A stretch of DNA of 64,000 nucleotides, taken from positions 1 through 64,000 of the IMG/VR virus record IMGVR_UViG_3300008448_000038. The stretch is one strand, 5' to 3'. Origin of the DNA: a virus. Numbering within the stretch: position 1 is the stretch's first letter; each line of letters starts with the position of its first letter. The position numbers and the translations under genes were made by a program. Under the pieces are notes generated by a model. That model did not search any database. It was not told where the DNA came from and saw only the letters and a list, made by a program, of their open reading frames with translations. Shown here piece by piece: positions 1 to 64,000 of the stretch.

Positions 1-187
1 GATTTGCTTCGTCTTTCCAGTCTTCGTCCTTAAATGGCTCTCTGATTTCTACGCAATCAATCTTAGCCAAATAAGATCCAAATTCTTTCCTTACCGCATA
101 ATCCATAACATCCATAGGCTTTCTAAATCTTGTGTCATACACTGTCCAAAGTGTAATCGTCGTTTTATATAGTGGCTTTTTTCTCAT
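1..187 (-). CDS. Partial gene, hypothetical phage protein (C-terminus outside the window)
   Basis: An open frame runs from an ATG at 187 leftward to the window edge without a stop, giving at least 62 residues that start MRKKPLYKTT. The visible part is a mixed charged sequence (an ITLWTVYDTRF stretch, later REPFKDEDWKDE) that I do not recognise. It lies just downstream of the tRNA region and is read in the same direction as the genes to its right, so it probably belongs to the same minus-strand block. No signal peptide or membrane segment is visible. The real length is unknown because the 3' end is cut off. The frame is open with phage-like codons, but 62 residues alone is modest evidence. Confidence 0.6.
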   Translation of the reverse strand, partial: MRKKPLYKTTITLWTVYDTRFRKPMDVMDYAVRKEFGSYLAKIDCVEIREPFKDEDWKDEAN

Positions 188-190
188 AAA

Positions 191-297
191 GATCCATATG
201 GGATTTGCACCCATTACCTAGCTTTGTCACAGAATAGGTGGTTTTACGCTAGAGCGAGTCTTGTCAACACCGCGTGTTCCTACCACGCCGATGGATT
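191..297 (-). other. tRNA-like element with an enlarged middle region
   Basis: On the minus strand this stretch can fold three arms of a tRNA: a 6-bp acceptor (ATCCAT with ATGGAT), a 5-bp D-type arm (GCGTG with CACGC) two bases after the acceptor, and a perfect 5-bp T-type arm (ATGGG with CCCAT) around a 7-base loop TGCAAAT. The region between the D and T arms is about 57 bases, some 20 more than a long-variable-arm tRNA needs, and I cannot place a clean anticodon arm. It could be a decayed tRNA, a tRNA with an insertion, or chance folding next to the real tRNA-Arg. Confidence 0.3.
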
Positions 298-303
298 CAT
301 AAA

Positions 304-377
304 CATTCCCGACAGGAATTGAACCTGTAACCTTAGCATTAGAAGTGCCACGCTCTATCCAATTGAGCTACGGGAAT
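304..377 (-). tRNA. tRNA-Arg (anticodon UCU)
   Basis: The minus strand folds into a complete cloverleaf: a 7-bp acceptor (ATTCCCG with CGGGAAT), a D arm with GCTC/GAGC, a 5-bp anticodon stem (TGGCA with TGCTA, one G-U pair) around the loop CTTCTAA with anticodon TCT, and a T arm ACAGG-TTCAATT-CCTGT. The 3' CCA is not encoded. It would read AGA, a codon used very often in this AT-rich genome, which is a usual reason for a phage to carry this tRNA. Confidence 0.95.
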
Positions 378-383
378 ATGTCT

Positions 384-701
384 TTACTCACTGAGTCGTA
401 GACCGCTACCTAGAATCGGTCCAGATCCCATATTGCCTGTAAAGATACCAGTTGAAGCCTCAATATACTTGGCTTCCATTTCCTTGACTGGTTCGGTTTC
501 GAATACCACAAAGATATCAGAAATTTCAAGACCATCGCCATGGTTTGCATATGGCATATATGGAGCGAAACCAATCTTTCCATCACCGACAGGAATCAGA
601 ATAAATGGCTTCTGAATCGTGTATGTTGCGGCAACTCCATCAAATGAAACCTTGCCGATAAGTTCTTCACCACTAGTAAGACGTAGAATAAGTGTTTGCA
701 T
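384..701 (-). CDS. Small Sm-like phage protein
   Basis: The 105-residue product starts with a strand-rich segment containing LTSGEELIGKV (residues 8-18). This resembles the start of the gene at 49637 (LKSGEEIIGLI), so the two look like paralogues. The pattern of short strands beginning with a 'L-x-S/T-G-E-E-I/L-I-G' turn is typical of small Sm/SH3-like barrels in T4-like phages of aquatic bacteria; the fold is inferred, not shown. The C-terminus is glycine- and serine-rich. An AAGGAAA sequence lies upstream of the ATG, and the start overlaps the end of the preceding gene (673-1194) by 29 bases, so translation is probably coupled. No function is assigned. Confidence 0.75.
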   Translation of the reverse strand: MQTLILRLTSGEELIGKVSFDGVAATYTIQKPFILIPVGDGKIGFAPYMPYANHGDGLEISDIFVVFETEPVKEMEAKYIEASTGIFTGNMGSGPILGSGLRLSE

Positions 702-1194
702 GTTCTTTTTCCTTTATTGCATCAGTATACCAAAACGGACAGGGATTGCAAGACCACTTGGCGAATTTACTCTTTTCGCCAACGTAGTAAGCACGATATG
801 CTCGGACAGCATCACCAGTTACCTTGTATTTATCAGGCATTGCCTGAGCAAATGGCGTGATATCTTTGTTGATGAAATTCGGTCGCATTTGAAACATTTC
901 GTTGATAAGAGATTCAGACTTATGATTGCGCTCATACCGCTTACTGTAGAAGTGGCAGAGGCTACGAGCGTGTAGTACAAGCCATTCGTAATTTGCAGAA
1001 GATTCTGTAGCCCACTTAGTGCATGGATGATTGACAAAGCACTTCTTGTAAAGTGGCAGATTGTGTGGGTTGTTAGAAAGATGATGAACCGTAGAAAGCA
1101 TTTGAGCACTTTCAAGGATCATCTTTACGACATGCTTATCGCACATGTAACTGGCTGCAAGTACTGGATCTTGGTCAAGTACAAAGATGTTCAT
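673..1194 (-). CDS. Conserved phage protein of the MNIFVLDxDP type
   Basis: The 173-residue product begins MNIFVLDQDPVLAA and continues with CDKHVVKM, a cluster of conserved-looking Cys, His and Asp residues near the N-terminus that I recognise as recurrent in T4-like phages of aquatic bacteria. Further conserved-looking points are NHPCTKWA (about residues 54-61) and a C-terminal CNPCPFWY (about residues 149-156). The density of His, Cys, Trp and Tyr suggests an enzyme or metal site, but I cannot name a reaction. An AAGGAAT Shine-Dalgarno precedes the ATG. The gene sits one base after the stop of its neighbour at 1196-1447 and overlaps the next one. Confidence 0.8.
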   Translation of the reverse strand: MNIFVLDQDPVLAASYMCDKHVVKMILESAQMLSTVHHLSNNPHNLPLYKKCFVNHPCTKWATESSANYEWLVLHARSLCHFYSKRYERNHKSESLINEMFQMRPNFINKDITPFAQAMPDKYKVTGDAVRAYRAYYVGEKSKFAKWSCNPCPFWYTDAIKEKEHANTYSTSY

Positions 1195-1195
1195 G

Positions 1196-1447
1196 TTATT
1201 CCTTGGGAGGTTTAGACTTAGTAACGAATTTGTCAGTATATACTAGGCTGACACCCGGTATCTTAGTCTCATCGTTCGCATAGTCAATAGCTTTCTCATG
1301 AAGATCTTTATTAAGTTCTTCGATGTATGTGGTGTAGTTGGTAAAATACATCACTAACCACAGCAGCATCAGTTCTTCGTCTGACAGGTTTTGAACATTA
1401 AAGTTTTTGATAAATTCTTCTGGATCACCAAACATGTTATTCTCCAA
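1196..1447 (-). CDS. Small acidic hypothetical protein
   Basis: This is an 83-residue acidic protein with a helical central part (LSDEELMLLWLVMYFTNY, residues 21-38) and a short basic, proline-containing tail (KSKPPKE). I do not recognise the family. The hydrophobic LWLVMYF run is short and is followed by polar residues, so it is more likely a buried helix than a membrane anchor. A GGAG motif lies before the ATG. The gene overlaps the end of the GMP reductase gene by 11 bases and ends one base before the next gene, so it sits inside a tightly packed minus-strand operon. Confidence 0.7.
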   Translation of the reverse strand: MENNMFGDPEEFIKNFNVQNLSDEELMLLWLVMYFTNYTTYIEELNKDLHEKAIDYANDETKIPGVSLVYTDKFVTKSKPPKE

Positions 1448-2462
1448 AAATTTTGTTGTATTGATTGTTTACTCTAACGAATTGTGCATTATTGTGCAAT
1501 TCATTTAGATCCCTTGCACCGACATAGGTGCAAGCAGAGCGAACCCCACCCATAATTTCCTTGACAGTATTTGCTACTTCACCGCGCTCTTCAACCACAA
1601 TCTTCTTTCCCTCAGCACAACGATACTCTGGCCGATGATTGTAGTGATTTGTCATTGCATGTTCCGATGCCATGCCATAGAAGGTCGGGACTGACTTGCC
1701 TTGTGCATAGTCATATTCCCACCCACCAGACTCGTCGTGGCCTGCTAGCATGCCGCCAAGCATGACCATCTTAGCACCAGCGGCGAAAGCCTTGGCTACA
1801 TCACCGGGATGTACGCACCCACCATCCGCGACTATACCCGAGAACCCCGGAAGATTCTTTGCATCTTCGGCGCAATGGTGAACCGCCGAAAACTGGGGAT
1901 ACCCTACTCCGGTCATCTTGCGTGTCGTACATGCGCTGCCGGGGCCGATTCCAACCTTTACAAAGTCTGCTCCTTCGATCCATAGTGCTTCTACTCCTTC
2001 TGGGGTGACAACATTTCCTGCAATAATATTTACACGATCTCCGTACTTACTACGAATATTTTTTACTAGTGTCTTGAAACTTTCGATGTAACCATTTGCC
2101 ACATCGATGCAGACAAACTTGAAAAAGTTTTCCTTTTCCATCACCTTGTAGAATGTTTGCTGTGATGCCGTATCCATGCCGATAGTCGGCGCAGAAAAAT
2201 ACTGAACATCCTTTGCAAGTGATTGTAGATCATTCGCGGTATAATGCTTATGCAAGCAAGTCAACCACATGTGCTTGGTGAGGGCTTCTGCCATGTTTAA
2301 CGTCCCAGTCGTAGCCATATTAGCTGCAACGACTGGAATACCAGTCCAAGGAATTCTACCCACAGTTCTGATCAGGGAAACATCAGATCTTGAGTTGACC
2401 TTTGATGGTTGCGGTACGATCAGAACATCCGAATAGTCTAATTGTGTTTCTTTAATTTGCAT
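1437..2462 (-). CDS. guaC: GMP reductase (IMPDH/GMPR family)
   Basis: The 341-residue product is a full-length TIM-barrel enzyme that would convert GMP to IMP with NADPH, releasing ammonia. The active-site loop GIGPGSACTTRKMTG covers residues 171-185, with the catalytic cysteine at about 178 followed by TTR. The phosphate-binding segment IVADGGC...PGDVAKA and the later MLGGMLAGHDESGG match GMP reductase rather than IMP dehydrogenase, as does the absence of a CBS-domain insert. The N-terminal DYSDVLIVPQPS is also typical. The start overlaps the zinc-motif gene upstream by 25 bases. In a phage this is an auxiliary metabolic gene, probably rebalancing guanine and adenine nucleotides during replication. 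Confidence 0.92.
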   Translation of the reverse strand: MQIKETQLDYSDVLIVPQPSKVNSRSDVSLIRTVGRIPWTGIPVVAANMATTGTLNMAEALTKHMWLTCLHKHYTANDLQSLAKDVQYFSAPTIGMDTASQQTFYKVMEKENFFKFVCIDVANGYIESFKTLVKNIRSKYGDRVNIIAGNVVTPEGVEALWIEGADFVKVGIGPGSACTTRKMTGVGYPQFSAVHHCAEDAKNLPGFSGIVADGGCVHPGDVAKAFAAGAKMVMLGGMLAGHDESGGWEYDYAQGKSVPTFYGMASEHAMTNHYNHRPEYRCAEGKKIVVEERGEVANTVKEIMGGVRSACTYVGARDLNELHNNAQFVRVNNQYNKIFGE

Positions 2463-2932
2463 AGTTGCTTGAGATTATACCACAGTGTCTGTGAAATTCC
2501 AAGCAGTGACTTCATGAAATTCTTGACTGAGAACTTTCCCCGTACTGGTTTCCAGAGTTTCTTTGGGCATGTGGCTCCAGCAACAGTTAACTTTACAGTC
2601 AACCTTGCTCTTGGGTTCATTCCACAGCCACAGAGTTTGCAATACCCTATCGGATCTTGTGGTGATTTGGCAAGACCGGGGCATTTAAGGCATTGTTCTT
2701 TTCTGGCCTCAAATACTTTCTTGGATACTTCTGTAGTGAATGCGCTATTTAATTCGAATAAAAAATATAATAATATTTTTTCCCATAGTTTTGTTTTTAC
2801 AATGGGAGATATTTTTTTAGCTGTATTATTTTGTGTTGGGAATTTAATAAGAGGAGATGTTTTGTTGTTGTTTTCAGGAACTTCAATTTTTTCTCCTTTG
2901 TGTATTTCTTTTTCTATTATTCTAAATTTCAT
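2438..2932 (-). CDS. Cysteine-motif (probable zinc-binding) protein
   Basis: I place the start at the internal ATG at 2932 (MKFRIIEKEIHKGE), which overlaps the stop of the giant upstream gene as ATGA; an ATG at 3004 is in frame but lies inside that gene. The product is 164 residues. The middle carries CLKCPGL (two Cys, spacing 2), then YCKLCGCGM and a final CP, a pattern that looks like one structural zinc site. The gene at 24693 has a very similar YCGGCGCG...CP arrangement. The rest is basic and lysine-rich. Coupling to the RCC1-propeller gene suggests a related job, such as its assembly or folding, but this is inference. Confidence 0.75.
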   Translation of the reverse strand: MKFRIIEKEIHKGEKIEVPENNNKTSPLIKFPTQNNTAKKISPIVKTKLWEKILLYFLFELNSAFTTEVSKKVFEARKEQCLKCPGLAKSPQDPIGYCKLCGCGMNPRARLTVKLTVAGATCPKKLWKPVRGKFSVKNFMKSLLGISQTLWYNLKQLCKLKKHN

Positions 2933-5900
2933 GTTTTTTTCTTCCAACAACCTATAAGCCCTAAAGAACGTGCCCAATTCGCAAATTGATTTTGGTCCCA
3001 CCATAAAGAATTTTGCTGTTCTTCTGGAGTATCAAATACAAATATATCTTCATCACTTACATTACAATCTGTTGCACAGTCAAAGCTTGAGACAAAATCA
3101 CCGGGTGGAACAGAATTTAAACATTCTTTACAACAATCACTTTCAGGATCTAACTCTAAACCTGATAATAGGTCAACACAGTTAGCCCCAAACATACCAT
3201 CGTCTTGACAAGCAACAAAATTTCCAGAACCCGGTTCTTCATATGTACTAGGAGCGACATAACAACTTCCACTATAAAGATAATCGAGTGTACCATAGCA
3301 AGTTACTCCCGTCAATCCCTGCTGTTCTACTGGAGTGCTAGGAAGTTCTGTGCCATTCCAAAGCGAACCTTTTAAATGGCAAGGAGCTTCTATATCTCTA
3401 AATTTCGCAACACCACCACCGAAAATATTTAATCCGCCACATAAAGAATTTGCTATATAACGACAAATCGTATAATGGGGTGTTTGAGGATTATTGATAA
3501 CTGCGGATTTGTAAGAGCCTAAAGTATATCCACCACCACCACCCATAGCATCATAATTTGGAGGTGAACAATTTCCTAGCTCATTATCAGAATTATAGCA
3601 GTCATTATTAAATTCTGATTCTTCGTATCCACTACTTGTATTACGATCTACAATTATTCCTTCGCACCCACAAAAACTTCCTTTATAAAAATTGATCATA
3701 TCATCATTTACAAATCCAATAGATCTCAATTGTTCCTCTGTAATATTAAACATAATTTTTGAACAATCAAATTGATCATCGGAACCAAACATGATTTTTC
3801 CTTGGCTAGTTACTGGACTACAAATCCCCCATGTTCGTCCAGTAGCAGGGGATAGTGTATTAATAAAATTAAGTTCAAAATCAGTATCAAATTCTAATAT
3901 ACTACGAGGATTTTGATCTGAATTTATGAACCCTCCGTTTGGAGTAATTAAAATATTTCCAGTTGCTGGATCCCTGTCCCATCTCTTAAAATCATAATCG
4001 GCACTTCGACTATACCCATAACCCAGCACTATTCCAGACACACCGCCAAACAATCCTTGATTCCAAGGACCAAAAGCATTAGGATCATTATTTGTAATTG
4101 GTCCATTAGCAGCCCATGCGGAAATACCTTGTTCTGGATATTTTGGACATCTACACCATCTTGCAGCTTTATAAGCACAGTCCTCTGCAAAATTATTGCC
4201 AAGTTTACATTCTGGACAATTTTCCATAAGTTCACAACATTCTTGGGTAAACATACCAACGAAATCTGAGTATGGTAAATTATAAGGATATTGTGGATTT
4301 CCTCCAGTGGCTCCCGGTATTTCCCAGTATCTATTTGGCGGCAATCCAAATATCCATGTAATACCTTCGTTAGAAAGCGAATTAAGAGAATTGTTTACAG
4401 TTCTGTTGAAGCTATCACAAAAATCATATCCAAAACAATCTGGTAAATTTTGTATCGTTACGCCCGGTATTGTAAATACTTGATCAGTTGGAAGAAAACT
4501 ATATGGGTTTTGATCTCTAAATGCTATTGGGCCATACCAATTGAAATCATATGATATTGAGTCAATTTCATTGTCATAAACAATACTATTTGCCCCATCA
4601 CTTTCAATCACTAATCCATTACAACCACTAACTGCTGCTCCTCCTTCCGATGGCATTCTATGTCTGGGTACACCGGAACATTTTGCATTAAATGCTGAAA
4701 ATTTTTCTGGATATGGGGATGGACATGGAAAATCTTGTCCTTGCGCGCAACAAGCTTGCGAATAACATATAGTGCAATTTTCAAAAGTTTTTGTTAATCT
4801 GACACCAAGATTTTTGGTTTTATATTCTTCAATTTCTTCAGCATTTCTTGAAATAACTCTATGAGGAATAACACTTGCATCCCATGTCATGCCTCTACTT
4901 TGAAATCTAACAAAAGATAATTCAGACTTTCCATATGCTTGTATAATAAAAAATCTGTTATCGGGAACATTAGGACATGGAGCATCTTGGATAGGTGAAG
5001 TGCCCTCAACTGGATAAGTATGAGCTGCAAATAAAATATCTGGTGTTTCGGAATATGTTGTTCTTCCACAATATGGGTCAATAGCAATTCCTGTTGTTGG
5101 ATCATCAAATGGTGGGCGCAAAACACAATCTCCGAATAAACAATTTGTGGTTGGATTCCAAGCAAAATCTAAAAATCCTTCATTTGGATCATTTGCAATG
5201 CATTTATTTATTTGAGAATGAGCTAAAACTCTCGCAAAGGAAGGAAATGCTCCATTACCCGGATCTTGTACATATCCATATTTTCTAAAAAACCAATTGT
5301 CTTGTGGAGGACTTCCCGGTCCAGCCAACCCCGGACCCCATGCCGAAAAGTCCCATTTCCCGGGCAGCATGAGCATATATGTGTAAGTAATTTGTGATAA
5401 TTTTGCTATAAGACTTAATTTTCTTAAATTACGCTGTTCTGCGGTTTCATTGGGATAACTTCCCTTTAAATCTATTTCATCAATAGGAGCAAAGACATTA
5501 GCATATGTCATTGCTTGTATTTGTCTCAATTCTTCTACTGGATCTCCGTTTTCATTCTGGAATAGGAATTCATAAGTTCCACTTAAAACATCATAAGGCA
5601 TGAAGACATTTACGTCTGTTGGAACTGGACCAGAGCCGGGGGGCAACTCAGATTGTCCATATTGGTTATCTCCCCATCCAATAATTGATCCATCGGACAA
5701 TAAAGCTATACTAAAATGTTCTCCCGCTGATATGTCAATAACTTGGCCAATACTTGACGGAACATTACACTGACCAAAATCATTATTACCCCAACAATAT
5801 ACTACACCAGTGTTGTCTAACGCAATAGTATGATATCCACCAGATGAAATTTTAACTATATCAACATTAGGATTATTTAATATTTCTGTAGGAACAACAC

Positions 5901-8106
5901 ATTGATTTGAATCATTTCTACCCCAACATATTGGTTTATCATTTAATCCAATTACAGAGGTGTGATAATGGCCAGCTGATATTTGTTTTGCTTTAGTATC
6001 AGGTGGTACTGTCGATTGTCCATATTGATTGTTTCCCCAGCAAATAACATTATTATTTGCTAAACGTACCGCAGTATGAAGTAATCCAGCAGATATCTCG
6101 TTTACTGTTCCAATATTAGGAGGAATAATACTTTGTCCATAGTTTGGGGCTACTCCAGTATTTTCAAGTCCCGCTCCCCAACATGTCAATCCACTTGACG
6201 TAAGTGCAACAGTATGTGCTCCACCGGCGGAAATTTCAAATATACTACTTGACGTTAACCCTATTGGTATAGACGATTGACCGTATTGATTACTACCCCA
6301 AGAAATAATATTGTTTGTATTAGTAAGTACTACTGTGTGAGCACCGCCAGCTGAAAATTTTATTATATTATCGTCAATAATTGGCACTGATGACTGCTGG
6401 GCATCATTAGATCCCCAGCATTTTAAAGTGCCGTTACTTCGTAGGCCTGCGCTATGAACATTTCCTGCTTCAATACTAACATATTGTACATCCCAATCTA
6501 TATCTCCGAAATATCCGGGTACACTTAAAGCGCGGTGTCTTTTTCTTATTGGGCCAAGTGGTGTTCCGAAAATTTTTGCTATTGTTTCAGTTTTTTGTGC
6601 ATCCGATAAATTTCTTAAATCTTCAACTGTACCTGTAAGAGGTATTGGTCTTGGAAGCATCATTGCAGCAAACAAATCATAATTTGCACCAGAAATTCCT
6701 AGTGCTTCTCTATAATAACTCTCTGCAATTATTAATTCTTCAACAGCTTCTTGTCTCCAATCTTTAGCTGTTATATTTACAAATTTTTGCCCTGCCATCA
6801 ATCCTAGAATAGGTCTTACCGCATTTGTATTATTCTGATCTGGATATGGTTGTTGACCATAAATTCCAAAATTTCCTGTTGGATTTGGAAAAATTGCAGT
6901 AAAGGCACGCATATTTGTAATTACATTACTTACATCTATAGCTCCATAATCTTTTGCGAATTCATGCAGATCAAACTCAAAGAAAGGAATTGCTGAACAG
7001 CCATAAATAAACCTTCTAGGTATTAAAAAGCTAAGAGGAAAATTTGCATCTTCATAAGCATTATTACATGCTCCTGCCTCGCCCAATCCCCAGTGATGTT
7101 CACATTGTATGAATCCTAAACACTGAAGTCTTAATGGTGTTGAAAAAGCACTTCCACTTATTTGTTTTCCAGAAGCCGATGTTTCTGGTTGATTTTGTTC
7201 AAAGTAATTTATATTATTAATGAATGGCCAATCTAAACCTCTGTTATAAGCAAAAATTTGAAAAGCCCATGGGTAATGTTCTCTTAAAATTCTTCTTCTA
7301 TAAGGAGAAATACCCATACGATTACAATATTCATTTTTTGCTATACTTGCGGGCGTACCGGCCACATATTTTTGCCTAAACGTAGAATCTGTATAGCAAC
7401 ATTCATCTTCACCAGCCGTGGAGCAAGGATATCCACTTTCCACAGAAGGACCTGAATTTGAATTTGCATTTATAACACCAGCAAAAACTGTTTCAGTTGG
7501 ATATCGAAAAATAAAAGGATCTTCTCCATATGCAACTCCTTTTATTGTGTTAAAAAAAGCTCTAAATCCTTTTTCAAGACCAGCACCACCATAGTATAGT
7601 TGATTTGTGCTAAATGAATCTTCGGAGTCTGCATCTGGTGGAGATGCATCCCTATTTGGAATTAACGTATGAGAGCATACATCTCCCTCAAGTGTACGAC
7701 CAAAATGCAAATTATATTCGGGACCACCTCCCGAATCACCTAAATCGGGATTTACTTGATTAAGTCTGGTAAATTCAGTGGATTCACATTCTGGAATATT
7801 AGTAGTATAATTACACATGTAAGATGGATGCCACCAAACCCAATATGACCCCATTTTTTTATATTGAAGTTTAAGTGTAGCCGGACTATTTTCTAGATTG
7901 TAATTAGTAGGGGTTGTACTTTTGCCATCCGTTTCAATCTTTACACCCTGATACAAAATAAGATCATCATTTAAATCTATTGGATTACCAGACCAATCAT
8001 TAATCCTAGATCCTGAAAAACAAGATTGGCAACAAACATCTTGGCATCCGGTTGGGGGTGGTGGTGATATAGTAGATCCGCAGCAGCAAGTAGATAAAAA
8101 GGTCAT
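2929..8106 (-). CDS. Giant cysteine-rich protein with seven RCC1 repeats, putative virion surface protein
   Basis: The product is 1725 residues. Residues about 540-825 hold seven consecutive RCC1-type repeats of roughly 36-45 residues, each built around I-S-A-G-x-x-H-T-x-x-L ... CWG-x-N-x-x-GQ-S-x-x-P. Seven is exactly the number of blades in the closed RCC1/BLIP-II propeller. The flanks are rich in Cys (including CCC and CC pairs), Trp, Tyr, Pro and Asn, as in extracellular or virion-exposed proteins. No signal peptide or membrane segment is evident. The gene starts in an ATGA overlap with a 55-residue coiled-coil gene and ends in an ATGA overlap with a zinc-motif gene. A tail fibre, adhesin or capsid-surface protein binding a host ligand is the likeliest role; I have no direct proof that it is in the virion. 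Confidence 0.85.
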   Translation of the reverse strand: MTFLSTCCCGSTISPPPPTGCQDVCCQSCFSGSRINDWSGNPIDLNDDLILYQGVKIETDGKSTTPTNYNLENSPATLKLQYKKMGSYWVWWHPSYMCNYTTNIPECESTEFTRLNQVNPDLGDSGGGPEYNLHFGRTLEGDVCSHTLIPNRDASPPDADSEDSFSTNQLYYGGAGLEKGFRAFFNTIKGVAYGEDPFIFRYPTETVFAGVINANSNSGPSVESGYPCSTAGEDECCYTDSTFRQKYVAGTPASIAKNEYCNRMGISPYRRRILREHYPWAFQIFAYNRGLDWPFINNINYFEQNQPETSASGKQISGSAFSTPLRLQCLGFIQCEHHWGLGEAGACNNAYEDANFPLSFLIPRRFIYGCSAIPFFEFDLHEFAKDYGAIDVSNVITNMRAFTAIFPNPTGNFGIYGQQPYPDQNNTNAVRPILGLMAGQKFVNITAKDWRQEAVEELIIAESYYREALGISGANYDLFAAMMLPRPIPLTGTVEDLRNLSDAQKTETIAKIFGTPLGPIRKRHRALSVPGYFGDIDWDVQYVSIEAGNVHSAGLRSNGTLKCWGSNDAQQSSVPIIDDNIIKFSAGGAHTVVLTNTNNIISWGSNQYGQSSIPIGLTSSSIFEISAGGAHTVALTSSGLTCWGAGLENTGVAPNYGQSIIPPNIGTVNEISAGLLHTAVRLANNNVICWGNNQYGQSTVPPDTKAKQISAGHYHTSVIGLNDKPICWGRNDSNQCVVPTEILNNPNVDIVKISSGGYHTIALDNTGVVYCWGNNDFGQCNVPSSIGQVIDISAGEHFSIALLSDGSIIGWGDNQYGQSELPPGSGPVPTDVNVFMPYDVLSGTYEFLFQNENGDPVEELRQIQAMTYANVFAPIDEIDLKGSYPNETAEQRNLRKLSLIAKLSQITYTYMLMLPGKWDFSAWGPGLAGPGSPPQDNWFFRKYGYVQDPGNGAFPSFARVLAHSQINKCIANDPNEGFLDFAWNPTTNCLFGDCVLRPPFDDPTTGIAIDPYCGRTTYSETPDILFAAHTYPVEGTSPIQDAPCPNVPDNRFFIIQAYGKSELSFVRFQSRGMTWDASVIPHRVISRNAEEIEEYKTKNLGVRLTKTFENCTICYSQACCAQGQDFPCPSPYPEKFSAFNAKCSGVPRHRMPSEGGAAVSGCNGLVIESDGANSIVYDNEIDSISYDFNWYGPIAFRDQNPYSFLPTDQVFTIPGVTIQNLPDCFGYDFCDSFNRTVNNSLNSLSNEGITWIFGLPPNRYWEIPGATGGNPQYPYNLPYSDFVGMFTQECCELMENCPECKLGNNFAEDCAYKAARWCRCPKYPEQGISAWAANGPITNNDPNAFGPWNQGLFGGVSGIVLGYGYSRSADYDFKRWDRDPATGNILITPNGGFINSDQNPRSILEFDTDFELNFINTLSPATGRTWGICSPVTSQGKIMFGSDDQFDCSKIMFNITEEQLRSIGFVNDDMINFYKGSFCGCEGIIVDRNTSSGYEESEFNNDCYNSDNELGNCSPPNYDAMGGGGGYTLGSYKSAVINNPQTPHYTICRYIANSLCGGLNIFGGGVAKFRDIEAPCHLKGSLWNGTELPSTPVEQQGLTGVTCYGTLDYLYSGSCYVAPSTYEEPGSGNFVACQDDGMFGANCVDLLSGLELDPESDCCKECLNSVPPGDFVSSFDCATDCNVSDEDIFVFDTPEEQQNSLWWDQNQFANWARSLGLIGCWKKKT
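5630..6490 (-). repeat. RCC1 propeller-coding region (seven repeats)
   Basis: Seven degenerate repeats of about 110-135 bases encode one propeller blade each. At protein level the cores read SIEAGNVHSAGL, KFSAGGAHTVVL, EISAGGAHTVAL, EISAGLLHTAVR, QISAGHYHTSVI, KISSGGYHTIAL and DISAGEHFSIAL, most followed by a (C/S/G)WG-x-N motif. They are diverged at DNA level, so this is an old protein repeat rather than a recent tandem duplication. Confidence 0.9.
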
Positions 8107-8270
8107 AGTTCAGCTTCAATTTTTTCAATCGTATCTCGTAGAGTCTTCATTTCATTGGCAAGCGCACGCCAATCTTTTGTTTCTAGGAGATAGTCTTCGT
8201 ATGTATCAATGCAAGAATGCGCTTTTTTGATTAATGTCAGAAGAGATTCTTTTAATTCTTGCTTGTCCAT
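8103..8270 (-). CDS. 55-residue coiled-coil protein
   Basis: A short frame starts with ATG at 8270 (MDKQELKESLL) and ends with EKIEAEL followed by TGA at 8103. The product is charged and almost entirely helical by composition, with heptad-like leucine and isoleucine spacing, so a small coiled coil is likely. The stop overlaps the start of the 1725-residue gene as ATGA, which implies translational coupling between the two. There is no Shine-Dalgarno; instead AATACATA lies four bases before the ATG (8275-8282), the same layout as other leaderless starts in this genome. A role as a chaperone or assembly partner of the giant protein is possible but only inferred. Confidence 0.75.
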   Translation of the reverse strand: MDKQELKESLLTLIKKAHSCIDTYEDYLLETKDWRALANEMKTLRDTIEKIEAEL

Positions 8271-8273
8271 ATA

Positions 8274-9056
8274 CTATGTATTTTCATTATCTTCCTTTGT
8301 CACTACTCTAATCACGTTTTCTTCTGCTTTTAAGTTTTCGTTTACCTTTATTTTATTTCGTCTGACCTTCAATCCGGCATTTGTTATCTCAATTGGATTT
8401 TCTTTCACCTCTGTTTTTAAAGGCGTTTGTTCTTGAATAAATCCAAATGGTGTTCCCTCTTCCTTGGCACGATTTATAAGGTCCACGATATTCAGTATTC
8501 TCTCGTTTTTCTTTTCCTCTTTGGCTGTCTTATCTACCTGAACATCAATACTCTCTATAGTCTTATAATAGAAAGATCTATAGAATCTAAGATCCATATC
8601 AAAGACAGTAATAAGACCTGACTTAGGGTATGGGCTTTCAATGATTGATGATTTTAGCCGCGAGTTTACTCTAGGAACTTTTAGTTTTCCGAAGAATCTA
8701 GCTTTACCAGTTCGACCCGCATTTCCCAGATTTGTATTTCGGGTGCATGTCATGATTCTGGTTTGCCCATTAGTTATTTTTCGGAATGTTACAACGCAAA
8801 TGTACTTTTCCAATGCTTCCATCAATTCACCCATGGATAATGAGTCTGATGGTGCATAGTCAGAATCTGTCTGGGAAATTTTAAAAATTTCTCCATCTAA
8901 TCGCTCCAACTTTATTTCTAAAGTGGATTGGTCTTCTTCGTCCTCTTCTTTTTCTTTGCTTTCTTTTTGATCGGCAAAGATTGCTGATAGATCTAGACCT
9001 TCAGTAATAGGTTTTACTTTATCAAACGGATCAGGTTGTTGGTTTGGCGGGGGCAT
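8274..9056 (-). CDS. WYL_2-like (SH3-barrel) phage protein
   Basis: I choose the ATG at 9056 (MPPPNQQPD) because a TGGAG Shine-Dalgarno lies six bases before it; an upstream ATG at 9074 is in frame but has none. The product is 260 residues. After an acidic low-complexity stretch (KEKEEDEEDQ) comes YICVVTFRKITNGQTRIMTC and later FDMDLRFYRSFYYKTI. These two pieces match the pattern of the small phage family called WYL_2 (Sm-like SH3 barrel), in which 'VTFxKxxGxxRxMxCT' and 'DxxxxxxRSFxxxxI' are the conserved halves. Here a longer linker separates them and a charged C-terminal extension follows. The function is unknown. Confidence 0.65.
   Translation of the reverse strand: MPPPNQQPDPFDKVKPITEGLDLSAIFADQKESKEKEEDEEDQSTLEIKLERLDGEIFKISQTDSDYAPSDSLSMGELMEALEKYICVVTFRKITNGQTRIMTCTRNTNLGNAGRTGKARFFGKLKVPRVNSRLKSSIIESPYPKSGLITVFDMDLRFYRSFYYKTIESIDVQVDKTAKEEKKNERILNIVDLINRAKEEGTPFGFIQEQTPLKTEVKENPIEITNAGLKVRRNKIKVNENLKAEENVIRVVTKEDNENT
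8275..8282 (-). promoter_or_regulatory. Candidate leaderless promoter octamer
   Basis: On the minus strand AATACATA is followed by GTAT and then the ATG at 8270. The 15 bases AATACATAGTATATG match the start region of sheath 2 (AATAAATAGTATATG) at all but one position. It lies inside the last codons of the upstream gene and would drive the coiled-coil gene and the giant RCC1 gene separately. Confidence 0.45.
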
Positions 9057-9975
9057 TAGAAGCTCCAGTAGCACCGATTGGGGTCACGGGTGCTCCTCCA
9101 AAGAATTGGTTATATTGATCTGCAAAATCAAATCCTTCTGGAACTCTATTTTTTAGATCAATAGGAGTATAGTAATTAGCTGGTGCTGCTGATTCTGCTG
9201 AACCAGTTTCTTTAAATGGCTGTGCTTGTTTAAATATTTTTTCAACCACAGAAAGATTTTTAATTGGATCGTTTGGTCCAGCAGCAATATTCTGTAGAGT
9301 TTTCATCTCAAAATCTTTTACTTCTGGAGTTACATCCCCTGTTTTATACTTACCGAAAGCTTCTTGGCCGCTAGCTACGTTTAATTCTGATGCAGCTTGC
9401 GAATAATCAGTAGTTCCAAAAATTAAATCGTATACTTTAGACCCAGCTAGAGCACCGCCGCCGAAACTTCCAGCAGTTTTTAAATAGCCTTTAATGTTTG
9501 CTGTAGGAATTTCAACACCGCTTTTAAGCTTTATTTTATCTGGCAAAAGTTTATCAACAACAGAGGATTTAGTAGACTGGAATAATAATTGACCAATTAT
9601 AGAACCAGTTACAGATTTAAAATTTTCTTCCTGCTTTTTTCTAAACAACGCAGGAGAATTGGCATCTGAAGCCTGTAATGATTTGTATATCTGATCAAAT
9701 TTATCAGCCTTAGTGAAATCCATTATATCGATAAAATCTACTGAAGATTTTCCAATAGTTAAATCATCTACTGTCGATAATTTTTCTTGAGATTTTTGAA
9801 CGCCTGTAAATTTTCCATTATATGGATCTATACCCATATCACGCAAAGCTTTTGCTCTTGCGTCTTCTGTTTCTGAACTATAAGGAATTGATTCTGGTTC
9901 TGGTTCTTGAGGAATCAGAAGTTTTCTATAATCAAAATCTTCTTGTTCAACAATATACTTATCAGAAAAGTTCAT
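9031..9975 (-). CDS. Hypothetical protein, possibly virion-associated
   Basis: This 314-residue protein begins MNFSDKYIVEQEDFD and is polar, with many Lys, Asp, Pro and Ala residues. A glycine-rich segment, SFGGGALAGSKVYDLIFG (about residues 172-189), is the only hydrophobic part and could be a membrane-active or buried helix. The C-terminus is low in complexity (ATGASNAPAKPTT). The gene begins in an ATGA overlap with the 121-residue gene upstream and overlaps the WYL_2-like gene downstream. The position among baseplate-side and structural genes and the Ala/Gly/Pro tail would fit a minor virion component, but I recognise no family. Confidence 0.7.
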   Translation of the reverse strand: MNFSDKYIVEQEDFDYRKLLIPQEPEPESIPYSSETEDARAKALRDMGIDPYNGKFTGVQKSQEKLSTVDDLTIGKSSVDFIDIMDFTKADKFDQIYKSLQASDANSPALFRKKQEENFKSVTGSIIGQLLFQSTKSSVVDKLLPDKIKLKSGVEIPTANIKGYLKTAGSFGGGALAGSKVYDLIFGTTDYSQAASELNVASGQEAFGKYKTGDVTPEVKDFEMKTLQNIAAGPNDPIKNLSVVEKIFKQAQPFKETGSAESAAPANYYTPIDLKNRVPEGFDFADQYNQFFGGAPVTPIGATGASNAPAKPTT

Positions 9976-10337
9976 TTTGCATAATCCATAAAAATGGTTT
10001 TATTGAACTGACTAATATTTGTTTCTTTGGCAGCATATCCTAAAATCATATGATGGGCTATAATTAATTTTTCAAGATCATTATCATTCTTGTTTAGAGT
10101 GATTGAAACCTTTTCGGGAGCCAACATTACTTCGAAATGCAAAAGCCCTCTTAAAGCAATAGCTAGATTTTTTTCGTTTAAGTGCTGTTGATTTGGATCG
10201 ACAGTTGAAATTTGTAAAGTATCGGTTTCTTCAAAATATGAAAGTAAAAATACAATATCCCGATATCCAGTTTCTACTTGAGTCCCGGATAATGTTTTAT
10301 AGTAAAAGCCTTTTGGATGTTTTTTGAAGTTTATCAT
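9972..10337 (-). CDS. Hypothetical 121-residue protein
   Basis: The product starts MINFKKHPKGFYYKT and reads as a compact alpha/beta protein with no low-complexity regions. The N-terminal half has several short strands (GYRDIVFLLSYF, TLQISTVD) and the C-terminal half is helical (EKLIIAHHMILGY). I do not recognise the family. It lies one base after the stop of the 409-residue structural gene and shares an ATGA overlap with the next gene, so it is translated as part of this operon. A small assembly or completion protein would fit the position; this is only inference. Confidence 0.7.
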   Translation of the reverse strand: MINFKKHPKGFYYKTLSGTQVETGYRDIVFLLSYFEETDTLQISTVDPNQQHLNEKNLAIALRGLLHFEVMLAPEKVSITLNKNDNDLEKLIIAHHMILGYAAKETNISQFNKTIFMDYAK

Positions 10338-10338
10338 A

Positions 10339-11568
10339 TTAGTTCGTTATATTTATGGTTTTTCTTGAGGCAACTGCGTCGGTTGAATGTCTCACAGTAA
10401 TTTTATCTGGGAATGTGGATGTCGTATTTAAAATTACAAAAGAGCCATTTTTACCCGGAACTCCATAATATGATGTATTTGAATTTATTAAAGCTTGTTC
10501 AGTAGTATCTAAAGTTAAAGATTCAAATACTAAAGAGTATCCATAATTACTTGAGTGAGATGTATCAAATTTGTAAATTATATTTCGTCTTAGAGTGGGG
10601 AAATTGGTTAAATTATTTGCGTAAATTATTCCAATACCACTTACACTTATCTTATAAATCTGATCAAAATTGGTTCCCAAAACTACATTAGTAGCTAAAG
10701 CTGATCCGGTGTCACATGAGCCACCGACAGAGAATACATCTTCTGTATATGCAGCTGGATATTTGAATTGTCTCAAATAAGATTGTAGTTCGGTTTGATT
10801 TTCAAAACATTCAAGGAAAGTGCCTTCGCTATCGTAAAGCTTGGAAGATCCAGTTTCTGTGGCATCAGATGATTTTGAAAGATCATTAACGCCACGCATG
10901 AATACTTTAAACTGTAGCTGTTCTCCGATATAACTTTCATTAATAACAGAATCTGTTAAGAACAGAAGTTCTTCCCCGTTGTCAAGAGTTTTTACATAGG
11001 ATACGCCGATGTATCCGGGATTTAGAGTTGAGCCATCAATGCTGACAAAATCCCCGTAATATAAACCAAGATTATTGAGAAGTTCTCTTCCCAGAACATT
11101 TTTTATGACGTTGTAAGTCGTACCCGATAATCCTGAAATGCGATTGAATTGCGGAGGTTGTAAAAAATAATCTCTATTATATTTCGTTATTTGATTATCA
11201 ATATCTTCAATGGTAACTACATTGGCAATTACAATATTATTTACATAAGAATCAAAGGTGTATGTTCCACCAAGATTAGCATCAATTATTTCTGCCTCAT
11301 CTAAGTAATCAGCACCCGAAATTGTAAATGTATAACCAGCAGTCAATCCTCCGAAGAATAGACTAAGTTCTTCGAAATCACTATCTTGAAGACATTCGTT
11401 ATAGTCAATTAAAACTTTATTGAAGCTGTCAAAATAAACAAACTGAGGGCTACATTTGAGCCGTTTATTATACAAGCTATACTCATCTGATTGTAAAAGT
11501 TGGATGCCGTATAGGGTAGCACCACGCACTTCCACGAAGGCATAACTTGAGGGAGATGAAAAATGCAT
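10339..11568 (-). CDS. Putative structural protein, 409 residues
   Basis: The protein starts MHFSSPSSYAFVEV and is strand-rich, with high Ser, Thr, Tyr, Asn and Gly content, few Lys and long stretches without predicted helix. This composition matches the baseplate and fibre proteins elsewhere in this window. Segments such as GGLTAGYTFTISGADY and GTYTFDSYVNNIVI suggest repeated beta-sandwich or Ig-like units. No catalytic motif, signal peptide or membrane segment is visible. It lies three bases downstream of the 354-residue structural gene (11572-12636) and just before two small genes. I infer a virion surface or baseplate-associated protein, without a specific assignment. Confidence 0.7.
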   Translation of the reverse strand: MHFSSPSSYAFVEVRGATLYGIQLLQSDEYSLYNKRLKCSPQFVYFDSFNKVLIDYNECLQDSDFEELSLFFGGLTAGYTFTISGADYLDEAEIIDANLGGTYTFDSYVNNIVIANVVTIEDIDNQITKYNRDYFLQPPQFNRISGLSGTTYNVIKNVLGRELLNNLGLYYGDFVSIDGSTLNPGYIGVSYVKTLDNGEELLFLTDSVINESYIGEQLQFKVFMRGVNDLSKSSDATETGSSKLYDSEGTFLECFENQTELQSYLRQFKYPAAYTEDVFSVGGSCDTGSALATNVVLGTNFDQIYKISVSGIGIIYANNLTNFPTLRRNIIYKFDTSHSSNYGYSLVFESLTLDTTEQALINSNTSYYGVPGKNGSFVILNTTSTFPDKITVRHSTDAVASRKTINITN

Positions 11569-11571
11569 TTT

Positions 11572-12636
11572 TTAGTATGCTAGGTAATATACGGTAGTTG
11601 TAGCTGTGTCAGATTTTACGAAAAGATTATATGGGTTTGATATTTCGATGAAAAGCTTTTCACCGGGATCCATCTGGAATCCAGTTGCTCCCGTATTGCC
11701 AGTGACATAGACTGAGTATCTATTTGACGCGGCTGACTTAATTTGTACTCCATAGGTTACCCCGATACTTGTGATTGAGGTAAGTCTTTGGAAGGAAGTT
11801 GTAGTAGCCAAGGAACCCGTTGATACTGTGGATACCAACTCAGGCATGGTCTTGATCTTTCCTGTACCACCAGAAAGATAAGATGAAATATTAGCTACAT
11901 TTGTGTTTATAGTATTTCCAAGATATGCGGCATTTGTGCTTATCGTGGATAGTGTAGATTCAATGGTTGTTCCAGTTACAATTACTGGATTTCCACCCGT
12001 ATAACCTTGAATCTTAAGGGGTGATGAAACGTCGTTGATAACCGCAACCGTAGATGCTAAGTTTGCGGTGATGCTGAAGGATCCTCCAGCCAACGAAACG
12101 TAAAGGGCATTCACACCAGTGCTTGTGTCAATCGATGCGGAGGCGGTGGTATTACCGCCAATTATCCTCGAAAATATCGGAAAAGCAACACTGGCTGACT
12201 GAACGTAACCACCTCCACCCGTAGTGAAGGTATCGGCAAGAGTATTTACTAGAACACCAAATGTAGTACCAGATCCTGTATTAAGAGAATTTGAAATGGT
12301 TGTTAGCTTGGTGTTTGCCCCAGAATCAGTAACTGAAACTGCGGCTCCAGAAATACCAGCAACTTCAAGATATGTGCCAGAAACATTTCTGACATAGGCG
12401 TTTGATATTGCATTTAAAGTAAGTCCACCTGTAATTCCGTATAGAGAAACGGGAAGTGGACTTGTAGCACTCACTCTATTAGTTGTAGTATCACTTCCCC
12501 ATGCAATTTTATTTACTTGAACATGGTGGGTGAGGAATGTGCCAGCGTCCCCGGTAGTGCCATAATCCGTGGCGATGCTTGCAGTATTTCCTCCAGATGC
12601 TACAATAGTTACATTGTCGTCAGTATCAGCTGCCAT
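11572..12636 (-). CDS. Putative virion structural protein, 354 residues
   Basis: The product begins MAADTDDNVTIVASGG and is composed mainly of Ser, Thr, Gly, Ala and Val with almost no Lys or Cys. It contains degenerate repeats of a 'LxTISxNxxxLGxTxxTN' type. The C-terminus FQMDPGEKLFIEISNPYNLFVKS resembles the closing beta domain of several structural proteins from T4-like phages of aquatic bacteria ('G-x-x-L...PGE-x-x-F-I-x-V-x-N'). A GGAGAT Shine-Dalgarno precedes the ATG. It is the first gene of the minus-strand block and is divergent from gp33, so the 35-base gap between them must hold both promoters. A fibre, decoration or head-surface protein is likely. Confidence 0.7.
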   Translation of the reverse strand: MAADTDDNVTIVASGGNTASIATDYGTTGDAGTFLTHHVQVNKIAWGSDTTTNRVSATSPLPVSLYGITGGLTLNAISNAYVRNVSGTYLEVAGISGAAVSVTDSGANTKLTTISNSLNTGSGTTFGVLVNTLADTFTTGGGGYVQSASVAFPIFSRIIGGNTTASASIDTSTGVNALYVSLAGGSFSITANLASTVAVINDVSSPLKIQGYTGGNPVIVTGTTIESTLSTISTNAAYLGNTINTNVANISSYLSGGTGKIKTMPELVSTVSTGSLATTTSFQRLTSITSIGVTYGVQIKSAASNRYSVYVTGNTGATGFQMDPGEKLFIEISNPYNLFVKSDTATTTVYYLAY

Positions 12637-12671
12637 TTTATCTCCAGTTTCAGTAATATATAGGTTATATA

Positions 12672-12899
12672 ATGCTCATAGACATCTCACACAAAAATGA
12701 ATTTTCCAAAAAAGTGGAAGATTATGTGCTTAAACACAATTCAAGCTATTTGGATGCTGTTCTTAACACAGCACAAGAATATAATATCGAACCGGAAGCA
12801 GCTGCAAAGCTGATTTCTAAACCGATAATCGAAAAGCTTTCGGCTGAAGGCAAGGAACTAAATCTTGTTAAAAACAACAAGTCTAGACTTCCTTTTTAA
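12672..12899 (+). CDS. 33: gp33-like late transcription co-activator
   Basis: The 75-residue product (MLIDISHKNEFSKKVEDYV) resembles the short gp33 proteins of non-enteric T4-like phages: a helical N-terminus, a 'YLDAVLNTAQEYNIEPEAAAKLIS' region rich in Ala and acidic residues, and a C-terminus ending NNKSRLPF. In T4, gp33 binds the RNA polymerase beta flap and links gp55-loaded polymerase to the gp45 clamp for late transcription. Placement directly in front of gp32 is the same as in T4 and supports the call. It is shorter than T4 gp33 (112 residues), and no strong Shine-Dalgarno is seen (a weak AGG lies about eight bases upstream). Confidence 0.65.
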   Translation: MLIDISHKNEFSKKVEDYVLKHNSSYLDAVLNTAQEYNIEPEAAAKLISKPIIEKLSAEGKELNLVKNNKSRLPF

Positions 12900-12928
12900 A
12901 TTCTTTACTGTATCATACTCTCATTAGG

Positions 12929-12945
12929 CCAAGGTAGTCCCTTGG
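12929..12945 (+). promoter_or_regulatory. Leader hairpin overlapping the gp32 Shine-Dalgarno
   Basis: CCAAGG-TAGTC-CCTTGG forms a perfect 6-bp hairpin whose 3' arm runs directly into the Shine-Dalgarno GGGGAAAGG (12944-12952) of gp32, 14 bases before the start codon. In T4, gp32 represses its own translation by binding a structured leader. This hairpin could serve the same purpose, though no pseudoknot partner is evident. Confidence 0.5.
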
Positions 12946-12958
12946 GGAAAGGTTTTAT

Positions 12959-13825
12959 ATGTCAAATTTCAGTGATTTCAAAAAGCGTTCTAAGTCAAGC
13001 ATCGAAGATCTAACCAAGAAGATTGAGGATCTAAACAAGGAAGCATCCTACAAGGATGATCGATTCTGGAAGCCAGAAGTCGATAAGGCTGGTAATGGCT
13101 ATGCCGTTATTCGCTTCCTCCCTGCTGCTCCCGGAGAAGACATTCCATGGGCTAAGGTTTACTCACATGCCTTCCAAGGCAAGGGTGGCTGGCTCATTGA
13201 GAATTGCCCAACCACGATTGGTCAGAAGTGCCCAATCTGCGAAGGCAACAGCGAACTCTGGAACAGCGGTATCGAAAAGGACAAGGATATCGCTCGTAAT
13301 CGTAAGCGCAAGCTTTCTTACATCTCAAACATCCTAGTTGTTAGCGACCCAGCCAACCCAGCCAACGATGGTAAGATGTTCCTCTATAAGTATGGCACCA
13401 AGATCTTTGGTAAGATTCAGGAGTCCATGCAGCCCCAGTTCAAGGATGAGGAAGCCATCAACCCATTCGACTTCTGGAAGGGTGCTAACTTCAAGTTGAA
13501 GATTCGTAAGGTTGCTGGATTCATCAATTACGATAAGTCTGAGTTTGATTCTCAGTCAGAACTCTATCGCGGTGACGATGAAAAGCTTGAATCGCTTTGG
13601 AAGAATCTAAACAAGCTTAATGAGTTTGTCAATCCGACTGAGTTCAAGACTTACGAAGACCTCAAGAAGAAGATGAATGATGTTCTTGGTGGGGACCTTC
13701 GTGACATCGGTGCTCAGTCAAAGACTATTGAGGATGAAGATACCCCATCAACTCCTAAGCGGTCTGGTCCTTCAGATTCAGAGGATGCGATGGCATACTT
13801 CGAACGTCTGTCTCGGGAAAATTAA
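12959..13825 (+). CDS. 32: Single-stranded DNA-binding protein gp32
   Basis: The 288-residue product coats single-stranded DNA during replication, recombination and repair. The N-terminal basic helix (FKKRSKSSIEDLTKKI) corresponds to the cooperativity domain. The central OB domain contains the T4-type zinc ligands, here His70, Cys83, Cys91 and Cys94 in the HAF...ENCP...KCPIC region. The C-terminal tail is acidic (IEDEDTPS...SDSEDAM), as needed for contacts with other replication proteins. Length (T4: 301) and placement after gp33 agree. Codon use is markedly richer in G and C than in the surrounding hypothetical genes, as expected for an abundant protein. The stop overlaps the stop of a convergent gene. 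Confidence 0.97.
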   Translation: MSNFSDFKKRSKSSIEDLTKKIEDLNKEASYKDDRFWKPEVDKAGNGYAVIRFLPAAPGEDIPWAKVYSHAFQGKGGWLIENCPTTIGQKCPICEGNSELWNSGIEKDKDIARNRKRKLSYISNILVVSDPANPANDGKMFLYKYGTKIFGKIQESMQPQFKDEEAINPFDFWKGANFKLKIRKVAGFINYDKSEFDSQSELYRGDDEKLESLWKNLNKLNEFVNPTEFKTYEDLKKKMNDVLGGDLRDIGAQSKTIEDEDTPSTPKRSGPSDSEDAMAYFERLSREN

Positions 13826-14589
13826 TAACTTAAAGTTCTCCAACTAACGTCAAGAACTTTCTGCATCTGCAATATCAACCCGGAGTCGCCAATACTATTG
13901 AGGCTCCGGGTTGATTGTTCATTGCGGTTTGGTTGAATTGGTCTTTGACCAAGAACGGCTGGAATTGAGGGTGCTGATGCAGCCTCTGATTTGTCTGAAA
14001 TAAATTGTTGTGGATCAAATTTTTCTTGATTGATCTTAATAGGATTTCCGGATTGAATTGTTTTCAATTCCTGAATTTTCTGCATAACGACTTCTTCAAG
14101 ATCTTCCTTTTGCTCGTAAATTGAAAGCTGTTCAGATCTAGTTTCAACCTTGATCTTGTCTTGCTCAGGCATATTTCTTTCAGCCTGACGCTCTTTCTTT
14201 TCTTGTACCGATAGTTCCTTCTCCTTAGTTTTTACTTTAGCTTCTTTGATCTTTGGAGGAGGTGGAGTTTTTTCTTCAATTTCTTTTGGTACAACTTCAG
14301 TTACCTTTTCATTTGATGCTTCTTCATTTTCATTTTTTTCACCAGTAACATCATTAGTAGTCTTTACTGGTTCGGCTTCAGTCTTGTAGCTAGATTTTTT
14401 ATTTGAGAGTTCAGTTTCTATCTCCTGAAGTCTTTTATCATAAGCCTCTTGAGTAATTTTTTTATTATCAAGATCTTCTAATAGTTGCTCCTTTTCCTTT
14501 TCCAATAGATTGGTGTCATCTTCTGGCTTTGAAGATGTCTCGGTGAGCATCATTTTAAAGAAGTTGGTTGGCTTAGGTTCTTCGTTCAT
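13822..14589 (-). CDS. Charged coiled-coil protein
   Basis: This 255-residue protein is dominated by Glu and Lys. A long helical region (LEKEKEQLLEDLDNKKITQEAY onward and KTKEKELSVQEKKERQAE) should form a coiled coil. A proline stretch (EKTPPPPKIKE) interrupts it, and the last 70 residues are more hydrophobic and may fold. The start ATG overlaps the TGA that ends the gp26 frameshift extension (ATGA at 14586-14589), so its translation is probably tied to ribosomes that have shifted frame. The 3' end meets gp32 tail to tail. I do not recognise the family; a tail-assembly or scaffold role is suggested by context alone. Confidence 0.7.
   Translation of the reverse strand: MNEEPKPTNFFKMMLTETSSKPEDDTNLLEKEKEQLLEDLDNKKITQEAYDKRLQEIETELSNKKSSYKTEAEPVKTTNDVTGEKNENEEASNEKVTEVVPKEIEEKTPPPPKIKEAKVKTKEKELSVQEKKERQAERNMPEQDKIKVETRSEQLSIYEQKEDLEEVVMQKIQELKTIQSGNPIKINQEKFDPQQFISDKSEAASAPSIPAVLGQRPIQPNRNEQSTRSLNSIGDSGLILQMQKVLDVSWRTLSY
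13874..13915. terminator. Strong GC-rich stem-loop after gp32 (possible terminator)
   Basis: ATCAACCCGGAG and CTCCGGGTTGAT form a perfect 12-bp stem around an 18-base loop in which CAAT and ATTG can pair again. It lies about 50 bases downstream of the gp32 stop, inside the end of the convergent gene. There is no clean U-tract on the plus side, so termination is plausible but not certain; an RNA-stabilising or processing element is the alternative. Confidence 0.45.
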
Positions 14590-14786
14590 GATAATTCGTT
14601 ATATCCTTTTGCTGATGCTGCTTTAAGTTTTTTCTCTGTCTGATATGCTTTGATCTGTGATATGAAAACGTCAAGTTCCCACGGAATCATTCTTTCAATC
14701 TCGGATAGCGGAAGATCATGCTTGTAGATAAGATTGAAAAATTTTACATACTTATCTACTAAATTTTCACTATCGAGAATTAAGAA
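14586..14786 (-). CDS. -1 frameshift extension of gp26 (gp51-like part)
   Basis: An open frame of 66 codons follows the gp26 slippery run in the -1 frame and has no start codon of its own until an internal Met about 33 residues in. The sequence (DSENLVDKYVKFFNLIYKH, then IERMIPWELDVFISQI) looks like a real helical protein: it has a conserved-looking P-W-E-x-D-V-F turn and a basic tail. A -1 shift at 14786-14792 would join it to gp26 as a protein of about 288 residues. It ends in an ATGA overlap with the 255-residue gene. The organisation matches the frameshifted tail-assembly chaperones of many tailed phages. In T4-like genomes the gene after gp26 is usually gp51, a hub-assembly factor; that equivalence is inferred. 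Confidence 0.7.
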   Translation of the reverse strand, partial: FLILDSENLVDKYVKFFNLIYKHDLPLSEIERMIPWELDVFISQIKAYQTEKKLKAASAKGYNELS

Positions 14787-15451
14787 AAAAAACGCAGATG
14801 TTCTCCAATAATTGCTGTTCTTGAAACTCCGTCAGAAGTTGTATAGCCAACTTCAAAATAAATTTCTGGATTGTTTTCTATAAAATCCTTTATTTTATTG
14901 TATTCATCGATTTTTAAATTCTTAAGAACTTCAACTCTTTCCTCAAGAGGAAGATTATCCATAATGAAATACTCATCTTGTTTTTCAAATGATTTAATAT
15001 GTAAAGCAACCTTTTCTTCGACTGTAAGCTCTGAAGAGATACAATCTTTGGCTTTAATACTTTCAAAGGTAACTACTTCTCCATTACCAATCATTAAAGT
15101 CTTGCCTTCAATGAGACTTATCTTATGATCTAAAACATTTAGACTAATCTTATGCTTTTCCTGAGTAGTTGGGCAAGTTATTTCCAGATCTAATTGTTCC
15201 CCCATTGACTTTGCTCTTAGAAATAAAAAGCATTGTTCCACTAAAGCGAGTTCAGCTTTAGGACTAAGTGGCATATCATAACAATCATTAATTAAATCCA
15301 TCACAGTTTTGATTACTAGATCATTTCTGGATTCTTCTTTTATGATCGCAAGATTTTTTTCATCTTTTACTAAGAACGGTCTAAAATATTGTTCTTTGCC
15401 ATTTAGTAATTTTGCTTTGTACTTTGGTAATCTTTTTTCAAAATATGACAT
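14780..15451 (-). CDS. 26: Baseplate hub protein gp26
   Basis: The 223-residue product begins MSYFEKRLPKYKAKLLNG and soon has FRPFLVKDEKNL, the 'YRPFLVKEEK' signature of gp26-type hub proteins, followed by the VIKTVMDLINDCY and LRAKSMGEQL segments also typical of the family. In T4, gp26 is a component needed for assembly of the baseplate hub. The length is close to T4 gp26 (208 residues). A GAGG Shine-Dalgarno precedes the ATG. The gene ends two bases after a T8 run that is a strong frameshift site, so two products are expected: the 223-residue form and a longer one with the downstream 66-residue extension. Confidence 0.8.
   Translation of the reverse strand: MSYFEKRLPKYKAKLLNGKEQYFRPFLVKDEKNLAIIKEESRNDLVIKTVMDLINDCYDMPLSPKAELALVEQCFLFLRAKSMGEQLDLEITCPTTQEKHKISLNVLDHKISLIEGKTLMIGNGEVVTFESIKAKDCISSELTVEEKVALHIKSFEKQDEYFIMDNLPLEERVEVLKNLKIDEYNKIKDFIENNPEIYFEVGYTTSDGVSRTAIIGEHLRFFS
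14786..14792 (-). promoter_or_regulatory. Slippery heptamer for -1 frameshifting
   Basis: In the gp26 reading frame the minus strand reads CGT TTT TTT TCT TAA, which contains the canonical heptamer T-TTT-TTT one codon before the stop. The whole T-run is eight bases (14785-14792). A -1 slip opens the downstream 66-codon frame. I saw no obvious stimulatory pseudoknot. Confidence 0.7.
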
Positions 15452-15458
15452 ATATTCC

Positions 15459-16031
15459 TCAATTATTTTTAAATGTATAAGTTCTAAAATTAAATTCTAC
15501 CGTTGCAAACATAACAGCATTTTTTTCTGTTTCTCCGAATTGTAGTGGGAAAATGCCGATTGGATAAGCCTCTGAAAATATAAAAGTTGATGATATTTTA
15601 TCTTGTAAGTTTAGAGTGGCTACTATAACCTGACCCAAAATAGATGTATAATCATTTACATAGGTATATCGATTACCCGCAAATCCAGTACCGCTTCCAT
15701 TTAGCTTAGATCCATCATTGACGATATCTTCGACCCAGTCATTAATGGCTTTGTAATTAGTCCACTTAGCATCAATGGCCATAGTCATCAACAATGAACT
15801 TGTTTTATCATAGTCAAAGTTGATTGGAACATTTCTACCAATGTTTGGTCCAGTAGTAAAATCACCAATAACACCTACTGATTTGTTTGGGAATTGAACA
15901 GAAAATATCGGAATGGAATTGGCGACTTCTTGGCCGTTTCTTGTAATGCTTACTTCAAAGCGATTGCTTCTCTGAAGTCCATAAGTTTCTACCTTATTTT
16001 TTATGTAATTAATTGAGCTGTTAATTTGCAT
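15459..16031 (-). CDS. Tail-tube-like protein, candidate tube initiator (gp54-like)
   Basis: The 190-residue protein has the layout of the gp19/gp54 tube superfamily: an N-terminal helix, 'GLQRSNRFEVSITRNG', then a strand ending 'IPIFSVQFPNKSVGV', a 'NVPINFDYDKTSSLLMTM' strand-turn, a helix with 'AINDWVEDIVND', and a C-terminal strand 'FATVEFNFRTYTF'. The Asp/Trp helix matches the place where tube proteins have 'AFxxWSNxI'. It lies between gp26 and gp4 and begins 11 bases inside the end of gp4. Because it is separate from the main tube genes and sits with hub genes, I suggest it starts the tube on the baseplate like gp54; a second tube-like tail protein is the alternative. Confidence 0.55.
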   Translation of the reverse strand: MQINSSINYIKNKVETYGLQRSNRFEVSITRNGQEVANSIPIFSVQFPNKSVGVIGDFTTGPNIGRNVPINFDYDKTSSLLMTMAIDAKWTNYKAINDWVEDIVNDGSKLNGSGTGFAGNRYTYVNDYTSILGQVIVATLNLQDKISSTFIFSEAYPIGIFPLQFGETEKNAVMFATVEFNFRTYTFKNN

Positions 16032-16458
16032 TGAATAGCGTCTTTTCTGTTAAAATTTTGAACTTCCAATTATTTTTTTCACATAAAACCTTAGTAGCAT
16101 TCCATTTGGCTTCGTTAACTAAATATTGAATCTTTGCTTCCATATAAGTTTTTGTAGCCTTTTTTTTCTTTTCGGGACTTTTTGTTTGTTTGACTGGCTT
16201 GACTTCTATTATAAAGACTTGTTCTTTACCATTTTCTTCTGTTAGAATTATGAAGTCTGGATAATAAGTATGTACTTTTTTGTCAATTGGAGAAAGATAT
16301 GGAATTTTTATTTTTTCATATCCCCACTTCTTGACGGTTGCAGTCTCGTCTAGATATTTACAAAACTTTCTTTCCCACAAGGATTTCGTATAAACATGCG
16401 TAGTTCCACCCATGTATTTATGGGGATTGGAAAGCAAAATTTTTGTTTTATACGGCAT
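16021..16458 (-). CDS. 4: Head completion nuclease-like protein gp4
   Basis: The 145-residue product (MPYKTKILLSNPHKY) matches T4 gp4 (150 residues): 'YxGxTTHVYTKSLWERKFCKYLD', then 'IKIPYLSPIDKKVHTYYPDF', and 'VFIIEVKP'. The Asp in YYPDF and the Glu/Lys in IEVKP form a PD-(D/E)xK type nuclease core. gp4 acts with gp2 in completing DNA-filled heads before tail joining. The start is set at 16458, not the upstream in-frame ATG at 16566, because the longer version would cross the divergent gp48 gene and because TATAGATA lies exactly four bases before this ATG, as at other leaderless starts. Confidence 0.85.
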   Translation of the reverse strand: MPYKTKILLSNPHKYMGGTTHVYTKSLWERKFCKYLDETATVKKWGYEKIKIPYLSPIDKKVHTYYPDFIILTEENGKEQVFIIEVKPVKQTKSPEKKKKATKTYMEAKIQYLVNEAKWNATKVLCEKNNWKFKILTEKTLFNAN

Positions 16459-16462
16459 ACAA

Positions 16463-16470
16463 TATCTATA
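16463..16470 (-). promoter_or_regulatory. Leaderless promoter octamer of gp4
   Basis: The minus strand reads TATAGATA, then TTGT, then the gp4 ATG. The octamer resembles the T4 late promoter TATAAATA, and a start of transcription seven bases after its sixth base would fall on the A of the ATG. There is no Shine-Dalgarno. It overlaps the plus-strand octamer of gp48. Confidence 0.55.
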
Positions 16471-16474
16471 CATA
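16467..16474 (+). promoter_or_regulatory. Leaderless promoter octamer of gp48
   Basis: TATACATA is followed by AAGC and the gp48 ATG at 16479. Layout and spacing are the same as at 47138 and 47689. It shares four bases with the divergent gp4 octamer, so the two promoters occupy the same 12 base pairs. Confidence 0.55.
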
Positions 16475-16478
16475 AAGC

Positions 16479-17240
16479 ATGGGAGTTTATAGATATCCAT
16501 TAGCATATGCAGCCGAAAATCCATTCTGGATTTACTTTTCTGCTGCCGATTACTCAGTCCGAGCACAGAATAGAACTAGGGCTGGAGTGGCTTCTAGAGC
16601 TGTCGAAACAGTTATATTGCCATTGCCTATGAACTATGATCTAGAAACAAAGCATACATTCAATGAAGAACTTAGCTTTGTTGGTCCCCACCTTAGCGTT
16701 GCTGGTATGGCAAATGCGGGTGGTCCATTGGCTCTGACTGAGCGTATAGCCTCTTCTGTCTTTGGTTTTGTGGAGCCATTAGTTGCCACGGAAACGTACA
16801 GAAGATTTTCAAATATTACTGAACTGTCGTTATTATCAGAAGCTAGACGGCAATTTAGATTTCAATATCTATTTGTTCCAAAGAATGCTCAGGAAGCCGA
16901 TGTTGTGTGGTCCATTTGCGATTTATTTAATACCATGTCTTATCCAGTTACTGGTGGAGTTCCAGAAAAGGCATATCCACCACCTCTATGGAGAATAGCA
17001 GGCAATAATTATAGAGTTACCTCTCAATGGCTACAAGAACCTTTAGTATGTGTATTGGGCGCGGTTGCAGTAAGCCCTATTCCACAGCAGGATGCTTATG
17101 TTCCTCGTTATAGAATAGACGGAAGTCCAGTAGCCACTAGACTGTCATTGACCTTTATGGAATTCGAACCCGGTACAAGAGTTCCCGGTGCTCTTGGTGG
17201 TATCAGAAGCAAGTCTGAAATTGCAGCAGGATTAGGCTAA
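16479..17240 (+). CDS. 48: Baseplate tail-tube cap protein gp48
   Basis: The 253-residue product caps the baseplate hub where the tail tube begins. The region 'RFQYLFVPKNAQEADVVWSICDLF' followed by 'MSYPV' and 'PPPLWRI' corresponds to the gp48 pattern of 'Y-x-F-x-x-R-x-x-x-E-x-x-x-V-x-x-I-x-x-x-F-R' and 'PP-x-W'. It is shorter than T4 gp48 (364), as in many T4-like phages outside enterobacteria. The C-terminus (SLTFMEFEPGTR) is the expected final strand. It opens the plus-strand baseplate operon and is divergent from gp4. There is no Shine-Dalgarno; the start follows a TATACATA octamer by four bases. Confidence 0.7.
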   Translation: MGVYRYPLAYAAENPFWIYFSAADYSVRAQNRTRAGVASRAVETVILPLPMNYDLETKHTFNEELSFVGPHLSVAGMANAGGPLALTERIASSVFGFVEPLVATETYRRFSNITELSLLSEARRQFRFQYLFVPKNAQEADVVWSICDLFNTMSYPVTGGVPEKAYPPPLWRIAGNNYRVTSQWLQEPLVCVLGAVAVSPIPQQDAYVPRYRIDGSPVATRLSLTFMEFEPGTRVPGALGGIRSKSEIAAGLG

Positions 17241-17941
17241 TGAAACTTAATATCAAAAATACTTTTACTTTATCAAAAATTGAAGGTAATAAAGATATCA
17301 AAATAGCAGATATCTTTGGTAAGATTAAGTTACCAGATGTAGTGGAAGAATCTTTTAGACCATCTGAATACTTTTCACCGGAACAAGTTTCTTATGCAAA
17401 ATATGGAGATTCAAATAGAAGTTTTCAAATATTACAAAAATCAAAGATTGTAAATCCAAAATCAGATTTACCAAAAACAAAATACTTTATTACTAAAGAA
17501 TTAAATTCTGTTTATTATATTTTAAACGCTCTTCCTAATTTACAGGTCGGTGATATCATTGTCAAAAAAGTAGGATCATTTTTTGATCCAACTAATAATT
17601 TTTTTGTAATAACTTCTATACAAAGATTAACAGATTCTACAGATAACATTGCTATTTCTACAAAATACAAAGGAAAATTACTTGCGACCGATGCTGTGCA
17701 AGTGATAAGAAATGGTGCTATCTTTTACGACGATGCTACTATAACCCAAAGTAGCACTAAAAATAAATTTCCTCTTAACTTCGTATCAGATGATGGTGGT
17801 AAGGTACAAAAGTATAATCCAACACTCATTAATTCACATTTCTCTGGAACAAAATCTCAATACGCATTTGCAGATACATATTCGTCAACCCAAAGTCAAG
17901 CATCAAGCGATCTAAGTACATTTACATTGAACAGACTATAA
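17240..17941 (+). CDS. 53: Baseplate wedge protein, gp53-like
   Basis: The 233-residue product has 'VSYAKYGDSNRSFQILQKSKIVNPKSDLP' at about residues 50-78. This fits the LysM-like core of gp53, where 'YYGD-x-x-x-x-W-x-I-x-x-x-N-x-I-x-NP-x-x-D-x-P' is conserved, although the Trp is replaced by Phe. In T4, gp53 joins neighbouring baseplate wedges. The position after gp48 and before hub, gp25 and gp6 genes fits. The C-terminal third is Ser, Thr and Asn rich and not recognisable. The start overlaps the gp48 stop as TAATG, so translation is coupled. Confidence 0.6.
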   Translation: MKLNIKNTFTLSKIEGNKDIKIADIFGKIKLPDVVEESFRPSEYFSPEQVSYAKYGDSNRSFQILQKSKIVNPKSDLPKTKYFITKELNSVYYILNALPNLQVGDIIVKKVGSFFDPTNNFFVITSIQRLTDSTDNIAISTKYKGKLLATDAVQVIRNGAIFYDDATITQSSTKNKFPLNFVSDDGGKVQKYNPTLINSHFSGTKSQYAFADTYSSTQSQASSDLSTFTLNRL

Positions 17942-17942
17942 T

Positions 17943-20438
17943 ATGCTTCCAAAATATATTAATATTAATGAAATTAGTTTTTATCATGTTTCTACGGGAG
18001 CTTTTGAGGCTTTGCTATTAGATACTCCTATAGAACCTAACCCAACATTTACTTTAGTTGGGGATGTAGCTACTTCGATGTTTGAAAGATTAGAATTGTC
18101 TTCTGGCATTGACCACAAATTTGCTAATGGTATTTTAGTACTTAAAGATCGTGGTGATATTATTGGAAAATTAAATCCATCTGGTAAAGATATTATAAAA
18201 ATTTCTATAGCACCTGATCCTCTTACGACTACTGAAGGTGAATCTGAAGGTTTTGAGACATATTATGTTGTTTCAGAAACTGAATATTCTAATGCTGCAA
18301 CTGATCGTAAATATTCAAAACTTATAACATTTAAACTATTATCAATAAATTTTTATAAAAATTTAAAAGCTATTAATACAGACACAATAAACGCAGATTT
18401 ATCTGTTTTAAAATATGGTACTATAGACTATAGTAATAAAATTTTTGATAAAATTTGTGAAGATGTTAAATTTATATTTCAACCCTCAGAGTTTGATACT
18501 ACTACTCAATATTATTTAAAAAATAAAAATTTAATATTTCCAAATAATAGAATCACAGATGATTCTCCCTTTGCCCATTTAGAATATATGAGTAAATATG
18601 CAATGGGAAATAACCTTTTTCCTTCGTTTTATGTTTATGAAGATGTAAATACATTTTTAAATTTTGTTAATATTTTACCAACAGAACCTATTGAACACCC
18701 GACAACGTATATTGTTGGTAATATAAACACATTTCCCGGTCGTGAAGTACCGTTTGAACTAGTATCAATAAAGAATTTTTCATTTTCTCGGTTAATATCA
18801 GAAGGTGCCTTAAGTTCTTATTATGAATGTGTTTATCCAGATTTTTCAAATTACTATTTCGATTATTTGGGAAATAAATCTTTTATTAGAAGAAATATAG
18901 AATTTGATATTACTGAGTTAAATACTGACTTTAATAAATTATCAGAAGATTACGATAGAGGCATTTCATATACATTTCCCGATACTCCTTTAGAATTTAC
19001 AACATTTACATGTAATCAAACAGATCCAGAAACTGGTGAATGTCTAAATGGATTAACGACATCTTTTTCTATACAGCAATCTTATCCTGCGTATATTCCG
19101 ATGAAAAGATTTGTTGATGATAAACCTTACGGCTACTATGATTCTACTTATTTAAATACAAATTATGATCCTTCGTTCAATAATTTCTTAAATATTGATT
19201 CCACCAAAACTACTGATAAACTATATCAAACAATGTTTGATATTTTCCCGTTTACTGACGATGACTTAACAGAAAACAATTCCCCGGGGATTACGAATAG
19301 TATAGGGATGGTCCGAAAAATAATTGAAATTTTAAATTTAAATGAAAGTGCAAAAAAAATTTATAGAAAAAAAATAGAACTAAAAGAAAAGTTTAATGTT
19401 TTTAAATATGTTTTATGTTGTTTGTTGGGTGATGATGAAGATGTAAATACTATTGATGCCGTTGTTAAATATCATAGTGTTTTAACCAATTCGACAGATA
19501 CTAAGCATCCAGTTTATCTTTATACATTCAAACAGATTGAGTATATACCTTTAGATTTTAATATTTTCTTTAATTCAATAGATACAAATTTAAGTGGATT
19601 TACTTTAATTCAAGGATCTAGCACTGCTCTAAGGGGAGTTACTATGAGCGGAATCACGTTAGATTTATCAAAATATGATTCATTTTATTGGCCAACAGGA
19701 ATTGTAACTACGCAATTTAACATAAATCTTGGTATGGCAGGACTTGCTGCTGGCTTAACAAGATCAAATATACATTTCTTAGTTGCTGGATTGAAGGATG
19801 GAGTAACTGGCTATTGTTTTAATACAAATGAAACTATGAATTTTCATGTTAATGTTCCAGTTGACAACCCCGGAAGTGCTATTGATCCAAATTTTACATA
19901 TTTTTCGAATGGTCTTACTTTAGGCGCAACTGGATTTTTTTATGGTGGATCTGGGTATGATTTATCATTGAAACAGCTTATTTTACGTCAAATTGGTTCT
20001 GGAGGAATTGTAACTGATACATTTGCGCTGAATGATTATAGAATCATGCCTATTGGCTGTATTAAACAAAATTGGTCATTAGATAATGCTAATGAATTTT
20101 TGGCATCACAATCTCAGCTTACTACAACAAAATGTAATATAAGATCAAGAGAACACATTACGAAAATATTTAGAAAAGATTTAAAAAATCTTAAAGGAAT
20201 TTCAGGACTTACATATACCTGTGCTGGCGTTACAGCAATTGTAGATGGGAGAACAAGTAATTTTATAATATGTCCAAACACAAATTATTACACCTTTGAT
20301 GTTCAAAATTCAATAGATGGATTCTGTGGTATTGAATGTGAGCTAAGTGATAATAAAAATCCTATAGTAGGGTTTACTGCTTCGCCACAATCAGATCCAT
20401 TTAAGTTTATAAGACCGTATCCGATTGGATATACCTAA
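17943..20438 (+). CDS. Large baseplate protein, possible hub component
   Basis: This 831-residue protein begins MLPKYININEISFYHVS. The N-terminal 220 residues contain several strand-rich segments (PTFTLVGDVATSMFERLEL, DIIKISIAPDPL) with a mix of Ile, Thr and Asp that resembles hub domains of the gp27/GpD type. After that it is Asn-, Tyr- and Phe-rich with few charged residues. The C-terminal third is made of Gly- and Thr-rich beta segments (SGFTLIQGSS, GLTLGATGFFYGGSG). No lysozyme motif is visible. It lies one base after the gp53-like gene and one base before a second hub-like gene, which suggests the two work together. The family is not recognised with certainty. Confidence 0.5.
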   Translation: MLPKYININEISFYHVSTGAFEALLLDTPIEPNPTFTLVGDVATSMFERLELSSGIDHKFANGILVLKDRGDIIGKLNPSGKDIIKISIAPDPLTTTEGESEGFETYYVVSETEYSNAATDRKYSKLITFKLLSINFYKNLKAINTDTINADLSVLKYGTIDYSNKIFDKICEDVKFIFQPSEFDTTTQYYLKNKNLIFPNNRITDDSPFAHLEYMSKYAMGNNLFPSFYVYEDVNTFLNFVNILPTEPIEHPTTYIVGNINTFPGREVPFELVSIKNFSFSRLISEGALSSYYECVYPDFSNYYFDYLGNKSFIRRNIEFDITELNTDFNKLSEDYDRGISYTFPDTPLEFTTFTCNQTDPETGECLNGLTTSFSIQQSYPAYIPMKRFVDDKPYGYYDSTYLNTNYDPSFNNFLNIDSTKTTDKLYQTMFDIFPFTDDDLTENNSPGITNSIGMVRKIIEILNLNESAKKIYRKKIELKEKFNVFKYVLCCLLGDDEDVNTIDAVVKYHSVLTNSTDTKHPVYLYTFKQIEYIPLDFNIFFNSIDTNLSGFTLIQGSSTALRGVTMSGITLDLSKYDSFYWPTGIVTTQFNINLGMAGLAAGLTRSNIHFLVAGLKDGVTGYCFNTNETMNFHVNVPVDNPGSAIDPNFTYFSNGLTLGATGFFYGGSGYDLSLKQLILRQIGSGGIVTDTFALNDYRIMPIGCIKQNWSLDNANEFLASQSQLTTTKCNIRSREHITKIFRKDLKNLKGISGLTYTCAGVTAIVDGRTSNFIICPNTNYYTFDVQNSIDGFCGIECELSDNKNPIVGFTASPQSDPFKFIRPYPIGYT

Positions 20439-20439
20439 A

Positions 20440-21207
20440 ATGAAGCAATTTAAAAGAATACTAACACATTTTTTACACGATGTCCACGAACATAGTGAGC
20501 GATTTTCTCAAATTGAGCAGTATATTTGTGCAAATCCAGATGCAGTTGATAATCAACCAACTGATATACAAGATTGTATTAAAAAATTTCCAAGACTCAA
20601 CGATTATTATCCGACAATGGAATCGTTCGTAGGTCCATCTGGTGGATCGGGATCAGCTACAATAAATATTGTTGCGGGAATAGAACCAAAAGATGAAGAA
20701 TTGCAATCTTTGCTAACTGCTTCTTCTGAGTGTGCTGGAATTTCTGCAATTTTAGGGACACAATATTTGGGATGTGATTGGTCAAGTCCTCAATCCCCTA
20801 TGTCATGTGATTGTCCCTATGTCACGCCAGCTTTTTTAAATTACCTATCTTATAAAAGATTGTCTGCTTCGTATTATAATACACATTTAAAGGCTCCTTT
20901 GTATAGAAATGCACTTGAATCTTTACTTAATGCGAGAAGAATTAAATTAAGAGTAAGAGGATATTTAAATTTCGATGTTGGTTTAGTTATTAACATAGAA
21001 GATAGAAGACCGCTGACGAAAGAAAATGAAGCTATAACTTTTTCTGGTTTCAGTGGTAAGTGGCTTGTTTTAAATCTAACACATGTTTTTAATAGGGATA
21101 GAACGTATGAAACAGAATTAGAATGTGCTTCTTATGATTTACTCATTGGAAATTTAGATCTAAGAAATCCATCTGATTCCTCATCACTAGGAATAATAAA
21201 TAGCTAA
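20440..21207 (+). CDS. Baseplate hub-like protein
   Basis: I place the start at 20440 (MKQFKRILTHF), right after the previous stop; an in-frame ATG 15 bases earlier lies inside that gene. The 255-residue product has an N-terminal helix, a Ser/Gly-rich linker and a cysteine-containing loop (GCDWSS...MSCDCPYV). The C-terminal domain (RIKLRVRGYLNFDVGLVINI, then GKWLVLNLTHVFN and TYETELECASY) is the terminal domain seen in phage hub proteins of the gp27/GpD type: 'G-K-W/Y-L-V-x-x-I/L-x-H-x-F...Y-x-T-x-L'. Together with the 831-residue gene it may form a split hub. Confidence 0.6.
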   Translation: MKQFKRILTHFLHDVHEHSERFSQIEQYICANPDAVDNQPTDIQDCIKKFPRLNDYYPTMESFVGPSGGSGSATINIVAGIEPKDEELQSLLTASSECAGISAILGTQYLGCDWSSPQSPMSCDCPYVTPAFLNYLSYKRLSASYYNTHLKAPLYRNALESLLNARRIKLRVRGYLNFDVGLVINIEDRRPLTKENEAITFSGFSGKWLVLNLTHVFNRDRTYETELECASYDLLIGNLDLRNPSDSSSLGIINS

Positions 21208-21208
21208 T

Positions 21209-21583
21209 ATGGCAAAAGATTTTGATTTAAACTTAACAGTATCGGCAAAAAGCAAAGATTTTGTGCTTTTGAATACTACTTCTGCTTTGAATCAGACCAT
21301 TACAAATCTAGTCAATGTCAAAACAGGTGATATTATTTCAGATTTTGCCATAAATTCGCCTCTTTCAAGTTTAAACTATTCGGTTGATCCAATTTATAGA
21401 GAATATTATTTAAGTTTAATACCCGATTATCTTACTCATGTGACTAATGGAGAGATTGCGGAGGCAGAAATCACCACAAACAGCGTTACCAATAATAAAG
21501 TTTCTCTGGATATTCGTTATAAAACAAAATCAAATGCGTCTGGTAGATCAAATATAGTTAAAATAGAACAGAACTTATACTAA
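21209..21583 (+). CDS. 25: Baseplate wedge protein gp25
   Basis: The 124-residue product (MAKDFDLNLTVSAKSKDFVLL) has the gp25 layout: an N-terminal strand, 'TTSALNQTITNLVNVKTGDIISDFAINSPL' matching the family pattern 'A-I-x-x-S-I-x-N-L-I-x-T-x-x-G-E', and two C-terminal strands (EITTNSVTNNKVSLDIRYKTK). T4 gp25 has 132 residues. It is the inner wedge and sheath-initiating component of contractile machines. It sits immediately before gp6, its partner in the wedge core, and one base after the hub-like gene. The conserved Glu of the GE motif is Asp here, a mild deviation. Confidence 0.8.
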   Translation: MAKDFDLNLTVSAKSKDFVLLNTTSALNQTITNLVNVKTGDIISDFAINSPLSSLNYSVDPIYREYYLSLIPDYLTHVTNGEIAEAEITTNSVTNNKVSLDIRYKTKSNASGRSNIVKIEQNLY

Positions 21584-21584
21584 A

Positions 21585-23270
21585 ATGGCAATATCAACCA
21601 ATAATTTAGACATTTCCGCATTAGATTTTGATTCAATAAAATCTGATCTTAAGACATATCTACAAACGCAAACAGATATTGGTAAGGATATTGGCTTTGA
21701 AACTGGTTCAGTTTCAGATTCTCTACTTTCAGTTTTATCATATAATACCCTATATTATGCATATTACATTTATGCCTTATATCAAGAAACTAGCGTTGAA
21801 AATGCCACCAAGGTATCTTCAATTGAGAATATTTTGAAAGGTATAGGATATACTGCTCCCGGATACAAATCTGCAACTGCAAATATAAGACTAACCTTTA
21901 AACCCGGTTCACCTTCGGTAACTCTTCAAAAATTTGATTTATTTACCGCGAGCAATGAATTCGGTAAAAAATCATTCATCTATACTGGCAACACTCAAAC
22001 CTTTTCAAGTGGATATCTTGATATTCCTGTGACTGAAGGAACAATTGTAAGTGAAGTGCATTTCTTGGATGCAAACGAAACTTATATTGAACTTGATGAC
22101 ACAAATATTGATATTGCAAACATTTATGTTTCTGTGGCTAATATCTATTGGACGAACGCAGTCAATTTTACCGGAGTTCCTACGAGTTCTTCAAAGGTCT
22201 TCTTTGTCGAAAAGGTGAATGGTAAATATAGAATTGTATTTGGTGGGTCAAGACAAGATTCTAGATTAAATGCTGCTGGTGACATTCCACTTACTTCTAA
22301 CGAAATAGTTTTATACTATATTCGTTCAAGTGGAACATCAGGCAATAATTGCAAAGTATTTACATCAACGAATCCATATTTTACAATATCAACAAATATT
22401 AATTCTTCTGGTGGTCTAAATCAAATAGGCGTTGAGTATCTAAGAGAAGTTTCTCCGCTTATTTTTGCATTGAATCCAACCAATAAAAGAATAGTAACAA
22501 TCAACGATCTTAAGGGATTCATCGGCACACATTCTACTTATGATACCACTAAAGATATTGATACTAACATATCTGTATGGAATGGTGCAAATACCAATCT
22601 TAAAGAATTTGGAACTTGTTATTTCTCGGTCATAAATTCAACAAGCACAATTGGAAATCAAATTATTTCCGATCTGGCTGATTTTAAGGCTGGCAATATA
22701 ACAGTCAAATATACGTCACCAATCACAGTCTCACTTGCTGTTACTATAGCAGCTAAGTATCTTCCAAAAACAAAGAAGACTGCTGCTCAATTAAAATCAG
22801 GAATCGAATCTGCTCTAACAGTATATGACGTTAATGAATTTTTCAATAGCGTCAATTCTGAAGATTTACTTGCTATAATGAGAACTGTTGATTCTTCATT
22901 ATCAACGAATCAAACGACCATTTCAATGACTGCGACCTACACACACAGCCTTTCAAATGGTATAAATTTTGGATTTGAGAATGAAATTGTAAGTTTCAAT
23001 ACAGAACTTTTTACTTCAAAATATGGCTCAGTAAAGCTCACAAGTTCAACCGTAGCAGATATTACTGGGTTTTACAAAATTCAAATGAAGAATTCCTCTG
23101 ATGTTTTTATGGATTATGTCGGAAGATTTAATCCCAAAACAGGAGTCATTTCTCTTAAGAGTTCTTTTAATGCAACAAGCATCATCTTTAATTTTGTTGT
23201 CAAGGATATGGAAGCTGTTAAGAACTTTGTAGTTGATCCTACATTTACAGTAACTACAGAAATACTATGA
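21585..23270 (+). CDS. 6: Baseplate wedge protein gp6
   Basis: The 561-residue product matches gp6 (T4: 660) and the baseplate J group. The N-terminus has 'LDFDSIKSDLKTYLQTQ', then 'SVSDSLLSVLSYNTLYYAYYI' and 'ATKVSSIENILKGIGYTAPGYKSATA', which correspond to the family's 'F-x-x-I-K-x-x-L-x-x-Y-L', 'L-L-D-x-L-A-Y-N-T-x-Y-x-A-Y-Y' and 'A-x-x-L-G-Y-x-P'. gp6 dimers form the ring that holds the baseplate together and rearranges on contraction. It follows gp25 by one base and overlaps the next gene by four bases (ATGA). Confidence 0.9.
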   Translation: MAISTNNLDISALDFDSIKSDLKTYLQTQTDIGKDIGFETGSVSDSLLSVLSYNTLYYAYYIYALYQETSVENATKVSSIENILKGIGYTAPGYKSATANIRLTFKPGSPSVTLQKFDLFTASNEFGKKSFIYTGNTQTFSSGYLDIPVTEGTIVSEVHFLDANETYIELDDTNIDIANIYVSVANIYWTNAVNFTGVPTSSSKVFFVEKVNGKYRIVFGGSRQDSRLNAAGDIPLTSNEIVLYYIRSSGTSGNNCKVFTSTNPYFTISTNINSSGGLNQIGVEYLREVSPLIFALNPTNKRIVTINDLKGFIGTHSTYDTTKDIDTNISVWNGANTNLKEFGTCYFSVINSTSTIGNQIISDLADFKAGNITVKYTSPITVSLAVTIAAKYLPKTKKTAAQLKSGIESALTVYDVNEFFNSVNSEDLLAIMRTVDSSLSTNQTTISMTATYTHSLSNGINFGFENEIVSFNTELFTSKYGSVKLTSSTVADITGFYKIQMKNSSDVFMDYVGRFNPKTGVISLKSSFNATSIIFNFVVKDMEAVKNFVVDPTFTVTTEIL

Positions 23271-23950
23271 TATTATTTTTCAATCCAGAAACTCAAGGTT
23301 TAACCGTATCATTCGATGCGAGTTATTACATTGCTGAATTGGAAAATTATATTGCTACGACATTTAAAAGCACTACTGCCCCCACAAATAAAATTTTCGT
23401 TGAAGAATACTTTCCTCAATGGATACGAGAACAACACAATAAAAATCCAGTAAGATTTGTAAGCTTCTTACAAAATTATTATGACTGGCTATTTACTGTC
23501 GTTTCTGGTGGAGGATTTGGGGCAGATTATGAACTTGAAAAACTATTGGGTCTGCGCGAATGCCCGTTTAGTTCAGTCGATGAATTGATTTATCTGTACG
23601 CACATGATTTTCATGGAATATCATATACCTCCACACAAGTAGAAAACTTCAGACCCTTTATAGAAAACATTCAGAAAAAATATCTTGCAGTAAAGGGAAC
23701 TGATTCTTCATATGAGTATTTTATTAAACAAATTTATGGATTCACTGCTGGAGTTACGGCCAATTATTCTAATACTACTTTTGTACTGAATTCTACAAAT
23801 ATTGGACCCACAAATAAGCTTCAGGATAAAACTTCTGAAAATACATATACTGTCAAAATCGATGTCAGCTCGACCGCTGCCACTGCTGCTGACAAGAAGA
23901 CTATAGAAGAATCATTCAATATTCTAGGATACAAGACATTGGTAATCTAA
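23267..23950 (+). CDS. Baseplate-associated structural protein
   Basis: The 227-residue product has 'YFPQWIREQHNKNPVRFVSFLQNYYDWLF' (about residues 46-74), a form of the 'LPxFIRxxxPxFVEFLxxYYxFL' signature found in tail or baseplate proteins of T4-like phages of aquatic bacteria. Later 'KKYLAVKGTDSSYEYFIKQIYG' matches the second signature, 'Y-x-x-K-G-T-x-x-S-x-x-x-x-x-R-x-x-x-G'. In those phages the gene follows gp6 and takes the place of gp7/gp8, so it probably links wedge to fibres. It starts in an ATGA overlap with gp6. No enzymatic motif is present. Confidence 0.7.
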   Translation: MILFFNPETQGLTVSFDASYYIAELENYIATTFKSTTAPTNKIFVEEYFPQWIREQHNKNPVRFVSFLQNYYDWLFTVVSGGGFGADYELEKLLGLRECPFSSVDELIYLYAHDFHGISYTSTQVENFRPFIENIQKKYLAVKGTDSSYEYFIKQIYGFTAGVTANYSNTTFVLNSTNIGPTNKLQDKTSENTYTVKIDVSSTAATAADKKTIEESFNILGYKTLVI

Positions 23951-23951
23951 C

Positions 23952-24680
23952 ATGGCAAATACCCCATTCAACTCAAATGACTTTCCACTAAAGCAGTCAC
24001 CATATTACAGCAGAACATACGATTCTGATGTTGGTACTACATTTGGGTTTTCAAATAATCAACTTGTAGCTTTTCAGCCCGGAAATCCGCTTCAGGCCTC
24101 TGAATTGAACGAACTGCAAGAAAAACGTCTTCTTGACAACACTCTAAATTTTGAAATGTTAGGAGCATGGGCTAAAGAATGCTTTAGCAACAATCTAGAT
24201 TTCCCTAAGTGGGATGGGGCTATTCCTCTATATCCAAAGACTGATACTATTGGATCTGATACTAAACTTATTGGTATTACACAAGTTGGAACCAATTCTC
24301 TACAAGTCCAGTTTAGAACTGGTTGGTATCTAGTCAAGACTGATGCTGGATTGAGAACTTGGGTACACTATGACAATTCCCCAGCTACCGTAACCTCATT
24401 TGTCATGGCACCAGCTACAAACTATTATATTGGTCTTTCCAAGACTGAAGGGTATAGTGGAGCTACTGCGACAAACGATCTAGGTGATAATTCTGATGGA
24501 ACTTCAGACCCAAGCATACCCGGAGCGGATCGTTATATTGTAGGTCTAGGATCTGTAATGTTTAGTACAGTTTCTGGCTTTACAGGAAACTTTGAGCCAA
24601 TTTTTAGTTACTTTAATAGCGGTCTAACTGGTGTTACAAACAGTGCTACATATCTTAACGGGTTAACATTCCACCCGTAA
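23952..24680 (+). CDS. Structural protein of the baseplate/fibre region
   Basis: The 242-residue product (MANTPFNSNDFPLKQSPYY) contains 'VAFQPGNPLQASELNELQEKRL' (about residues 36-57), a segment recurrent in baseplate or fibre proteins of T4-like phages of aquatic bacteria ('F-x-P-G-x-x-L-Q-A-x-E-L-N-E-x-Q-E'). It is followed by a Trp-containing helix and a Thr/Gly-rich beta C-terminus (GSVMFSTVSGFTGNF). It lies between the gp6-linked structural gene and a zinc-motif gene, where T4 has gp9-gp12. I infer a connector or short fibre protein, without a precise T4 equivalent. The start follows the previous stop by one base. Confidence 0.65.
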   Translation: MANTPFNSNDFPLKQSPYYSRTYDSDVGTTFGFSNNQLVAFQPGNPLQASELNELQEKRLLDNTLNFEMLGAWAKECFSNNLDFPKWDGAIPLYPKTDTIGSDTKLIGITQVGTNSLQVQFRTGWYLVKTDAGLRTWVHYDNSPATVTSFVMAPATNYYIGLSKTEGYSGATATNDLGDNSDGTSDPSIPGADRYIVGLGSVMFSTVSGFTGNFEPIFSYFNSGLTGVTNSATYLNGLTFHP

Positions 24681-24692
24681 TGGAGGTGAATT

Positions 24693-25274
24693 GTGAGTTG
24701 TGGTTGTAATAAAGGCAAAGATAATAATGGTAATAAAGTGAGAATTTTCAGAGATATTTCATCTGGAAAAACTGATGTAAAAAAACTCTATACGATGATT
24801 CAGGGGTTTGCTTTGGCTTATGCCTCTAGAGGACTGTCAAAAGAAAAGGCCCCCAAGGAAATCAAGCAACTAAGAGTGTTGAGTTGCTTTGGTAATGAAT
24901 CTTCTGGCGGTGAATTGCCACCATGTCAACATCTAAAACAGTCATCTACTGAAGGTAAATTCTATTGCGGTGGATGTGGCTGCGGAGATAAGAAGGCTAC
25001 TTGGCTCAACGGAACCGCTGAAGAGTATTCAAAGTTAGACTTCCCCTTCCTATCCTGTCCGTTGGCCATGCCGGGATTCTCAAACTATAAACAGAGCAAT
25101 CCAGATGAAGCTAACGAACCTATTACAAGAAAATTCTATATTGAAAATATGGATTTTACGGATGTACAGGAAGTTCAAGTTACACAGCATGAATTTGATC
25201 CTGCTGCCCTTGGTTTAGCCAAGCAAGTAACCCAAGATGAACTTAAAAATATGTTTAAGAAAAAATCTGACTGA
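24693..25274 (+). CDS. Cysteine-motif protein with GTG start
   Basis: The start is GTG at 24693, supported by a strong TGGAGGTG Shine-Dalgarno (24681-24688) and by no better ATG. The 193-residue product begins MSCGCNKGKD and carries LPPCQHL, then YCGGCGCGDKK and a closing SCPLA, a four-to-six cysteine zinc-like site nearly the same as in the gene at 2438-2932 (YCKLCGCGM...CP). The C-terminal third is acidic and likely helical. It stands alone between baseplate and neck genes. A structural zinc protein of the virion or an assembly factor is possible; I do not recognise a named family. Confidence 0.75.
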   Translation: MSCGCNKGKDNNGNKVRIFRDISSGKTDVKKLYTMIQGFALAYASRGLSKEKAPKEIKQLRVLSCFGNESSGGELPPCQHLKQSSTEGKFYCGGCGCGDKKATWLNGTAEEYSKLDFPFLSCPLAMPGFSNYKQSNPDEANEPITRKFYIENMDFTDVQEVQVTQHEFDPAALGLAKQVTQDELKNMFKKKSD

Positions 25275-25284
25275 ATCTAATGCA

Positions 25285-25302
25285 GCATACATAATAGTAT
25301 GC
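25285..25302 (+). promoter_or_regulatory. Leaderless promoter octamer and hairpin at the gp13 start
   Basis: CATACATA (25286-25293) ends five bases before the gp13 ATG (25299), with no Shine-Dalgarno. The DNA also reads GCATAC-ATAATA-GTATGC, a perfect 6-bp inverted repeat that contains the ATG. If transcription starts at the ATG, the hairpin would not form in the mRNA; from read-through transcripts it would hide the start codon. Confidence 0.5.
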
Positions 25303-26105
25303 CAGCATTAAATTCCAGAGAATCTTTAATAGATTACGCTTTTAGAGCTTTAGGATCACCTGTAATCGAAATAAATGTCGATATGCAGCAAGCCTATGAC
25401 AGGCTTGACGATGCACTCCAGTTCTTTGCCGAGAGGCATTTTGATGGAGTGGATCGTTGCTATTTTGATTATGTTGTCACTCAGCAAGACGTAGATCGCA
25501 AATATATCAATACAGATGCCTTTGGCCCCATGGTTGGTGCTGATGCGTCTGGCCGTCCGGATGGGCGAGACATTTTATCGATCATAAGAATTTTTCCTTT
25601 TGGTACTCATAGCTCAAACAACTTTTTTGACATTCGCTACCAGCTAGCGTTGAATGACTTCTTCGGTATTAATACTAATCTTAACACAAGCGGTGCTGCT
25701 CCAGTAGCAACTTATGACATTGCTAAAAGATATATCAGACTAATTGAAATGATGTTTGATCCAGAAAGAGCTATTCGATTCTCCAAGGTCACAAACAAGC
25801 TTCAAATTGAAACTGACTGGACTGAAATGAAAGCCGGAACACATCTAGCTGTCGAGGCATATGTTCTGTTAGACCCAGAAAGATACACAGAAATTTATAA
25901 TGACATTCTTCTAAAGAAATATGTAACGGCTCTTATCAAGAGACAATGGGGCGCAAATCTTTCAAAGTTTGATGGTGTTCAGCTTCCCGGTGGTATTGTC
26001 ACTAGAGGATCCTCAATTTTCGGAGAAGCAATACAGGAAATCGCCATCTTAGAAGAACAAGTTAGATCTGCGTATGAATATCCACCTGACTTCATGACAG
26101 GATAA
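25299..26105 (+). CDS. 13: Neck protein gp13
   Basis: The 268-residue product matches gp13: 'SRESLIDYAFRALGSPVIEINVDMQQAYDRLDDALQFF' at the N-terminus is the family signature (L-I-D-Y-x-L-R-x-L-G-x-P-V-x-x-I-N-V-x-x-x-Q-x-x-D-R-x-x-D-A-L), followed by 'VTQQDVDRKYI'. In T4, gp13 (309 residues) forms the ring under the portal that, with gp14, closes the head and receives the tail. The C-terminal helix (AIQEIAILEEQVRSAYEYPP) is also typical. It is the first gene of the neck-terminase block. It has no Shine-Dalgarno, and its start lies inside a short inverted repeat. Confidence 0.9.
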   Translation: MPALNSRESLIDYAFRALGSPVIEINVDMQQAYDRLDDALQFFAERHFDGVDRCYFDYVVTQQDVDRKYINTDAFGPMVGADASGRPDGRDILSIIRIFPFGTHSSNNFFDIRYQLALNDFFGINTNLNTSGAAPVATYDIAKRYIRLIEMMFDPERAIRFSKVTNKLQIETDWTEMKAGTHLAVEAYVLLDPERYTEIYNDILLKKYVTALIKRQWGANLSKFDGVQLPGGIVTRGSSIFGEAIQEIAILEEQVRSAYEYPPDFMTG

Positions 26106-26107
26106 AA

Positions 26108-27025
26108 ATGGCAACAAATCCATATTTCAGAGACAATTATTCTGGAGAGCAGAATGTTACAGAGTCCATCGTAATCGAAACGATTCGAATGATGGGCAAA
26201 AACTGCTTTTACATTCCAAGAGAATATAATAATATTTCTGTTCTTTATGGAGAAGATCCGCTTTCTACATTTACCAATAAAATTGAGATTGAGATGTATC
26301 CAGCAACTGTCAATGGATTTGGTGGTGCAGGAGATTTGGCCTCAAGATTTGGTATTGAAGTAAAGGACGATGTTACTTTAGTTGTTTCAAAGAAAAGATT
26401 TACAAAAGAAGTAACGGAAAGATTTAACACAATCACTCGCCCAAGAGAAGGTGATCTTATTTACTTTCCTTTATCTAAGACCTTCTTTGAAATAAATTTT
26501 GTTGAACACGAAACACCGTTCTATCAACTAGGTAAACTTTATACTTTCACATTATTCTGCGAAACTTTTGTCTTCTCCCACGAAGAATTCAATACAGATT
26601 CGCCATTGGATACTATTATGGATCGTTCAAAGGAAACATACTCATTGTTTATCAATGAGGCTGGTGGTACTTTCATGAATGAGTTTACCATCGGTGATAA
26701 ACTATACCAGAACGGTTTCACCTTGGGTTCATCTCCAAAGACTGCTGCTATTGTGAATTACAATACCAGAGTGAAGCAACTTACACTATCTCCGATCAAG
26801 GGCACATTCGTATCTGGAGATATTGTGGTATCAAATGAATTTGGAATTACTGCTTCAATGACTGGTGCTACATCTTCCAATGTGGTTACCTACTTCAATA
26901 CAGAAACAGATAATATTTCTGACATTGACAATCCATTCGACATGCTTGTGCAAGATTATTACGCTGGAGTCACCCCAAGCTTAATCGACTATAGCGAAGA
27001 TAATCCGTTTTCAGAGGGTATTTAA
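26108..27025 (+). CDS. 14: Neck protein gp14
   Basis: The 305-residue product begins MATNPYFRDNYSGEQNVTESIVIE and has 'GKNCFYIPREYNN', 'YGEDPLSTFTNKIEIEMY' and 'FLS/LASRFGIEVKD', all recognisable gp14 signatures. gp14 forms the lower neck ring between gp13 and the tail terminator gp15. T4 gp14 is 256 residues; the extra length here is mainly C-terminal. 'PREGDLIYFPLSKTFFEINFVEH' is the expected beta-barrel core. It lies two bases after gp13 and directly before gp16, so the neck genes are co-transcribed with the terminase. Confidence 0.9.
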   Translation: MATNPYFRDNYSGEQNVTESIVIETIRMMGKNCFYIPREYNNISVLYGEDPLSTFTNKIEIEMYPATVNGFGGAGDLASRFGIEVKDDVTLVVSKKRFTKEVTERFNTITRPREGDLIYFPLSKTFFEINFVEHETPFYQLGKLYTFTLFCETFVFSHEEFNTDSPLDTIMDRSKETYSLFINEAGGTFMNEFTIGDKLYQNGFTLGSSPKTAAIVNYNTRVKQLTLSPIKGTFVSGDIVVSNEFGITASMTGATSSNVVTYFNTETDNISDIDNPFDMLVQDYYAGVTPSLIDYSEDNPFSEGI

Positions 27026-27442
27026 ATGTCTGATATAACAAATAAAGATCAACTCAATAATTTTCTAGAAATTACAACACCTAAAGCCTTGAAGCAAGAG
27101 TCTTCTATAATTAAGAAAAACGTAGAAGATGACTATGAATATGCCCGTGATAATATTAAAGAAATATTAGAAAAGGGCAAGATGGCTTTGGATGGCATTC
27201 TTCAGGTTGCTCAGGACGGAGACTCCCCCAGAGCCTACGAAGTCGCTACAAACATGCTCAAGGCTCTTTCCGAGATCAATAAGGATCTCATGGATGTCCA
27301 TGTCAAGGTAAAGGATAGCGAAAGAACAACCATCAAACAAACTAATAATGCCATTTTTGTGGGTTCTACTTTGGATCTTCAGGACATGATAAATAAAGAA
27401 AGAAGTTCAAAGAAAGCAATAATACAGGATAACAATGTTTGA
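27026..27442 (+). CDS. 16: Terminase small subunit gp16
   Basis: The 138-residue product has the gp16 central helical pair: 'DDYEYARDNIKEILEKGKMALDGILQVAQDGDSPRAYEVATNMLKALSEIN', a short coiled-coil motif that forms the ring of the small subunit. gp16 of T4 has 164 residues and regulates packaging by gp17. The flanking N- and C-termini are polar and short. In T4 the order is 14-15-16-17; here gp16 directly follows gp14 and the gp15 gene comes after it. The stop overlaps the start of the gp15 fusion gene by eight bases. Confidence 0.88.
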   Translation: MSDITNKDQLNNFLEITTPKALKQESSIIKKNVEDDYEYARDNIKEILEKGKMALDGILQVAQDGDSPRAYEVATNMLKALSEINKDLMDVHVKVKDSERTTIKQTNNAIFVGSTLDLQDMINKERSSKKAIIQDNNV

Positions 27443-30400
27443 TTCATTTTATAACGATTGCATTAAAAAGAACACGATAGCGTTTGCTTCGTTATTTAAC
27501 AATATTTACGTCAATAGAGAAGATGCATCAGATTCTAAAAAAATCAAAGTGCCACTTGTTTATGGAGGCAAAGAAAAGTATGTAAGCCGTCTTCAGAATC
27601 CTTCTAGTATTTCTGAAAAAGATAAGCTTCAAATAACTCTACCCATGATGAGTTTTGATATGTCTAATCTGCAATATGATACGCAGAGACATAGAAATAA
27701 ACTTGAATTTAATAAATTATTTTATCAGGAAGATGGAGAGACAAAGGCTAAGGTAAAAATTGGTGAATATCCCTGCCTTATGCAATTTAATCTTGCGATT
27801 TATACTCGTAACATTGAAGAAAACTTTCAAATCATTGAGCAGATTGCGCCATACTTTACTCCAGAATACATTCTTACTCTAGATTTTGATAAGACTTTGA
27901 CTAGAGGTATTGATGTTCCGATTAATCTAGTTGCATCAAAGATCGGAAATGACTACGAAGGTGGATTCGGTAATCGTAGAGCCGTAGTTAGTACTCTACA
28001 ATTTGTTATGCGTACCTATTTGTTCGGCCCTGAGCGAGAAGCGACTCCTATTCTCACAACGGATTTTAATCTCAACACTCAGGATAGCTTTTTGCAATTC
28101 ATCACAGATGTTCAAGTCAACGATGATTTGTATCTCAATAACCAATCAATAACTGTAACTTGGAGACAGGGTGGAATATTCCCAAGAAATCCAACTATAG
28201 TTATTACAAATCTTTCCAATTATACTGAAGAAATTATTTATGATCCAGAATCCTTTGATGTAGGTGATGGAACAAATAGTGTTACATTTGCAATTCCAGC
28301 TTCAGCTCCATTGCTACAGCAACTTTATGTTAGAATATTTTTTGGAACAGTGTCAGACAATTCAACAGCGTTTGAAGTAAGATCAGCTGCTGGAAATATT
28401 TCTTTACTAAGATTGGCTAATTTTGCCGGAACATCATTTAATGATTTGATGTCTTCTAATCATTACTATTTTACTCAGAGTGGTGTAACACAATTTAATC
28501 GGGGTGATAATCTTGTCTTGGCTTATAATTATGGCTCATATGGTGATCTTAACATTAAAACACCCGGATTACTTGAATATTATCGTGCATTTGGTTTAAC
28601 ATTCAGAGCAAATACAATTGACAATCCACAAATTCCATTTGGTAGTGTCATACACAATGGTATGTGGGCTGGCATAAGTTATGACCAGAATAGAGTTTTA
28701 CCCTGTTTACCAATTTATATGCGCCCCGGAGGAAATGTAAATTTATATGCAAATCAAGGTGATGGTGTTTTCGGCACAACACAAGGCACATTGGCGAATA
28801 GAAGAACTAGTGAAGATATGTTCCAAGCAACATATGGTTCGCAGGCTTATTACATCAATGGATTTTGGGGATGGAATGGTACAACAAGTATTATAAGTAT
28901 TGGATCATATCCATCAGCGGGTATTACAATCGAAGCAGGATATAGCGGATATATTGTAGATAAAAATAATCAAAATAGATATCCAGATACAGGTAAATAT
29001 TCAACAGGCGTTACCCACTCTCAAGCTCAACCATCAATAAGAACGCTTTTTGATCCAACATTTACTCAGAAATTATATCCATCTAGAGGAGCTACTGGAT
29101 TAAGATCATGGGTTATTACTGCGTTTGGTAGTAACAACCCAGCCGCAATGTTATTTGATTCTGGTATTTTTGCTGGATCAACACTACCAAACTACCCACC
29201 GTATAGTGGTATTGATTATCTTGATTCGTTTGATAAGATGCGTTTGCCAATTTATATGGATTGTTATAATTTAGTCCATAATGGTAATACATTTTTAGTA
29301 CCTTCTCCGTTTACTCCAAATCTTGTTACTGATATGTTAGGTTTTACTGCTTATGCCGCAACGGGATTTACTGGAAGAGAAAATTATGCTGGTAAATTCG
29401 GAACTACTTATGTTGGTGGATGGAATAAATTATTCGATTTTGTTTATGCTGGAAAAAACATTAATGGAGTTACTTTTGTTCCACCTACTCCATGTGTAGA
29501 TATTATTTTTAATGATCATGAATTGCGGTGGGGATTGGGTTTAGGAACAGATTCTTTATTATTGTGGAAATTAATGTTGTTAGTTGATGGATTAACAACT
29601 GCATGGATTAATAAAGTAAAACAAGATCAATTCTGGCCGCAGCTTGAAGCAAAATATGCAGAATATCCGGGATTATCTTTTGATCGTATTTTTGATGGAA
29701 TGAAAAATGCATTTCTTTATGCTACCAGTGGTCCACTAAGTAAAAAAGGAATTCATGGAGGAATTCAATTTCCAATAGACGCATTACCATTACAAGAATT
29801 TTATGATAATGAATTTAAGAAATATTGGGGTGGTTTGCAAGAAACAACCGAACGCAGAAGTCCCGGATGTAAGTTTGCTCCTGTGCATGTTAATAGACTT
29901 CCAAGAGTAAAATCTACTGGTAGATTCCATGATGTTACTGCTCAAAGCTTTTCACAAGGAGTGACTTTACCATATGAATTGATATATCACTATCCTTACG
30001 GTTCTCCATATACTTATACTGATTTTCAAGCTAGGTATAGAAGAACTGGATATGCACCTACACCAGTAAACGCTATTACTTTTGCATTTGTGGAAAACGC
30101 AATTATACCTCAAAATAATCCTACTCTTGCACAGGTAAATAATGCGTCTAACAAATTAGTTCCTTGGTTTACATCAGAAAATCTCGGTCAGACGGGAACT
30201 ACTTTTATCTGTGGTATTTCATACAATCCACAATATTTCGAAACAAGCAATTCAGTTCCTACAATTGGGGATGGAACATTAGTAACATTCTTTGGCGAGT
30301 ATTATGATCCTACTCAAAGACCATTTGCGGGTACAAGACTATCCGAAAAATATGAGCCATTCCTCGCTATGAAGGATGAATCTAGAATTATTCGTGGAAT

Positions 30401-31490
30401 TATAGAAGAAAATATGAACCATGGAGTTTCTGGAATTTTTATTTATAACAATATCCAATTCAACAGAGTTTCATATCACATTCCTCACGGTTATGAGAAT
30501 AGTTGGTTTATGGATTTTATTCCATCTTCTGCTAATAATAATGCTGAAGGATTTACTTATACAGATCCAGCAATATTTTCAAAAACAAATTTTACAGCTA
30601 ATCCAAGAACAAATCCAAATTATCAACCAATTAATTTTTATCACTCATATAATGAAAATATCTTTATATCGAAATTATTGACCAATTTACCCCTTAACAT
30701 CCTCAATCAATCAGTTATTTTCCAAGGACCTATAACAAATGAAAATGATGGAAGTGCTGGTTACTATGGAATTCATCCTAAAACATGGAATAATTTCAAG
30801 TATAATGATGAAATACTTTTGAATCATATTTTGTGGGACATGGAAGTAGCAACTCATGGAAGAACATATGAATATCTTTCAAGTTCAGACGATATAAACA
30901 TTGCAGAGAGTTTACGGGTTGAAGTCGGAGGATTTAATATATCTAAATTGAATCCAGCACTATTAAGCAAAGTAAGATTGTTAGCTACAAACGCATCAGA
31001 CCAAAATCTTATATTGCATAGAATAACCCTACCAATCCCATATATTTTAACTTCTGATTATGGAAGACCAGATCAAGACACTTATTATGATAATTGGTAT
31101 AATAATCATTTTGCCGAGAATGTTTTGGCAACAAGCGTTGATCCTCAAACAGGTAATACCCTTGATAATATCAACCTTATAACCACGGGAAATAGAGATT
31201 TGGATTTTTATACTAAATCAGTAGTAACTGAAAGTAATGGAACCCACTCATGGAGAACTTTAAGAACAAATCCAAATATTAGAAGATTTAGTGTAAATGT
31301 TTTTGCTGGCAATACACTGGTAGGCAATTTAATTCCAAGTAAATATTACCCCATGGGAGTTTGGCTAATAACAGATGAAGTTTCTATTCTCGCTGATGGA
31401 ACCACATTCAACAATTACAATTTACGTTTTGAATATCAAGATGCTGGTCCAATGGCAGATGGAATTACTACTGCACCTTATAGAACATGA
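27435..31490 (+). CDS. 15: Tail terminator gp15 with a giant C-terminal extension
   Basis: The 1351-residue product starts with a clear gp15 domain (residues 1 to about 205): 'SLFNNIYVNR', 'KIKVPLVYGGKEKYVSRLQ', 'ITLPMMSFDMSNLQYD', 'PCLMQFNLAIYTRN' and 'TLQFVMRTYLFGPE' all match the tail-sheath stabiliser of T4-like phages. T4 gp15 is 272 residues, so about 1150 residues are extra. The extension is rich in Asn, Tyr, Gly, Thr and Phe, strand-rich, without Cys-rich or enzymatic motifs, and more AT-rich than the gp15 part. It probably projects from the neck as a fibre or collar-like arm. It sits between gp16 and gp17 and overlaps both. Confidence 0.85.
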   Translation: MFDSFYNDCIKKNTIAFASLFNNIYVNREDASDSKKIKVPLVYGGKEKYVSRLQNPSSISEKDKLQITLPMMSFDMSNLQYDTQRHRNKLEFNKLFYQEDGETKAKVKIGEYPCLMQFNLAIYTRNIEENFQIIEQIAPYFTPEYILTLDFDKTLTRGIDVPINLVASKIGNDYEGGFGNRRAVVSTLQFVMRTYLFGPEREATPILTTDFNLNTQDSFLQFITDVQVNDDLYLNNQSITVTWRQGGIFPRNPTIVITNLSNYTEEIIYDPESFDVGDGTNSVTFAIPASAPLLQQLYVRIFFGTVSDNSTAFEVRSAAGNISLLRLANFAGTSFNDLMSSNHYYFTQSGVTQFNRGDNLVLAYNYGSYGDLNIKTPGLLEYYRAFGLTFRANTIDNPQIPFGSVIHNGMWAGISYDQNRVLPCLPIYMRPGGNVNLYANQGDGVFGTTQGTLANRRTSEDMFQATYGSQAYYINGFWGWNGTTSIISIGSYPSAGITIEAGYSGYIVDKNNQNRYPDTGKYSTGVTHSQAQPSIRTLFDPTFTQKLYPSRGATGLRSWVITAFGSNNPAAMLFDSGIFAGSTLPNYPPYSGIDYLDSFDKMRLPIYMDCYNLVHNGNTFLVPSPFTPNLVTDMLGFTAYAATGFTGRENYAGKFGTTYVGGWNKLFDFVYAGKNINGVTFVPPTPCVDIIFNDHELRWGLGLGTDSLLLWKLMLLVDGLTTAWINKVKQDQFWPQLEAKYAEYPGLSFDRIFDGMKNAFLYATSGPLSKKGIHGGIQFPIDALPLQEFYDNEFKKYWGGLQETTERRSPGCKFAPVHVNRLPRVKSTGRFHDVTAQSFSQGVTLPYELIYHYPYGSPYTYTDFQARYRRTGYAPTPVNAITFAFVENAIIPQNNPTLAQVNNASNKLVPWFTSENLGQTGTTFICGISYNPQYFETSNSVPTIGDGTLVTFFGEYYDPTQRPFAGTRLSEKYEPFLAMKDESRIIRGIIEENMNHGVSGIFIYNNIQFNRVSYHIPHGYENSWFMDFIPSSANNNAEGFTYTDPAIFSKTNFTANPRTNPNYQPINFYHSYNENIFISKLLTNLPLNILNQSVIFQGPITNENDGSAGYYGIHPKTWNNFKYNDEILLNHILWDMEVATHGRTYEYLSSSDDINIAESLRVEVGGFNISKLNPALLSKVRLLATNASDQNLILHRITLPIPYILTSDYGRPDQDTYYDNWYNNHFAENVLATSVDPQTGNTLDNINLITTGNRDLDFYTKSVVTESNGTHSWRTLRTNPNIRRFSVNVFAGNTLVGNLIPSKYYPMGVWLITDEVSILADGTTFNNYNLRFEYQDAGPMADGITTAPYRT

Positions 31491-33124
31491 GCAAAAAACA
31501 TAAAGGTTATCTGGGTAATTCGAACCTCAAAGAGGCCGGAATCCATATTGATTATACCCCCGAGCAAGTTCAGGAGTATATTAAATGTGCCAAAGATCCC
31601 ATTTATTTCATCAAGAATTATATCAAAATTGTCTCTCTTGATAAGGGTTTAGTGCCTTTTAATCTTTATGATTATCAGGAAGATATCGTTCAAAAAATGC
31701 ATGATAACAGATTTATCATCGCAAAACTTCCTCGCCAGTCGGGTAAGTCTACCACAATGGTATCATACATTCTACATTATATTCTGTTCAATCAGAGTAT
31801 GAATGTAGCTATTCTAGCCAATAAAGGATCTACTGCCAGAGAAATTTTAAGCAGACTTCAATTGGCATATGAATATCTTCCTAAATGGTTGCAGCAGGGC
31901 GTGGTGGAATGGAATAAAGGATCGTTAAAGTTAGAAAACGGATCTAAAATTATCGCATCAACTACCTCAGCCTCCGCGATTCGTGGTGGATCATTTAACA
32001 TGATCTTTTTGGACGAATTTGCTCACGTTCCAAATAATGTTGCCGAAGAATTCTTTAGTTCAGTATTCCCAACCGTAACATCAGGCCAAACAACAAAGGT
32101 ATTGATGGTTAGTACTCCAAACGGTATGAACATGTTCTACCACTTCTGGAAGAATGCTATTAAGAAGGACGGGGAGCCGGGTAAGAACGAATATGTGCCC
32201 ATTGAGGTCAACTGGAGGCAGATACCCCTGTATCCGGGTGGACCCATGAGAGGGGCTGAATGGCGGCAGCAAATGATCGATCAGACTAGCGAGATGCAGT
32301 TTGAAAGTGAATTTGAATGCTCATTCTTGGGTTCTTCAAATACCCTTATCTCGACATATAAACTCAATACGCTAGTTTATAATCAGCCATACGAACGCAG
32401 ACCCGGGGGATTGAGTATTTACAAGCCACCAAATGAGGATGGAATTTACTTCTGCGTAGTAGATACTTCTAGAGGTCAGGGACATGACTATAGCGCATTT
32501 GTAATCATTGACGGAAACACAAAGCCGTTTGAGGTAGTAGCGGTCTATAGAAACAATGTCATCTCCCCATTTGACTTTCCCATTGAGGTCTATAATGCCT
32601 GCACAGAGTATGGCAATGCCCATTGCTTGGTCGAAATCAACGATGTTGGTTCCCAAGTAACTGAGATTTTACATAGAGATTATGAGTATGAAAATTTGAT
32701 TTCGACTCAATACATGGGTAGGGCTGGTCAAAAAATTTCATTAGGATTCGGTAGGGGTCAAAAGCAATTTGGTGTTAGAACCAGCACTGCTCTTAAAAAG
32801 ATCGGGTGTGCTGCCCTCAAGAATCTAGTTGAATGCGATAAACTGGTATTTTTTGATCAGGACATGGTTTCTGAGCTTTATACTTTTATTTCAAAGGCAA
32901 ATTCTTATCAGGCTGATGATGGCTATAACGATGACTTAGTTATGTGCTTAGTATTATTTGGTTGGCTTACTAGACAAGTTTACTTTGAAGATTTGCTGGA
33001 TTTAAAGAATAAGAAAATAATAAATACAGATGAACAACAACAAGAAAATCATATGTTCGTTGCAGATATGGATGACAGGGAAGAGATGAAATTTGGTGGC
33101 GACTTATGGTTTGAGGTAAAATAA
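31487..33124 (+). CDS. 17: Terminase large subunit gp17
   Basis: The 545-residue product is the packaging motor ATPase and nuclease. The Walker A is LPRQSGKST (residues 81-89), Walker B MIFLDE (172-177, catalytic Glu177) and the coupling motif STP (209-211). The C-terminal RNase H-like nuclease has Asp326 in VVDTSRG, Glu383 in VEIND and Asp482/483 in NDDLVM. T4 gp17 is 610 residues; the N-terminus is shorter here. It starts in an ATGA overlap with the gp15 fusion gene and its stop touches the start of the first sheath gene. All catalytic positions are intact. Confidence 0.98.
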   Translation: MSKKHKGYLGNSNLKEAGIHIDYTPEQVQEYIKCAKDPIYFIKNYIKIVSLDKGLVPFNLYDYQEDIVQKMHDNRFIIAKLPRQSGKSTTMVSYILHYILFNQSMNVAILANKGSTAREILSRLQLAYEYLPKWLQQGVVEWNKGSLKLENGSKIIASTTSASAIRGGSFNMIFLDEFAHVPNNVAEEFFSSVFPTVTSGQTTKVLMVSTPNGMNMFYHFWKNAIKKDGEPGKNEYVPIEVNWRQIPLYPGGPMRGAEWRQQMIDQTSEMQFESEFECSFLGSSNTLISTYKLNTLVYNQPYERRPGGLSIYKPPNEDGIYFCVVDTSRGQGHDYSAFVIIDGNTKPFEVVAVYRNNVISPFDFPIEVYNACTEYGNAHCLVEINDVGSQVTEILHRDYEYENLISTQYMGRAGQKISLGFGRGQKQFGVRTSTALKKIGCAALKNLVECDKLVFFDQDMVSELYTFISKANSYQADDGYNDDLVMCLVLFGWLTRQVYFEDLLDLKNKKIINTDEQQQENHMFVADMDDREEMKFGGDLWFEVK

Positions 33125-36100
33125 ATGGCTGAATTAACACACTCTCATAATATTAGCGGAACTCTTATAGGCCTGACTCCCGGAAGTGCCCCTTTAACTG
33201 TCGGTTTAACCTTTTCTGTTGATGGTGTGTCTTTTTCTTCAGTTATTTTTGACATTCTTATCTCAAATGCCACGTTTGATTTTTCTATTCCTTACACTTC
33301 TATTGATGATTTAAGGGCAGATAATGTTTCTTCAGAATTTGTGGTAGCAAATAATTCAAATGGACTTGTTGTCAGTAATACTGGTACTACATGGAACCAT
33401 TTTATTGGAATTACATTATTTTCACCTCAATCAAATGTATTTAATGGTGGACTTGCCAATCAAATACTTAATCAAGATTTACATTATCGATCAAGAAATA
33501 CATTTACTTTAAAATATGGAGCATTTGGTCAAACTGGATCTGGTGCAATAGGTGAAGTAGCATCATCAACTAGGGGCGAAACGCTTTCATTTAGACCATT
33601 TAATATTGTTTCGGCTACAAATGGAGTTGCAGGATCCACCCTCGGATTAACTTTAGAATCTGCTAATATTCAAAGATATTATGTTGGTATAGGAACTGGA
33701 GCAACTTTTTATGGTATTGTTTCATTACTTGGGTGTACTAATAATATTTCTTTAAATTCTTCTAATTTAACATCTACACAAATTTCAGAAATAAATGCTG
33801 ATTATTTAGATCCTAATATTTCTGGAAGCGATGCAAAATTTAATACTCTTCGAAGAATCGTTGATACTTCTGGTGCAACAATATTCAATACTTCTTTTAC
33901 AGAATTTGTAGTTCCAAAACATATTCCGACTGGAAGTTATTATTTAATGCCAATTCCAAATTCATTTTTTGGATTACCAGTATTTTCTTCTGATGAACCC
34001 CTTACTAATGTTTCGGCAAATTTAATTACTTTACCACAAACAAATATTAATATTACAAATAATATTTCTTCTGGGTTAACTGGAGTTTATAGTTTATCTT
34101 CCGGTGTGACCCATTTTACAAATCCGTTTTCATCAAGAGTACCTATTTTATCTAAAGGCTTTTCTAATGTAGATTTTGCCGATAAAACTTTATCGGTTTT
34201 TGATCCAATAACATTTAATTTGGTAGCAACACCATATGGTATTACGAACAATTTAACAGGAAATACATTTCACAAATTAGATTATGGTTTTAACACTAGA
34301 GGTACAACATTATATGGAGGTGGTGCTGTTAGTAATATTTCATTCATACCACCATTATTTGGGTTTATTCCTCTGGGATTAACAGTTGGAAACACTTTAA
34401 CTGTATTATTAGATGGTGTAACTTTTTACGAAAAAGTTTATAATCCATACAATATTATTTTTAATACAGATACTGTGGCTCATTTTTATACAACTGATTC
34501 ACAAATAGCTACCAATAAAAGATTTTTTAGATTAATAAACGAATCTGGTGATTTATCTGCTAGAAGAAATTTAAATCATATCAACAGAGCTTTTTATAGA
34601 GTAGATTTTAATACTCATTCCAACCCGTGGGGATTTACCGGATTTACTTTTGGTCAGGGATCTACACAAAGTGAATTAAAAGTATTTTATGGCAATCCAG
34701 CAAATGGTATATCATTTATTTTACCAATAAATACAGGTTCTCCCGCAGATTTTTATTCATTGACCGGAGATGACGTTTTTATTCCAATTCAGGGTACCGC
34801 TAGCGGGTCTACGCTAGTGCCCGGAAATTCTGTTGAAATACACTATCAAAATAGACCACTTGGATATTTAGAAAAATTAAATTTATATGATGCATCTGGT
34901 AATTTTGCTTTAGGAATTACTATTGCTGATAACAGAACATTTATTCCTAGAAATACAACTGAAATAGGATTTATAAGAAAAACTTTTGATCAATCAAATA
35001 TTGAAACCTTTGTTGTTCCAAATTTAAATAGTGTTGGATCTACAGGAACTGCAAGAATTTCATTTACAAGAGGGGATGGTATAAGTTTTGAATTTGGCTC
35101 AACTCCGATTACAACTCCATTTAGAACATTTTCACCTATTCATACAGTAGGAAATATTTCTGGACTGACGTTAATAGCAACTGGTGTCACACAACAACAA
35201 GGCAATCCAGTAAACTTTACGAGATTTATTGCTCCCGCTGTTGATTTAATGAGAATAACTGTAAATCACGGTCTAACAAATCTTGAGTCTGGAATAGTTG
35301 GAAGAAATAATATCCATAGCAGATATTATATGCAATCAAACGTAGATAATTTTTTACCAGATGGTACGTTCTATACAGGCTATCTGAGTTTTATAATTGA
35401 TTCTGTTGGTCCAGAAAATGTTGTAAATAATAGTATTAATGTTACAAATCGAACTTTACGCTCTTTTAGAGAATCGGCTTTAGAACGTGCTAATACTTTA
35501 AATACTATAAATGGTATTTCTTTAAGTATTCCTTTGAGGAATTTTGAAGGAGTTATTACTGAAGGTTGGCCATTCGATACAATTGAGGGTAATAGTTCAT
35601 TAACTCAATTGATGAACTATTTTAATGGTCCCCCCTTGACCGAGGCTCAATTATCAGCAGTTTTTGACGACTTTAACTATCCTCAATATGATACTGGTTT
35701 TACACTTATGTTTGATCAGGGTGACAATCCACCAGAGACTTTCAATGGGGGAGAATGGGTTCTTGCTAATCCCGGATCGTTTTTAAGATATTCCGGCGGT
35801 AGTACCTTCTTCCCATCAACCGCATTTAGTTTTGCCGATACTACAATTAGTTTCCCTCATTATATTTTCTATGATTATAGAATTACAGGTGTAACGTTAT
35901 CATCAACATCTTCAATACAAGCACAGCAATCACTAACAACGACAATAACTGTAAAAGATTTGCCACACTCATCAATTTTTGATGGGTTACGATTATCGGT
36001 TCTAAATGGGGCTTCTGAACTATTTACCAAAAATTTATTATACTCAACTTCTAGTACCAATGACTATAGAATACCGGGTTACTCAGGTCTGGGTATTACA

Positions 36101-37507
36101 AATTATGCTGCTTATTATACAGCCACTCCAAGAGCCATAACTAGTATTTTTGTTGGTAGTGGATCGACATTAGGTGGAATAACAATAACACCCCCAACAA
36201 CTGGATGGCCTGCGTCCGCAACTCTTACTGTAAGAGTAAGCCCAATATTTAAATCATTCATTAATATAACAAGTGATTTAGATACATTGAGAACTAATTC
36301 TTATGTTAGAGAGACATCTTTTACCACTGCCGCTCAAACAACAACAGGTGGCGGTGGTGGTGGATCATCTAGCGGTTCAGTAAGCGTATCCGAATCTGTG
36401 GTTACTGGAGTAGCATTTACCTCGACTGAAAATGATTTCTATGCTGGATTCCTATGCGGAACAACTGCATATAACATTATCACTAACAACAGCACTGCTT
36501 CATATTCAGTACTCACAAGCAGCAGCACAGCCTACGCGAATGCTAAAGCTGCGTTTGATGCTGGGACATTGACAGCAAATACTTCAACAGATGTCGAAAT
36601 TCATTCTCTTCTTAACTTCATGGATTACGGCGGAAACATCATTGTCTCCCCAACTATCGATGGACTGTTGGGAAGCAACTACGAATATGACATTGTATTC
36701 ACCGAAGATAACAAGAGATATGGCGAATTGATGCGTATCGGTTCCGAAAAGAACCACGCAATTGTTATTGTCGGTACATCTCTTGAGGAGGACGCAGCCT
36801 CGTTTGCAGCTCCAGCCTATACGAATCTAAATTCCGCAGGGCTTGTTGATGGATTGACCTATATGACAACTGCAAATAAGGGTGAATATGTGTTCTCAGT
36901 ACTTGGCTACAAGAATAGAACTCGCTTCTATGGCTCTGGAACTGAGACTGTTCGCTTGTATCTCTCGTCAGATGTTGCAGGCGCATATGCTCGCTCATAC
37001 GTCGAGAATAAGTACCATCTGTCAAGCTCTGGTTCGGCAAGAGGTGGAATTAGAACATATTCAAACATCACTCCAACTATAGTAGATCGTGATCTCTCTG
37101 GTTATTACACCAGAGGAATAAATCCAATCTACATCCCAAGCGGTACAAATAGAGCCGCAATTTGGGGAGATGCTACTGGTATAACTACAGGAAATGAAGT
37201 GTATAGAAAGTCAGCTTCTGTCTCTAAGAACACTAGCACAATCAAGAAAGAATTTAAGAAGATCTTTGAGGACTTCCAATTCGAACAAAATAATGCTGGT
37301 ACAAGAGCACAGTTTGTTTCAAGAGCAACTACTGTTCTTGATAAGTTACAATCAATCGGAGGCCTTGCTTCTTATATCCTAATTTGTAACGAAACAAACA
37401 ATACTCCATCTGTAGTTGCTCAGAAGAGATTGGTTGTTGACTTGACAATAGTACCAAATAATTCGATTGAATCAATAGTGTTGAATTTCGTTCTTAATCA
37501 AATCTAA
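33125..37507 (+). CDS. 18: Tail sheath protein 1 with a giant N-terminal arm
   Basis: The 1460-residue product ends in a sheath core of about 370 residues (from about 1090): 'NDFYAGFLCGTTAYN', 'VEIHSLLNFMDYGGNI', 'RGINPIYIPSGTNRAAIWGD' and 'IICNETNN' with the final 'LVVDLTIVPNNSIESIVLNF' strand that every sheath protein has. A glycine-serine linker (TTGGGGGGSSSGS, near residues 1073-1085) joins it to about 1070 upstream residues rich in Ser, Thr, Asn, Phe and Gly without recognised domains. The arm is far more AT-rich than the core. I infer a sheath subunit carrying a long surface arm. T4 gp18 has 659 residues. The start codon follows the gp17 stop directly. Confidence 0.88.
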   Translation: MAELTHSHNISGTLIGLTPGSAPLTVGLTFSVDGVSFSSVIFDILISNATFDFSIPYTSIDDLRADNVSSEFVVANNSNGLVVSNTGTTWNHFIGITLFSPQSNVFNGGLANQILNQDLHYRSRNTFTLKYGAFGQTGSGAIGEVASSTRGETLSFRPFNIVSATNGVAGSTLGLTLESANIQRYYVGIGTGATFYGIVSLLGCTNNISLNSSNLTSTQISEINADYLDPNISGSDAKFNTLRRIVDTSGATIFNTSFTEFVVPKHIPTGSYYLMPIPNSFFGLPVFSSDEPLTNVSANLITLPQTNINITNNISSGLTGVYSLSSGVTHFTNPFSSRVPILSKGFSNVDFADKTLSVFDPITFNLVATPYGITNNLTGNTFHKLDYGFNTRGTTLYGGGAVSNISFIPPLFGFIPLGLTVGNTLTVLLDGVTFYEKVYNPYNIIFNTDTVAHFYTTDSQIATNKRFFRLINESGDLSARRNLNHINRAFYRVDFNTHSNPWGFTGFTFGQGSTQSELKVFYGNPANGISFILPINTGSPADFYSLTGDDVFIPIQGTASGSTLVPGNSVEIHYQNRPLGYLEKLNLYDASGNFALGITIADNRTFIPRNTTEIGFIRKTFDQSNIETFVVPNLNSVGSTGTARISFTRGDGISFEFGSTPITTPFRTFSPIHTVGNISGLTLIATGVTQQQGNPVNFTRFIAPAVDLMRITVNHGLTNLESGIVGRNNIHSRYYMQSNVDNFLPDGTFYTGYLSFIIDSVGPENVVNNSINVTNRTLRSFRESALERANTLNTINGISLSIPLRNFEGVITEGWPFDTIEGNSSLTQLMNYFNGPPLTEAQLSAVFDDFNYPQYDTGFTLMFDQGDNPPETFNGGEWVLANPGSFLRYSGGSTFFPSTAFSFADTTISFPHYIFYDYRITGVTLSSTSSIQAQQSLTTTITVKDLPHSSIFDGLRLSVLNGASELFTKNLLYSTSSTNDYRIPGYSGLGITNYAAYYTATPRAITSIFVGSGSTLGGITITPPTTGWPASATLTVRVSPIFKSFINITSDLDTLRTNSYVRETSFTTAAQTTTGGGGGGSSSGSVSVSESVVTGVAFTSTENDFYAGFLCGTTAYNIITNNSTASYSVLTSSSTAYANAKAAFDAGTLTANTSTDVEIHSLLNFMDYGGNIIVSPTIDGLLGSNYEYDIVFTEDNKRYGELMRIGSEKNHAIVIVGTSLEEDAASFAAPAYTNLNSAGLVDGLTYMTTANKGEYVFSVLGYKNRTRFYGSGTETVRLYLSSDVAGAYARSYVENKYHLSSSGSARGGIRTYSNITPTIVDRDLSGYYTRGINPIYIPSGTNRAAIWGDATGITTGNEVYRKSASVSKNTSTIKKEFKKIFEDFQFEQNNAGTRAQFVSRATTVLDKLQSIGGLASYILICNETNNTPSVVAQKRLVVDLTIVPNNSIESIVLNFVLNQI

Positions 37508-37513
37508 TAAATA
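37506..37513 (+). promoter_or_regulatory. Candidate leaderless promoter before sheath 2
   Basis: AATAAATA is followed by GTAT and the ATG at 37518, with no Shine-Dalgarno. It is seven of eight bases identical to the T4 late promoter TATAAATA. It would let sheath 2 and the genes behind it be transcribed apart from the armed sheath 1 gene. Confidence 0.5.
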
Positions 37514-37517
37514 GTAT

Positions 37518-38651
37518 ATGCCGATTACCACAACCACACAATCAAACACATTTAACATAACCCCAGTGTCTGCCACAGATCACTACACTGGGTTTTTGTG
37601 CTCCGCATCGACATATAATTTATTAGGAACAACTACTGATTCATTTACAAATCTTGAAACCATTTCTGATTCAATTTCCACTTTGGCTGAAAGAACAAGC
37701 TACACCAGTATTGTAACAAACAGCCTCGTTGATAAAGAAATTCATTCAATTTTTAATTGCATGGAATATGGTGGTAAAATGGTTATTGCGGGAACCACCG
37801 CAGGGCTTGCTTTATCATCAGCCAAGATTTCAGAAGTCATTACAGAAGATTCTTCTAGATATTCAGATGTTATAAGTGTTGCAAAGGCACGACTTAACTG
37901 CAATGCTATTATTGGATCTGATAGAGATCAATCTGGAGATTATACGAATCCAGATCAAGCCGCAATCATATCATCAGTTACAACTCAATTAGGAGCTACT
38001 GGTACAACTGCAATTTCTTATCTTGCAGCCACAATAATTGGCTATAAGGAAAGACCAAGATTCTATACAGGCAGTTCATCATCTACAAGTGCCATTACAA
38101 TCTTCCTTGTATCTGATGCTGCCGGAGCGAACGCAAGAGCTTCTGCTCAATCAAAACCTTATCTCACTTCTGCTGGTGTTTATAGAGGCGAGCTTTTAAA
38201 TTATACAAACGTAACTCCTAAGCTGTCATTTACATCATCGACTACACTGGCTTCAAGAGGAATAAATTATTTTAATTATCTTCAATCAAAGGGTAAATAT
38301 TACCTTTGGGGAGATGAAACTGGATTCCGAGATAGCACAAGCGCAAAGAGTTCCTACGGATTCTCAAGGGCATTCCTTTATATTAATCGTGAAGTTACAT
38401 CTATCTTGGATGATTATGTCTTTGAATTCAATGATGCTACCACTAGATCCGCCATCAAATCAAAAATGCAAAATATTCTTGATCCTATGGTTTCTAACGG
38501 ATCCTTGGTTAGCTACACTTTAATTTGCGACGAGACTAATAATCCTCAAACAGTGATCAATCAGAGACAGCTAAAGGTAGATCTAACAATAGTACCAAAT
38601 CTACCAGTTAAGAGTATTACTCTAAGCTTCAGCATATCTCTGTTGTCATGA
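37518..38651 (+). CDS. Tail sheath protein 2 (minimal sheath paralogue)
   Basis: The 377-residue product is nearly co-linear with the sheath core of the preceding gene: 'DHYTGFLCSASTYNLLG', 'VDKEIHSIFNCMEYGGKMVI', 'RGINYFNYLQSKGKYYLWGDETG', 'LICDETNNPQTVINQRQLKVDLTIVPN'. It has no arm and is shorter than T4 gp18 (659), so it may be the main structural sheath subunit of the tail. Its own promoter-like octamer precedes it, which fits a need for more copies than the armed paralogue. The stop overlaps the next sheath gene as ATGA. Confidence 0.9.
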   Translation: MPITTTTQSNTFNITPVSATDHYTGFLCSASTYNLLGTTTDSFTNLETISDSISTLAERTSYTSIVTNSLVDKEIHSIFNCMEYGGKMVIAGTTAGLALSSAKISEVITEDSSRYSDVISVAKARLNCNAIIGSDRDQSGDYTNPDQAAIISSVTTQLGATGTTAISYLAATIIGYKERPRFYTGSSSSTSAITIFLVSDAAGANARASAQSKPYLTSAGVYRGELLNYTNVTPKLSFTSSTTLASRGINYFNYLQSKGKYYLWGDETGFRDSTSAKSSYGFSRAFLYINREVTSILDDYVFEFNDATTRSAIKSKMQNILDPMVSNGSLVSYTLICDETNNPQTVINQRQLKVDLTIVPNLPVKSITLSFSISLLS

Positions 38652-40060
38652 ACATAGTTAACTACGGACAAACTTCTACACCAAGCGATTTTAAAGTTCT
38701 CGCTTTTGTTACTCCATTAACGCAGAGTGTTTTGTCTGGTATTACCACTTCCAGCCTTGGATCTGATCAGTTAACTTATGTAGAATCTTTAGATGATTTT
38801 GTCAATACGCTATTTGGTTATACTGCCATAACATTTCGATCTGGTCCCGATTCTGATGACATTAAAAGAGCAGATGTAGAATTACACGGAATCATGACGA
38901 TGTTGGAATATGGGGCATCAGTATATGTCATGAATACTACTGGTCTGACGGTATCGGGTGCATATACATCAAAAAATATTCAAAGTGTTGTTAATTCTAC
39001 GGGTGCTGGGTGCATTGTTAATAATATTTTTAACGGACTTACTGGTTCTGGGTTTACTGGAATTCAAGATACTCCAATAATCATTCAAAACACAGAATTT
39101 GAAAAAAACTTATTAAATTATTTTATTCTTGAAGTAAAAGAAGAAGGAAATACAGCAGGAACGCCTTTTACATTTAATGGTCAACTTGGTGAAATCTATT
39201 CAAATTTTGAAGATGATATTGCTCCCGCTGATGTATTTACTGAGGAATTCCCAACATTAGGAATTTTTGCATATGACAATTTCTCATCAAGTGTTTATGG
39301 TACTTCAGAATATAATAATTTTATTGTTTCAAATGGAAAACTAATCGATCAAAATATTATAGAGCTTTTGGGTGTAAAGATAAGAAATCGATGCATCAAT
39401 CCAGAATCAGATCCAGAAGCTACAAGTGAACTTTGGACTAAAATTCCAGTTCCTATGATTTATGATCTAGCAGGGCAATTTGCTAGATTGAAATTGGCTG
39501 GCACTCCGTGGGGAAGCACATCAAACTTTTTAATCGGTCCATTGCTTAATATTGTACAAGAGGATACTGAATATGTCTTGCCATTTTCTGAAAGTAATTC
39601 GGTAGCTGAATTTAAAAATACTATAACAGGACTTATCAATAATAGAATAAATTATGCAACATTCTATAGTTTTGATGGCATTTATGGTTGCTATTTCTTA
39701 AGCGATCTAACTTGTGAATCTCAAACCGATAATTCAGCACCATTTACTTTAGCTCTCAGCGAAAAGAGTGTTTATTTTGTTAATATAACTAAATTTATTA
39801 AGACTCAAATAACTTCAATTTGTGAAAATTATGTGTTTGAGCTTAACAATGAAGTTACTCGGTTACAGCTAACCTCCGAAATACTTACATTTATGAATGG
39901 TCTGTTGTCTAATGGGGCTATTAATTCATTCAATGTAGTGGCTGATGATACCAATAACACTCCGGTAGATCGCATAAATAGAAGGTTGAAGGTAGATGTA
40001 GCCTATACAACCAATCCAACTAATGATTTTGTGGAGCAATCAATAATTATCATACCTTAA
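38648..40060 (+). CDS. Tail sheath protein 3 (diverged paralogue)
   Basis: The 470-residue product is more distant but retains the sheath order: 'ADVELHGIMTMLEYGASVYVM' (compare 'VEIHSLLNFMDYGGNIIV' in sheath 1), 'FDGIYGCYFLSDLTCES' in place of the 'YYLWGD' strand, 'FIKTQITSICENYVFELNNEVTR' and the terminal 'VADDTNNTPVDRINRRLKVDVAYTTNP'. An inserted region of about 90 residues in the middle lengthens it compared with sheath 2. It might occupy special positions, such as the first or last sheath ring, or form a mixed sheath; these are inferences. The start overlaps sheath 2 (ATGA), so the two are co-translated. Confidence 0.85.
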   Translation: MNIVNYGQTSTPSDFKVLAFVTPLTQSVLSGITTSSLGSDQLTYVESLDDFVNTLFGYTAITFRSGPDSDDIKRADVELHGIMTMLEYGASVYVMNTTGLTVSGAYTSKNIQSVVNSTGAGCIVNNIFNGLTGSGFTGIQDTPIIIQNTEFEKNLLNYFILEVKEEGNTAGTPFTFNGQLGEIYSNFEDDIAPADVFTEEFPTLGIFAYDNFSSSVYGTSEYNNFIVSNGKLIDQNIIELLGVKIRNRCINPESDPEATSELWTKIPVPMIYDLAGQFARLKLAGTPWGSTSNFLIGPLLNIVQEDTEYVLPFSESNSVAEFKNTITGLINNRINYATFYSFDGIYGCYFLSDLTCESQTDNSAPFTLALSEKSVYFVNITKFIKTQITSICENYVFELNNEVTRLQLTSEILTFMNGLLSNGAINSFNVVADDTNNTPVDRINRRLKVDVAYTTNPTNDFVEQSIIIIP

Positions 40061-40087
40061 AATACATAGATAATAGGGTAGAAAACG

Positions 40088-40624
40088 ATGAGCAACGCAA
40101 ATTCACTAAGTTATTTCAAACAAAAATTCAACGGTGGCACTCGCCAAAACCGATTTGAGGTTGAAGGTAATTGGCCTAGCATCATTACCGAGAATCCTCA
40201 AACTTGCTTTCATGTAGTATCTGCCAGTATGCCTCAATCAGATGTTGGCATCATTCAAATTCCTTATAGAGGAAGAGTTTTAAATCTTGCTGGGGATAGA
40301 GAATATGAAGCATGGAATTTGGTCGTTTATGACGATACCGGAACAAATTCTTTGTGGAAAGCATTTACAAGTTGGTCAAATAGAATTAATAAAATTTTAG
40401 GAAATGTTACGGATAGTAACAATCTTAACTTTGTAAAAACAAAAACTAACTGGAAGGTTAGACAATTAAATACAACCAATAATGGCACTCTTCGTGAATT
40501 GGAGCTACTTGGTTGTTGGCCAGCATCTGTAGGTGCTTTGAATTTTAATGCTTCAAATGTTAATCCTGTTGTTTTTAATGTAACAATGAATTACGATCAA
40601 TTTAGGATAACAAAATACTCATGA
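40088..40624 (+). CDS. 19: Tail tube protein gp19, copy A
   Basis: The 178-residue product is a gp19-type tube subunit (T4: 163): 'NRFEVEGNWP' near the N-terminus, the 'CFHVVSASMPQSDVGIIQIPYRGRVLNLAGDREYEAWNLVVYDD' core and 'LWKAFTSWSNRIN' helix are the family signature. The subunits stack into the DNA-conducting inner tube. An AGGGTAG Shine-Dalgarno is present, and AATACATA lies about 18 bases further upstream. It overlaps the second tube gene by four bases (ATGA), so both copies are made from one transcript. Confidence 0.9.
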   Translation: MSNANSLSYFKQKFNGGTRQNRFEVEGNWPSIITENPQTCFHVVSASMPQSDVGIIQIPYRGRVLNLAGDREYEAWNLVVYDDTGTNSLWKAFTSWSNRINKILGNVTDSNNLNFVKTKTNWKVRQLNTTNNGTLRELELLGCWPASVGALNFNASNVNPVVFNVTMNYDQFRITKYS

Positions 40625-41196
40625 GCTGCGATAGCAAAATTTCAACCTTCAGAGATGCTTTTACCTCATTCCCAAGAGGAAACAGATATTCTATTTCCGG
40701 GCAAATTCCCAATTCAAATAATGGGTGGGGAAATGATAATACTGGTGGATTCCATATTCATGCTCTAGCATTAAATGTTCCTCCAGCAAATCTTACAACT
40801 CTTCGGTATAACTATAGAGGTAGAACTCTAAAGAATCCCGGAGATAGACTATTTCCATTCTGGAATGTCACAATTCTAGATGACACGGGGACTGATACTG
40901 TTTGGGAAGCATTCCACAAATGGAGTAACAGTATAAACGACCATGATTCAAATCTTAGAACTACCTCTGCTTCTAGCTACGATTCTTACAAGCAGAATGG
41001 TTGGATTGTTAAACAACTTGGGTTAAACGGCGACACAATTAAAAGCGTTACGCTTGAAGGATGTTTTCCTTACATTGTAGGCCCAATAGAACTTGATATG
41101 AATCAAAAAAATACCGTGTGTCAATTTAGCATGGTTATAGCATACGATAGCGTGGTTGATGTGTTTACAAAAGACGGAACAATTAATATTAATTAA
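40621..41196 (+). CDS. Tail tube protein gp19, copy B
   Basis: The 191-residue product aligns with copy A by eye: 'GNRYSISGQIPNSN', 'FHIHALALNVPPANLTTLRYNYRGRTLKNPGDRLFPFWNVTILDDTG', 'VWEAFHKWSNSIND' and 'LEGCFPYIVGPIELDMN' correspond to copy A's 'NRFEVEGNW', 'IPYRGRVLNLAGDREYEAWNLVVYDDTG', 'LWKAFTSWSNRIN' and 'LLGCWPASVGALNFN'. The two are clearly paralogous but strongly diverged. A tail tube with two subunit types, or a special ring at one end of the tube, would explain keeping both. The start overlaps copy A as ATGA. Confidence 0.88.
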   Translation: MSCDSKISTFRDAFTSFPRGNRYSISGQIPNSNNGWGNDNTGGFHIHALALNVPPANLTTLRYNYRGRTLKNPGDRLFPFWNVTILDDTGTDTVWEAFHKWSNSINDHDSNLRTTSASSYDSYKQNGWIVKQLGLNGDTIKSVTLEGCFPYIVGPIELDMNQKNTVCQFSMVIAYDSVVDVFTKDGTININ

Positions 41197-41207
41197 TAGG
41201 ATTTATT

Positions 41208-42749
41208 ATGGCACTATCTGATATTTTAGGTTTTAGTTTTGGTAAGAAGAAAGGCAAAGAGGTTGAAGGTGATCAGTCGATTGCTTCCCCGATGCCACCA
41301 GAAGACTATGATGGCAGTTACCTAGTAGAGACTGGGGGTGTTTATGGCACCTACATCGACTTTACGGGCAACGCTAGAGATGATGGTGCATTCATTGCTC
41401 AGTATCGAAACATGTCTCTCTACCCTGAAGTAGATACAGCAATTGATGAAATTGTAAACGAAACAATTGTTCTTGGTACAGATCGTAAGCCAATTAAATT
41501 ACAATTAGATAAACTTAATCTTTCGGATAGCATCAAATCAAAGATGCATAAAGAGTTTGATAACTTACTGAAGATTATGGATTTCAAAGGAAAATGTTAT
41601 GAAATTTTCCGTAGATGGTATATTGATGGAAAAATTTATTATTTCCTAGAAATTGATAATGACAATCCTCAGCTAGGAATAAGAAAACTTATACCACTTG
41701 ATCCAATCAAAATCAAGAAAATCAAAAATCTTAAAAAGAATCAGAAGAGAGTTGGCTCGGCCATCGTACCAATGATTCAAGAAGTTGAAGAATATTATCT
41801 TTATACGGATACTAACAAAGATTCTTTAATATCAACTGGACCAACTGGTCTTAGATTATCAACCGATTCAATCTGCTATGCTCACTCTGGGTTAGTAGAT
41901 ATGAATACAAAGAGAGTCGTTGGATACCTCCAAAAGGCTATTAGAACTATGAACATGTTGCGTCAATTAGAAGACGCAATTGTAGTGTATAGAATTTCAC
42001 GCGCACCAGAACGTCGCATTTTCTATGTTGACGTTGGGAATTTGCCAAAGCAAAAGGCAGAACAATATGTGCGTGAATTGATGAACAGATATCGCAACAG
42101 AATGATTTACAACCAGACAACTGGTGAAATCAAAGATGATCGCAATCACATGGCCATGCTTGAAGATTACTGGATGCCAAGAAGAGAAGGGGGTAGAGGT
42201 ACAGAAATCTCTACTCTTGATGGTGGCCAGAATCTAGGAGAAATGACTGATGTTGAATATTTCAAGCGCAAGCTTTATCAGTCTCTTAATATTCCAGCAT
42301 CAAGATTAGCGGGTGACAATACGTTTAACATGGGCAGATCTGCTGAGATCACCAGAGATGAAGTTAAATTCTTCAAGTTTATTGAAAGAATTCGTTTACG
42401 CTTCTCAGTATTGTTCTTGAATCTTCTCAAAGTTCAGTTAATTCTCAAGGGAATCATTACTGTAGAAGATTGGGATGACATGTATTCCGACATTGAATTT
42501 GAATTCAATACAGATTCATATTTCAATGATCTTAAAGATGCAGAAGTACTTGCTAGTAGACTAGACCTTGTTGCCGCTGCTGAACAATACATTGGTAAGT
42601 ATTTTTCTTCAGATTATATTCGTAAGAATATTCTTAAGCAATCTGATGAAGATATTGAAGTAATAAATACTCAGATGCAGTTTGATATCTTGAAGATGCA
42701 ACAAGCTGCGGCAGCTCAACAACAGCAAATGCAACAGGAGCAACAATGA
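41208..42749 (+). CDS. 20: Portal protein gp20
   Basis: The 513-residue product forms the portal ring through which DNA enters and leaves the head. Typical gp20 segments are 'YRNMSLYPEVDTAIDEIVNE', 'LEDAIVVYRISRAPERRIFYVDVGNLPK', 'EQYVRELMNRYRNRM', 'MLEDYWMPRREGGRGTEI' and 'LAGDNTFNMGRSAEITRDEVKF'. Length matches T4 gp20 (524). The C-terminus is a Gln-rich helix (QQAAAAQQQQMQQEQQ). A TAGGATT Shine-Dalgarno precedes the ATG. It lies 11 bases after the tube genes and overlaps the next gene by four bases. Confidence 0.98.
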   Translation: MALSDILGFSFGKKKGKEVEGDQSIASPMPPEDYDGSYLVETGGVYGTYIDFTGNARDDGAFIAQYRNMSLYPEVDTAIDEIVNETIVLGTDRKPIKLQLDKLNLSDSIKSKMHKEFDNLLKIMDFKGKCYEIFRRWYIDGKIYYFLEIDNDNPQLGIRKLIPLDPIKIKKIKNLKKNQKRVGSAIVPMIQEVEEYYLYTDTNKDSLISTGPTGLRLSTDSICYAHSGLVDMNTKRVVGYLQKAIRTMNMLRQLEDAIVVYRISRAPERRIFYVDVGNLPKQKAEQYVRELMNRYRNRMIYNQTTGEIKDDRNHMAMLEDYWMPRREGGRGTEISTLDGGQNLGEMTDVEYFKRKLYQSLNIPASRLAGDNTFNMGRSAEITRDEVKFFKFIERIRLRFSVLFLNLLKVQLILKGIITVEDWDDMYSDIEFEFNTDSYFNDLKDAEVLASRLDLVAAAEQYIGKYFSSDYIRKNILKQSDEDIEVINTQMQFDILKMQQAAAAQQQQMQQEQQ

Positions 42750-43147
42750 AACATAGACTGAAAAAGATTGTTTTTGAGTCATTAGACAAAAACAAACTTA
42801 ATTTTAACATCAAAAATGAGCTTTCTTTCAGAGTTAGCCAGTTGATTAATGAAAAAATGCTTTTTGAACAAAATAAAATGCTTCAAAAATGCACTCCAAA
42901 GACCTCCACTGATTCTATGGGTAGATTCGTTTCAGTCATAAAGGAATCTTTACAGGCAAAATACCCTATAGACATTAAATTAAACAGTGGCGAAAATATA
43001 AGTATTAGTAGCAAAGAAGGGCAAAAGTTGGCTATTTTGTTTGATAATCTAAATGAAAATAACCGTGTTAAAATGACTTCTTCGCTATTTGAAAATAGCA
43101 AAAACTACAGAAATATTTTAGATTTCAGCAAAAACATAAGGAAATAA
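42746..43147 (+). CDS. Small basic protein between portal and protease (prohead-core candidate)
   Basis: The 133-residue product begins MKHRLKKIVFESLDKNK and is basic and helical with a short strand-rich centre (DIKLNSGENISISSKEG). In T4 the prohead core genes 67 and 68 lie exactly here, between portal and protease, so a core or assembly role is likely, but no sequence similarity that I can see identifies it. It overlaps the portal gene as ATGA and precedes the next small gene by two bases. No signal peptide or membrane segment is visible. Confidence 0.6.
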   Translation: MKHRLKKIVFESLDKNKLNFNIKNELSFRVSQLINEKMLFEQNKMLQKCTPKTSTDSMGRFVSVIKESLQAKYPIDIKLNSGENISISSKEGQKLAILFDNLNENNRVKMTSSLFENSKNYRNILDFSKNIRK

Positions 43148-43149
43148 AA

Positions 43150-43443
43150 ATGTCATCAAAGAAAGTTTTCAAACAAATCCTTGAAGAGAATGCGGTCGGT
43201 GCTAGAAACACTGTCCGCGAAATGCTTTATTCTAAGCTAAAACACAAACTAAACGAAAAGTACATCGAAGTCTCAAGAACCTATTTCAATGAAGGTAAGA
43301 TGCAAGATGTCGATGGAGATGGTCAGGTCGGAAACGATACTGAAGATGCCATTGCTACCAAGTTCATGAAGATGGGAATGCCACAGGACAAAGCAGTTGC
43401 AAAGGCAAAGAGCATTACTGCTAAGAAGAAGAACAAGAAATGA
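43150..43443 (+). CDS. Small prohead core protein (gp67/68-like)
   Basis: The 97-residue product starts MSSKKVFKQILEENAVGAR and is helical, with a basic lysine-rich tail (KAKSITAKKKNKK). The N-terminal 'ILEENAVGARNTVREMLYSKLKHKLNEKYIEV' resembles the core proteins found at this position in T4-like phages ('A-x-x-x-F-x-x-x-L-x-x-K-x-x-x-x-L-E-x-x-K-x-x-V'). A 'DVDGDGQVGND' stretch resembles a calcium-binding or dockerin-like loop, which is unexpected here. It is followed by gp21 in an ATGA overlap, so the order is portal, two small genes, protease. Confidence 0.6.
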   Translation: MSSKKVFKQILEENAVGARNTVREMLYSKLKHKLNEKYIEVSRTYFNEGKMQDVDGDGQVGNDTEDAIATKFMKMGMPQDKAVAKAKSITAKKKNKK

Positions 43444-44087
43444 AGTTAATCACCGAAACAGTTGAAAATGTTCGTGTAATTACCGAAAGTATCGATGGTA
43501 ATAGTAAAAACTATTTCATCGAAGGCATTTTCATGCAAGCTGATACCAAGAATAGAAATGGTAGAACTTATCCCAAGCCTATTCTTATGAATGAGGTAAG
43601 ACGTTACATCAACGAACATGTCAATAACAAGAGAGCCTTCGGTGAATTAAACCACCCAACTGGTCCTTCTGTCAATCTAGACAGAGTCTCACATCTTATC
43701 ACAGAACTCCATGAACGCGGTAATGATGTTTATGGTAAGGCTAAGATTCTTGATACTCCAACTGGAAAGATCGTAAAGAGTCTTCTAGGTGAAGGAGTTC
43801 AACTCGGGGTTTCTTCTAGAGGCATGGGTTCTCTCAAGAAGACTAAAGAAGGCGTAAATCAAGTACAAGAAGACTTCATGCTTGCCGCAGTTGACATAGT
43901 GGCAGATCCTTCTGCTCCACATGCCTTTGTCAATGGCATCATGGAAGGTAAGGAATGGGTTTGGAGCAATGGCGTTCTTAAAGAACAAACCATCTCAAAC
44001 TATAAGAAAGAAATTCTTAAGACTCCAAGTAAACAACTTCAAGAAAAGGTTCTTAAGACATTCGAACACTTTTTAAGAAATCTATGA
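43440..44087 (+). CDS. 21: Prohead maturation protease gp21
   Basis: The 215-residue product is a serine protease of the herpes/T4 prohead type. The catalytic histidine is His72 in ELNHPTGP and the nucleophile is Ser125 or Ser126 in GVSSRGMGS. The upstream 'NRNGRTYPKPIL' is the usual approach to the active site, and 'DIVADPSAP' follows as in T4 gp21 (212 residues). It cleaves scaffold, core and capsid proteins after Glu in motifs such as L/I-x-E. It begins in an ATGA overlap with the core gene and ends in another with the following small gene. Confidence 0.96.
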   Translation: MKLITETVENVRVITESIDGNSKNYFIEGIFMQADTKNRNGRTYPKPILMNEVRRYINEHVNNKRAFGELNHPTGPSVNLDRVSHLITELHERGNDVYGKAKILDTPTGKIVKSLLGEGVQLGVSSRGMGSLKKTKEGVNQVQEDFMLAAVDIVADPSAPHAFVNGIMEGKEWVWSNGVLKEQTISNYKKEILKTPSKQLQEKVLKTFEHFLRNL

Positions 44088-44581
44088 ACTACTTAGAACA
44101 AACATATTTAAAGCAAATTGCTCAACTTCAGGAAGAGTTGAATGTTCTCAAGTCTCAAGAAAAGACTCTCGCAGAGCAAACTTCATTTGACTCTGAAGCT
44201 GATGTAACAAATTATGCAGAAAAAGCTTTAAACAATATGTCCCCAGAGACTTTAGTAAGAGATGCTGCCACTGCATTAATAGGATCTGCGGCAGTTAAGC
44301 AGTCATTAGGAGATATTAACCTTAAAGATATTCTTCAAAAGAATATGAAAGATTTTTTGGACGTTACTCTAGTACAAAGTCTTCGTGACGTTGGTAGTTC
44401 GTTAGCAAATACATTAGTCAATGCTGCTGGTAGAAATCCATTCCAGTTAGCAAAGGCAGTTAGCGTTACACGCTACAATCCATTTGCAATTTTTGATCCA
44501 ACAGAAAGATCTGATGGAACTAAAAGAGTAAGTCCACAAACCGCTGATTCATTACTGCCATCAGCTCAAGATGCAGAATAA
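44084..44581 (+). CDS. Hypothetical protein between protease and scaffold (head-associated candidate)
   Basis: The 165-residue product (MNYLEQTYLKQIAQLQEEL) has an N-terminal coiled coil followed by Ala- and Leu-rich helices (DAATALIGSAAVKQSL, GSSLANTLVNAAGRNPFQLAKAV). 'KTLAEQ' at residues 27-32 resembles a gp21 cleavage site (L-A-E). T4 has no gene at this exact place. Its position between protease and scaffold and the possible cleavage site suggest a core or internal head protein. Start and stop are tightly packed: ATGA overlap with gp21 and 20 bases before gp22. Confidence 0.65.
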   Translation: MNYLEQTYLKQIAQLQEELNVLKSQEKTLAEQTSFDSEADVTNYAEKALNNMSPETLVRDAATALIGSAAVKQSLGDINLKDILQKNMKDFLDVTLVQSLRDVGSSLANTLVNAAGRNPFQLAKAVSVTRYNPFAIFDPTERSDGTKRVSPQTADSLLPSAQDAE

Positions 44582-44587
44582 TAAATA
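44580..44587 (+). promoter_or_regulatory. Late-promoter-like octamer before gp22
   Basis: AATAAATA matches seven of eight bases of the T4 late promoter TATAAATA. It lies just upstream of the AGGAG Shine-Dalgarno of gp22, so the leader would be very short. Confidence 0.35.
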
Positions 44588-44601
44588 ATTTAGGAGAAAA
44601 T

Positions 44602-45648
44602 ATGAGAAATAGAAAAAAATATATCGAAGATGAAATTTTAAGCGAAGAAATGGAAGATGAAACTGAGGAAGAAGATATGGATACCGAGGACGAAACCGAT
44701 GAGTCCGAGGATGAAGATACTTCTTCTAACCCCGGCAAACAAGCAGCTGGATTCGTTGACTTTGATGTCAATGGTATGGGCAGCATGGATGCTAATGGCG
44801 GTAGAGTATTCATTCAAACCGATCCAAGAATGGATCCAAACATGGCCAAGCTTGCTCCCTACAACCAAATGACTATTGCTACCCCCAAGGTATCACCTGT
44901 TCAGATGAAGGAAGCATTTGACGCAATCTTTGCTGACGCTTCACTTTCAGAAGAAGTTGTAAACAAGCTACAGACCGTGTTTGTTGCTGCACTCAATGAA
45001 AAGGTTGAAGAGCACGCTAAGAACACCACCAAGATTCTTGCCGAGCAGTATGAGAAGAATCTTGAAATTATGGCAGGAACATTGGCTGAGAAACTTGATG
45101 AGTATCTTGGCTATGTCGTAGAAGAATGGATGACAGAGAACAAGGTTGAAGTTGAACGCGGCATCAAGACTCAAGTTGCTGAAAACTTCATTCGTGGCCT
45201 CAAGAATCTATTCGAAGCACATTACATTGATGTTCCAGAAGAGAAGTACAACCTTGTCGATGAACTATTTGAACAAAATGATGAATTGACAAGAACCATG
45301 AACAAGGTCATTAACGAAAACATGAACCTCAAAAAGGAAAGTGTTGCCAATAAGATCTCAAGCATCTTCCTTGAAGAATGCCATGGATTAACCGATACAC
45401 AAGTCGAGAAACTAGGTTCGCTTGCCAAGGGCCTTGATTTCGATGGAGAAGATTCGTTTAGAGGTAAGCTACAATCGCTTAAGGAAGCTTATTTCTTCAG
45501 AAAACAAGAAGCCAGACCAGCTTCAGTAGCTCCAGTAGCTAGTCCAGTAATGGATCTACATGAGATGGTTCAGCCTTCAGCACCCACTATTGACAATGAA
45601 ACCGTCGCTCAGGTGGCTAGAGCAATGAGTAGACACATTAAGAAATAA
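44602..45648 (+). CDS. 22: Prohead scaffold protein gp22
   Basis: The 348-residue product is the main scaffold of the prohead. After an extremely acidic N-terminus (DETEEEDMDTEDETDESEDEDT) it is nearly all helix, with charged heptads (LNEKVEEHAKNTTKILAEQYEKNLE) like T4 gp22 (269). 'LAEQYE' and 'LSEE' offer several L-x-E sites for gp21. The C-terminus (VAQVARAMSRHIKK) is the conserved end that meets the capsid protein in this family. An AGGAG Shine-Dalgarno and an AATAAATA octamer lie upstream. gp23 follows after 38 bases. Confidence 0.88.
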   Translation: MRNRKKYIEDEILSEEMEDETEEEDMDTEDETDESEDEDTSSNPGKQAAGFVDFDVNGMGSMDANGGRVFIQTDPRMDPNMAKLAPYNQMTIATPKVSPVQMKEAFDAIFADASLSEEVVNKLQTVFVAALNEKVEEHAKNTTKILAEQYEKNLEIMAGTLAEKLDEYLGYVVEEWMTENKVEVERGIKTQVAENFIRGLKNLFEAHYIDVPEEKYNLVDELFEQNDELTRTMNKVINENMNLKKESVANKISSIFLEECHGLTDTQVEKLGSLAKGLDFDGEDSFRGKLQSLKEAYFFRKQEARPASVAPVASPVMDLHEMVQPSAPTIDNETVAQVARAMSRHIKK

Positions 45649-45659
45649 TCAGGATTTAA

Positions 45660-45667
45660 CCTAAATA
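45660..45667 (+). promoter_or_regulatory. Late-promoter-like octamer before gp23
   Basis: CCTAAATA resembles TATAAATA at six of eight bases and is followed by ACACAGGAG, the Shine-Dalgarno of the major capsid gene. The same CCTAAATAA occurs before regA at 56390. Predicted transcripts would begin next to the Shine-Dalgarno. Confidence 0.35.
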
Positions 45668-45686
45668 ACACAGGAGAAAAATAAAA

Positions 45687-47081
45687 ATGTTCGAAGACTC
45701 AACACCGTATGATATTTTAACTGAAAAGTGGAACCCCGTCCTAAATCACGACGCAGTTCCCGCTATTGAAGATGTATACAAGAAGAAAGTAACCGCAGTC
45801 CTTCTTGAGAACCAAGAAGCTGCTATGCGTCAGCAGTATCTAACCGAAACTTCAGCCAATGCAATTGGTGGTGGATTCAATCTTAACACTAATGGTGCCC
45901 CTAACACCAACCTAGCTGGTTATGACCCAATCCTCATCAGCCTTGTTCGTCGTGCTATGCCTAACCTCATGGCCTACGATATCGCTGGTGTTCAGCCCAT
46001 GACTGCTCCTACCGGACTCATTTTCGCAATGAGATCTAAGTATGACAGCCAGAGTGGAGATGAAGCTCTATTCGCTGAACCATTCGCTAAGTTCAGCGGT
46101 TCAGGTTCAACCTCAACTGGTGCTGCAACCGATCCACTTACTGGAGTCGCCCCACTAAGCTTCTCTGGAAATACTGTTTCAAAGGCTACTATCTTTGGAG
46201 AAGATTTCAAGGCGTTTAACACAAGCACCGCTGAAAATCTTGGAGTTGCTGGAACTCCATTTAAGGAAATGGCTTTTGCTATCGACCGTATTGCCGTAAC
46301 TGCCAAGACTCGCGCTCTAAAGGCAGAGTACACCACTGAGCTTGCTCAGGACCTCAAGGCTGTTCACGGACTTGACGCTGAAACCGAACTCGCCAACATC
46401 CTCAGCACTGAAATTCTTGCTGAAATGAACCGCGAGCTTATCCGCAACATTTATCACGTTGCCAAGCTAGGCGCACAGCAGTCAGATCTTTACTATAAAT
46501 CAGCAACTCCCGGTACTGGTGGTGCATATGACCTCGCTCTCGACTCAGACGGTCGTTGGAGCGCAGAACGCTTCCGTGGCCTCATGTTCCAGATTGAACG
46601 TGAAGCTAATGTAATCGCTAAGGATACTCGTCGCGGTAAGGGTAACTTCATCGTCTGCTCATCAGACGTTGCTTCAGCCCTCACCATGGGTGGCTTCCTC
46701 CAGTTGACCCCAGCTCCTGCTACCCAGCTTGAAGTTGACGATACCGGAAACACCTTCGCTGGTATTCTAGCTGGTAAGATGCGCGTTTACATCGACCCCT
46801 ACAGCAGCGCAACCCAGAACTTCGTCTGCGTTGGCTATAGAGGCGCAAGCCCCTACGACGCTGGTCTCTTCTACTGCCCATACGTTCCACTCCAGATGGT
46901 TCGTGCAGTCGATCCTGATACCTTCCAGCCCAAGATTGGCTTCAAGACCCGCTACGGCATGGTCCAGAATCCATTCGTCCGCGACGCTGGTTCGCCACTT
47001 GGTGCAACCATGACCGAAGGTAAGAATCAGTACTATAGACTCTTCGCAGTCACCAACCTCCACGGTAACACTGGTAACTGA
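45687..47081 (+). CDS. 23: Major capsid protein gp23
   Basis: The 464-residue product forms the head lattice. 'LVRRAMPNLMAYDIAGVQPMTAPTGLIFAMRSKY' is the strongly conserved gp23 segment, followed by 'EALFAEP', 'GTPFKEMAFAIDRIAVTAKTRALKAEYT' and the C-terminal 'ARSP'-type loop. A gp21 cleavage site is plausible after Glu54 (YLTE-TSAN). T4 gp23 is 521 residues. It has a strong AGGAG Shine-Dalgarno. Codons are much richer in C and G than in neighbouring genes (a sample line has 31 of 60 G/C), as expected for the most abundant protein. A strong terminator follows. Confidence 0.98.
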   Translation: MFEDSTPYDILTEKWNPVLNHDAVPAIEDVYKKKVTAVLLENQEAAMRQQYLTETSANAIGGGFNLNTNGAPNTNLAGYDPILISLVRRAMPNLMAYDIAGVQPMTAPTGLIFAMRSKYDSQSGDEALFAEPFAKFSGSGSTSTGAATDPLTGVAPLSFSGNTVSKATIFGEDFKAFNTSTAENLGVAGTPFKEMAFAIDRIAVTAKTRALKAEYTTELAQDLKAVHGLDAETELANILSTEILAEMNRELIRNIYHVAKLGAQQSDLYYKSATPGTGGAYDLALDSDGRWSAERFRGLMFQIEREANVIAKDTRRGKGNFIVCSSDVASALTMGGFLQLTPAPATQLEVDDTGNTFAGILAGKMRVYIDPYSSATQNFVCVGYRGASPYDAGLFYCPYVPLQMVRAVDPDTFQPKIGFKTRYGMVQNPFVRDAGSPLGATMTEGKNQYYRLFAVTNLHGNTGN

Positions 47082-47107
47082 TAAGTTTCTATAAAAGGAA
47101 ATGAGAA

Positions 47108-47134
47108 GGGAGAGGAGAAATCCTCTCCCTTTTT
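47108..47134 (+). terminator. Rho-independent terminator after gp23
   Basis: GGGAGAGGA-GAAA-TCCTCTCCC forms a perfect 9-bp GC-rich stem with a GAAA tetraloop, followed by TTTTT. It lies 27 bases after the capsid stop codon and separates head genes from the next block. Confidence 0.95.
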
Positions 47135-47137
47135 CAT

Positions 47138-47145
47138 TATACATA
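47138..47145 (+). promoter_or_regulatory. Leaderless promoter octamer after the capsid terminator
   Basis: TATACATA begins four bases after the terminator U-tract and is followed by CATT and the ATG at 47150. It is the same octamer as before gp48. There is no Shine-Dalgarno, and the predicted transcript starts at the ATG. Confidence 0.55.
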
Positions 47146-47149
47146 CATT

Positions 47150-47671
47150 ATGGCGCAAGCTGATTATCCAGTTAATATTAGTCAACTTAATAGGAATTTT
47201 TATACCTTTAAGTTGTCTAGAATTCCTACAACAACTTTCTTTTTACAGAAAGTATCGTTGCCCGGTATTATATCTCCAAATTTTGATCAGCCAACCACAT
47301 TAGGTGTTCCAGTAAAAAGACCACTTGGAACTTATAATTTTGCAAATCTTGATATTGAATTCATTGTAGATGAAAACATGACTAACTGGTTGGAGATTTA
47401 TAGATGGATGAGAAATATTGGTAATCTTGATTCAGATTGTACTTATAATATTCCTGAAAATAAATTTACATCAACCGGAACTCTTATTATTCAGAAGAGT
47501 TCTTATACAGCAAATATTACTGCTACCTTCTTTGACATATTCCCCATATCATTAGGTGGCATTGGTTTTGATACAACCCTGCCTGCATCCGAGCCAGCAA
47601 GAGTAAGTGCTAGTTTTGCCTATACATACTACAGCTTTAATCCCGATCCGGGAAATACTACTTTAGATTGA
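47150..47671 (+). CDS. Tail-tube-like structural protein
   Basis: The 173-residue product (MAQADYPVNISQLNRNFYTF) resembles a widespread protein of T4-like phages of aquatic bacteria with 'YPTNVxxLxxNxFxLxIxRxPNxxYFxQxVxLPGIxL'. Here 'LNRNFYTFKLSRIPTTTFFLQKVSLPGI' and 'LDIEFIVDENMTNWLEIYRWMRNIG' fit, and the latter matches the tube-protein helix. It therefore looks like a fourth member of the tube superfamily in this window. It stands between capsid and uvsY, where related phages have a tail gene such as gp3, so a tail-completion or terminator role is possible. Its start is leaderless: TATACATA ends four bases before the ATG. Confidence 0.7.
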   Translation: MAQADYPVNISQLNRNFYTFKLSRIPTTTFFLQKVSLPGIISPNFDQPTTLGVPVKRPLGTYNFANLDIEFIVDENMTNWLEIYRWMRNIGNLDSDCTYNIPENKFTSTGTLIIQKSSYTANITATFFDIFPISLGGIGFDTTLPASEPARVSASFAYTYYSFNPDPGNTTLD

Positions 47672-47688
47672 TTTTATTTGTATTTGTG

Positions 47689-47696
47689 TATACTTA
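47689..47696 (+). promoter_or_regulatory. Leaderless promoter octamer of uvsY
   Basis: TATACTTA is followed by AATT and the uvsY ATG at 47701, without a Shine-Dalgarno. One base differs from TATACATA at 16467 and 47138. Confidence 0.5.
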
Positions 47697-47700
47697 AATT

Positions 47701-48135
47701 ATGAATTTCGATGAACTTAAAGAACAGGTCGAAAAAGACCTCAAGATTGATATTACCGAATTGGCCCAAGAATCTGTAATAACACCACAGATTCATAATA
47801 AGTATTTGCTCTTTTTCAAGAAATATAAAGAAGAACTTTCTATGGAAGAAAGAACCATGAAAGTATTAAGAAAATATAAATGGCTTTACTACATGGGCAA
47901 ATTGAGCAGAGAAGAATTAGAAAAGCTTAAATGGGAACCATTTGAACTCAATATTCTCAAGACAGATGTAGATAAGTTCATTGAAGCTGATGATGACATT
48001 ATCAACCTTGAAGGGAAGATCGCAGAAAAGAAAGAAATGGTAAATTATCTTGATGGAGTCATTAAGATTGTAAATGGTCGCCAATGGAATATTAGATCAG
48101 CAATTGATTGGATTAAATTCACTAATGGACAATGA
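47701..48135 (+). CDS. uvsY: Recombination mediator UvsY
   Basis: The 144-residue product loads the UvsX recombinase onto gp32-coated DNA. It is helical and close to T4 UvsY in length (137). 'YLLFFKKYKEELSMEERTMKVLRKYKWLYYMGKL' and the C-terminal 'NGRQWNIRSAIDWIKFTNG' are the conserved parts (compare 'K-x-W-x-Y-Y-x-G-K' and 'R-x-x-x-I-x-x-x-I-x-W-x-x-F-x-x-G'). The stop overlaps the uvsW start by 11 bases, as these recombination genes are commonly paired. No Shine-Dalgarno is present; TATACTTA ends four bases upstream of the ATG. Confidence 0.92.
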   Translation: MNFDELKEQVEKDLKIDITELAQESVITPQIHNKYLLFFKKYKEELSMEERTMKVLRKYKWLYYMGKLSREELEKLKWEPFELNILKTDVDKFIEADDDIINLEGKIAEKKEMVNYLDGVIKIVNGRQWNIRSAIDWIKFTNGQ

Positions 48136-49618
48136 GATTAAAATAGAAGCTGTTGATGATGCATTCATCAAGATACGATGTCCAAAAGACATCGCTAAAG
48201 AGCTTAATACCTATTTTACATTCACAGTCCCAAATCACAAATACAATCCATCATTTAGAAAGAGATTATGGGATGGTAAGATTCGTCTTTATAACCTTGC
48301 TAGTCAGAGAATTTACAAAGGAATGCTTCCTTATGTTAAGAAATTCTTCGATGATCGACATTATTCATACAAGAATGAAATCAATGAAGAAACTTCTTAC
48401 ATTGAAGAAGAACACATTCGTAAATTCATAACAGATTATCTCAAGGTATCAAGTGGTGGAAAAATTATTACTCCACATGATTATCAAATCAATGCAGTAA
48501 CACACGGAATCAGGAATAAAAGAGCATTACTTCTTTCTCCCACTGGTTCAGGCAAATCGTTGATAATTTATTCTTTGATTCGTTATTTTATCGACAATAT
48601 GCCAAAGGATAAAAGTATTCTCATTGTTGTACCGACAACAAGTCTAGTTGCTCAGTTATACAACGACTTTGCAGATTATTCAAAATTAAATGGCTGGGAT
48701 GTTAAGGCAAATGTTAAAAAGATATATGCTGGGGAATCTAAGGCAATTGATAAAAAGATTGTCATTTCAACATGGCAAAGTATATTCAGAGAGAATGAAA
48801 AGTTTTTCGACAACTTTCATGCTGTGATTGGCGATGAATGTCATTTGTTTAAAGCAAAATCTTTATCCATGATAATGGAAAAGATGAAGAATTGCCCAAT
48901 ACGATTCGGTCTTTCTGGAACCCTTGACAATACTAAGGTTCATAAATTTATAATTGAAGGTTTGTTTGGACCACTTTACAAAGTAACAACCACAAAATCT
49001 TTGATTGAAAAAGATGTATTAAGCAATATTAATATCAATTGCTTGATATTTAAATACTCTCTTGAAGAATGTAATAAAGTAAAGAGAGTAGATTATCGGG
49101 ATGAACTTGATTTTATTTTTTCTAGTGAGAAAAGATACAATATGATTCATCAGCTATGCAAATCATTAAAGGGTAATACTCTTGTTTTGTTCAGTCATGT
49201 GGAAACACACGGTAAAAAGTTATATGATATGATGAAAGACTTTGATAAAAGGGTTTTCTACATTTCAGGAGAAGTGCCTCTTGACGAAAGAGAATTCATT
49301 CGGCAGAAAATAGATACACTTGAAGACAGCATTCTCATAGCATCTTATGGTACATGTTCTACTGGAATTAATATTAAGAATATTCACAATATTGTTTTCT
49401 CATCTCCGTCAAAATCAGTAGTCCGTGTGCTTCAGTCTATTGGTAGAGGTTTAAGAAAATCTGATAACAAGACGCATATGACTCTTTATGATCTTGTTGA
49501 TGATTTGAGATACAAGAAGTACACGAACCACACATTTAATCATTTCATAGAGCGATTAAAGATTTATGAAAATGAAAAATTTCCATTTAAGCTCATAAAT
49601 CTCAATCAAGATTCATAA
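48125..49618 (+). CDS. uvsW: Recombination DNA/RNA helicase UvsW
   Basis: I place the start at 48125 (MDNEIKIEAVDDAF), as in T4 UvsW; an ATG 51 bases upstream lies inside uvsY. The 497-residue product is a superfamily 2 helicase with Walker A SPTGSGKS (residues 138-145), the DECH box (237-240), 'SGTLDN' as motif III and 'QSIGRGLRKSD' as motif VI. 'NPSFRKRLWDGKIRL' in the N-terminal domain is the UvsW-specific DNA-binding part. The enzyme unwinds R-loops and stalled forks and switches replication from origin- to recombination-dependent mode. T4 UvsW has a similar length. Confidence 0.96.
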   Translation: MDNEIKIEAVDDAFIKIRCPKDIAKELNTYFTFTVPNHKYNPSFRKRLWDGKIRLYNLASQRIYKGMLPYVKKFFDDRHYSYKNEINEETSYIEEEHIRKFITDYLKVSSGGKIITPHDYQINAVTHGIRNKRALLLSPTGSGKSLIIYSLIRYFIDNMPKDKSILIVVPTTSLVAQLYNDFADYSKLNGWDVKANVKKIYAGESKAIDKKIVISTWQSIFRENEKFFDNFHAVIGDECHLFKAKSLSMIMEKMKNCPIRFGLSGTLDNTKVHKFIIEGLFGPLYKVTTTKSLIEKDVLSNININCLIFKYSLEECNKVKRVDYRDELDFIFSSEKRYNMIHQLCKSLKGNTLVLFSHVETHGKKLYDMMKDFDKRVFYISGEVPLDEREFIRQKIDTLEDSILIASYGTCSTGINIKNIHNIVFSSPSKSVVRVLQSIGRGLRKSDNKTHMTLYDLVDDLRYKKYTNHTFNHFIERLKIYENEKFPFKLINLNQDS

Positions 49619-49621
49619 ATA
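49614..49621 (+). promoter_or_regulatory. Late-promoter-like octamer before the Sm-like gene
   Basis: CATAAATA matches seven of eight bases of the T4 late promoter and is followed after a few bases by the GGAGG Shine-Dalgarno of the gene at 49637. It overlaps the uvsW stop codon. Confidence 0.4.
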
Positions 49622-49636
49622 CTAATGGAGGTCATT

Positions 49637-50353
49637 ATGGAAGTAGACTACAAGATCTTTAAGTTGAAAAGTGGTGAAGAAATAATTGGCTTGATCGATA
49701 GTCAGGATGATATGACCATTAAAATTAGTAGACCCATGGTTGTGAAATCGGTTCTCATGGTTGACAACTCTGGTTATCCAAAAGAAGTTATGATCATGCG
49801 TAATTGGCTTGAATTGACCAACGAGTTGGATGTTCAATTGCCAAAAGATCATATTGCCACTACTCTAAATCCTGCTAAGGAAACTGTTTTTCTATACGAG
49901 AAACAAAAAATGCGCGAAGATCAAGAATATCTCTATAAGCAAATGATAGAAGATGTGACTCCTAAGCTTCCAAGTGAGTTGGGATTTTCTGGAATGAATC
50001 CGCAAATGATGAATATGATTCAAAAGAAAATGGAAGAAGAACTTTTTGGCAAGACTTCCAAAAAGGAAGAAGAAGATACTTCTACCCCCGAACCTCCAGA
50101 AAAGAAACCAAATATGGTTGGAATGTTTTTATTTTTCCCACCAGATATTATTGCAGATCTGATTGATACTGGAGTTTTAGATCCTGAGATGTTTGCTGAA
50201 CTCGCTGAAGATGATGCGTTGATTCCTGAAATGGAAAGACTCTCAGAAAAAGAACTTAAAGAAATTGATTTGAGTGATTGGCCGGATGATCCAAGCAAAC
50301 TTCTTCAAGATAACTCTGAAGATATATCTGAGGAAGACTCAGAGGATACTTAA
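49637..50353 (+). CDS. Sm-like phage protein with an acidic C-terminus
   Basis: The start is set at the ATG at 49637 because GGAGG (49627-49631) lies directly before it; the in-frame ATG at 49625 includes that Shine-Dalgarno. The 238-residue product begins MEVDYKIFKLKSGEEIIGLIDSQDD, a short barrel-like domain also seen at 384-701. After it come a helical part (EKQKMREDQEYLYKQM), a proline-rich linker (TPEPPEKKPN) and an extremely acidic C-terminus (ISEEDSEDT). Genes with this N-terminus stand between uvsW and gp55 in other T4-like phages of aquatic bacteria. An RNA- or protein-binding role is possible but not shown. Confidence 0.75.
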   Translation: MEVDYKIFKLKSGEEIIGLIDSQDDMTIKISRPMVVKSVLMVDNSGYPKEVMIMRNWLELTNELDVQLPKDHIATTLNPAKETVFLYEKQKMREDQEYLYKQMIEDVTPKLPSELGFSGMNPQMMNMIQKKMEEELFGKTSKKEEEDTSTPEPPEKKPNMVGMFLFFPPDIIADLIDTGVLDPEMFAELAEDDALIPEMERLSEKELKEIDLSDWPDDPSKLLQDNSEDISEEDSEDT

Positions 50354-50381
50354 AGTACTCTATAGTATCTAATAAGTATAA

Positions 50382-50423
50382 TTTCCCTTGTCCATCGCGT
50401 ACACGCTCATTGTAGCAAGGAAA
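50382..50423 (+). other. Intergenic stem-loop upstream of gp55
   Basis: TTTCCCTTG (50382-50390) and CAAGGAAA (50416-50423) pair as an 8-bp stem with one bulged C, around a loop that itself contains GCG-TACA-CGC. The 125-base gap between the Sm-like gene and gp55 has no frame of note. A terminator without U-tract, an RNA element or a protein site are possible. Confidence 0.3.
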
Positions 50424-50466
50424 ACAATTCTGTCAATACCCCCATTGCTCTTATGTTATTTGGACG

Positions 50467-50474
50467 TATAATGT
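50467..50474 (+). promoter_or_regulatory. Promoter of gp55, leaderless
   Basis: TATAAT (50467-50472) is a perfect sigma-70 -10 hexamer, and the A of the gp55 ATG is exactly seven bases after its last T. A possible -35 or activator box, CATTGCTC, lies at 50443-50450. A host-type promoter is what gp55 needs, because it must be made before late transcription begins. No Shine-Dalgarno is seen. Confidence 0.5.
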
Positions 50475-50478
50475 AATT

Positions 50479-51135
50479 ATGAAGAAAACTAAACAAAAGA
50501 AGAAAAAAATTGAATTAGAAGAGGACGAAGATGATTTAGGCTTTGATGATTTTGCAGTTCAAATAGAACCAGAAATCATAAAGCCTGCCACAAAAGGACA
50601 TTACATCGATAACTCAAAGTTTAATGATGAAATGACAAAGTGGATTAAGAAAGTCAGAACGGCTGAAAAAAATGGCAAGGATAGACCACCAGTAACTGAC
50701 TATATCGCTGAATGTTTCTTAAAAATCGCGGAACATCTGTCCTACAGACCAAATTTCATGAACTACCCTTACAGGGAAGAAATGGTGGGGGATGGAATTG
50801 AAAATTGTTTGATGTATGCTCACAATTTTAACCCAGATAAATCCTCAAACCCCTTTTCTTATTTTACTCAAATTATATACTATGCATTCCTTCGAAGAAT
50901 TGAGAAGGAAAAGAAGCAATCATATGTAAAATTTAAGATAATGGAAGAAAATGCCGACGATAAATTCTACAAGTGGTTTAAAGAAAACTACTTTGAGAAG
51001 GACGGCAAGCCTGAATTAGCAGATGTGTTCAATCTCACAGAAAGAGATGTGGAAAGATTTGAAGAAAAGGCTGGCGGAAACGCCAAAAAGAAGACTAGAA
51101 AAAAGAAAAAAGTCATTAAAAGAGGTTTAATGTGA
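50479..51135 (+). CDS. 55: Late sigma factor gp55
   Basis: The 218-residue product directs host RNA polymerase to late promoters. The core 'HLSYRPNFMNYPYREEMVGDGIENCLMYAHNFNPDKSSNPFSYFTQIIYYAFLRRIEKEKKQSYVKFK' (residues about 88-155) corresponds to sigma region 2, including the -10 contacting segment, and matches T4 gp55 (185). The N-terminus is Lys- and Asp-rich. The C-terminus ends in a basic stretch (KKKTRKKKKVIKRG) that differs from T4. It stands upstream of gp47, overlapping it by four bases. Confidence 0.95.
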   Translation: MKKTKQKKKKIELEEDEDDLGFDDFAVQIEPEIIKPATKGHYIDNSKFNDEMTKWIKKVRTAEKNGKDRPPVTDYIAECFLKIAEHLSYRPNFMNYPYREEMVGDGIENCLMYAHNFNPDKSSNPFSYFTQIIYYAFLRRIEKEKKQSYVKFKIMEENADDKFYKWFKENYFEKDGKPELADVFNLTERDVERFEEKAGGNAKKKTRKKKKVIKRGLM

Positions 51136-52181
51136 AAATAGCAGTCATCAATGACACCCACTTCGGAATCAGAAATGATTCCGATTTGTTTTTAAATTAC
51201 TTCATAGAATTTTTTAGAGATCAATTTTTCCCCTACTTAAAAGAAAATAAAATTGATACAATAATCCACCTTGGAGATTTCTTCGATAGAAGAAAGTATA
51301 TAAATTTTAATACTTTAAACAGAGTTACGAATGAAGTCCTAATTCCTTTGAAGGAAATGGGAATTCAAATGCATTGCTTAGTAGGAAATCACGACACCTA
51401 TTACAAGAATACAAATCGGGTCAATTCTGTATGTCAGCTACTTCCAGCCTTTGATAATATTAAGACCTATGGAGAGTTTGATGTTATCAACATTGATGGA
51501 ACTGAGATCGCTATGGTTCCTTGGATCAATGATTCAAATGAGAAAGATATTGTCAAGCAACTCAAGAAATGCAAAGCAACTATTGCCTGTGGGCATTTTG
51601 AATTGACTGGATATGAAGTTCTTCGTGGTGTTAAGTTTGATGGCGGTATGTCAGATGAAGTTCTTAGTAAGTTTGAAATTGTTCTTTCTGGGCATTTTCA
51701 TCTAAAATCATCACATAAGAACATTTATTATCTTGGTACTCAATACCAGATGTTATTTTCTGACATCAATGAAGCCAAAGGGTTTCATGTGTTTAATTTG
51801 AAATCTAGAGAATTAGAATACATTCAAAATAGAAATTGTATTTTCCATAGAATTTTTTATGATGACAGTGCAACTCCAAAGATCGACAAAATAGATTTTT
51901 CTCAATATGAGAATAAGCTTGTAAAGATTATAGTTCAGCGAAAAACTAATCCAGCAACTTACGAAAAATTCATTGATGGCATCAATTCTGCAAATGCCCA
52001 TGAGATTTCTATTGTAGATGAGACATTCGTACCAGATGATTCAAATGATGTTGCAGATTTGAGTGTTGATACGTTATCTTTTATCGAAAAAGAAATTGAT
52101 CAATTAATTGATGTAAAGAACAAAGACGAACTCAAGAAAATGGTGCATGATATTTATTTTGAAAGTCTAGATAATGATTAA
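51132..52181 (+). CDS. 47: Recombination nuclease subunit gp47 (Mre11-like)
   Basis: The 349-residue product is a metallophosphoesterase nuclease. The metal ligands are visible: Asp8 and His10 in VINDTHFG, Asp49 in HLGDFFDRR, Asn86-His87 in VGNHDTY, His155 in CGHFEL, and His188 and His190 in SGHFHLK. With gp46 it processes DNA ends for recombination-dependent replication. T4 gp47 has 339 residues. It begins in a TGTGA-type overlap with gp55 (four bases, GTG-start possible) and ends in an eight-base overlap with gp46, as in T4-like genomes in general. Confidence 0.97.
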   Translation: MKIAVINDTHFGIRNDSDLFLNYFIEFFRDQFFPYLKENKIDTIIHLGDFFDRRKYINFNTLNRVTNEVLIPLKEMGIQMHCLVGNHDTYYKNTNRVNSVCQLLPAFDNIKTYGEFDVINIDGTEIAMVPWINDSNEKDIVKQLKKCKATIACGHFELTGYEVLRGVKFDGGMSDEVLSKFEIVLSGHFHLKSSHKNIYYLGTQYQMLFSDINEAKGFHVFNLKSRELEYIQNRNCIFHRIFYDDSATPKIDKIDFSQYENKLVKIIVQRKTNPATYEKFIDGINSANAHEISIVDETFVPDDSNDVADLSVDTLSFIEKEIDQLIDVKNKDELKKMVHDIYFESLDND

Positions 52182-53883
52182 GTTTACAAAACTGAGATTC
52201 AAGAATTTTGGTTCTTTTGGCAATAACTTTACCGAGATAGACTTTGGTAAGAAGGGAAACTATCTTGTATCTGGGCGTAATGGTGATGGAAAGTCATTTG
52301 CCTTCTTAGATGCTATTACTTTTGGTTTATTTGGAGTTCCTTTTAGGAACATCAATATTCCTCAATTGGTCAACAGTGTAAATAAGAAGAATTGTACTGT
52401 TGAGGTAGAATTTGATATTGGAATCACCAAATACATGGTTAGGCGTGGTCTAGCACCGAAGACATTTGAGATTTATAAAGATGGCAAGCTGATAGAACAA
52501 GCAGCCAAGACTAAGGAATATCAGGAATATCTGGAAAAGAGTATCCTAAAGATGGGATACAAGTCCTTTACACAGGTTGTAATTCTTGGAAAGTCTTCGT
52601 TTGTTCCCTTTATGCAACTTACTGCTGCTGACAGACGCGAGGTTATTGAAAATGTATTGGATATTGGAATCTTTAGTTCCATGAATTTGGTTCTAAAAGG
52701 CAAAATTTCACAGCAGAAAGAGTTTATTAAACAAAAAAAGACCGATTTATCCACAATTCAGGGCAAAGTAGATGTTTTGGATCGTAATCGCCAAGAATTG
52801 GAAAAGAAAAAGCAGGATATCGAAACCAAGCTACAAAATAGACTAAAGGAAATAGATGTTAGTATCGCTAACTACAGCGAACCTATAGCCTTATTAGAGG
52901 CAGAACTAGCCACCAAGGAGGCGATTCTAGCCACTTTCGCAGAAACCAAGTATACTGGTATGCTTGAACTAAGATCCAGCTTAAAAGCCAATCTAGACGC
53001 ATTAACGGAAGACATCCAGTTTTACCAGCAAAATGAAGTATGTCCTGCGTGTAAGCAGGCTATAACGGATAATCATCGCAACGAAATTTGCTCAAATAAA
53101 AATACTAAAAAGAGCGAAATTGACACAGCCATTCAAAAATTGAATGAGATGATTCAAGAACAAAAGAATAATGATGATTCTAGAAAGACTTTAGAGAGAG
53201 AAATAGCAAATATTAAAAACGATATAAGGCAATCATCCCAAAAAATTGCCAATTTAGAAGAACAAAAGAAAATTTATGAAAAAGAAGCCAAAATTGATCT
53301 GGTGGATACTATCGAAAAAATTACAAGTGACATTGCTACTTTTAAGAAAGAAGCTAAGTCATGTCAACGAAGCTTGGATACACTTTATAATGAGAACGAA
53401 GATCTAGAAATACTTTCTGGGCTTCTTAAAGATAGTGGTATTAAGACCAAAATTATTCGCCATTATCTTCCATTGATGAATCAGATCGTGAACAAGTATC
53501 TTTCCAATATGAATTTCTTTGTCCATTTTTACCTAGACGATGAATTTAAGGAAACAATCAAGAGTCGCCACCGAGATGACTTTTCTTACATGAGTTTTAG
53601 TGAAGGTGAAAAGCTTAGAATAGATCTAGCTCTTCTTTTGGCTTGGAGAGAAGTTGCCAAGCAAAAGAATAGCGTTAGTTGCAATCTATTAATTCTGGAT
53701 GAAATTTTTGATTCTTCTCTAGATTCTGTCGGTACTGATGAATTGATGAAAATTCTAAATATATTAGGTAAGGAAACTAATGTGATTGTAATCAGTCACA
53801 AAACAGATCAGCTTACCGATAAGTTTAAGTACATTTACACGCTGGAGAAGAAGAATAACTTTAGCAAAATAAGCCTTACATAA
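52174..53883 (+). CDS. 46: Recombination nuclease subunit gp46 (Rad50-like)
   Basis: The 569-residue product is the ATPase partner of gp47. The Walker A is GRNGDGKS (residues 34-41), the zinc hook CPAC is at about 290-293, the ABC signature FSEGEKLR is near 474, and the Walker B LLILDE is near 505. Between them run the two coiled-coil arms with long Lys/Glu heptads. Length matches T4 gp46 (560). The C-terminal segment 'VIVISHKTDQLTDKF' is the expected D-loop/H-loop end. It overlaps gp47 by eight bases, and the next gene starts directly after its stop. Confidence 0.97.
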   Translation: MIKFTKLRFKNFGSFGNNFTEIDFGKKGNYLVSGRNGDGKSFAFLDAITFGLFGVPFRNINIPQLVNSVNKKNCTVEVEFDIGITKYMVRRGLAPKTFEIYKDGKLIEQAAKTKEYQEYLEKSILKMGYKSFTQVVILGKSSFVPFMQLTAADRREVIENVLDIGIFSSMNLVLKGKISQQKEFIKQKKTDLSTIQGKVDVLDRNRQELEKKKQDIETKLQNRLKEIDVSIANYSEPIALLEAELATKEAILATFAETKYTGMLELRSSLKANLDALTEDIQFYQQNEVCPACKQAITDNHRNEICSNKNTKKSEIDTAIQKLNEMIQEQKNNDDSRKTLEREIANIKNDIRQSSQKIANLEEQKKIYEKEAKIDLVDTIEKITSDIATFKKEAKSCQRSLDTLYNENEDLEILSGLLKDSGIKTKIIRHYLPLMNQIVNKYLSNMNFFVHFYLDDEFKETIKSRHRDDFSYMSFSEGEKLRIDLALLLAWREVAKQKNSVSCNLLILDEIFDSSLDSVGTDELMKILNILGKETNVIVISHKTDQLTDKFKYIYTLEKKNNFSKISLT

Positions 53884-54186
53884 ATGTACAACTACCGAGG
53901 AAAATTTCGAATACTACAGCCAGATGGCAATATGACCGTCTATTCTCAATATGATGTTGTCGAGAAGGAAGGCAAGCATTATATGGCTGTGTTTGATACC
54001 TATGGTTTTTCTCCGGAACACGGAGAACTTCGCGGTTGGAAAAAAATAAATGGAACTGTTCCTGTCACCAGTAGCAGTGCCCCATCCAATCCTGATGTCG
54101 GACAGCAATGGCTTGATACTGTTTCTGGAATTCTATTCGAATATGTTGACGATGGAAATTCTAAACAGTGGTTAGCCATTAGCTAG
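53884..54186 (+). CDS. Small protein with tail-fibre-like C-terminus
   Basis: The 100-residue product begins MYNYRGKFRILQPDGNMT and contains a 'VVEKEGKHYMAVFDTYGFSPEHGELRGWKKI' segment that resembles the short carbohydrate-binding or chitin-binding-like units of phage fibres ('Y-x-x-x-D-V-V-x-x-x-G-x-x-Y-x-A'). The end, SAPSNPDVGQQWLDTVSGILFEYVDDG...QW, is the 'P-x-x-P-x-x-G-x-x-W-x-D-x-x-x-x-x-L-x-x-Y' motif common in tail-fibre proteins. Its position inside the replication block, between gp46 and gp45, is unexpected for a fibre protein. It directly follows the gp46 stop. Confidence 0.75.
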   Translation: MYNYRGKFRILQPDGNMTVYSQYDVVEKEGKHYMAVFDTYGFSPEHGELRGWKKINGTVPVTSSSAPSNPDVGQQWLDTVSGILFEYVDDGNSKQWLAIS

Positions 54187-54193
54187 GAGACTT

Positions 54194-54379
54194 ATGGGAT
54201 ACTATTATGAGAAGAAGAAGAATAATAGTTGGAGAAGAAAATTTTACAGAGAATTGGCAAAGAAGCAAAGGCGTTCTACCCGTCATTATTTGAACAAGCT
54301 TGTTCAAGATGTTTGCTCAGGAACTATTGACTTTGATGAGTTCTTGGATATGATGCGTAGAAGAGGTAATATATTATGA
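54194..54379 (+). CDS. Small basic protein
   Basis: The 61-residue product (MGYYYEKKKNNSWRRKFYREL) is strongly basic in its first half, with an Arg/Lys-rich helix (RRKFYRELAKKQRRSTRHYLNK), and ends DFDEFLDMMRRRGNIL. An AGGAG Shine-Dalgarno precedes the ATG, and the stop overlaps the gp45 start by four bases, so it is translated with the sliding clamp. In T4 the genes rpbA and 45.x lie in the same place. A nucleic-acid or RNA-polymerase binding role would fit size and charge, but no homology is recognised. Confidence 0.7.
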   Translation: MGYYYEKKKNNSWRRKFYRELAKKQRRSTRHYLNKLVQDVCSGTIDFDEFLDMMRRRGNIL

Positions 54380-55074
54380 AAACAAAAAGTGCCACCAAGC
54401 TAAGTAAAGAGACATTGCAGATTCTAAAGAACTTTGCATCTCTCAATTCCAATCTTCTTGTCAAGCCCGGTAATCGTCTTGTCACGGTTACTCCATACAA
54501 GAACGTGATGGCAGAAGCCATCATTCAGGAAGAGTTTGATACTGAGTTTGCTATCTGGGATCTTTCGAAGTTTCTCGGCATTGTGTCGATGTTCGAAGAT
54601 CCAGACTTCATCTTTCACGACAAGTATGTCGAGATTGAAGGTAGCAATCACTCTACCGTAAAGTACTTCTATTGTGATCCGAAGCTTATTACTTCGTATC
54701 CGACGAAGAATCTTGTCATGCCTCGCATTGTTCTTGAACTTGAGTTCTCGGAGCGCAAGTTAACTGAACTACAAAAGGCAGCATCCATTCTACAGATTCA
54801 GGATCTCAAGATCTTCTGCGACAGTGGTAGTATTATGGGTGAGATGTTCGATTCTAAGGACAGCACTACAAACACCTATAGCGTAGAGTTCCCATACGAT
54901 GGTGAACTTGAGACTGATGAGTTTGAGTTCCACTTCAAGATTGAGAATCTGAAGTTTATTCCGGGAGCTTATAAGGCACAGTTCTCGGAGAATATTGTGT
55001 CTAAGTTTATCTGCAACAATACTCCAATTTCATATTGGGTTGCAATGGAACCGTCTTCCAACTACGGAAAGTAA
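54376..55074 (+). CDS. 45: Sliding clamp gp45
   Basis: The 232-residue product is the trimeric DNA polymerase clamp and also the mobile activator of late transcription. The N-terminus 'LSKETLQILKNFASLNSNLLVKPGN' and 'AIWDLSKFLGIVSMFEDPDF' are the recognisable gp45 segments; the C-terminus 'SENIVSKFICNNTPISYWVAMEP' is the expected last strand. T4 gp45 is 228 residues. It overlaps the small basic gene by four bases (ATGA) and precedes gp44 by four bases. Codon use here and in gp44 is mixed, less AT-rich than in the sugar cassette. Confidence 0.95.
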   Translation: MKTKSATKLSKETLQILKNFASLNSNLLVKPGNRLVTVTPYKNVMAEAIIQEEFDTEFAIWDLSKFLGIVSMFEDPDFIFHDKYVEIEGSNHSTVKYFYCDPKLITSYPTKNLVMPRIVLELEFSERKLTELQKAASILQIQDLKIFCDSGSIMGEMFDSKDSTTNTYSVEFPYDGELETDEFEFHFKIENLKFIPGAYKAQFSENIVSKFICNNTPISYWVAMEPSSNYGK

Positions 55075-55078
55075 GTAA

Positions 55079-56026
55079 ATGAACATTGATCACTTTGTAT
55101 GGGCGGAAAAATACCGCCCATCATCCATTTCTGAATGCATTCTTTCTAAGGAGAATGCAAGTACATTCAGTAGCATGGTAAAGCAAGGAGAACCCCAGAA
55201 TCTTATGCTATCTGGTCCAGCCGGATGCGGTAAGACTACGGTTGCTAAGGCTCTTTGCAAGGATCTCGGATGTGATTACATTCTGATCAACTGCTCTGAA
55301 GACGGAAATATTGATACTCTTCGTACAAAGATTCGTGGATTTGCTAGCACTGTATCGCTGACAAGCGCAAAGAAGGTAGTGATTCTTGACGAGTTTGATT
55401 ATAGTAATGCAAATAGCATTCAACCCGCTTTGCGCGGGGCTATTGAGGAGTTTTCCTCCAATTGTAGATTCATTATGACTTGCAATTGGCCGAGTCGCAT
55501 TATTGATCCTCTGCATTCCCGATGCACTCATATCTCATTTGTGATTCCCTATGAGGAAAGATCTACGCTTGCGACTAATATGTTCAAGCGGGTGAAACAT
55601 ATTCTTGATACTGAAAAGGTATCGTATAACGACAGTGCTCTTGCTACTCTAGTAAATAGTCATTTTCCTGACTTTAGGCGTATAATCAATGAGCTTCAGA
55701 GATATTCTGTCTCTGGCATGATTGACATTGGTATTTTGAGCCAATGTAAGGAAATTGACCTCAAGAAGCTGGCTGGATACATGTCCAGTAAGAATTTTGC
55801 TGAGGTTCGTAAATGGGTCGTCAATAATCTTGAGAATAACAACACAGATATTTTCCGAAGGATTTATGACAATCTGACTGATATGCTACAGCCAGCCAGT
55901 ATTCCACAAGCAGTCATGATTATTGCAGAATATCAATATAAGGCAGCATTCGTCGCAGATCAAGAGATCAATATGACTGCATTCTTGGTAGAAATCATGA
56001 TGCAATGTGAGTTTAGGAAGAAATGA
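55079..56026 (+). CDS. 44: Clamp loader large subunit gp44
   Basis: The 315-residue product is an AAA+ ATPase that opens and closes gp45 around DNA. The Walker A is GPAGCGKTT (residues 46-54), the Walker B VVILDEFD (100-107), and the arginine-finger SRC motif is at 147-149. The N-terminal 'WAEKYRPSSISECIL' is the usual clamp-loader opening. T4 gp44 has 319 residues. It starts four bases after gp45 and overlaps gp62 by four bases (ATGA), so the loader subunits are made together. Confidence 0.97.
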   Translation: MNIDHFVWAEKYRPSSISECILSKENASTFSSMVKQGEPQNLMLSGPAGCGKTTVAKALCKDLGCDYILINCSEDGNIDTLRTKIRGFASTVSLTSAKKVVILDEFDYSNANSIQPALRGAIEEFSSNCRFIMTCNWPSRIIDPLHSRCTHISFVIPYEERSTLATNMFKRVKHILDTEKVSYNDSALATLVNSHFPDFRRIINELQRYSVSGMIDIGILSQCKEIDLKKLAGYMSSKNFAEVRKWVVNNLENNNTDIFRRIYDNLTDMLQPASIPQAVMIIAEYQYKAAFVADQEINMTAFLVEIMMQCEFRKK

Positions 56027-56394
56027 ACCTATCCAAGGTATTAGAAAGTATCAATTACACGAAGGAAGATGCCCTTGCCGACAACGATAAGGACTATGTT
56101 CCATTTGTGGTAAATAGATCATTATCTTACTTTATCGATACTATCGCCTATGCTAATCAGATGAATCTGTATCCCCATCTGAATAAACGACTTCAGTACG
56201 ATTACTTAAGAAACGCTGTTCGCAAGAAGCGTAGATTCAGCAAATGGGCCAAGAAGGTCGAGAATGACTGTCTAGAAGCCGTGTGCTTTTATTATGGATG
56301 CTCCAAGGTAAAAGCACTAGAAATCATCGGACTTCTTTCCCAAGACCAAAAAACACATATACAAACCGAATACGAAAAACTCCAAAAAACCTAA
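56023..56394 (+). CDS. 62: Clamp loader small subunit gp62
   Basis: The 123-residue product begins MNLSKVLESINYTKEDAL and is helical; 'YVPFVVNRSLSYFIDTIAYANQMN' is the best-conserved gp62 part (compare 'Y-x-P-F-x-x-N-x-x-L-S'). 'FYYGCSKVKALEIIGLLS' near the C-terminus is also typical. It is shorter than T4 gp62 (187), as in other distant T4-like phages. With four gp44 subunits it forms the clamp loader. It overlaps gp44 by four bases and is followed by regA after 24 bases. Confidence 0.9.
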   Translation: MNLSKVLESINYTKEDALADNDKDYVPFVVNRSLSYFIDTIAYANQMNLYPHLNKRLQYDYLRNAVRKKRRFSKWAKKVENDCLEAVCFYYGCSKVKALEIIGLLSQDQKTHIQTEYEKLQKT

Positions 56395-56418
56395 ATAAAT
56401 TGGTATTATGGAGTTTTT

Positions 56419-56823
56419 ATGGATAATAATGACATATTTGATGGTTTAGGTGTTGAAATTACATTAAAAGATAAAGACGCTTTCTTGAAAGTCCGAGAGA
56501 CTTTAACGAGAATTGGCGTATCTTCTAATCCAAACAAAAAACTATATCAGTCTTGCCATATCTTGCACAAGAAGGGCAGATATGCTATAATGCATTTTAA
56601 AGAATTGTTTGTTTTAGACGGTCTGGATAGTGATATGGATGAAACTGATTTGGCAAGAAGAAACACTATAGTGAAGCTTCTTGTTGAATGGGGTCTAGTA
56701 GATCCAGTAGATGAGAATAGATATAAAGAGCCTCAGCTTCCGCTGAATAAGCTCAAGATCATTCCCTTTAAGGAGAAGGGTGATTGGAATCTAGTTCCTA
56801 AGTACCATATTGGAAAGAAATAA
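56419..56823 (+). CDS. regA: Translational repressor RegA
   Basis: The 134-residue product matches T4 RegA (122): 'VEITLKDKDAFLKVRETLTRIGV' at the start, 'LYQSCHILHKKGRYAIMHFKELFVLDG' in the middle and 'DWNLVPKYHIG' at the end. RegA binds the initiation regions of early mRNAs and blocks their translation. About ten extra residues precede the conserved part. A TGGAG Shine-Dalgarno and an upstream CCTAAATAA octamer are present. The stop overlaps the next gene by one base, which links the replication block to the sugar cassette in one transcript. Confidence 0.95.
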   Translation: MDNNDIFDGLGVEITLKDKDAFLKVRETLTRIGVSSNPNKKLYQSCHILHKKGRYAIMHFKELFVLDGLDSDMDETDLARRNTIVKLLVEWGLVDPVDENRYKEPQLPLNKLKIIPFKEKGDWNLVPKYHIGKK

Positions 56824-57110
56824 TGAATATTGTTAATGATTATGATTTGTATGATAAAGCAAGAAATATGCTTTATGAAGGTCTTGCCAAGTACGACATC
56901 AAAAAACCAATCTTCATCTATGTGGATAATGAAATTGGCGATGCAGTTTTCAATATAAAAAAGAATAAACATAATTTTGAATTGGCTATTATTCTTAGCA
57001 ATGAAGCTGTAGGTTTTGCTAAAGAAAATCTTATTGAAATTTTTAATAGATTTGATATGATTATTACTGACGATCCAGTAATAAACGAATATTCGTATTG
57101 GGCTAAATAA
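56823..57110 (+). CDS. Small hypothetical protein at the head of the sugar cassette
   Basis: The 95-residue product (MNIVNDYDLYDKARNMLYE) is acidic and alpha/beta in appearance, with a hydrophobic strand (KPIFIYVDNE) and a terminal 'DMIITDDPVINEYSYWAK'. The 'DDPV' segment resembles the donor-binding end of a glycosyltransferase domain, but the protein is too short to be one. It overlaps regA by one base (TAATG) and the next gene by one base, so it is part of the same operon. No family is recognised. Confidence 0.65.
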   Translation: MNIVNDYDLYDKARNMLYEGLAKYDIKKPIFIYVDNEIGDAVFNIKKNKHNFELAIILSNEAVGFAKENLIEIFNRFDMIITDDPVINEYSYWAK

Positions 57111-57775
57111 TGGGCAAACTTTTAATTAAATTTCCAACAAGAAATAGACCAGAAAAATTTAAAAGAGTATATCAGCAATATTATGATTATCTCTCTGGAA
57201 ATCATGATGTTAAATTTGTTATTTCTATGGATAATGATGATCCTACAATGAATAACCCCGAAATGAGGGAATGGTTGGACAAGCATCCATCAAATAAAAA
57301 GTATAATTATTCTGATAATAAATCAAAAATTCAAGCAGTGAATGCTGATTTAAATGATGAGAATGCTGATGTTCTCTTATTAGCATCCGATGATATGATT
57401 CCCCAGATAAAGGGATATGATGATATTATTTTTAAAGAATTTGAATTATATTTTCCATCATTTGACGGAGCAATAAAATTTAATGACGGATTAAGATCTG
57501 ATGATTTAATGACATTGTGTGTTATGGGATGGAAAAATTATGCAGATCTAGGATATATTTACCATCCAGACTACGCATCTTTATATGCAGATACTGAGCA
57601 AACGATATACTTTAAAAAGCTTAATAAGCTAGCCGTATCACCTACATGTATTATTAAGCATGAATGGACAAGTCATCCATGGGATGAATTACATGCTAGA
57701 AATGAAAATACTCAAATGTATATGAAGGATAAAGTTGTTTTTGACAAACGTATAAAAGAAATATTATCGCTATGA
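57110..57775 (+). CDS. Glycosyltransferase-like protein (GT-A fold)
   Basis: The 221-residue product begins GKLLIKFPTRNRPEKFKRVYQQYY, the opening of a family 2-like GT-A enzyme ('P-T-R-N-R-P-x-x-x'). 'VISMDNDDPT' and 'LLLASDDMIPQIKGYDDII' provide the acidic donor and metal contacts, and 'WTSHPWDELHARNE' lies near the expected acceptor side. The family transfers an activated sugar to an acceptor; neither substrate is predictable here. No membrane segment is present. It is coupled to both neighbours (one- and four-base overlaps). The region is very AT-rich compared with the replication genes. Confidence 0.75.
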   Translation: MGKLLIKFPTRNRPEKFKRVYQQYYDYLSGNHDVKFVISMDNDDPTMNNPEMREWLDKHPSNKKYNYSDNKSKIQAVNADLNDENADVLLLASDDMIPQIKGYDDIIFKEFELYFPSFDGAIKFNDGLRSDDLMTLCVMGWKNYADLGYIYHPDYASLYADTEQTIYFKKLNKLAVSPTCIIKHEWTSHPWDELHARNENTQMYMKDKVVFDKRIKEILSL

Positions 57776-58452
57776 AATATTTGACATATTTAAATAGTGG
57801 ATGCAAGTCTATTTGCGATAATATGTTGTACAGCGCAAACTCTGTTGGTATATCTAAAGATCAATTTTTAATTGTTGCCTTCGACAGAGCAATATTTGAT
57901 TATTATAGCCAACAAGGATACGAGGTAGAATTATTCGAAGATGTACCCGAAGAAACCTACCACAATTGGACATGGGATCCTAATTCAAAGTTTAGAGCTT
58001 TAGTAAAACATAAATGGACATTGCTTAAAAAATATTTTAGTACAAATAAATCATTGATGTGGTTGGATTCGGATGTTGTTTTTTTAAAAAATCCAGAAGA
58101 AATTCTTAAAACTATTACATTACCTACATTTCAGATAGATTATCCAGCCGCATGTATTTGCACTGGATTGATGTTTTTTCCTGATTCTCCGATTTCTGAT
58201 GAAATGCTCGATATTCTAGGAGCACAGAATATCGAAGATGATCAATTGGTATGTAATAATCTAGTAAACTCAAATGGCAATATAAAATCAAATATTAAAT
58301 TTTTTGATTTGAATTTATTTCCAAATGGTGGATATTTTTACGATGCAAAAGGCACTACAATTGAGAAGGCAGTAATGTTGCATTGCAATTATATTGTTGG
58401 TCTAGAAAACAAGATCAATCGCCTTAAACAGTGCGGAGCTTGGTTTGTATGA
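57772..58452 (+). CDS. Nucleotide-diphospho-sugar transferase-like protein
   Basis: The 226-residue product begins MKYLTYLNSGCKSICDNML and has 'FLIVAFDRAIFDYYSQQGYEVELF' and 'SLMWLDSDVVFLKNPEEIL'. The DSD is the DxD metal and donor site of the GT-A 'nucleotide-diphospho-sugar transferase' family, and the region 'PNGGYFYD' with 'AVMLHCNYIVGLENK' near the end is also typical. It is a probable glycosyltransferase of unknown specificity. It starts in an ATGA overlap with the previous gene and ends in one with the next. Confidence 0.8.
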   Translation: MKYLTYLNSGCKSICDNMLYSANSVGISKDQFLIVAFDRAIFDYYSQQGYEVELFEDVPEETYHNWTWDPNSKFRALVKHKWTLLKKYFSTNKSLMWLDSDVVFLKNPEEILKTITLPTFQIDYPAACICTGLMFFPDSPISDEMLDILGAQNIEDDQLVCNNLVNSNGNIKSNIKFFDLNLFPNGGYFYDAKGTTIEKAVMLHCNYIVGLENKINRLKQCGAWFV

Positions 58453-59297
58453 TATTTACAAATGATAATTTAAGACCAAATCCAACTTACCCAACCTACC
58501 CACCTTACCATACTGGTGATTATATTGAAGATTATTTCTATAAGTGGGTATTTAATAAATCAGATGAATTGCGTAGAGATTATATCGCTATAAGTTGGAC
58601 AACTTTGTATTGCGAAAATAAAGATCAGGGAATTCAAGCGTTTTTAAATAATCTGGATAATAATAGAAGATATTTTACTATTTGTCAGCATGATGATGCT
58701 CCAAGACATAGATTGCCAGATGATACTTTAATTTTTTCTCTTTCTAGGTCTCGGATTGATAACCCATATATTAAAAATCCAATTCCTATACCAGCTGTTT
58801 GTTCAGCTTTGCCCAAACAGCCTGTTTTGGAAAAAGATATTTTTGCTTCCTTTGTTGGATCAATAACTCATCCAATTAGATATAGTTTATATGAGATATG
58901 CAAGTCTCAAAAAGATTTCTATTTTTCAGGACAAGCATGGTCCCCTTCAATAAGTAAAAATAAAATGGATGAATTTTTGAATATTTCTAATAGAAGTAAA
59001 TTTACTCTTTGTCCAAGAGGATATGGAAATACTAGTTTTAGATTATATGAATGTATGCAACTTAATTCAATTCCGGTTTATATTAGTGATGATTTTTATT
59101 TACCTTGGTCAGACGAATTAGATTGGAATGAATTTTGCGTTATTGTAAAACACGCAGAACTCAATAATTTGCCTTCTATATTAAAAAATATTTCTGATGA
59201 ACAATATAATTCAATGCTTAATAAAATTAAAGTCATTTACAATAATTATTTCTCATTGGATGGTGTTTGTAAAAATATTAAAGATCGCATAATATGA
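58449..59297 (+). CDS. Exostosin-like glycosyltransferase
   Basis: I place the start at 58449 (MIFTNDNLRPNPTYP), an ATGA overlap with the previous stop; the upstream ATG at 58431 lies inside the previous gene. The 282-residue product has 'SKFTLCPRGYGNTSFRLYECMQLNSIPVYISDDFYLPW', the hallmark of the exostosin (GT47-like) family, whose members build glycans by adding sugars to a growing chain. 'FASFVGSITHPIRYSLYEIC' is the preceding conserved helix. No membrane anchor is visible, unlike the eukaryotic members. The substrate is not predictable. Confidence 0.85.
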   Translation: MIFTNDNLRPNPTYPTYPPYHTGDYIEDYFYKWVFNKSDELRRDYIAISWTTLYCENKDQGIQAFLNNLDNNRRYFTICQHDDAPRHRLPDDTLIFSLSRSRIDNPYIKNPIPIPAVCSALPKQPVLEKDIFASFVGSITHPIRYSLYEICKSQKDFYFSGQAWSPSISKNKMDEFLNISNRSKFTLCPRGYGNTSFRLYECMQLNSIPVYISDDFYLPWSDELDWNEFCVIVKHAELNNLPSILKNISDEQYNSMLNKIKVIYNNYFSLDGVCKNIKDRII

Positions 59298-59998
59298 AAT
59301 TAAGACTAATAAATTATCTGTGGCTATCTGGCAATGAAATCAGAGATAAAGAAGTTTTAGATTCTATAAATTTTAATATTGAGTCAAATTTATTTGATGA
59401 AATATTGATATTTACTGAACAGACTTCAAAATTAGATATTAAAATACAACGTAATGTCACTTTAACCAATATAACTTTAAGACCTACATTTCAATATTTG
59501 TTTGATTATGTAAATGCATTTCCACAAAATAACTATGTAAATATTTTGTCTAATAGTGACATTTTATTTAATGAGTCTATATTGTTAGCTAAGAATATGG
59601 ATTCTAATGATTTTTATTGTATAACTAGGCACGAATTAGACGGAAATTTATTCAGTGATTCTAGGATTGACGATTCCAAATTCAAAGCATCACAAGATGT
59701 ATGGATTTGGAAGGGTGATTGTAAATTGTATGATTGTGATTTTTATCTGGGATTCCCCGGATGCGATAATGCTTTAGCATGTAAAGCAAAGCATATAGGA
59801 TATAAAGTCAAAAATCCATGCTTAAGCATCAAAGTTACACATAATCATAAAAGTGATATTAGATCGGGAGATTCAAATTTAAGTAATTATAAAAATCATT
59901 TGAATATTATATTCTTAATTTCTCCCACCCATTTAGATGAACCTACATACTGTGCTTATTATAATGAACCATCTAAGGAATATTATATTTTGGATTAA
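59294..59998 (+). CDS. Glycosyltransferase-like protein
   Basis: The 234-residue product (MKLRLINYLWLSGNEIRDKEV) has an 'VNILSNSDILFNESI' segment in the place of a DxD motif and 'ASQDVWIWKG...CDFYLGFPGCDNALACKAKHIGYKVKNPCL', a pattern that recurs in uncharacterised sugar-transfer proteins: 'S-Q-D-x-W-I/V-F/W', then 'G-x-x-G-C-D-N-x-x-A'. Final residues include 'KVTHNHKSDIR', another frequent feature. A GT-A-type enzyme is likely, but the family is not established by eye. It overlaps its upstream neighbour by four bases. Confidence 0.65.
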   Translation: MKLRLINYLWLSGNEIRDKEVLDSINFNIESNLFDEILIFTEQTSKLDIKIQRNVTLTNITLRPTFQYLFDYVNAFPQNNYVNILSNSDILFNESILLAKNMDSNDFYCITRHELDGNLFSDSRIDDSKFKASQDVWIWKGDCKLYDCDFYLGFPGCDNALACKAKHIGYKVKNPCLSIKVTHNHKSDIRSGDSNLSNYKNHLNIIFLISPTHLDEPTYCAYYNEPSKEYYILD

Positions 59999-60000
59999 TT

Positions 60001-60726
60001 ATGAAAAAAATATTATTTGTTATTGCTAACTATAAAGATTCTAGACAAGCATTTTTTGAAAATTTCTTTTCGCCCCTCAATAAAAAATTTGCTGATATCC
60101 ATGGATATGAATATATCGTATCTAAAGGTGGAGACTTATTTCGAAATAATCCAACTTGGTGGAAGTTTACACTAGTAAGAGATATGATTAATGATGGTAC
60201 TCTATCTGTAGGAGATGAATTGTTACATCTAGATGCAGATATGAGAATTGATAAGTTCGATAAGGATTATCCCTGCGATAAATCGTTCTCAGTGTGTATT
60301 GATAATGGTAATTCATTTTGTATGGGGTCGTATAAAATGAAAATTAATGATTGGTCTATAAATTTAGTAAATAATATTTTAGACGAGTCTTTGTGGCAAA
60401 AGTGCAGATATGAACCACATTGGCAAGCTTTTAGAGAACAAGCCGCCTTTTATACTCTTTGTGGTATAATTCCGCACAGCTGGATACCGTTTTTAGATCT
60501 GCCTAATTATGGCTGGCATCAGAATAAAACAGATAATACCAAGTATTCTATAGAGGAATTGCACGCGAACGTACAAGTATTAGGGCCAGAATGGAATACT
60601 ACTCTTTTAGAAGAAGAAGCTGAAATAACAGATCCAGCTCTTATGCAATACAATATTACTAAATCTAAGAAAGCAGATACTATAATAAGACATTTTGCTG
60701 GTGGACAGCAGTGGAGAAATGTATGA
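60001..60726 (+). CDS. GT34-like glycosyltransferase
   Basis: The 241-residue product begins MKKILFVIANYKDSRQAFFENF and contains 'NPTWWKFTLVRDMINDG', 'GDELLHLDADMRIDKFD' with the DAD metal site, 'FREQAAFYTL' and 'ADTIIRHFAGGQQW'. This order (K/R near the N-terminus, DxD, REQ, C-terminal HFAG) is that of the galactosyl/mannosyltransferase GMA12/MNN10-like group (GT34). The sugar and acceptor are unknown. It follows its neighbour by two bases and overlaps the next gene by four (ATGA). No transmembrane helix is visible. Confidence 0.75.
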   Translation: MKKILFVIANYKDSRQAFFENFFSPLNKKFADIHGYEYIVSKGGDLFRNNPTWWKFTLVRDMINDGTLSVGDELLHLDADMRIDKFDKDYPCDKSFSVCIDNGNSFCMGSYKMKINDWSINLVNNILDESLWQKCRYEPHWQAFREQAAFYTLCGIIPHSWIPFLDLPNYGWHQNKTDNTKYSIEELHANVQVLGPEWNTTLLEEEAEITDPALMQYNITKSKKADTIIRHFAGGQQWRNV

Positions 60727-61712
60727 AAATTCTTTATATTACAACTGATGAAAATAAAAATCTACATCAAGTGGATCGCGCTCAAGGGGATTATATGGAA
60801 AATTTAATCCTTCTTGGACTGCGTAAATTACTTAAAGAAAACTGTGTAGAATACCCAAGAAAGAAAATATTATACCATGATTTTACCTCAGTTCCAAAAA
60901 GTTCATTGCATGGTCGTGGATTCTCGCTATACCACGAACCAATGGAAGAAATACCCGACCACTGTAGAGATTTAACAAATCAAACTTTTGATGTTATTTT
61001 GTATGGAACTGCATTTGCATGGGGAATGCAAGATATTCCAGAATTGGAAAAAAAATGTAAATTAAAATTTTATATTGATGGCCACGATTTATATGGCCAT
61101 GCAACAGCAGGAAATTATATCAAATATAATAATGAGGTTTTGATTGGCAATCAAGCTAAACCTTCATTTAAAGAACAATTAATATTAGAAGAGCCGCATG
61201 TTTATCCCACTGGAGTCGGTTTACCAGAAAGTAGAATAATGCCTATTGATTTAAGCAAAAAGTGTCAATTATATCAAAAAGCATATCCGCGAATGGCTAA
61301 TTTTGAAATTCCAAACGAATTTAATAGAGCGCATCATATTTTTACTGACGAAGAAGCTTACTATGAAGATATGGCAAAATCTTGGTTTGGTTTATCATGT
61401 AGACGCGGAGGGTGGGACGCAATGAGAAATTATGAAATTATAGCAGCTGGATCAGTTTTGTTGTTTAGAGATCATTATTTAAAACCAAGATATTGTTCTC
61501 CCGGAGATTGTCCAGCTATTTCGTACTCTACAAAAGAAGAGTTAAATCAAATTATGTCAACTTTGGTAGTTAATAATAAACCCACTGATGCTTATATAAA
61601 TAAGTTGAACGAACAACGAGTGTGGTTAGTAAACAACGCTACATGCGTTGCTAGAGCTAAATTTGTCTTAAGTGTATTGGAGAAATATATTAATGGCGAA
61701 ATTAAATATTAA
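60723..61712 (+). CDS. Putative glycosyltransferase, CgeB/GT1-like C-terminus
   Basis: The start is set to 60723 (MKILYITTDENKN), in an ATGA overlap; the ATG at 60711 is inside the previous gene. The 329-residue product has a Rossmann-like beginning, 'FDVILYGTAFAWG', 'KLKFYIDGHDLYGHAT', and a C-terminal 'WFGLSCRRGGWDAMRNYEIIAAGSVLLFRD'. The latter resembles the sugar-nucleotide-binding end of GT-B enzymes of the CgeB type, where 'R-x-G-x-x-A-x-R-x-F-E-x-x-A-x-G-x-x-x-L' is usual. Substrate unknown. It overlaps the next gene by 20 bases. Confidence 0.65.
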   Translation: MKILYITTDENKNLHQVDRAQGDYMENLILLGLRKLLKENCVEYPRKKILYHDFTSVPKSSLHGRGFSLYHEPMEEIPDHCRDLTNQTFDVILYGTAFAWGMQDIPELEKKCKLKFYIDGHDLYGHATAGNYIKYNNEVLIGNQAKPSFKEQLILEEPHVYPTGVGLPESRIMPIDLSKKCQLYQKAYPRMANFEIPNEFNRAHHIFTDEEAYYEDMAKSWFGLSCRRGGWDAMRNYEIIAAGSVLLFRDHYLKPRYCSPGDCPAISYSTKEELNQIMSTLVVNNKPTDAYINKLNEQRVWLVNNATCVARAKFVLSVLEKYINGEIKY

Positions 61713-62442
61713 TGAATTCACAATTTGCTTACATTGTGGATGCAATAGAGAATTGGTTGACAATCAAATCAAAGATCTAAAGCCCCTTGAATCTACTTAT
61801 AAAGTACATTGGAATAACCGAATAGATCGGTATCCAAAAATGTATCCCACATATTCACAATTAATAAATCATTCTGTTGTTACTTCTCCCACTGAATGGG
61901 TCATTTTAATAAATGACAGATGCTCCCCAAAACCACAAGAAATAGAAAAAATGATTCATCTTTTGGAAAATGGATTTGGATGTGTTTTGTTTTATGGTGT
62001 TGGTTTTATGGGATTTTCAAAAGAATTAATAAGACAAATTGGTTGGTGGGATGAAAGATTTATTCAGGGATGGGAAGATAGAGATTGGGTTTGGAGACTG
62101 CAAATAAACGATATAGCTCTTTATGAAAGTTGCGAAGCTGAATATGATTATAGCTGGAGATCACCCTTAAATCATCCAGCAGGACAATGCAGAGAAGAAC
62201 ATTTAAAATTAAAATATTATTTTGATTCAAATATAGTTTATGTAAATTTACCAGAAGAAAAATATCAACATTGGGATCTATTTATTGGAGATTCAAAAGA
62301 AGAAATAAAAAATTCATGGATGGCTTGGAATAAATCTATATTAAATTTAGGATATGATAAACCAAATGGTGGATTTGCAGGATCGCAATATTTTAAAAAC
62401 AGAAAGATAATAAAAAACTATGAAAATGATAAAAATAACTGA
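61693..62442 (+). CDS. Family 2-like glycosyltransferase
   Basis: I place the start at 61693 (MAKLNINEFTICLHCGCNREL). The 249-residue product has 'STYKVHWNNRIDRYPK', 'EWVILINDRCSPKPQEIEKMI' (acidic donor site) and 'IGWWDERFIQGWEDRDWVWRLQ', the 'G-x-x-D-E-x-F-x-x-G-x-E-D-x-D' motif of family 2 glycosyltransferases, where the ED pair is the catalytic base. Together these give a good case for a sugar transferase of unknown specificity. No transmembrane segment is present. It overlaps its neighbours by about 20 bases on each side. Confidence 0.8.
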   Translation: MAKLNINEFTICLHCGCNRELVDNQIKDLKPLESTYKVHWNNRIDRYPKMYPTYSQLINHSVVTSPTEWVILINDRCSPKPQEIEKMIHLLENGFGCVLFYGVGFMGFSKELIRQIGWWDERFIQGWEDRDWVWRLQINDIALYESCEAEYDYSWRSPLNHPAGQCREEHLKLKYYFDSNIVYVNLPEEKYQHWDLFIGDSKEEIKNSWMAWNKSILNLGYDKPNGGFAGSQYFKNRKIIKNYENDKNN

Positions 62443-63043
62443 TAATTTGACTATGGTAGATGAATCGCATTTAGGTGGATTTTTAATAGAAAGTGATCCA
62501 GCTACTTTTACACCAAATTTATGGAAACATTTGTGTGAAACATATAAAATTGAAAAGGTAATTGATGTTGGTTGTGGAATGGGATATGCTATAAAAGAAT
62601 TTTTAAAATATTCTAAAAAAGTAGTTGGAATAGATGGATCAGAATATGTTAAAAATAATAGTTCTTTTTCAGATAATATTGTACTCCATGATTTTACAAA
62701 AGGAAAATATTCATTAGATGAAATCTATGATCTCTGCTGGTCTTCAGAATTTTTAGAGCATGTAGAAGAAAAATATATGGACAATTATTTTTCTGTTTTT
62801 ATGAAAGCAAAATATTGTGCTGTTACTTACGCAAATAAAGGACAATCTGGCCACCACCATGTAAATTGCCAAGATGAAAAATATTGGATTGAAAAATTTA
62901 AACAATATGGATTTAAATTTTTAAAAGATGATACAGAAATATTAAAAAATAAGGCATACGAAGACGCATTATCTTACAATCCACTATATAATGATAATCA
63001 TTTTTATAACAGAGGTTTGTTTTTTGAAAACATTAAACTATGA
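62420..63043 (+). CDS. SAM-dependent methyltransferase
   Basis: The 207-residue product has 'EKVIDVGCGMGYAIKEFLKYSKKVVGIDGSEYV', which is motif I plus the acidic end of strand 2 of a class I methyltransferase. 'YDLCWSSEFLEHVEEKYMDNYF' is the usual motif after it ('E-V/F-x-E-H-V/I'). 'NKGQSGHHHVNCQDEKYWIEKF' follows. In a sugar cassette it could methylate a glycan or sugar nucleotide; a small-molecule acceptor is more likely than DNA because there is no (D/N)PPY motif. It overlaps both neighbours. Confidence 0.85.
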   Translation: MKMIKITDNLTMVDESHLGGFLIESDPATFTPNLWKHLCETYKIEKVIDVGCGMGYAIKEFLKYSKKVVGIDGSEYVKNNSSFSDNIVLHDFTKGKYSLDEIYDLCWSSEFLEHVEEKYMDNYFSVFMKAKYCAVTYANKGQSGHHHVNCQDEKYWIEKFKQYGFKFLKDDTEILKNKAYEDALSYNPLYNDNHFYNRGLFFENIKL

Positions 63044-64000
63044 ATAATACCAAAAATATTTTAATAACTGGTGGTCTCGGTTTCATCGGTGCACATTCAA
63101 TTGAAAAATGGAAAAATGAAGGTTGGGAAATAACCGTTATTGATAATCTTTCCTCTAATGCAATTGAAACAAACCACCCATTAACAGAAAACGTTAAACT
63201 AATAATCCAAGATATTACAAAGGCTGATTGGAAAACTCTTCCAAAATTTGATCTCATTCTACACTTGGCATCCCCCGTAGGACCACTGGGTGTACTAAAG
63301 CATAGTGGAACAATGGCCCGAATAATTTTAGATGACATATATTCAGTTATACAGGGAGCAAATTATAATAAATGTCCTTTACTTTTTGTCTCTACTTCTG
63401 AAATATATGGCTATAGAGATCATAAAAGCTACCTCCAAGAAAAAGATGACAAAGTACTTCGTGGAGACTTTACTGTTAGAAATGAATATGCTATGGCAAA
63501 ATTGTTGTCAGAGATTGTTCTCTCTAATCATGCCAAGATCAATAGTTCTTTTAAATATCAAATTATTAGACCATTCAATGTAACAGGAAAATATCAGTTA
63601 CCAGATGGTGGATTTGTGCTTCCTAGATTTGTGGATCAAGCACTAAAGAATCAAGATATTACTGTGTATTATTCAGGTCAACAGTTGCGCGCTTTTACAT
63701 GGGTTAAAGATATTGTTAATGGCATTTATTTGACATCAATAGCACCCGAAAGCAAATGGAATCAGGAATGGAATATTGGAAATGAACTCAACGAACAAAC
63801 TATTCTTTATCTTGCAGAAAGAGTAAAAGAATTCACAAACAGCAATTCAAAAATTGTACATGTTGATCCAAAAGATCTTCATGGTGCTTTGTTTGCTGAA
63901 GCTCCTGAAAAAATCCCAAATAGTGAAAAAATTAAATCTGAACTCGGGTGGAAGCCAACTAAATACGTTGATGACGTAATACATGAAGTTGTGAATTTTT
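63040..64000 (+). CDS. NAD-dependent sugar-nucleotide epimerase/dehydratase (partial, 3' end outside)
   Basis: An open frame starts with ATG at 63040, in an ATGA overlap with the methyltransferase, and stays open to the window edge (at least 320 residues). The product is an extended short-chain dehydrogenase: 'ILITGGLGFIGAHS' is the NAD-binding TGxxGxxG, 'LHLASPVGP' follows, and 'STSEIYGY' with 'NEYAMAKLLSEI' supplies the Ser and the Y-x-x-x-K catalytic pair. 'IIRPFNVTG' and 'AFTWVKDIVNGI' are typical of UDP-glucose epimerases and dehydratases of the same group. It probably supplies a modified sugar nucleotide for the glycosyltransferases upstream. Confidence 0.9.
   Translation, partial: MNNTKNILITGGLGFIGAHSIEKWKNEGWEITVIDNLSSNAIETNHPLTENVKLIIQDITKADWKTLPKFDLILHLASPVGPLGVLKHSGTMARIILDDIYSVIQGANYNKCPLLFVSTSEIYGYRDHKSYLQEKDDKVLRGDFTVRNEYAMAKLLSEIVLSNHAKINSSFKYQIIRPFNVTGKYQLPDGGFVLPRFVDQALKNQDITVYYSGQQLRAFTWVKDIVNGIYLTSIAPESKWNQEWNIGNELNEQTILYLAERVKEFTNSNSKIVHVDPKDLHGALFAEAPEKIPNSEKIKSELGWKPTKYVDDVIHEVVNF

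Follow-up and report, generated by a model that had tools for sequence, protein, structure and literature searches.

Why should a phage carry an RCC1-type propeller in the middle of a giant cysteine-rich protein, and what might the propeller do there? The question is raised by the stretch of 64,000 nucleotides analysed here (the window), which is positions 1 to 64,000 of the IMG/VR virus record IMGVR_UViG_3300008448_000038. A first-pass annotation, made from the sequence alone, had taken the DNA to be that of a phage and had noticed seven RCC1-type repeats in a Cys-rich protein of 1725 residues. The phage origin is borne out by a T4-like set of genes (portal, head protease, scaffold, major head protein, terminases, gp32, baseplate and tail), the portal being closest to those of Synechococcus myoviruses (~50%). 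The protein is also as described, being encoded by an open reading frame on the minus strand (2929..8106) with 65 cysteines.

Seven RCC1 repeats in a cysteine-rich protein

The protein can be divided into three parts, all encoded on the minus strand. The N-terminal backbone, residues 1-540 (6487..8106), aligns with 52-58% identity to relatives that have no propeller. It is followed by an inserted propeller of the RCC1/BLIP-II type at residues ~541-831 (5614..6486), a site that is empty in the relatives, and then by a C-terminal Cys-rich backbone, residues 832-1725 (2929..5613), which is 40-44% identical to the relatives and has 40 cysteines within residues 833-1725.

Repeat alignment and profile together identify seven unbroken RCC1 repeats of 37-46 residues each, covering residues 546-829 (window ~5620-6471, minus strand). 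In order from the N-terminus, these are residues 546-584 (6355..6471), 585-625 (6232..6354), 626-671 (6094..6231; the longest, with a longer loop), 672-709 (5980..6093), 710-753 (5848..5979), 754-792 (5731..5847) and 793-829 (5620..5730), the last being delimited by eye. The repeats had previously been placed at 5630-6490; they lie mostly inside that interval, and extend about 10 bases beyond its low end. A search with a profile of these repeats recovers all seven, which confirms the count only, as the profile was trained on the same repeats; the numbering in its output begins one codon upstream of the ATG.

The first-pass annotation had proposed a search against RCC1 profiles, and three Pfam families score above their cut-offs on the 1725-residue protein: RCC1_2 with 177.4 bits (cut-off 22, 2e-53), WD40_RLD with 159.1 bits (cut-off 150, residues 540-833) and RCC1 with 45.6 bits (cut-off 21.7). 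Repeats above the curated cut-off are what defines the RCC1/BLIP-II superfamily, and the protein is a member of it. A control scan of 14 well-known genomes with PF13540 gave 0 matches, which, with the Pfam scores, excludes a chance origin of the repeats. Among proteins of solved structure, the best sequence match is BLIP-II, both for the whole protein (4.2e-32) and for the propeller domain (3.7e-34).

Predicted structure of the propeller

It had been argued from the number of repeats that the domain is a whole seven-blade propeller and not a fragment. AlphaFold2 was used to predict a structure for residues 531-840, with an alignment of 27 relatives from the fetched loci as input. The model has a mean pLDDT of 92.5 and a pTM of 0.89, and its 21 strands fall into a 7 x 3 pattern. 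Foldseek finds BLIP-II as its top match (3.2e-22). In VIA-align the model superposes on UVR8 (Z 36.0, 282 residues, 2.0 Å, over model residues 7-299 of 310), on BLIP-II (Z 32.6, 248 residues, 1.7 Å) and on the human RCC1-Ran complex 1i2m (Z 27.1, 265 residues, 2.9 Å). This last match, on the evidence of the model, shows a shared fold only; to our knowledge, bacteria do not have Ran. Closed seven-blade propellers, UVR8 foremost, thus span nearly the whole model, from which we infer that the ring closes with seven blades, and the prediction thus bears out that the domain is complete. The 7 x 3 pattern of strands in the model places the blades in the BLIP-II type, for which the available text of PMC6121496 names three strands per blade as a feature.

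BLIP-II (from Streptomyces; 1jtd, 3qi0) shares with the propeller its seven three-stranded blades and its repeats of ~40 residues, at a sequence identity of about 27-30%. It is a stand-alone inhibitor of β-lactamase, whereas here the domain is embedded in a phage protein of 1725 residues. One might suppose that the propeller similarly inhibits a host protein, inside the cell or at its envelope, or else a defence protein: propellers of the RCC1 type are protein binders, and BLIP-II is both the best match by sequence and among the closest folds. We nevertheless regard this as improbable, because the domain is part of a very large Cys-rich protein rather than a small soluble one, and because proteins of so low an identity may bind through different interfaces.

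The propeller is absent from related proteins

Searches of IMG/VR with the stretches flanking the propeller found six loci. Two of these, L003 and L004, match the window without a difference over 14-15 kb and therefore represent no independent lineage. The other four (L005-L008) have no propeller and represent three distinct sequences, L005 and L006 being the same (1404 residues) and L007 and L008 having 1400 and 1385 residues; all were aligned end to end with the window protein. Residues ~541-831 are absent from each of them, and at the empty site 'RALSVNGLFDELEGNEL' (in the L005 form) runs directly into 'VNVFMPFD'. There is no RCC1_2 match in any of the four propeller-less records, which are fragments. 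The first-pass annotation had rightly seen a domain within a larger protein; what had escaped it is the inserted nature of the domain, the same site being empty in the relatives. As far as our literature search shows, a propeller that is present or absent as an insertion in a Cys-rich protein family is new.

Of the four distinct sequences just one bears the propeller, and the simplest history would be that it was gained once, on the branch leading to the window, though in a comparison of these four alone a loss in the relatives may also account for it. A recent import was considered on the basis of base composition and was not upheld, there being no difference in GC or GC3 between the insert (0.380 and 0.193) and the backbone (0.362-0.367 and 0.174-0.193). 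A scan of 84,980 species genomes for a donor found 391 relatives of the propeller; among the best 80 of these, which come from many phyla, there is no close donor, the highest identity being 41% (a Planctomycetia MAG).

The cysteine-rich backbone

The backbone outside the propeller matches no family in Pfam, PHROG or NCBIfam, and has no matches in the 50,697 phage records of INPHARED. In IMG/VR, even an alignment query finds it at 6 loci only. A structure prediction for residues 1-960 from the four sequences gives a pLDDT below 50 for 549 of the 960 residues. Comparison using hhalign with VrlC and gp7, large baseplate proteins of Kyanoviridae, taken from cyanophage S-SM2 as single sequences, gives probabilities of 0.2% and 0.4%, and VrlC has 4 cysteines in 2519 residues.

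Across the gap-free columns of the four distinct sequences, 51 of the 57 columns with a cysteine in the window protein are invariant, as against 490 of 1266 other columns. The cysteines are thus kept while the protein diverges fast, which suggests a disulfide-bonded extracellular protein of the particle. There are also four CxxC motifs, and given these the cysteines may serve to bind metal rather than to form disulfides. No obvious signal peptide was seen by eye at the start of the protein.

Block exchange of the gene

Comparison of the window with the L007 phage at the DNA level shows that the identity collapses over the Cys-rich gene (block 2780..8060, minus strand): it is 96.5% in the flanks and 61.4% in the gene minus the propeller. 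For L007 against L046, the corresponding values are 84.5% and 83.8%. The block against L007 was scanned coarsely in 300-column steps, and its ends in steps of 40 bases. The identity is 92-100% down to ~8060, falls to 39-85% inside the block in the two scanned end zones, and is 95-100% again below ~2740. The breakpoints are thus at ~8060, near residue 16, and at ~2780, just beyond the 3' end. In a tree of the flanks the window groups with L007, and in a tree of the gene L007 groups with L046, each with a bootstrap of 100; in AU tests of each partition the other topologies are rejected (p <= 0.00024). This conflict implies that two genomes as nearly alike as those of the window and L007 have different alleles of the gene. 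Genes that lose identity abruptly between near-identical phages are termed hypervariable, and by these alignments the Cys-rich gene is one. Scans with three neighbouring genes found 10, 5 and 6 loci, and among them no further allele that reaches the Cys-rich gene.

According to the available parts of PMC3909814 and PMC7029224, where the function of a hypervariable gene is known in related aquatic phages, it is in most cases recognition. In the metaviromic islands of marine phages and the recognition cluster of pelagimyophages, as far as these are described in the text available, identity likewise collapses over single genes with recognition domains; they differ in being mostly fibres with lectin-type domains, and none of those reported there is a Cys-rich giant bearing a propeller.

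Could the block instead be a neutral recombination hotspot, with no selection on host contact, or a mis-assembly? Only a single propeller-bearing sequence is available, and the sequences are metagenome assemblies. However, two more data sets (L003 and L004) gave the identical 14-15 kb on assembly, propeller-less alleles occur in three further distinct phages, and the breakpoints lie close to the ends of the gene. These points speak against it, and we give this explanation little credence.

Other exchanged loci

Besides the two halves of the Cys-rich protein, 47 other genes of the window were compared at the protein level. The L007 record ends early and has matches for 27 of the 47; of these, 22 are 89-100% identical, the match extending over 39% of the length for gene 33125-37507 and over 85% for gene 1437-2462. 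The remaining five fall below 80%: 2438-3004 (76.6%), which contains the 3' breakpoint, 9031-9975 (38.1%), 9972-10337 (57.0%), 17943-20438 (59.3%) and 20425-21207 (59.2%). The L046 phage has a match for each of the 47, and the identity is lower than 70% in just two, 17943-20438 (58.8%) and 20425-21207 (57.6%). These last two genes are 92.5% and 89.4% identical between L007 and L046, so that the window stands apart from both at 17943-21207 just as it does in the Cys-rich gene.

The two genes are on the plus strand and sit shortly before the baseplate wedge gene 21585-23270. The first (17943..20438) encodes a hub-type protein of 831 residues in the baseplate region and the second (20425..21207) a tail protein of 260 residues (phrog_350). 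For the former, the search for a solved relative gave one match, at chance level (E 0.99), and for the latter none was found. The first gene of the pair is partial in the L008 phage, where it is 73% identical to L007 and L046 and 58% to the window. The common allele of the pair is also that of L131, a locus that stops short of the Cys-rich gene.

The propeller and the allele of the pair go together in all four distinct phages that have both loci. This is a pattern, not a test, and may be one historical accident, because only one propeller-bearing sequence is known. A second exchanged island at 9210-10230 (genes 9031-9975 and 9972-10337) has a different allele pattern: here the window is 76.4% identical to L046, and L007 is 56.0 and 58.5% identical to the two of them. 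It counts against a shared pattern, since at this island the window sides with L046. We would suggest, rather tentatively, that 17943-21207 and 2929-8106 could form one matched recognition set that is traded together, with the propeller as a plug-in head on a loop.

Genome context

The Cys-rich gene is preceded by an open reading frame of 55 residues (8103..8270, minus strand), whose stop overlaps its ATG (ATGA), and on the basis of this overlap the two are likely to be translationally coupled. On the same strand as the Cys-rich gene, the genes at 14780-16566 match families of baseplate hub, tail tube and head closure proteins, and gp32 lies between, on the plus strand. The late-promoter motifs TATAAATA and CTAAATA have 2 and 9 matches, both fewer than in shuffled sequences, and generic scans for promoters and terminators found nothing above shuffles. 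No photosystem reaction-centre match was found in any of the six records, which are fragments.

Conventional tail fibres are encoded in the same record beyond the window (70122-71849 and 71863-74754), and a second adhesin is therefore not required. The first fibre is 89% conserved. The second (L150 7863-10754) is 80% identical to G003/G004 over its first 101 residues and 57% over one inner stretch, with no other match to them, which would be the usual look of a fibre swap.

Several other features of the window are worth recording. There are three matches to tail sheath (33125-37507, which has ~1200 extra N-terminal residues, 37518-38651 and 38648-40060) and three to tail tube families (15459-16031, 40088-40624 and 40621-41196); the stretch of S-SM2 that was examined has one of each, and our search found no literature on several tail sheaths. 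The sheath stabiliser 27435-31490 has 1351 residues, with the family match limited to the first 225. Between the gp6-like and gp13-like genes, 23267-25274 contains only three small open reading frames, at the place where S-SM2 has gp7, gp8 and VrlC (~7200 residues). Finally, 1437-2462 is a metabolic gene of the IMP dehydrogenase/GMP reductase type (PF00478, 1.4e-73).

RCC1-type propellers in other phages

The available parts of the reports on phiKZ gp131, GAP32 and W70 make it clear that RCC1-type propellers on phage particles are already known. In phiKZ, gp131C is described as a seven-bladed propeller at the periphery of the baseplate, with an unproven role, in the portion of PMC4901313 available. 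It has the same number of blades, on a phage structural protein, and there is an RCC1-type sequence trace between it and our propeller (2.8e-4). VIA-align (4gbf) gives Z 18.2 over 275 residues with an rmsd of 5.4 Å, and it is therefore not a close relative. It is also a terminal domain, unlike the propeller here, which is internal (residues 541-831 of 1725) with backbone on both sides; the arrangement is thus not that of gp131. Proteins with RCC1/BLIP-II domains are reported for three further phages, in the text available: mass spectrometry identified them in virions of GAP32 (PMC5259590) and W70 (PMC11370258), and phAPEC6 has eleven RCC1-like proteins (PMC7247149). The family of the W70 proteins, phrog_4219, has a weak match to the 1725-residue protein. 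The W70 proteins differ in being separate proteins of 40-43 kDa, and the available text of the three reports mentions no Cys-rich scaffold.

A virion protein need not use its propeller to bind a receptor, and the propeller could be a structural or stabilising decoration. To judge from the same partial sources, RCC1-type propellers are present in virions without a known ligand, and the propeller is dispensable, since three sister alleles do without it. That very dispensability, together with its presence only on the exchanged allele, fits recognition better than a load-bearing role, and a single insertion of 290 residues is no feature of the scaffold. On balance we consider decoration unlikely, though it is the most serious of the competing explanations.

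Among named phages, 12 records have a match to the propeller, at 24-33% identity. In four of the six contexts examined, the RCC1 gene is beside tail fibre, adhesion or baseplate genes: right behind the gene for the distal long tail fibre in S-SRM01, with two more RCC1 genes downstream; close to a tail fibre and to a large protein of T4-like type in BUCT-ZZ01; between baseplate genes and a pectate lyase in SP-15; and after a cell adhesion gene in Jenst. In Marinobacter PS6 and Salicola SCTP-2 the annotations of the neighbours are uninformative. S-SRM01 and BUCT-ZZ01 are freshwater Synechococcus phages (Kyanoviridae) that share RCC1-type domains with the window, theirs being in the tail-fibre region, but these are in other open reading frames, without a Cys-rich backbone and at 24-25% identity. 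Three other viral contigs (L032 125-12817, L033 2-10960 and L034 3-10280) encode giant proteins of 3400-4200 residues with RCC1-type repeats throughout; as these run from end to end, the giants would each seem to consist of several propellers in a row.

The contexts also bear on the proposal, made by the authors of the phAPEC6 study (PMC7247149), of a role in DNA binding or packaging, akin to chromosome condensation. From the part of that paper available, the proposal leans on the eukaryotic function. The neighbouring tail and adhesion modules in those four cases point elsewhere, as do the apparent signal sequences, seen by eye, at the start of some bacterial relatives, and the terminase genes of our phages are conserved where the Cys-rich gene is exchanged. 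Such a role for the 1725-residue protein seems to us very improbable indeed.

Proposed function

Taking these observations together, we think that the 1725-residue protein is probably a host-contact protein of the tail or baseplate of the virion, exchanged as a block, with an autonomous propeller as its binding head. It would be made late, sit at the tail tip or baseplate and touch the host surface. The backbone is swapped between related phages as one block and, with its cysteines conserved, would be a conserved fold built around them. The propeller would be inserted in a permissive loop between 'RALSV.G.F' and 'VNVFMP', standing off from the backbone as an autonomous head on short linkers that are predicted with low confidence, and its face would bind a ligand on the host surface, either protein or glycan. 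The virion location, the surface exposure and the binding are all deduced, and binding to a host ligand is proposed because of the block exchange, the co-varying genes of the baseplate region and the neighbours of the relatives. Several observations count against this reading: neither late-promoter motif is enriched, no signal peptide is obvious, the cysteines may bind metal, the backbone has no family match in the libraries searched, and the record already encodes conventional tail fibres. The suggestion in the first-pass annotation, that a propeller exposed on the virion could bind a host receptor, is therefore plausible; nothing in the analysis supports its other suggestion, that the target could be a host enzyme, as for BLIP-II.

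The backbone points to a Cys-rich, exchangeable family of virion type in T4-like phages, which is unnamed in the libraries searched and, so far as we could find in the literature, new. If the propeller and the baseplate-region pair are indeed a matched set, they would make up a modular adhesion system, separate from the tail fibres of the same phage. Phages that are nearly identical, some having and some lacking a defined autonomous head on one and the same scaffold, amount to a natural experiment, by which the unsettled role of RCC1-type propellers in phage virions becomes directly testable.

Follow-up and report, generated by a model that had tools for sequence, protein, structure and literature searches.

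In lambda, the tail-assembly chaperone is made as gpG, a short form that stops at a slippery heptamer, and as gpG-T, a rarer long form to which a −1 extension adds a C-terminal domain; other long-tailed phages have analogues. In T4-like phages, the tail-assembly chaperones (TACs) have been assigned to gp26 and gp51 (Vladimirov, Gautam & Davidson 2022, Virology 566:9, as cited in PMC10885494 and PMC12846349), and poly-T slippery sequences have been described in the genes for the short form, TAC-N (the same work, as cited in PMC12846349). For Pseudomonas phage Adele and for Vandenendeviridae/Andersonviridae, a −1 frameshift has been reported at the end of TAC-N, at an invariant GTTTTT; the C-terminal part of this locus, just over 200 bp long, is often left unannotated (PMC12846349).

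Gene 26 and its open −1 frame

The window (the whole stretch of 64,000 nucleotides that was analysed, part of an 81-kb virus record) carries a gp26 gene on the minus strand (14780-15451), whose 223-residue 0-frame product belongs to the gp26 family by profile searches (PF12322, E 2.6e-25; phrog_150, E 1e-29). The surroundings are T4-like: genes for a gp32-like ssDNA-binding protein, the tail tube, head closure (gp4), the tail tube cap, a baseplate wedge, the terminase, sheath, portal and major head protein lie around gp26. The tail sheath stabilizer (27435-31490, plus strand) is matched by phrog_227 over residues 2-225 and carries some 1100 further residues at its C-terminus without a family match. 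An AlphaFold model of gp26 (pLDDT 87.6) found zero matches at E <= 0.001 among the solved structures of the PDB, and the gp26 sequence has no significant match there; fold and sequence searches of the PDB thus gave no tie to lambda-type chaperones. Those BFVD matches of the model that carry names are mostly gp26-type baseplate hub proteins.

Read directly on the minus strand, the gene ends in CGT TTT TTT TCT TAA, as an earlier note on this DNA had stated: the heptamer T TTT TTT (14786-14792) has the form X XXY YYZ in the 0-frame register, covers gp26 codons 221-222 and lies within a T8 run (14785-14792); the stop TAA (14780-14782) is one codon past it. The window holds 120 in-frame slippery heptamers of A and T, spread over 51 ORFs; the one in gp26, 13 nt short of the ORF's end, is followed by a −1 extension far longer than any other (66 codons; runner-up 29). 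This −1 frame is open from 14786 to 14589 and stops at a TGA (14586-14588), which shares two letters with the start codon of the following gene (ATG, 14587-14589) in an ATGA overlap. In a dinucleotide Markov model, 66 codons stay open by chance in 0.43% of trials.

The extension (14586-14786 including its stop) encodes a gp51-like domain, TAC-C: it matches phrog_634, the 'baseplate hub assembly catalyst' gp51, with an E-value of 8.8e-11 (a Pfam search of the −1 frame gave no match), and it contains the P.E motif, mostly MPWE, that is common to the family in an alignment including the C-terminus of T4 gp51. Between subclades, its dN/dS is 0.03-0.06 at a dS of about 0.8-1.4; the −1 frame is under strong purifying selection, and the remaining two frames of the same stretch are interrupted by 5-10 stops. 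The predicted frameshift fusion has 288 residues, with the junction peptide ...LRFFFLILDSENL....

The absence of an own start codon, also claimed in the earlier note together with the 66 open codons and the ATGA end, was confirmed by direct reading and a start-codon scan: no ATG, GTG or TTG occurs in the −1 frame anywhere between its preceding stop, 52 nt ahead of that of gp26, and the end of its codon 22, as read in the relative L005, which stands in for the window and is identical to it over 866/866 nt. This result bears on the alternative that the C-terminal domain is a separate gene, expressed by reinitiation at a start codon of its own, as might be read from several cyanophages in which short gp51 genes are annotated, some with an ATG just past the gp26 stop. 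However, ATG, GTG and TTG are all absent near the head of the domain in the window clade, as in many other loci, the annotated starts vary among phages and in some (Syn33, for example) cut into the conserved domain, and in T4 the domain is fused to a gp26-like N-terminal part. Since the clade offers no usable start and no start is conserved elsewhere, independent translation of the domain is highly improbable. The annotated genes in question, of about 60 residues and called 'gp51' or hypothetical, are found with differing starts in the cyanophage records L002, L003, L004, L091, L092 and L100; they most probably represent the tail that frameshifting adds to gp26, and not genes of their own.

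Conservation of the slippery site

Conservation in relatives, of the T-run as of the −1 frame, had been proposed as a check, and both are conserved. Every close relative read, from three subclades with gp26 proteins 87-100% identical, has the identical T8 run and keeps the −1 frame. Beyond these, a survey of 89 T4-like loci from IMG/VR contigs and annotated phages, not all of them independent, covers Kyanoviridae, Caulobacter phage Cr30, Cronobacter phage S13, Vibrio phage phi-ST2, Stenotrophomonas phage Ps15 and Pseudomonas phage Astolliot, among others; 88 of the 89 have a heptamer at the same place followed by an open −1 frame. The heptamer is T TTT TTC in 81 of these and T TTT TTT in the other seven; it starts 10 nt before the gp26 stop, or 7 nt before it in four cases, and the −1 frame measures 54-73 residues wherever the contig continues far enough. 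The sole exception (L097, around position 3822) is from Ackermannviridae (Salmonella phage Chennai): its gp26 lacks a canonical heptamer before the stop, yet the −1 frame is open and encodes the gp51 domain. A search for more distant members to use in the covariation analysis, scanning for gp26 and the −1 frame, returned only the three known subclades plus one far relative, L101.

Homopolymer runs are error-prone, and the earlier note had itself raised the possibility of a sequencing error, by which a true run of nine Ts would have been read as eight. Because the same T8 occurs in other assemblies of the three subclades, and distantly related phage isolates share this layout, such an error is very unlikely; with both frames under purifying selection as well, an artefact of assembly or sequencing, or a decaying pseudogene, has next to no probability.

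The length of the run also invites a different mechanism, in which the RNA polymerase slips in T8 and adds a U, so that U9 transcripts join the two frames at the level of the mRNA: T8 is long and invariant in the clade, and nine Ts would make one frame. However, 81 of the 88 loci have T TTT TTC, a run of only six Ts that keeps the same heptamer register; six Ts are too short for efficient polymerase slippage. An RNA structure at a spacing of 7 nt (see below) is, moreover, typical of ribosomal and not of transcriptional slippage. Transcriptional slippage as the explanation of the locus is thus improbable, although it could contribute additionally on the T8 of the window clade; the conserved mechanism should be ribosomal, given the T6C form in most relatives.

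For ribosomes, by contrast, T TTT TTC is the form expected under tRNA slippage, and we consider it very probable that two chaperones, TAC-N and TAC-NC, arise here through programmed −1 slippage of ribosomes at T TTT TTT; the comparisons above provide strong evidence, at the level of sequence, for ribosomes slipping at T8 in this T4-like phage. The majority of ribosomes would read gp26 to its TAA and produce the 223-residue TAC-N. A fraction would slip back by one base with Phe-tRNA in both the P and the A site, where UUU UUU can re-pair perfectly, bypass the stop and produce the rarer, 288-residue TAC-NC with the gp51-like C-terminal domain; both forms would then come together around the tape measure protein while the tail is being built. 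What is seen directly is the architecture of the locus, its conservation, the selection on the −1 frame, the family membership of both halves and a fold stronger than in synonymous controls; from these we infer the occurrence of frameshifting, its rate and the effect of the stimulators, whereas the chaperone function is suggested by T4-like and lambda-like precedent.

Sequence and structure around the heptamer

Upstream of the slippery site and into it, the codons GGA GAA CAT CTG CGT TTT TTT have all seven third positions invariant in the clade; 150 of the 223 third positions of gp26 vary, and the longest invariant run elsewhere is 3. Seven frozen third positions in a row thus indicate a constraint at the nucleotide level, acting on the T-run and possibly on the Shine-Dalgarno-like GGAGAA (14801-14806), whose GGAG lies 10 nt from the heptamer and which perhaps helps slippage. 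As a stimulator shared by the whole family, a Shine-Dalgarno-like element was rejected, since it shows no enrichment there: over 45 distinct sites, a mean fraction of 0.39 of the synonymous controls pair as well or better.

Downstream, the mRNA is predicted to form two nested helices. The outer stem has 11 pairs between its 5' arm (14768-14778), which starts 7 nt past the heptamer, and its 3' arm (14699-14710), which contains one bulged base; it encloses an inner stem of 9 pairs between 14751-14759 (5' arm) and 14724-14732 (3' arm). The 7-nt spacing is inside the 5-9 nt expected of −1 frameshift sites, and this two-helix structure probably helps slippage. Its folding energy has a z of −3.0 against dinucleotide shuffles; when the three subclades are compared with controls recoded by synonymous codons, z lies between −2.8 and −4.2. 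All pairs (20/20) are kept in five distinct sequences, in which the stems show one compensatory change (G-C to A-U, in the outer stem of the L011 subclade) and two one-sided ones; with five sequences, covariation does not differ significantly from shuffling (96/500). Third positions vary less in the stems than outside (2/13 vs 30/53, p 0.012; p 0.14 within the stem region alone).

This 20-bp RNA structure is specific to the window clade. As a family-wide feature, a downstream hairpin gave a mixed result, with z from −4.0 to +1.6 and a mean of −0.77 over 64 distinct sequences: Cr30, P-SSM2 and phi-ST2 also fold strongly here, each into another structure, and many marine cyanophages have no simple stem at this place. 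The site is a compact, testable frameshift cassette, in which the downstream structure occupies the same spot but differs by lineage.

Comparison with T4 and other tail-assembly chaperones

T4 keeps genes 26 and 51 apart, one on each strand. The end of its gene 26, GAG TTC TTT GAG TTA CTA TAA, contains no heptamer, and the −1 frame there is closed. In profile searches, phrog_150 covers the length of T4 gp51 and phrog_634 its C-terminal end; gp51 is therefore the long form encoded as a single gene, and T4 gp26 is the short form. This agrees with the statement in PMC10885494 that cites Vladimirov et al. As T4 gp51 is itself a gp26-like protein with this same C-terminal domain, the fusion predicted in the window is the equivalent of gp51 and not of gp26 plus gp51. 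The earlier note had described the locus as a frameshifted TAC giving a gp26-gp51-like fusion: the architecture stands, with the site present in 88/89 loci and phrog_634 in the extension, and the composition of the fusion is to be corrected in this sense. T4 has two separate genes in place of a frameshift, and the window clade one gene with a heptamer; among the phages surveyed, it is the two-gene layout of T4 that is the exception.

The gene that follows the −1 frame (13822-14589, minus strand), in the place where a tape measure would be expected, encodes a Lys/Glu-rich protein of 255 residues (255-287 in relatives) with no family match; its C-terminus, TRSLNSIGDSGLI, is conserved, and in the L011 version a block of 29 residues occurs twice. 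In six relatives, gp51 is followed directly, or nearly so, by a protein of 529-1064 residues, and in Cr30 it is annotated as the tape measure. Neither the 81-kb record (G000) nor a 113-kb relative, both possibly incomplete, yielded a recognisable tape measure protein. Two helix-rich proteins of the 113-kb relative, of 918 residues (L119:15694-18447, minus strand) and 633 residues (L120:7971-9869, minus strand), are candidate tape measures without a family match. A tentative and rather doubtful extension of these observations is that the chaperone and tape measure genes have become separated in the window clade, which would have rebuilt its own signal (a slippage-prone T8, a frozen GGAGAA 10 nt upstream and a two-helix structure over ~80 nt of coding sequence), possibly setting the ratio of the two chaperones for a tape measure encoded elsewhere.

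Against lambda gpG and gpG-T, the likeness lies in a short form that ends at a heptamer and a −1 extension that adds a C-terminal domain; the heptamer differs, and no recognisable tape measure gene adjoins the window gp26. The Adele-type TAC resembles the window in the architecture of its site and is reported from other phage families. The T4-like gp26/gp51 pairs have the families (PF12322/phrog_150 and phrog_634) and the poly-T site before the gp26 stop in common with the window; a frameshifted TAC is already known in kind, its assignment in T4-like phages, as conveyed by the citing papers, dating from 2022. The locus accordingly offers no new principle; its new details are the clade-specific 20-bp structure, the frozen GGAGAA and a gp26 gene without a recognisable adjoining tape measure gene, and its value lies in the annotation of cyanophage gp51 and in a testable, lineage-specific stimulator. 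Where the T4-like relatives mostly have T TTT TTC, the window clade has T TTT TTT within T8, followed by a downstream RNA structure of its own.

Follow-up and report, generated by a model that had tools for sequence, protein, structure and literature searches.

In a large, uncultured and mainly lake-derived clade of T4-like phages, leaderless mRNAs have probably become the product of much of the early as well as the late transcription. Individual genes would have changed repeatedly between a leaderless and a Shine-Dalgarno (SD)-led version, and some pairs of divergent leaderless genes would share a compact bidirectional late promoter of 20-34 bp. The 'lake clade' label is approximate, the habitat being taken from literature sample context and contig names. 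Judged from the genome sequences, the -10 elements of these phages stand so near to the ATG that the RNA very likely starts on its A, which would yield leaderless mRNAs. Comparison of the predicted starts demonstrates the spacing, its two modes, the missing SD, the recurrence of the layout and the split between early and late genes.

The sites before structural genes would be T4-type late promoters (NATANATA), read by the host RNA polymerase together with gp55, gp33 and gp45, and the late +1 would lie five bases (mostly four in the 81-kb phage analyzed here) after the octamer. Upstream of uvsY, gp55, polymerase and dUTPase, the sites would be sigma70-type promoters with the -10 element at -12 from the ATG, and for both classes translation by the host ribosome would begin at the 5'-terminal AUG with no SD involved.

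Late octamer sites in the 81-kb phage

The window, i.e. the whole stretch of DNA that was analyzed, comprises the first 64,000 bases (1-64000) of a record of 81,198 bases from an uncultured T4-like myovirus, the 81-kb phage. Genes for gp4, gp13, gp14, gp15-17, gp18, gp19, gp20, gp22 and gp23 were found in the record, and further genes for UvsY, UvsW, gp55, gp46/47, gp45, gp44, gp62, gp33 and gp32; the DNA polymerase gene is located beyond the 64-kb window. The gp23 protein shows ~56% identity at best to that of cultured phages. All three T4 late-transcription proteins are encoded, i.e. the late sigma factor gp55 (50479..51135, + strand; PHROG 234), the late co-activator gp33 (12672..12899, +; PHROG 254) and the sliding clamp gp45 (54376..55074, +; PHROG 223).

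The original prediction listed eight octamer-spacer-ATG strings at the starts of gene blocks, and these were confirmed letter for letter, in position and in strand. Six of the eight fit NATA(A/C/G)ATA; the other two, before uvsY and gp55, read TATACT and TATAAT. The first late gene on the plus strand, for a baseplate tube-cap (gp48-like) protein (16479..17240; PHROG 230), is preceded by the octamer TATACATA and the 4-nt spacer aagc (16467..16478, +; ATG at 16479), and the divergent gp4-like head closure gene (16021..16458, -; PHROG 218) by TATAGATA and the spacer ttgt (16459..16470, -; ATG at 16458). The two octamers, at 16467 (+) and 16470 (-), overlap by TATA, and 20 bp separate the two ATGs; both octamers are invariant in nine sequences and the spacer varies. 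The gp4 divergent pair is found also in the relatives G001, G006, G009 and G011, with 20-34 bp between the ATGs (31-34 bp in G006, G009 and G011), and there are nine divergent leaderless pairs with ATGs 20-34 bp apart, gene pairs other than that of gp4 included. In T4, gp4 and gene 53 likewise diverge, but gene 53 has a gap of 28 nt and an SD.

The gp13-like head-tail adaptor gene (Ad2; 25299..26105, +; PHROG 211) follows the octamer CATACATA and the spacer atagt (25286..25298, +), and its orthologues have octamer gaps of 5, 6 or 8. A tail-sheath paralogue (37518..38651, +; PHROG 23) follows AATAAATA and the spacer gtat (37506..37517, +); the preceding gene's stop codon overlaps with this octamer, which is invariant in 11 sequences. 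The gene after gp23 (47150..47671, +; PHROG 45), predicted to encode a tail-tube-fold protein of the gp3/gp19 family, follows TATACATA and the spacer catt (47138..47149, +); the homologue in a relative matches cyanophage gp3. The sixth site, AATACATA with the spacer gtat (8271..8282, -), precedes a 55-aa ORF and falls within the end of the preceding gene, and homologues with the same layout are found in G001, G004, G006 and G009.

As predicted, no SD stands before the listed genes; elsewhere in the phage SDs are used, e.g. for gp22 and gp23. The gp22 gene provides the contrast within the window, with an ordinary late promoter of the octamer AATAAATA, a leader and an SD (taggagaaaat) at 44580..44601 (+).

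Tail-sheath profiles match three adjacent proteins (33125-37507, 37518-38651 and 38648-40060), in the first of these confined to the C-terminal part, which suggests a multi-protein sheath. The tail-tube fold (PHROG 45) is predicted in four proteins (15459-16031 on the minus strand, 40088-40624, 40621-41196 and 47150-47671). Residues 1-225 of a 1351-aa protein (27435-31490) match the gp15 sheath stabiliser, with the remainder having no match, and a 1725-aa protein (2929-8106, -) contains RCC1-like beta-propeller repeats adjoining a tail-like match.

Octamer spacing and the gene after gp23

The T4 late octamer starts at -13 (PMC2988020), so that with a gap of 5 nt between octamer and start codon +1 coincides with the A of the ATG. 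In the 81-kb record, eight starts have ATA[ACG]ATA ending 4-6 nt before the ATG, whereas the frequency at other offsets predicts 0.23 (Poisson p ~2e-10); two of these eight are doubtful, because the octamer-bearing start at 21209 is coupled to the preceding gene and the site at contig position 71863, outside the window, has an SD-like stretch. Ten diverged relatives have 40 starts at gap 4-6 (4.2 expected). The octamer-N4-6-ATG motif, whose equal frequency before coupled genes the original prediction had set as a refuting condition, precedes 12 of 550 coupled starts vs 66 of 473 other starts in 13 records (odds ratio 7.3, p 5e-13). The p-values here and below overstate independence, as the loci are related by descent.

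The octamer-to-ATG gap is bimodal in 80 related gp23 loci (59-100% identical) and 12 long relatives, with a sharp mode at 5 without SD and a broad mode at ~14-30 with SD. For the 80 gp23 loci, the ATAnATA-to-ATG gap has a peak at 5 (52 sites), hardly any sites at 8-13 and a second, broad accumulation at 14-27; the peak at 5 was not reproduced with control motifs of matched composition. The 66 sites at gap 4-6 in 13 long records have a mean anti-SD duplex energy of 0.0 kcal/mol and an SD in 6%, vs -5.4 kcal/mol and an SD in 71% for the 70 sites at gap 14-30 (p 5e-14). Several findings count against a start on the A of the ATG: some octamers are at gap 7-8, the doubtful site at 71863 has its SD-like stretch, the 81-kb phage's own subclade has its short-gap mode at 4 instead of the T4-predicted 5, which still fits sigma-type spacing, and many genes in the same phages retain SD leaders.

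A pyrimidine (T or C) precedes the ATG in 53 of 55 sites at gap 4 or 5, vs 44 of 70 SD-led starts. This near-constant pyrimidine before the A, and the main peaks, with octamers exactly 5 nt from the ATG and sigma70-type hexamers exactly at -12 (see below), both of which place +1 on the A for the respective promoter type, make it unlikely that transcription starts 1-4 nt upstream of the ATG to give very short leaders with non-SD translation; such starts would account for 24 octamer sites that have a gap of 7-8 and no SD, among them gp13 orthologues (gap 8), and for which leaders of ~1-3 nt are predicted.

For the gene that follows gp23, the gap is 4-7 in 62 of 73 scored loci, with an SD in 0% of these, and 10-31 in 11 loci, with an SD in 82%. 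The distance from the gp23 stop codon to the octamer is alike in short- and long-gap loci (median 59 nt), with the ATG shifting from 72 to 85 nt. Hence, the octamer keeps its place relative to gp23 irrespective of an ATG at 5 or at ~20 nt beyond it, which argues for a promoter and not for a translation signal. The gp23 gene ends with a predicted intrinsic terminator (47103..47134, +; -25.9 kcal/mol, z -4.7) only 3 nt before the octamer, and thus a terminator stands between the octamer and any upstream transcription. SD-led orthologues keep the octamer by this terminator, at 16-31 nt from the ATG, i.e. the octamer does not track the start codon, and the pattern search in the 12 long relatives gave 64 matches vs 13 for the pattern read backwards. 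With these observations, we regard as very improbable that the octamers are AT-rich translation enhancers (e.g. S1-binding) or chance products of an AT-rich genome, with the transcripts arriving from far upstream, even though unconditioned genome-wide counts are in its favor: the search for NATANATA-N4/5-ATG over the whole genome, as proposed with the original prediction, yielded 8 occurrences with 5.1 expected from Markov shuffles and hence no excess, and the enrichment is visible only relative to gene starts. Least probable is that the octamer-adjacent ATGs, which were picked from the ORF alone, are not true starts and that a downstream codon with an SD is used, since the family profiles of UvsY (from residue 1), gp4 (residue 2 on profile position 3) and DNA polymerase align from residue 1-2, and since the N-termini of gp55 (its coding N-terminus being conserved in relatives), of the baseplate protein and of the sheath paralogue are conserved from Met.

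In a gp23 tree, the phage and its relatives fall in an 81-row clade (SH-aLRT 99) outside the sampled cultured phages. At least 9-11 changes are needed to explain the distribution of the leaderless state on this tree, which indicates that it was switched repeatedly. A variant octamer, TCTACATA, is found at gap 4-5 after gp23 in the loci L100-L102 and L035; it is reminiscent of phage Aeh1, for which a C at -12 has reportedly been observed.

Sigma70-type sites before early genes

The sites before uvsY (TATACTTA, 47689) and gp55 (TATAATGT, 50467) had been included with the late octamers; this assignment was given up, as both are sigma70-type -10 hexamers (TATACT and TATAAT, respectively) with -35-like hexamers. 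The TATACT is placed at -12 from the uvsY ATG (47689..47700, +; UvsY, 47701..48135, +; PHROG 231) with TTGATT 15 nt upstream, and the site is kept by six orthologues in other records. The TATAAT is placed at -12 from the gp55 ATG (50467..50478, +) with TTGCTC as the -35-like hexamer 16 nt upstream, and is kept in two relatives. Beyond the window, further candidate leaderless sites of the sigma70 type precede genes at contig positions 65382, 68891, 79305 and 80159; the genes with such abutting sites include those for polymerase and dUTPase.

When the octamer genes were removed, a peak of TATAAT-like hexamers remained at -12 from the ATG. With a -35 element required in addition to the sigma70-type -10, 38 sites are found clade-wide at exactly -12, vs 2.8 per offset elsewhere; examples of TTGACA-N16-TATAAT-N6-ATG occur in G010 and G009. 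The sigma70 class comprises genes for DNA polymerase, helicase, dUTPase, UvsY, gp33 and gp55, and the octamer class comprises head, neck, tail and baseplate genes. Among the gene families with the layout, 35 are late and 28 early, and 10 of the late and 12 of the early families have it in at least two records. An abutting layout, i.e. a putative -10 element that places +1 on the A of the ATG, is thus strongly supported for the octamer and the sigma70 class, both being sharply peaked.

The sigma70-type peak before replication and regulatory genes implies that leaderless starts serve early and late promoters, and the leaderless layout as a feature of late promoters only was rejected for this reason. 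As far as predicted starts can tell, leaderless initiation characterizes gene expression throughout the clade and is not confined to the late promoters.

Comparison with known phages and bacteria

In T4, the textbook case of late transcription, the late mRNAs have SD leaders. The T4 late promoters (TATAAATA) resemble those of the lake phage in octamer sequence, in their use for structural genes, in having no -35 conservation and in the encoded gp55, gp33 and gp45, but the T4 octamers have leaders whereas the lake-phage octamer abuts the start codon. In a scan of the T4 late region, every octamer start was leadered (gaps of 10-49, mostly 21-28, most with an SD), and no octamer was found at gap 4-6. 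The original prediction of a T4-type late-promoter class that produces leaderless mRNAs, unlike T4, is strongly supported for the octamer sites by a sharp peak of the gap at the distance between promoter and transcription start in T4, by an SD that is missing only in that class, and by the absence of the layout from the T4 late region. It is amended in that the uvsY and gp55 sites are of the sigma70 type and the property is not late-specific, that the same phages have ordinary SD-led late promoters, and that some sites would have leaders of ~1-3 nt.

Cyanophage (Kyanoviridae) late promoters, NATAAATA in S-PM2 and Syn9 (PMC2984593), are like those of the lake phage in consensus, as is the gene order in the gp23 area. 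The same scan of the Syn9 and S-WAM2 late regions revealed no gap of 4-6 before structural genes and only gaps of 18-47 nt; in P-SSM2, one small gene has a gap of 5.

The layout is present after gp23 in two cultured SAR11 myophages, HTVC008M (AATAAATA-aacat-ATG) and Mosig EXVC030M (GATAAATA-ttagt-ATG), and the idea of its absence from every cultured T4-like phage was therefore dropped. Octamer-N5-ATG sites are few in both phages, where late genes with an octamer are mostly leadered, and in the OM43 phage Melnitz the gene after gp23 is leadered as well (gap 22). In an earlier study of SAR11 myophages, late promoters were not found (PMC7029224), and our literature search retrieved no description of leaderless T4-type late mRNAs. 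As HTVC008M and Mosig carry the layout, the claim is testable in culture.

The phiKZ late promoter, TATG with the G as +1 (PMC7598289), is able to overlap the start codon, as here. The machinery is probably unrelated: phiKZ uses a phage multisubunit RNA polymerase and no upstream octamer, whereas here an octamer is conserved at 4-5 nt from the start codon and gp55, gp33 and gp45 are encoded.

In bacteria, the start of 'TA-led' leaderless genes is preceded by TANNNT at ~12 bp (Zheng 2011, PMC3160421), and -10-adjacent ORFs are described for Deinococcus-Thermus (PMC12340547). Their geometry equals that of the sigma70 class, with a -10 hexamer at -12 from the ATG; these genes are known from bacterial chromosomes, whereas here the arrangement is predicted for a T4-like phage with a lytic lifestyle and carried over to a late sigma factor that the phage itself encodes. 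In phage C48C1 (L165:30980, 33486 and 34380), TTGAC(A/G)-N17-TATAAT is located at -12/-13 from the ATG of genes for DNA polymerase, a methyltransferase and primase, and the late genes are leadered.

If the proposed mechanism is true, the hosts translate leaderless mRNA efficiently, or the phage alters the ribosome. If confirmed, the gp55 promoter would have been re-used for leaderless mRNAs in an uncultured phage group, a sequence rule would be available to call starts and promoters in such genomes, and a natural series would be at hand in which one promoter drives leaderless or SD-led versions of the same gene.

As host clues, psbA, bS21 and WhiB were sought in 13 records and were absent; gp23 relatives in bacterial genome bins were discarded as a clue, being scattered over several phyla in what looks like binning noise. 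The relative G010 contains a permuted two-piece tmRNA (L139:5354-5611, -; Rfam RF04321) adjoining a tRNA-Tyr gene, and marine Melnitz-like phages have a permuted tmRNA as well (PMC9004378). Products of some leaderless late genes without an assigned function share recurring N-terminal motifs, i.e. an MDYLxNYYKNLCE family in G005, G006 and G009 and several of the form MxSFKxYLIE, which are possibly virion-targeting sequences.
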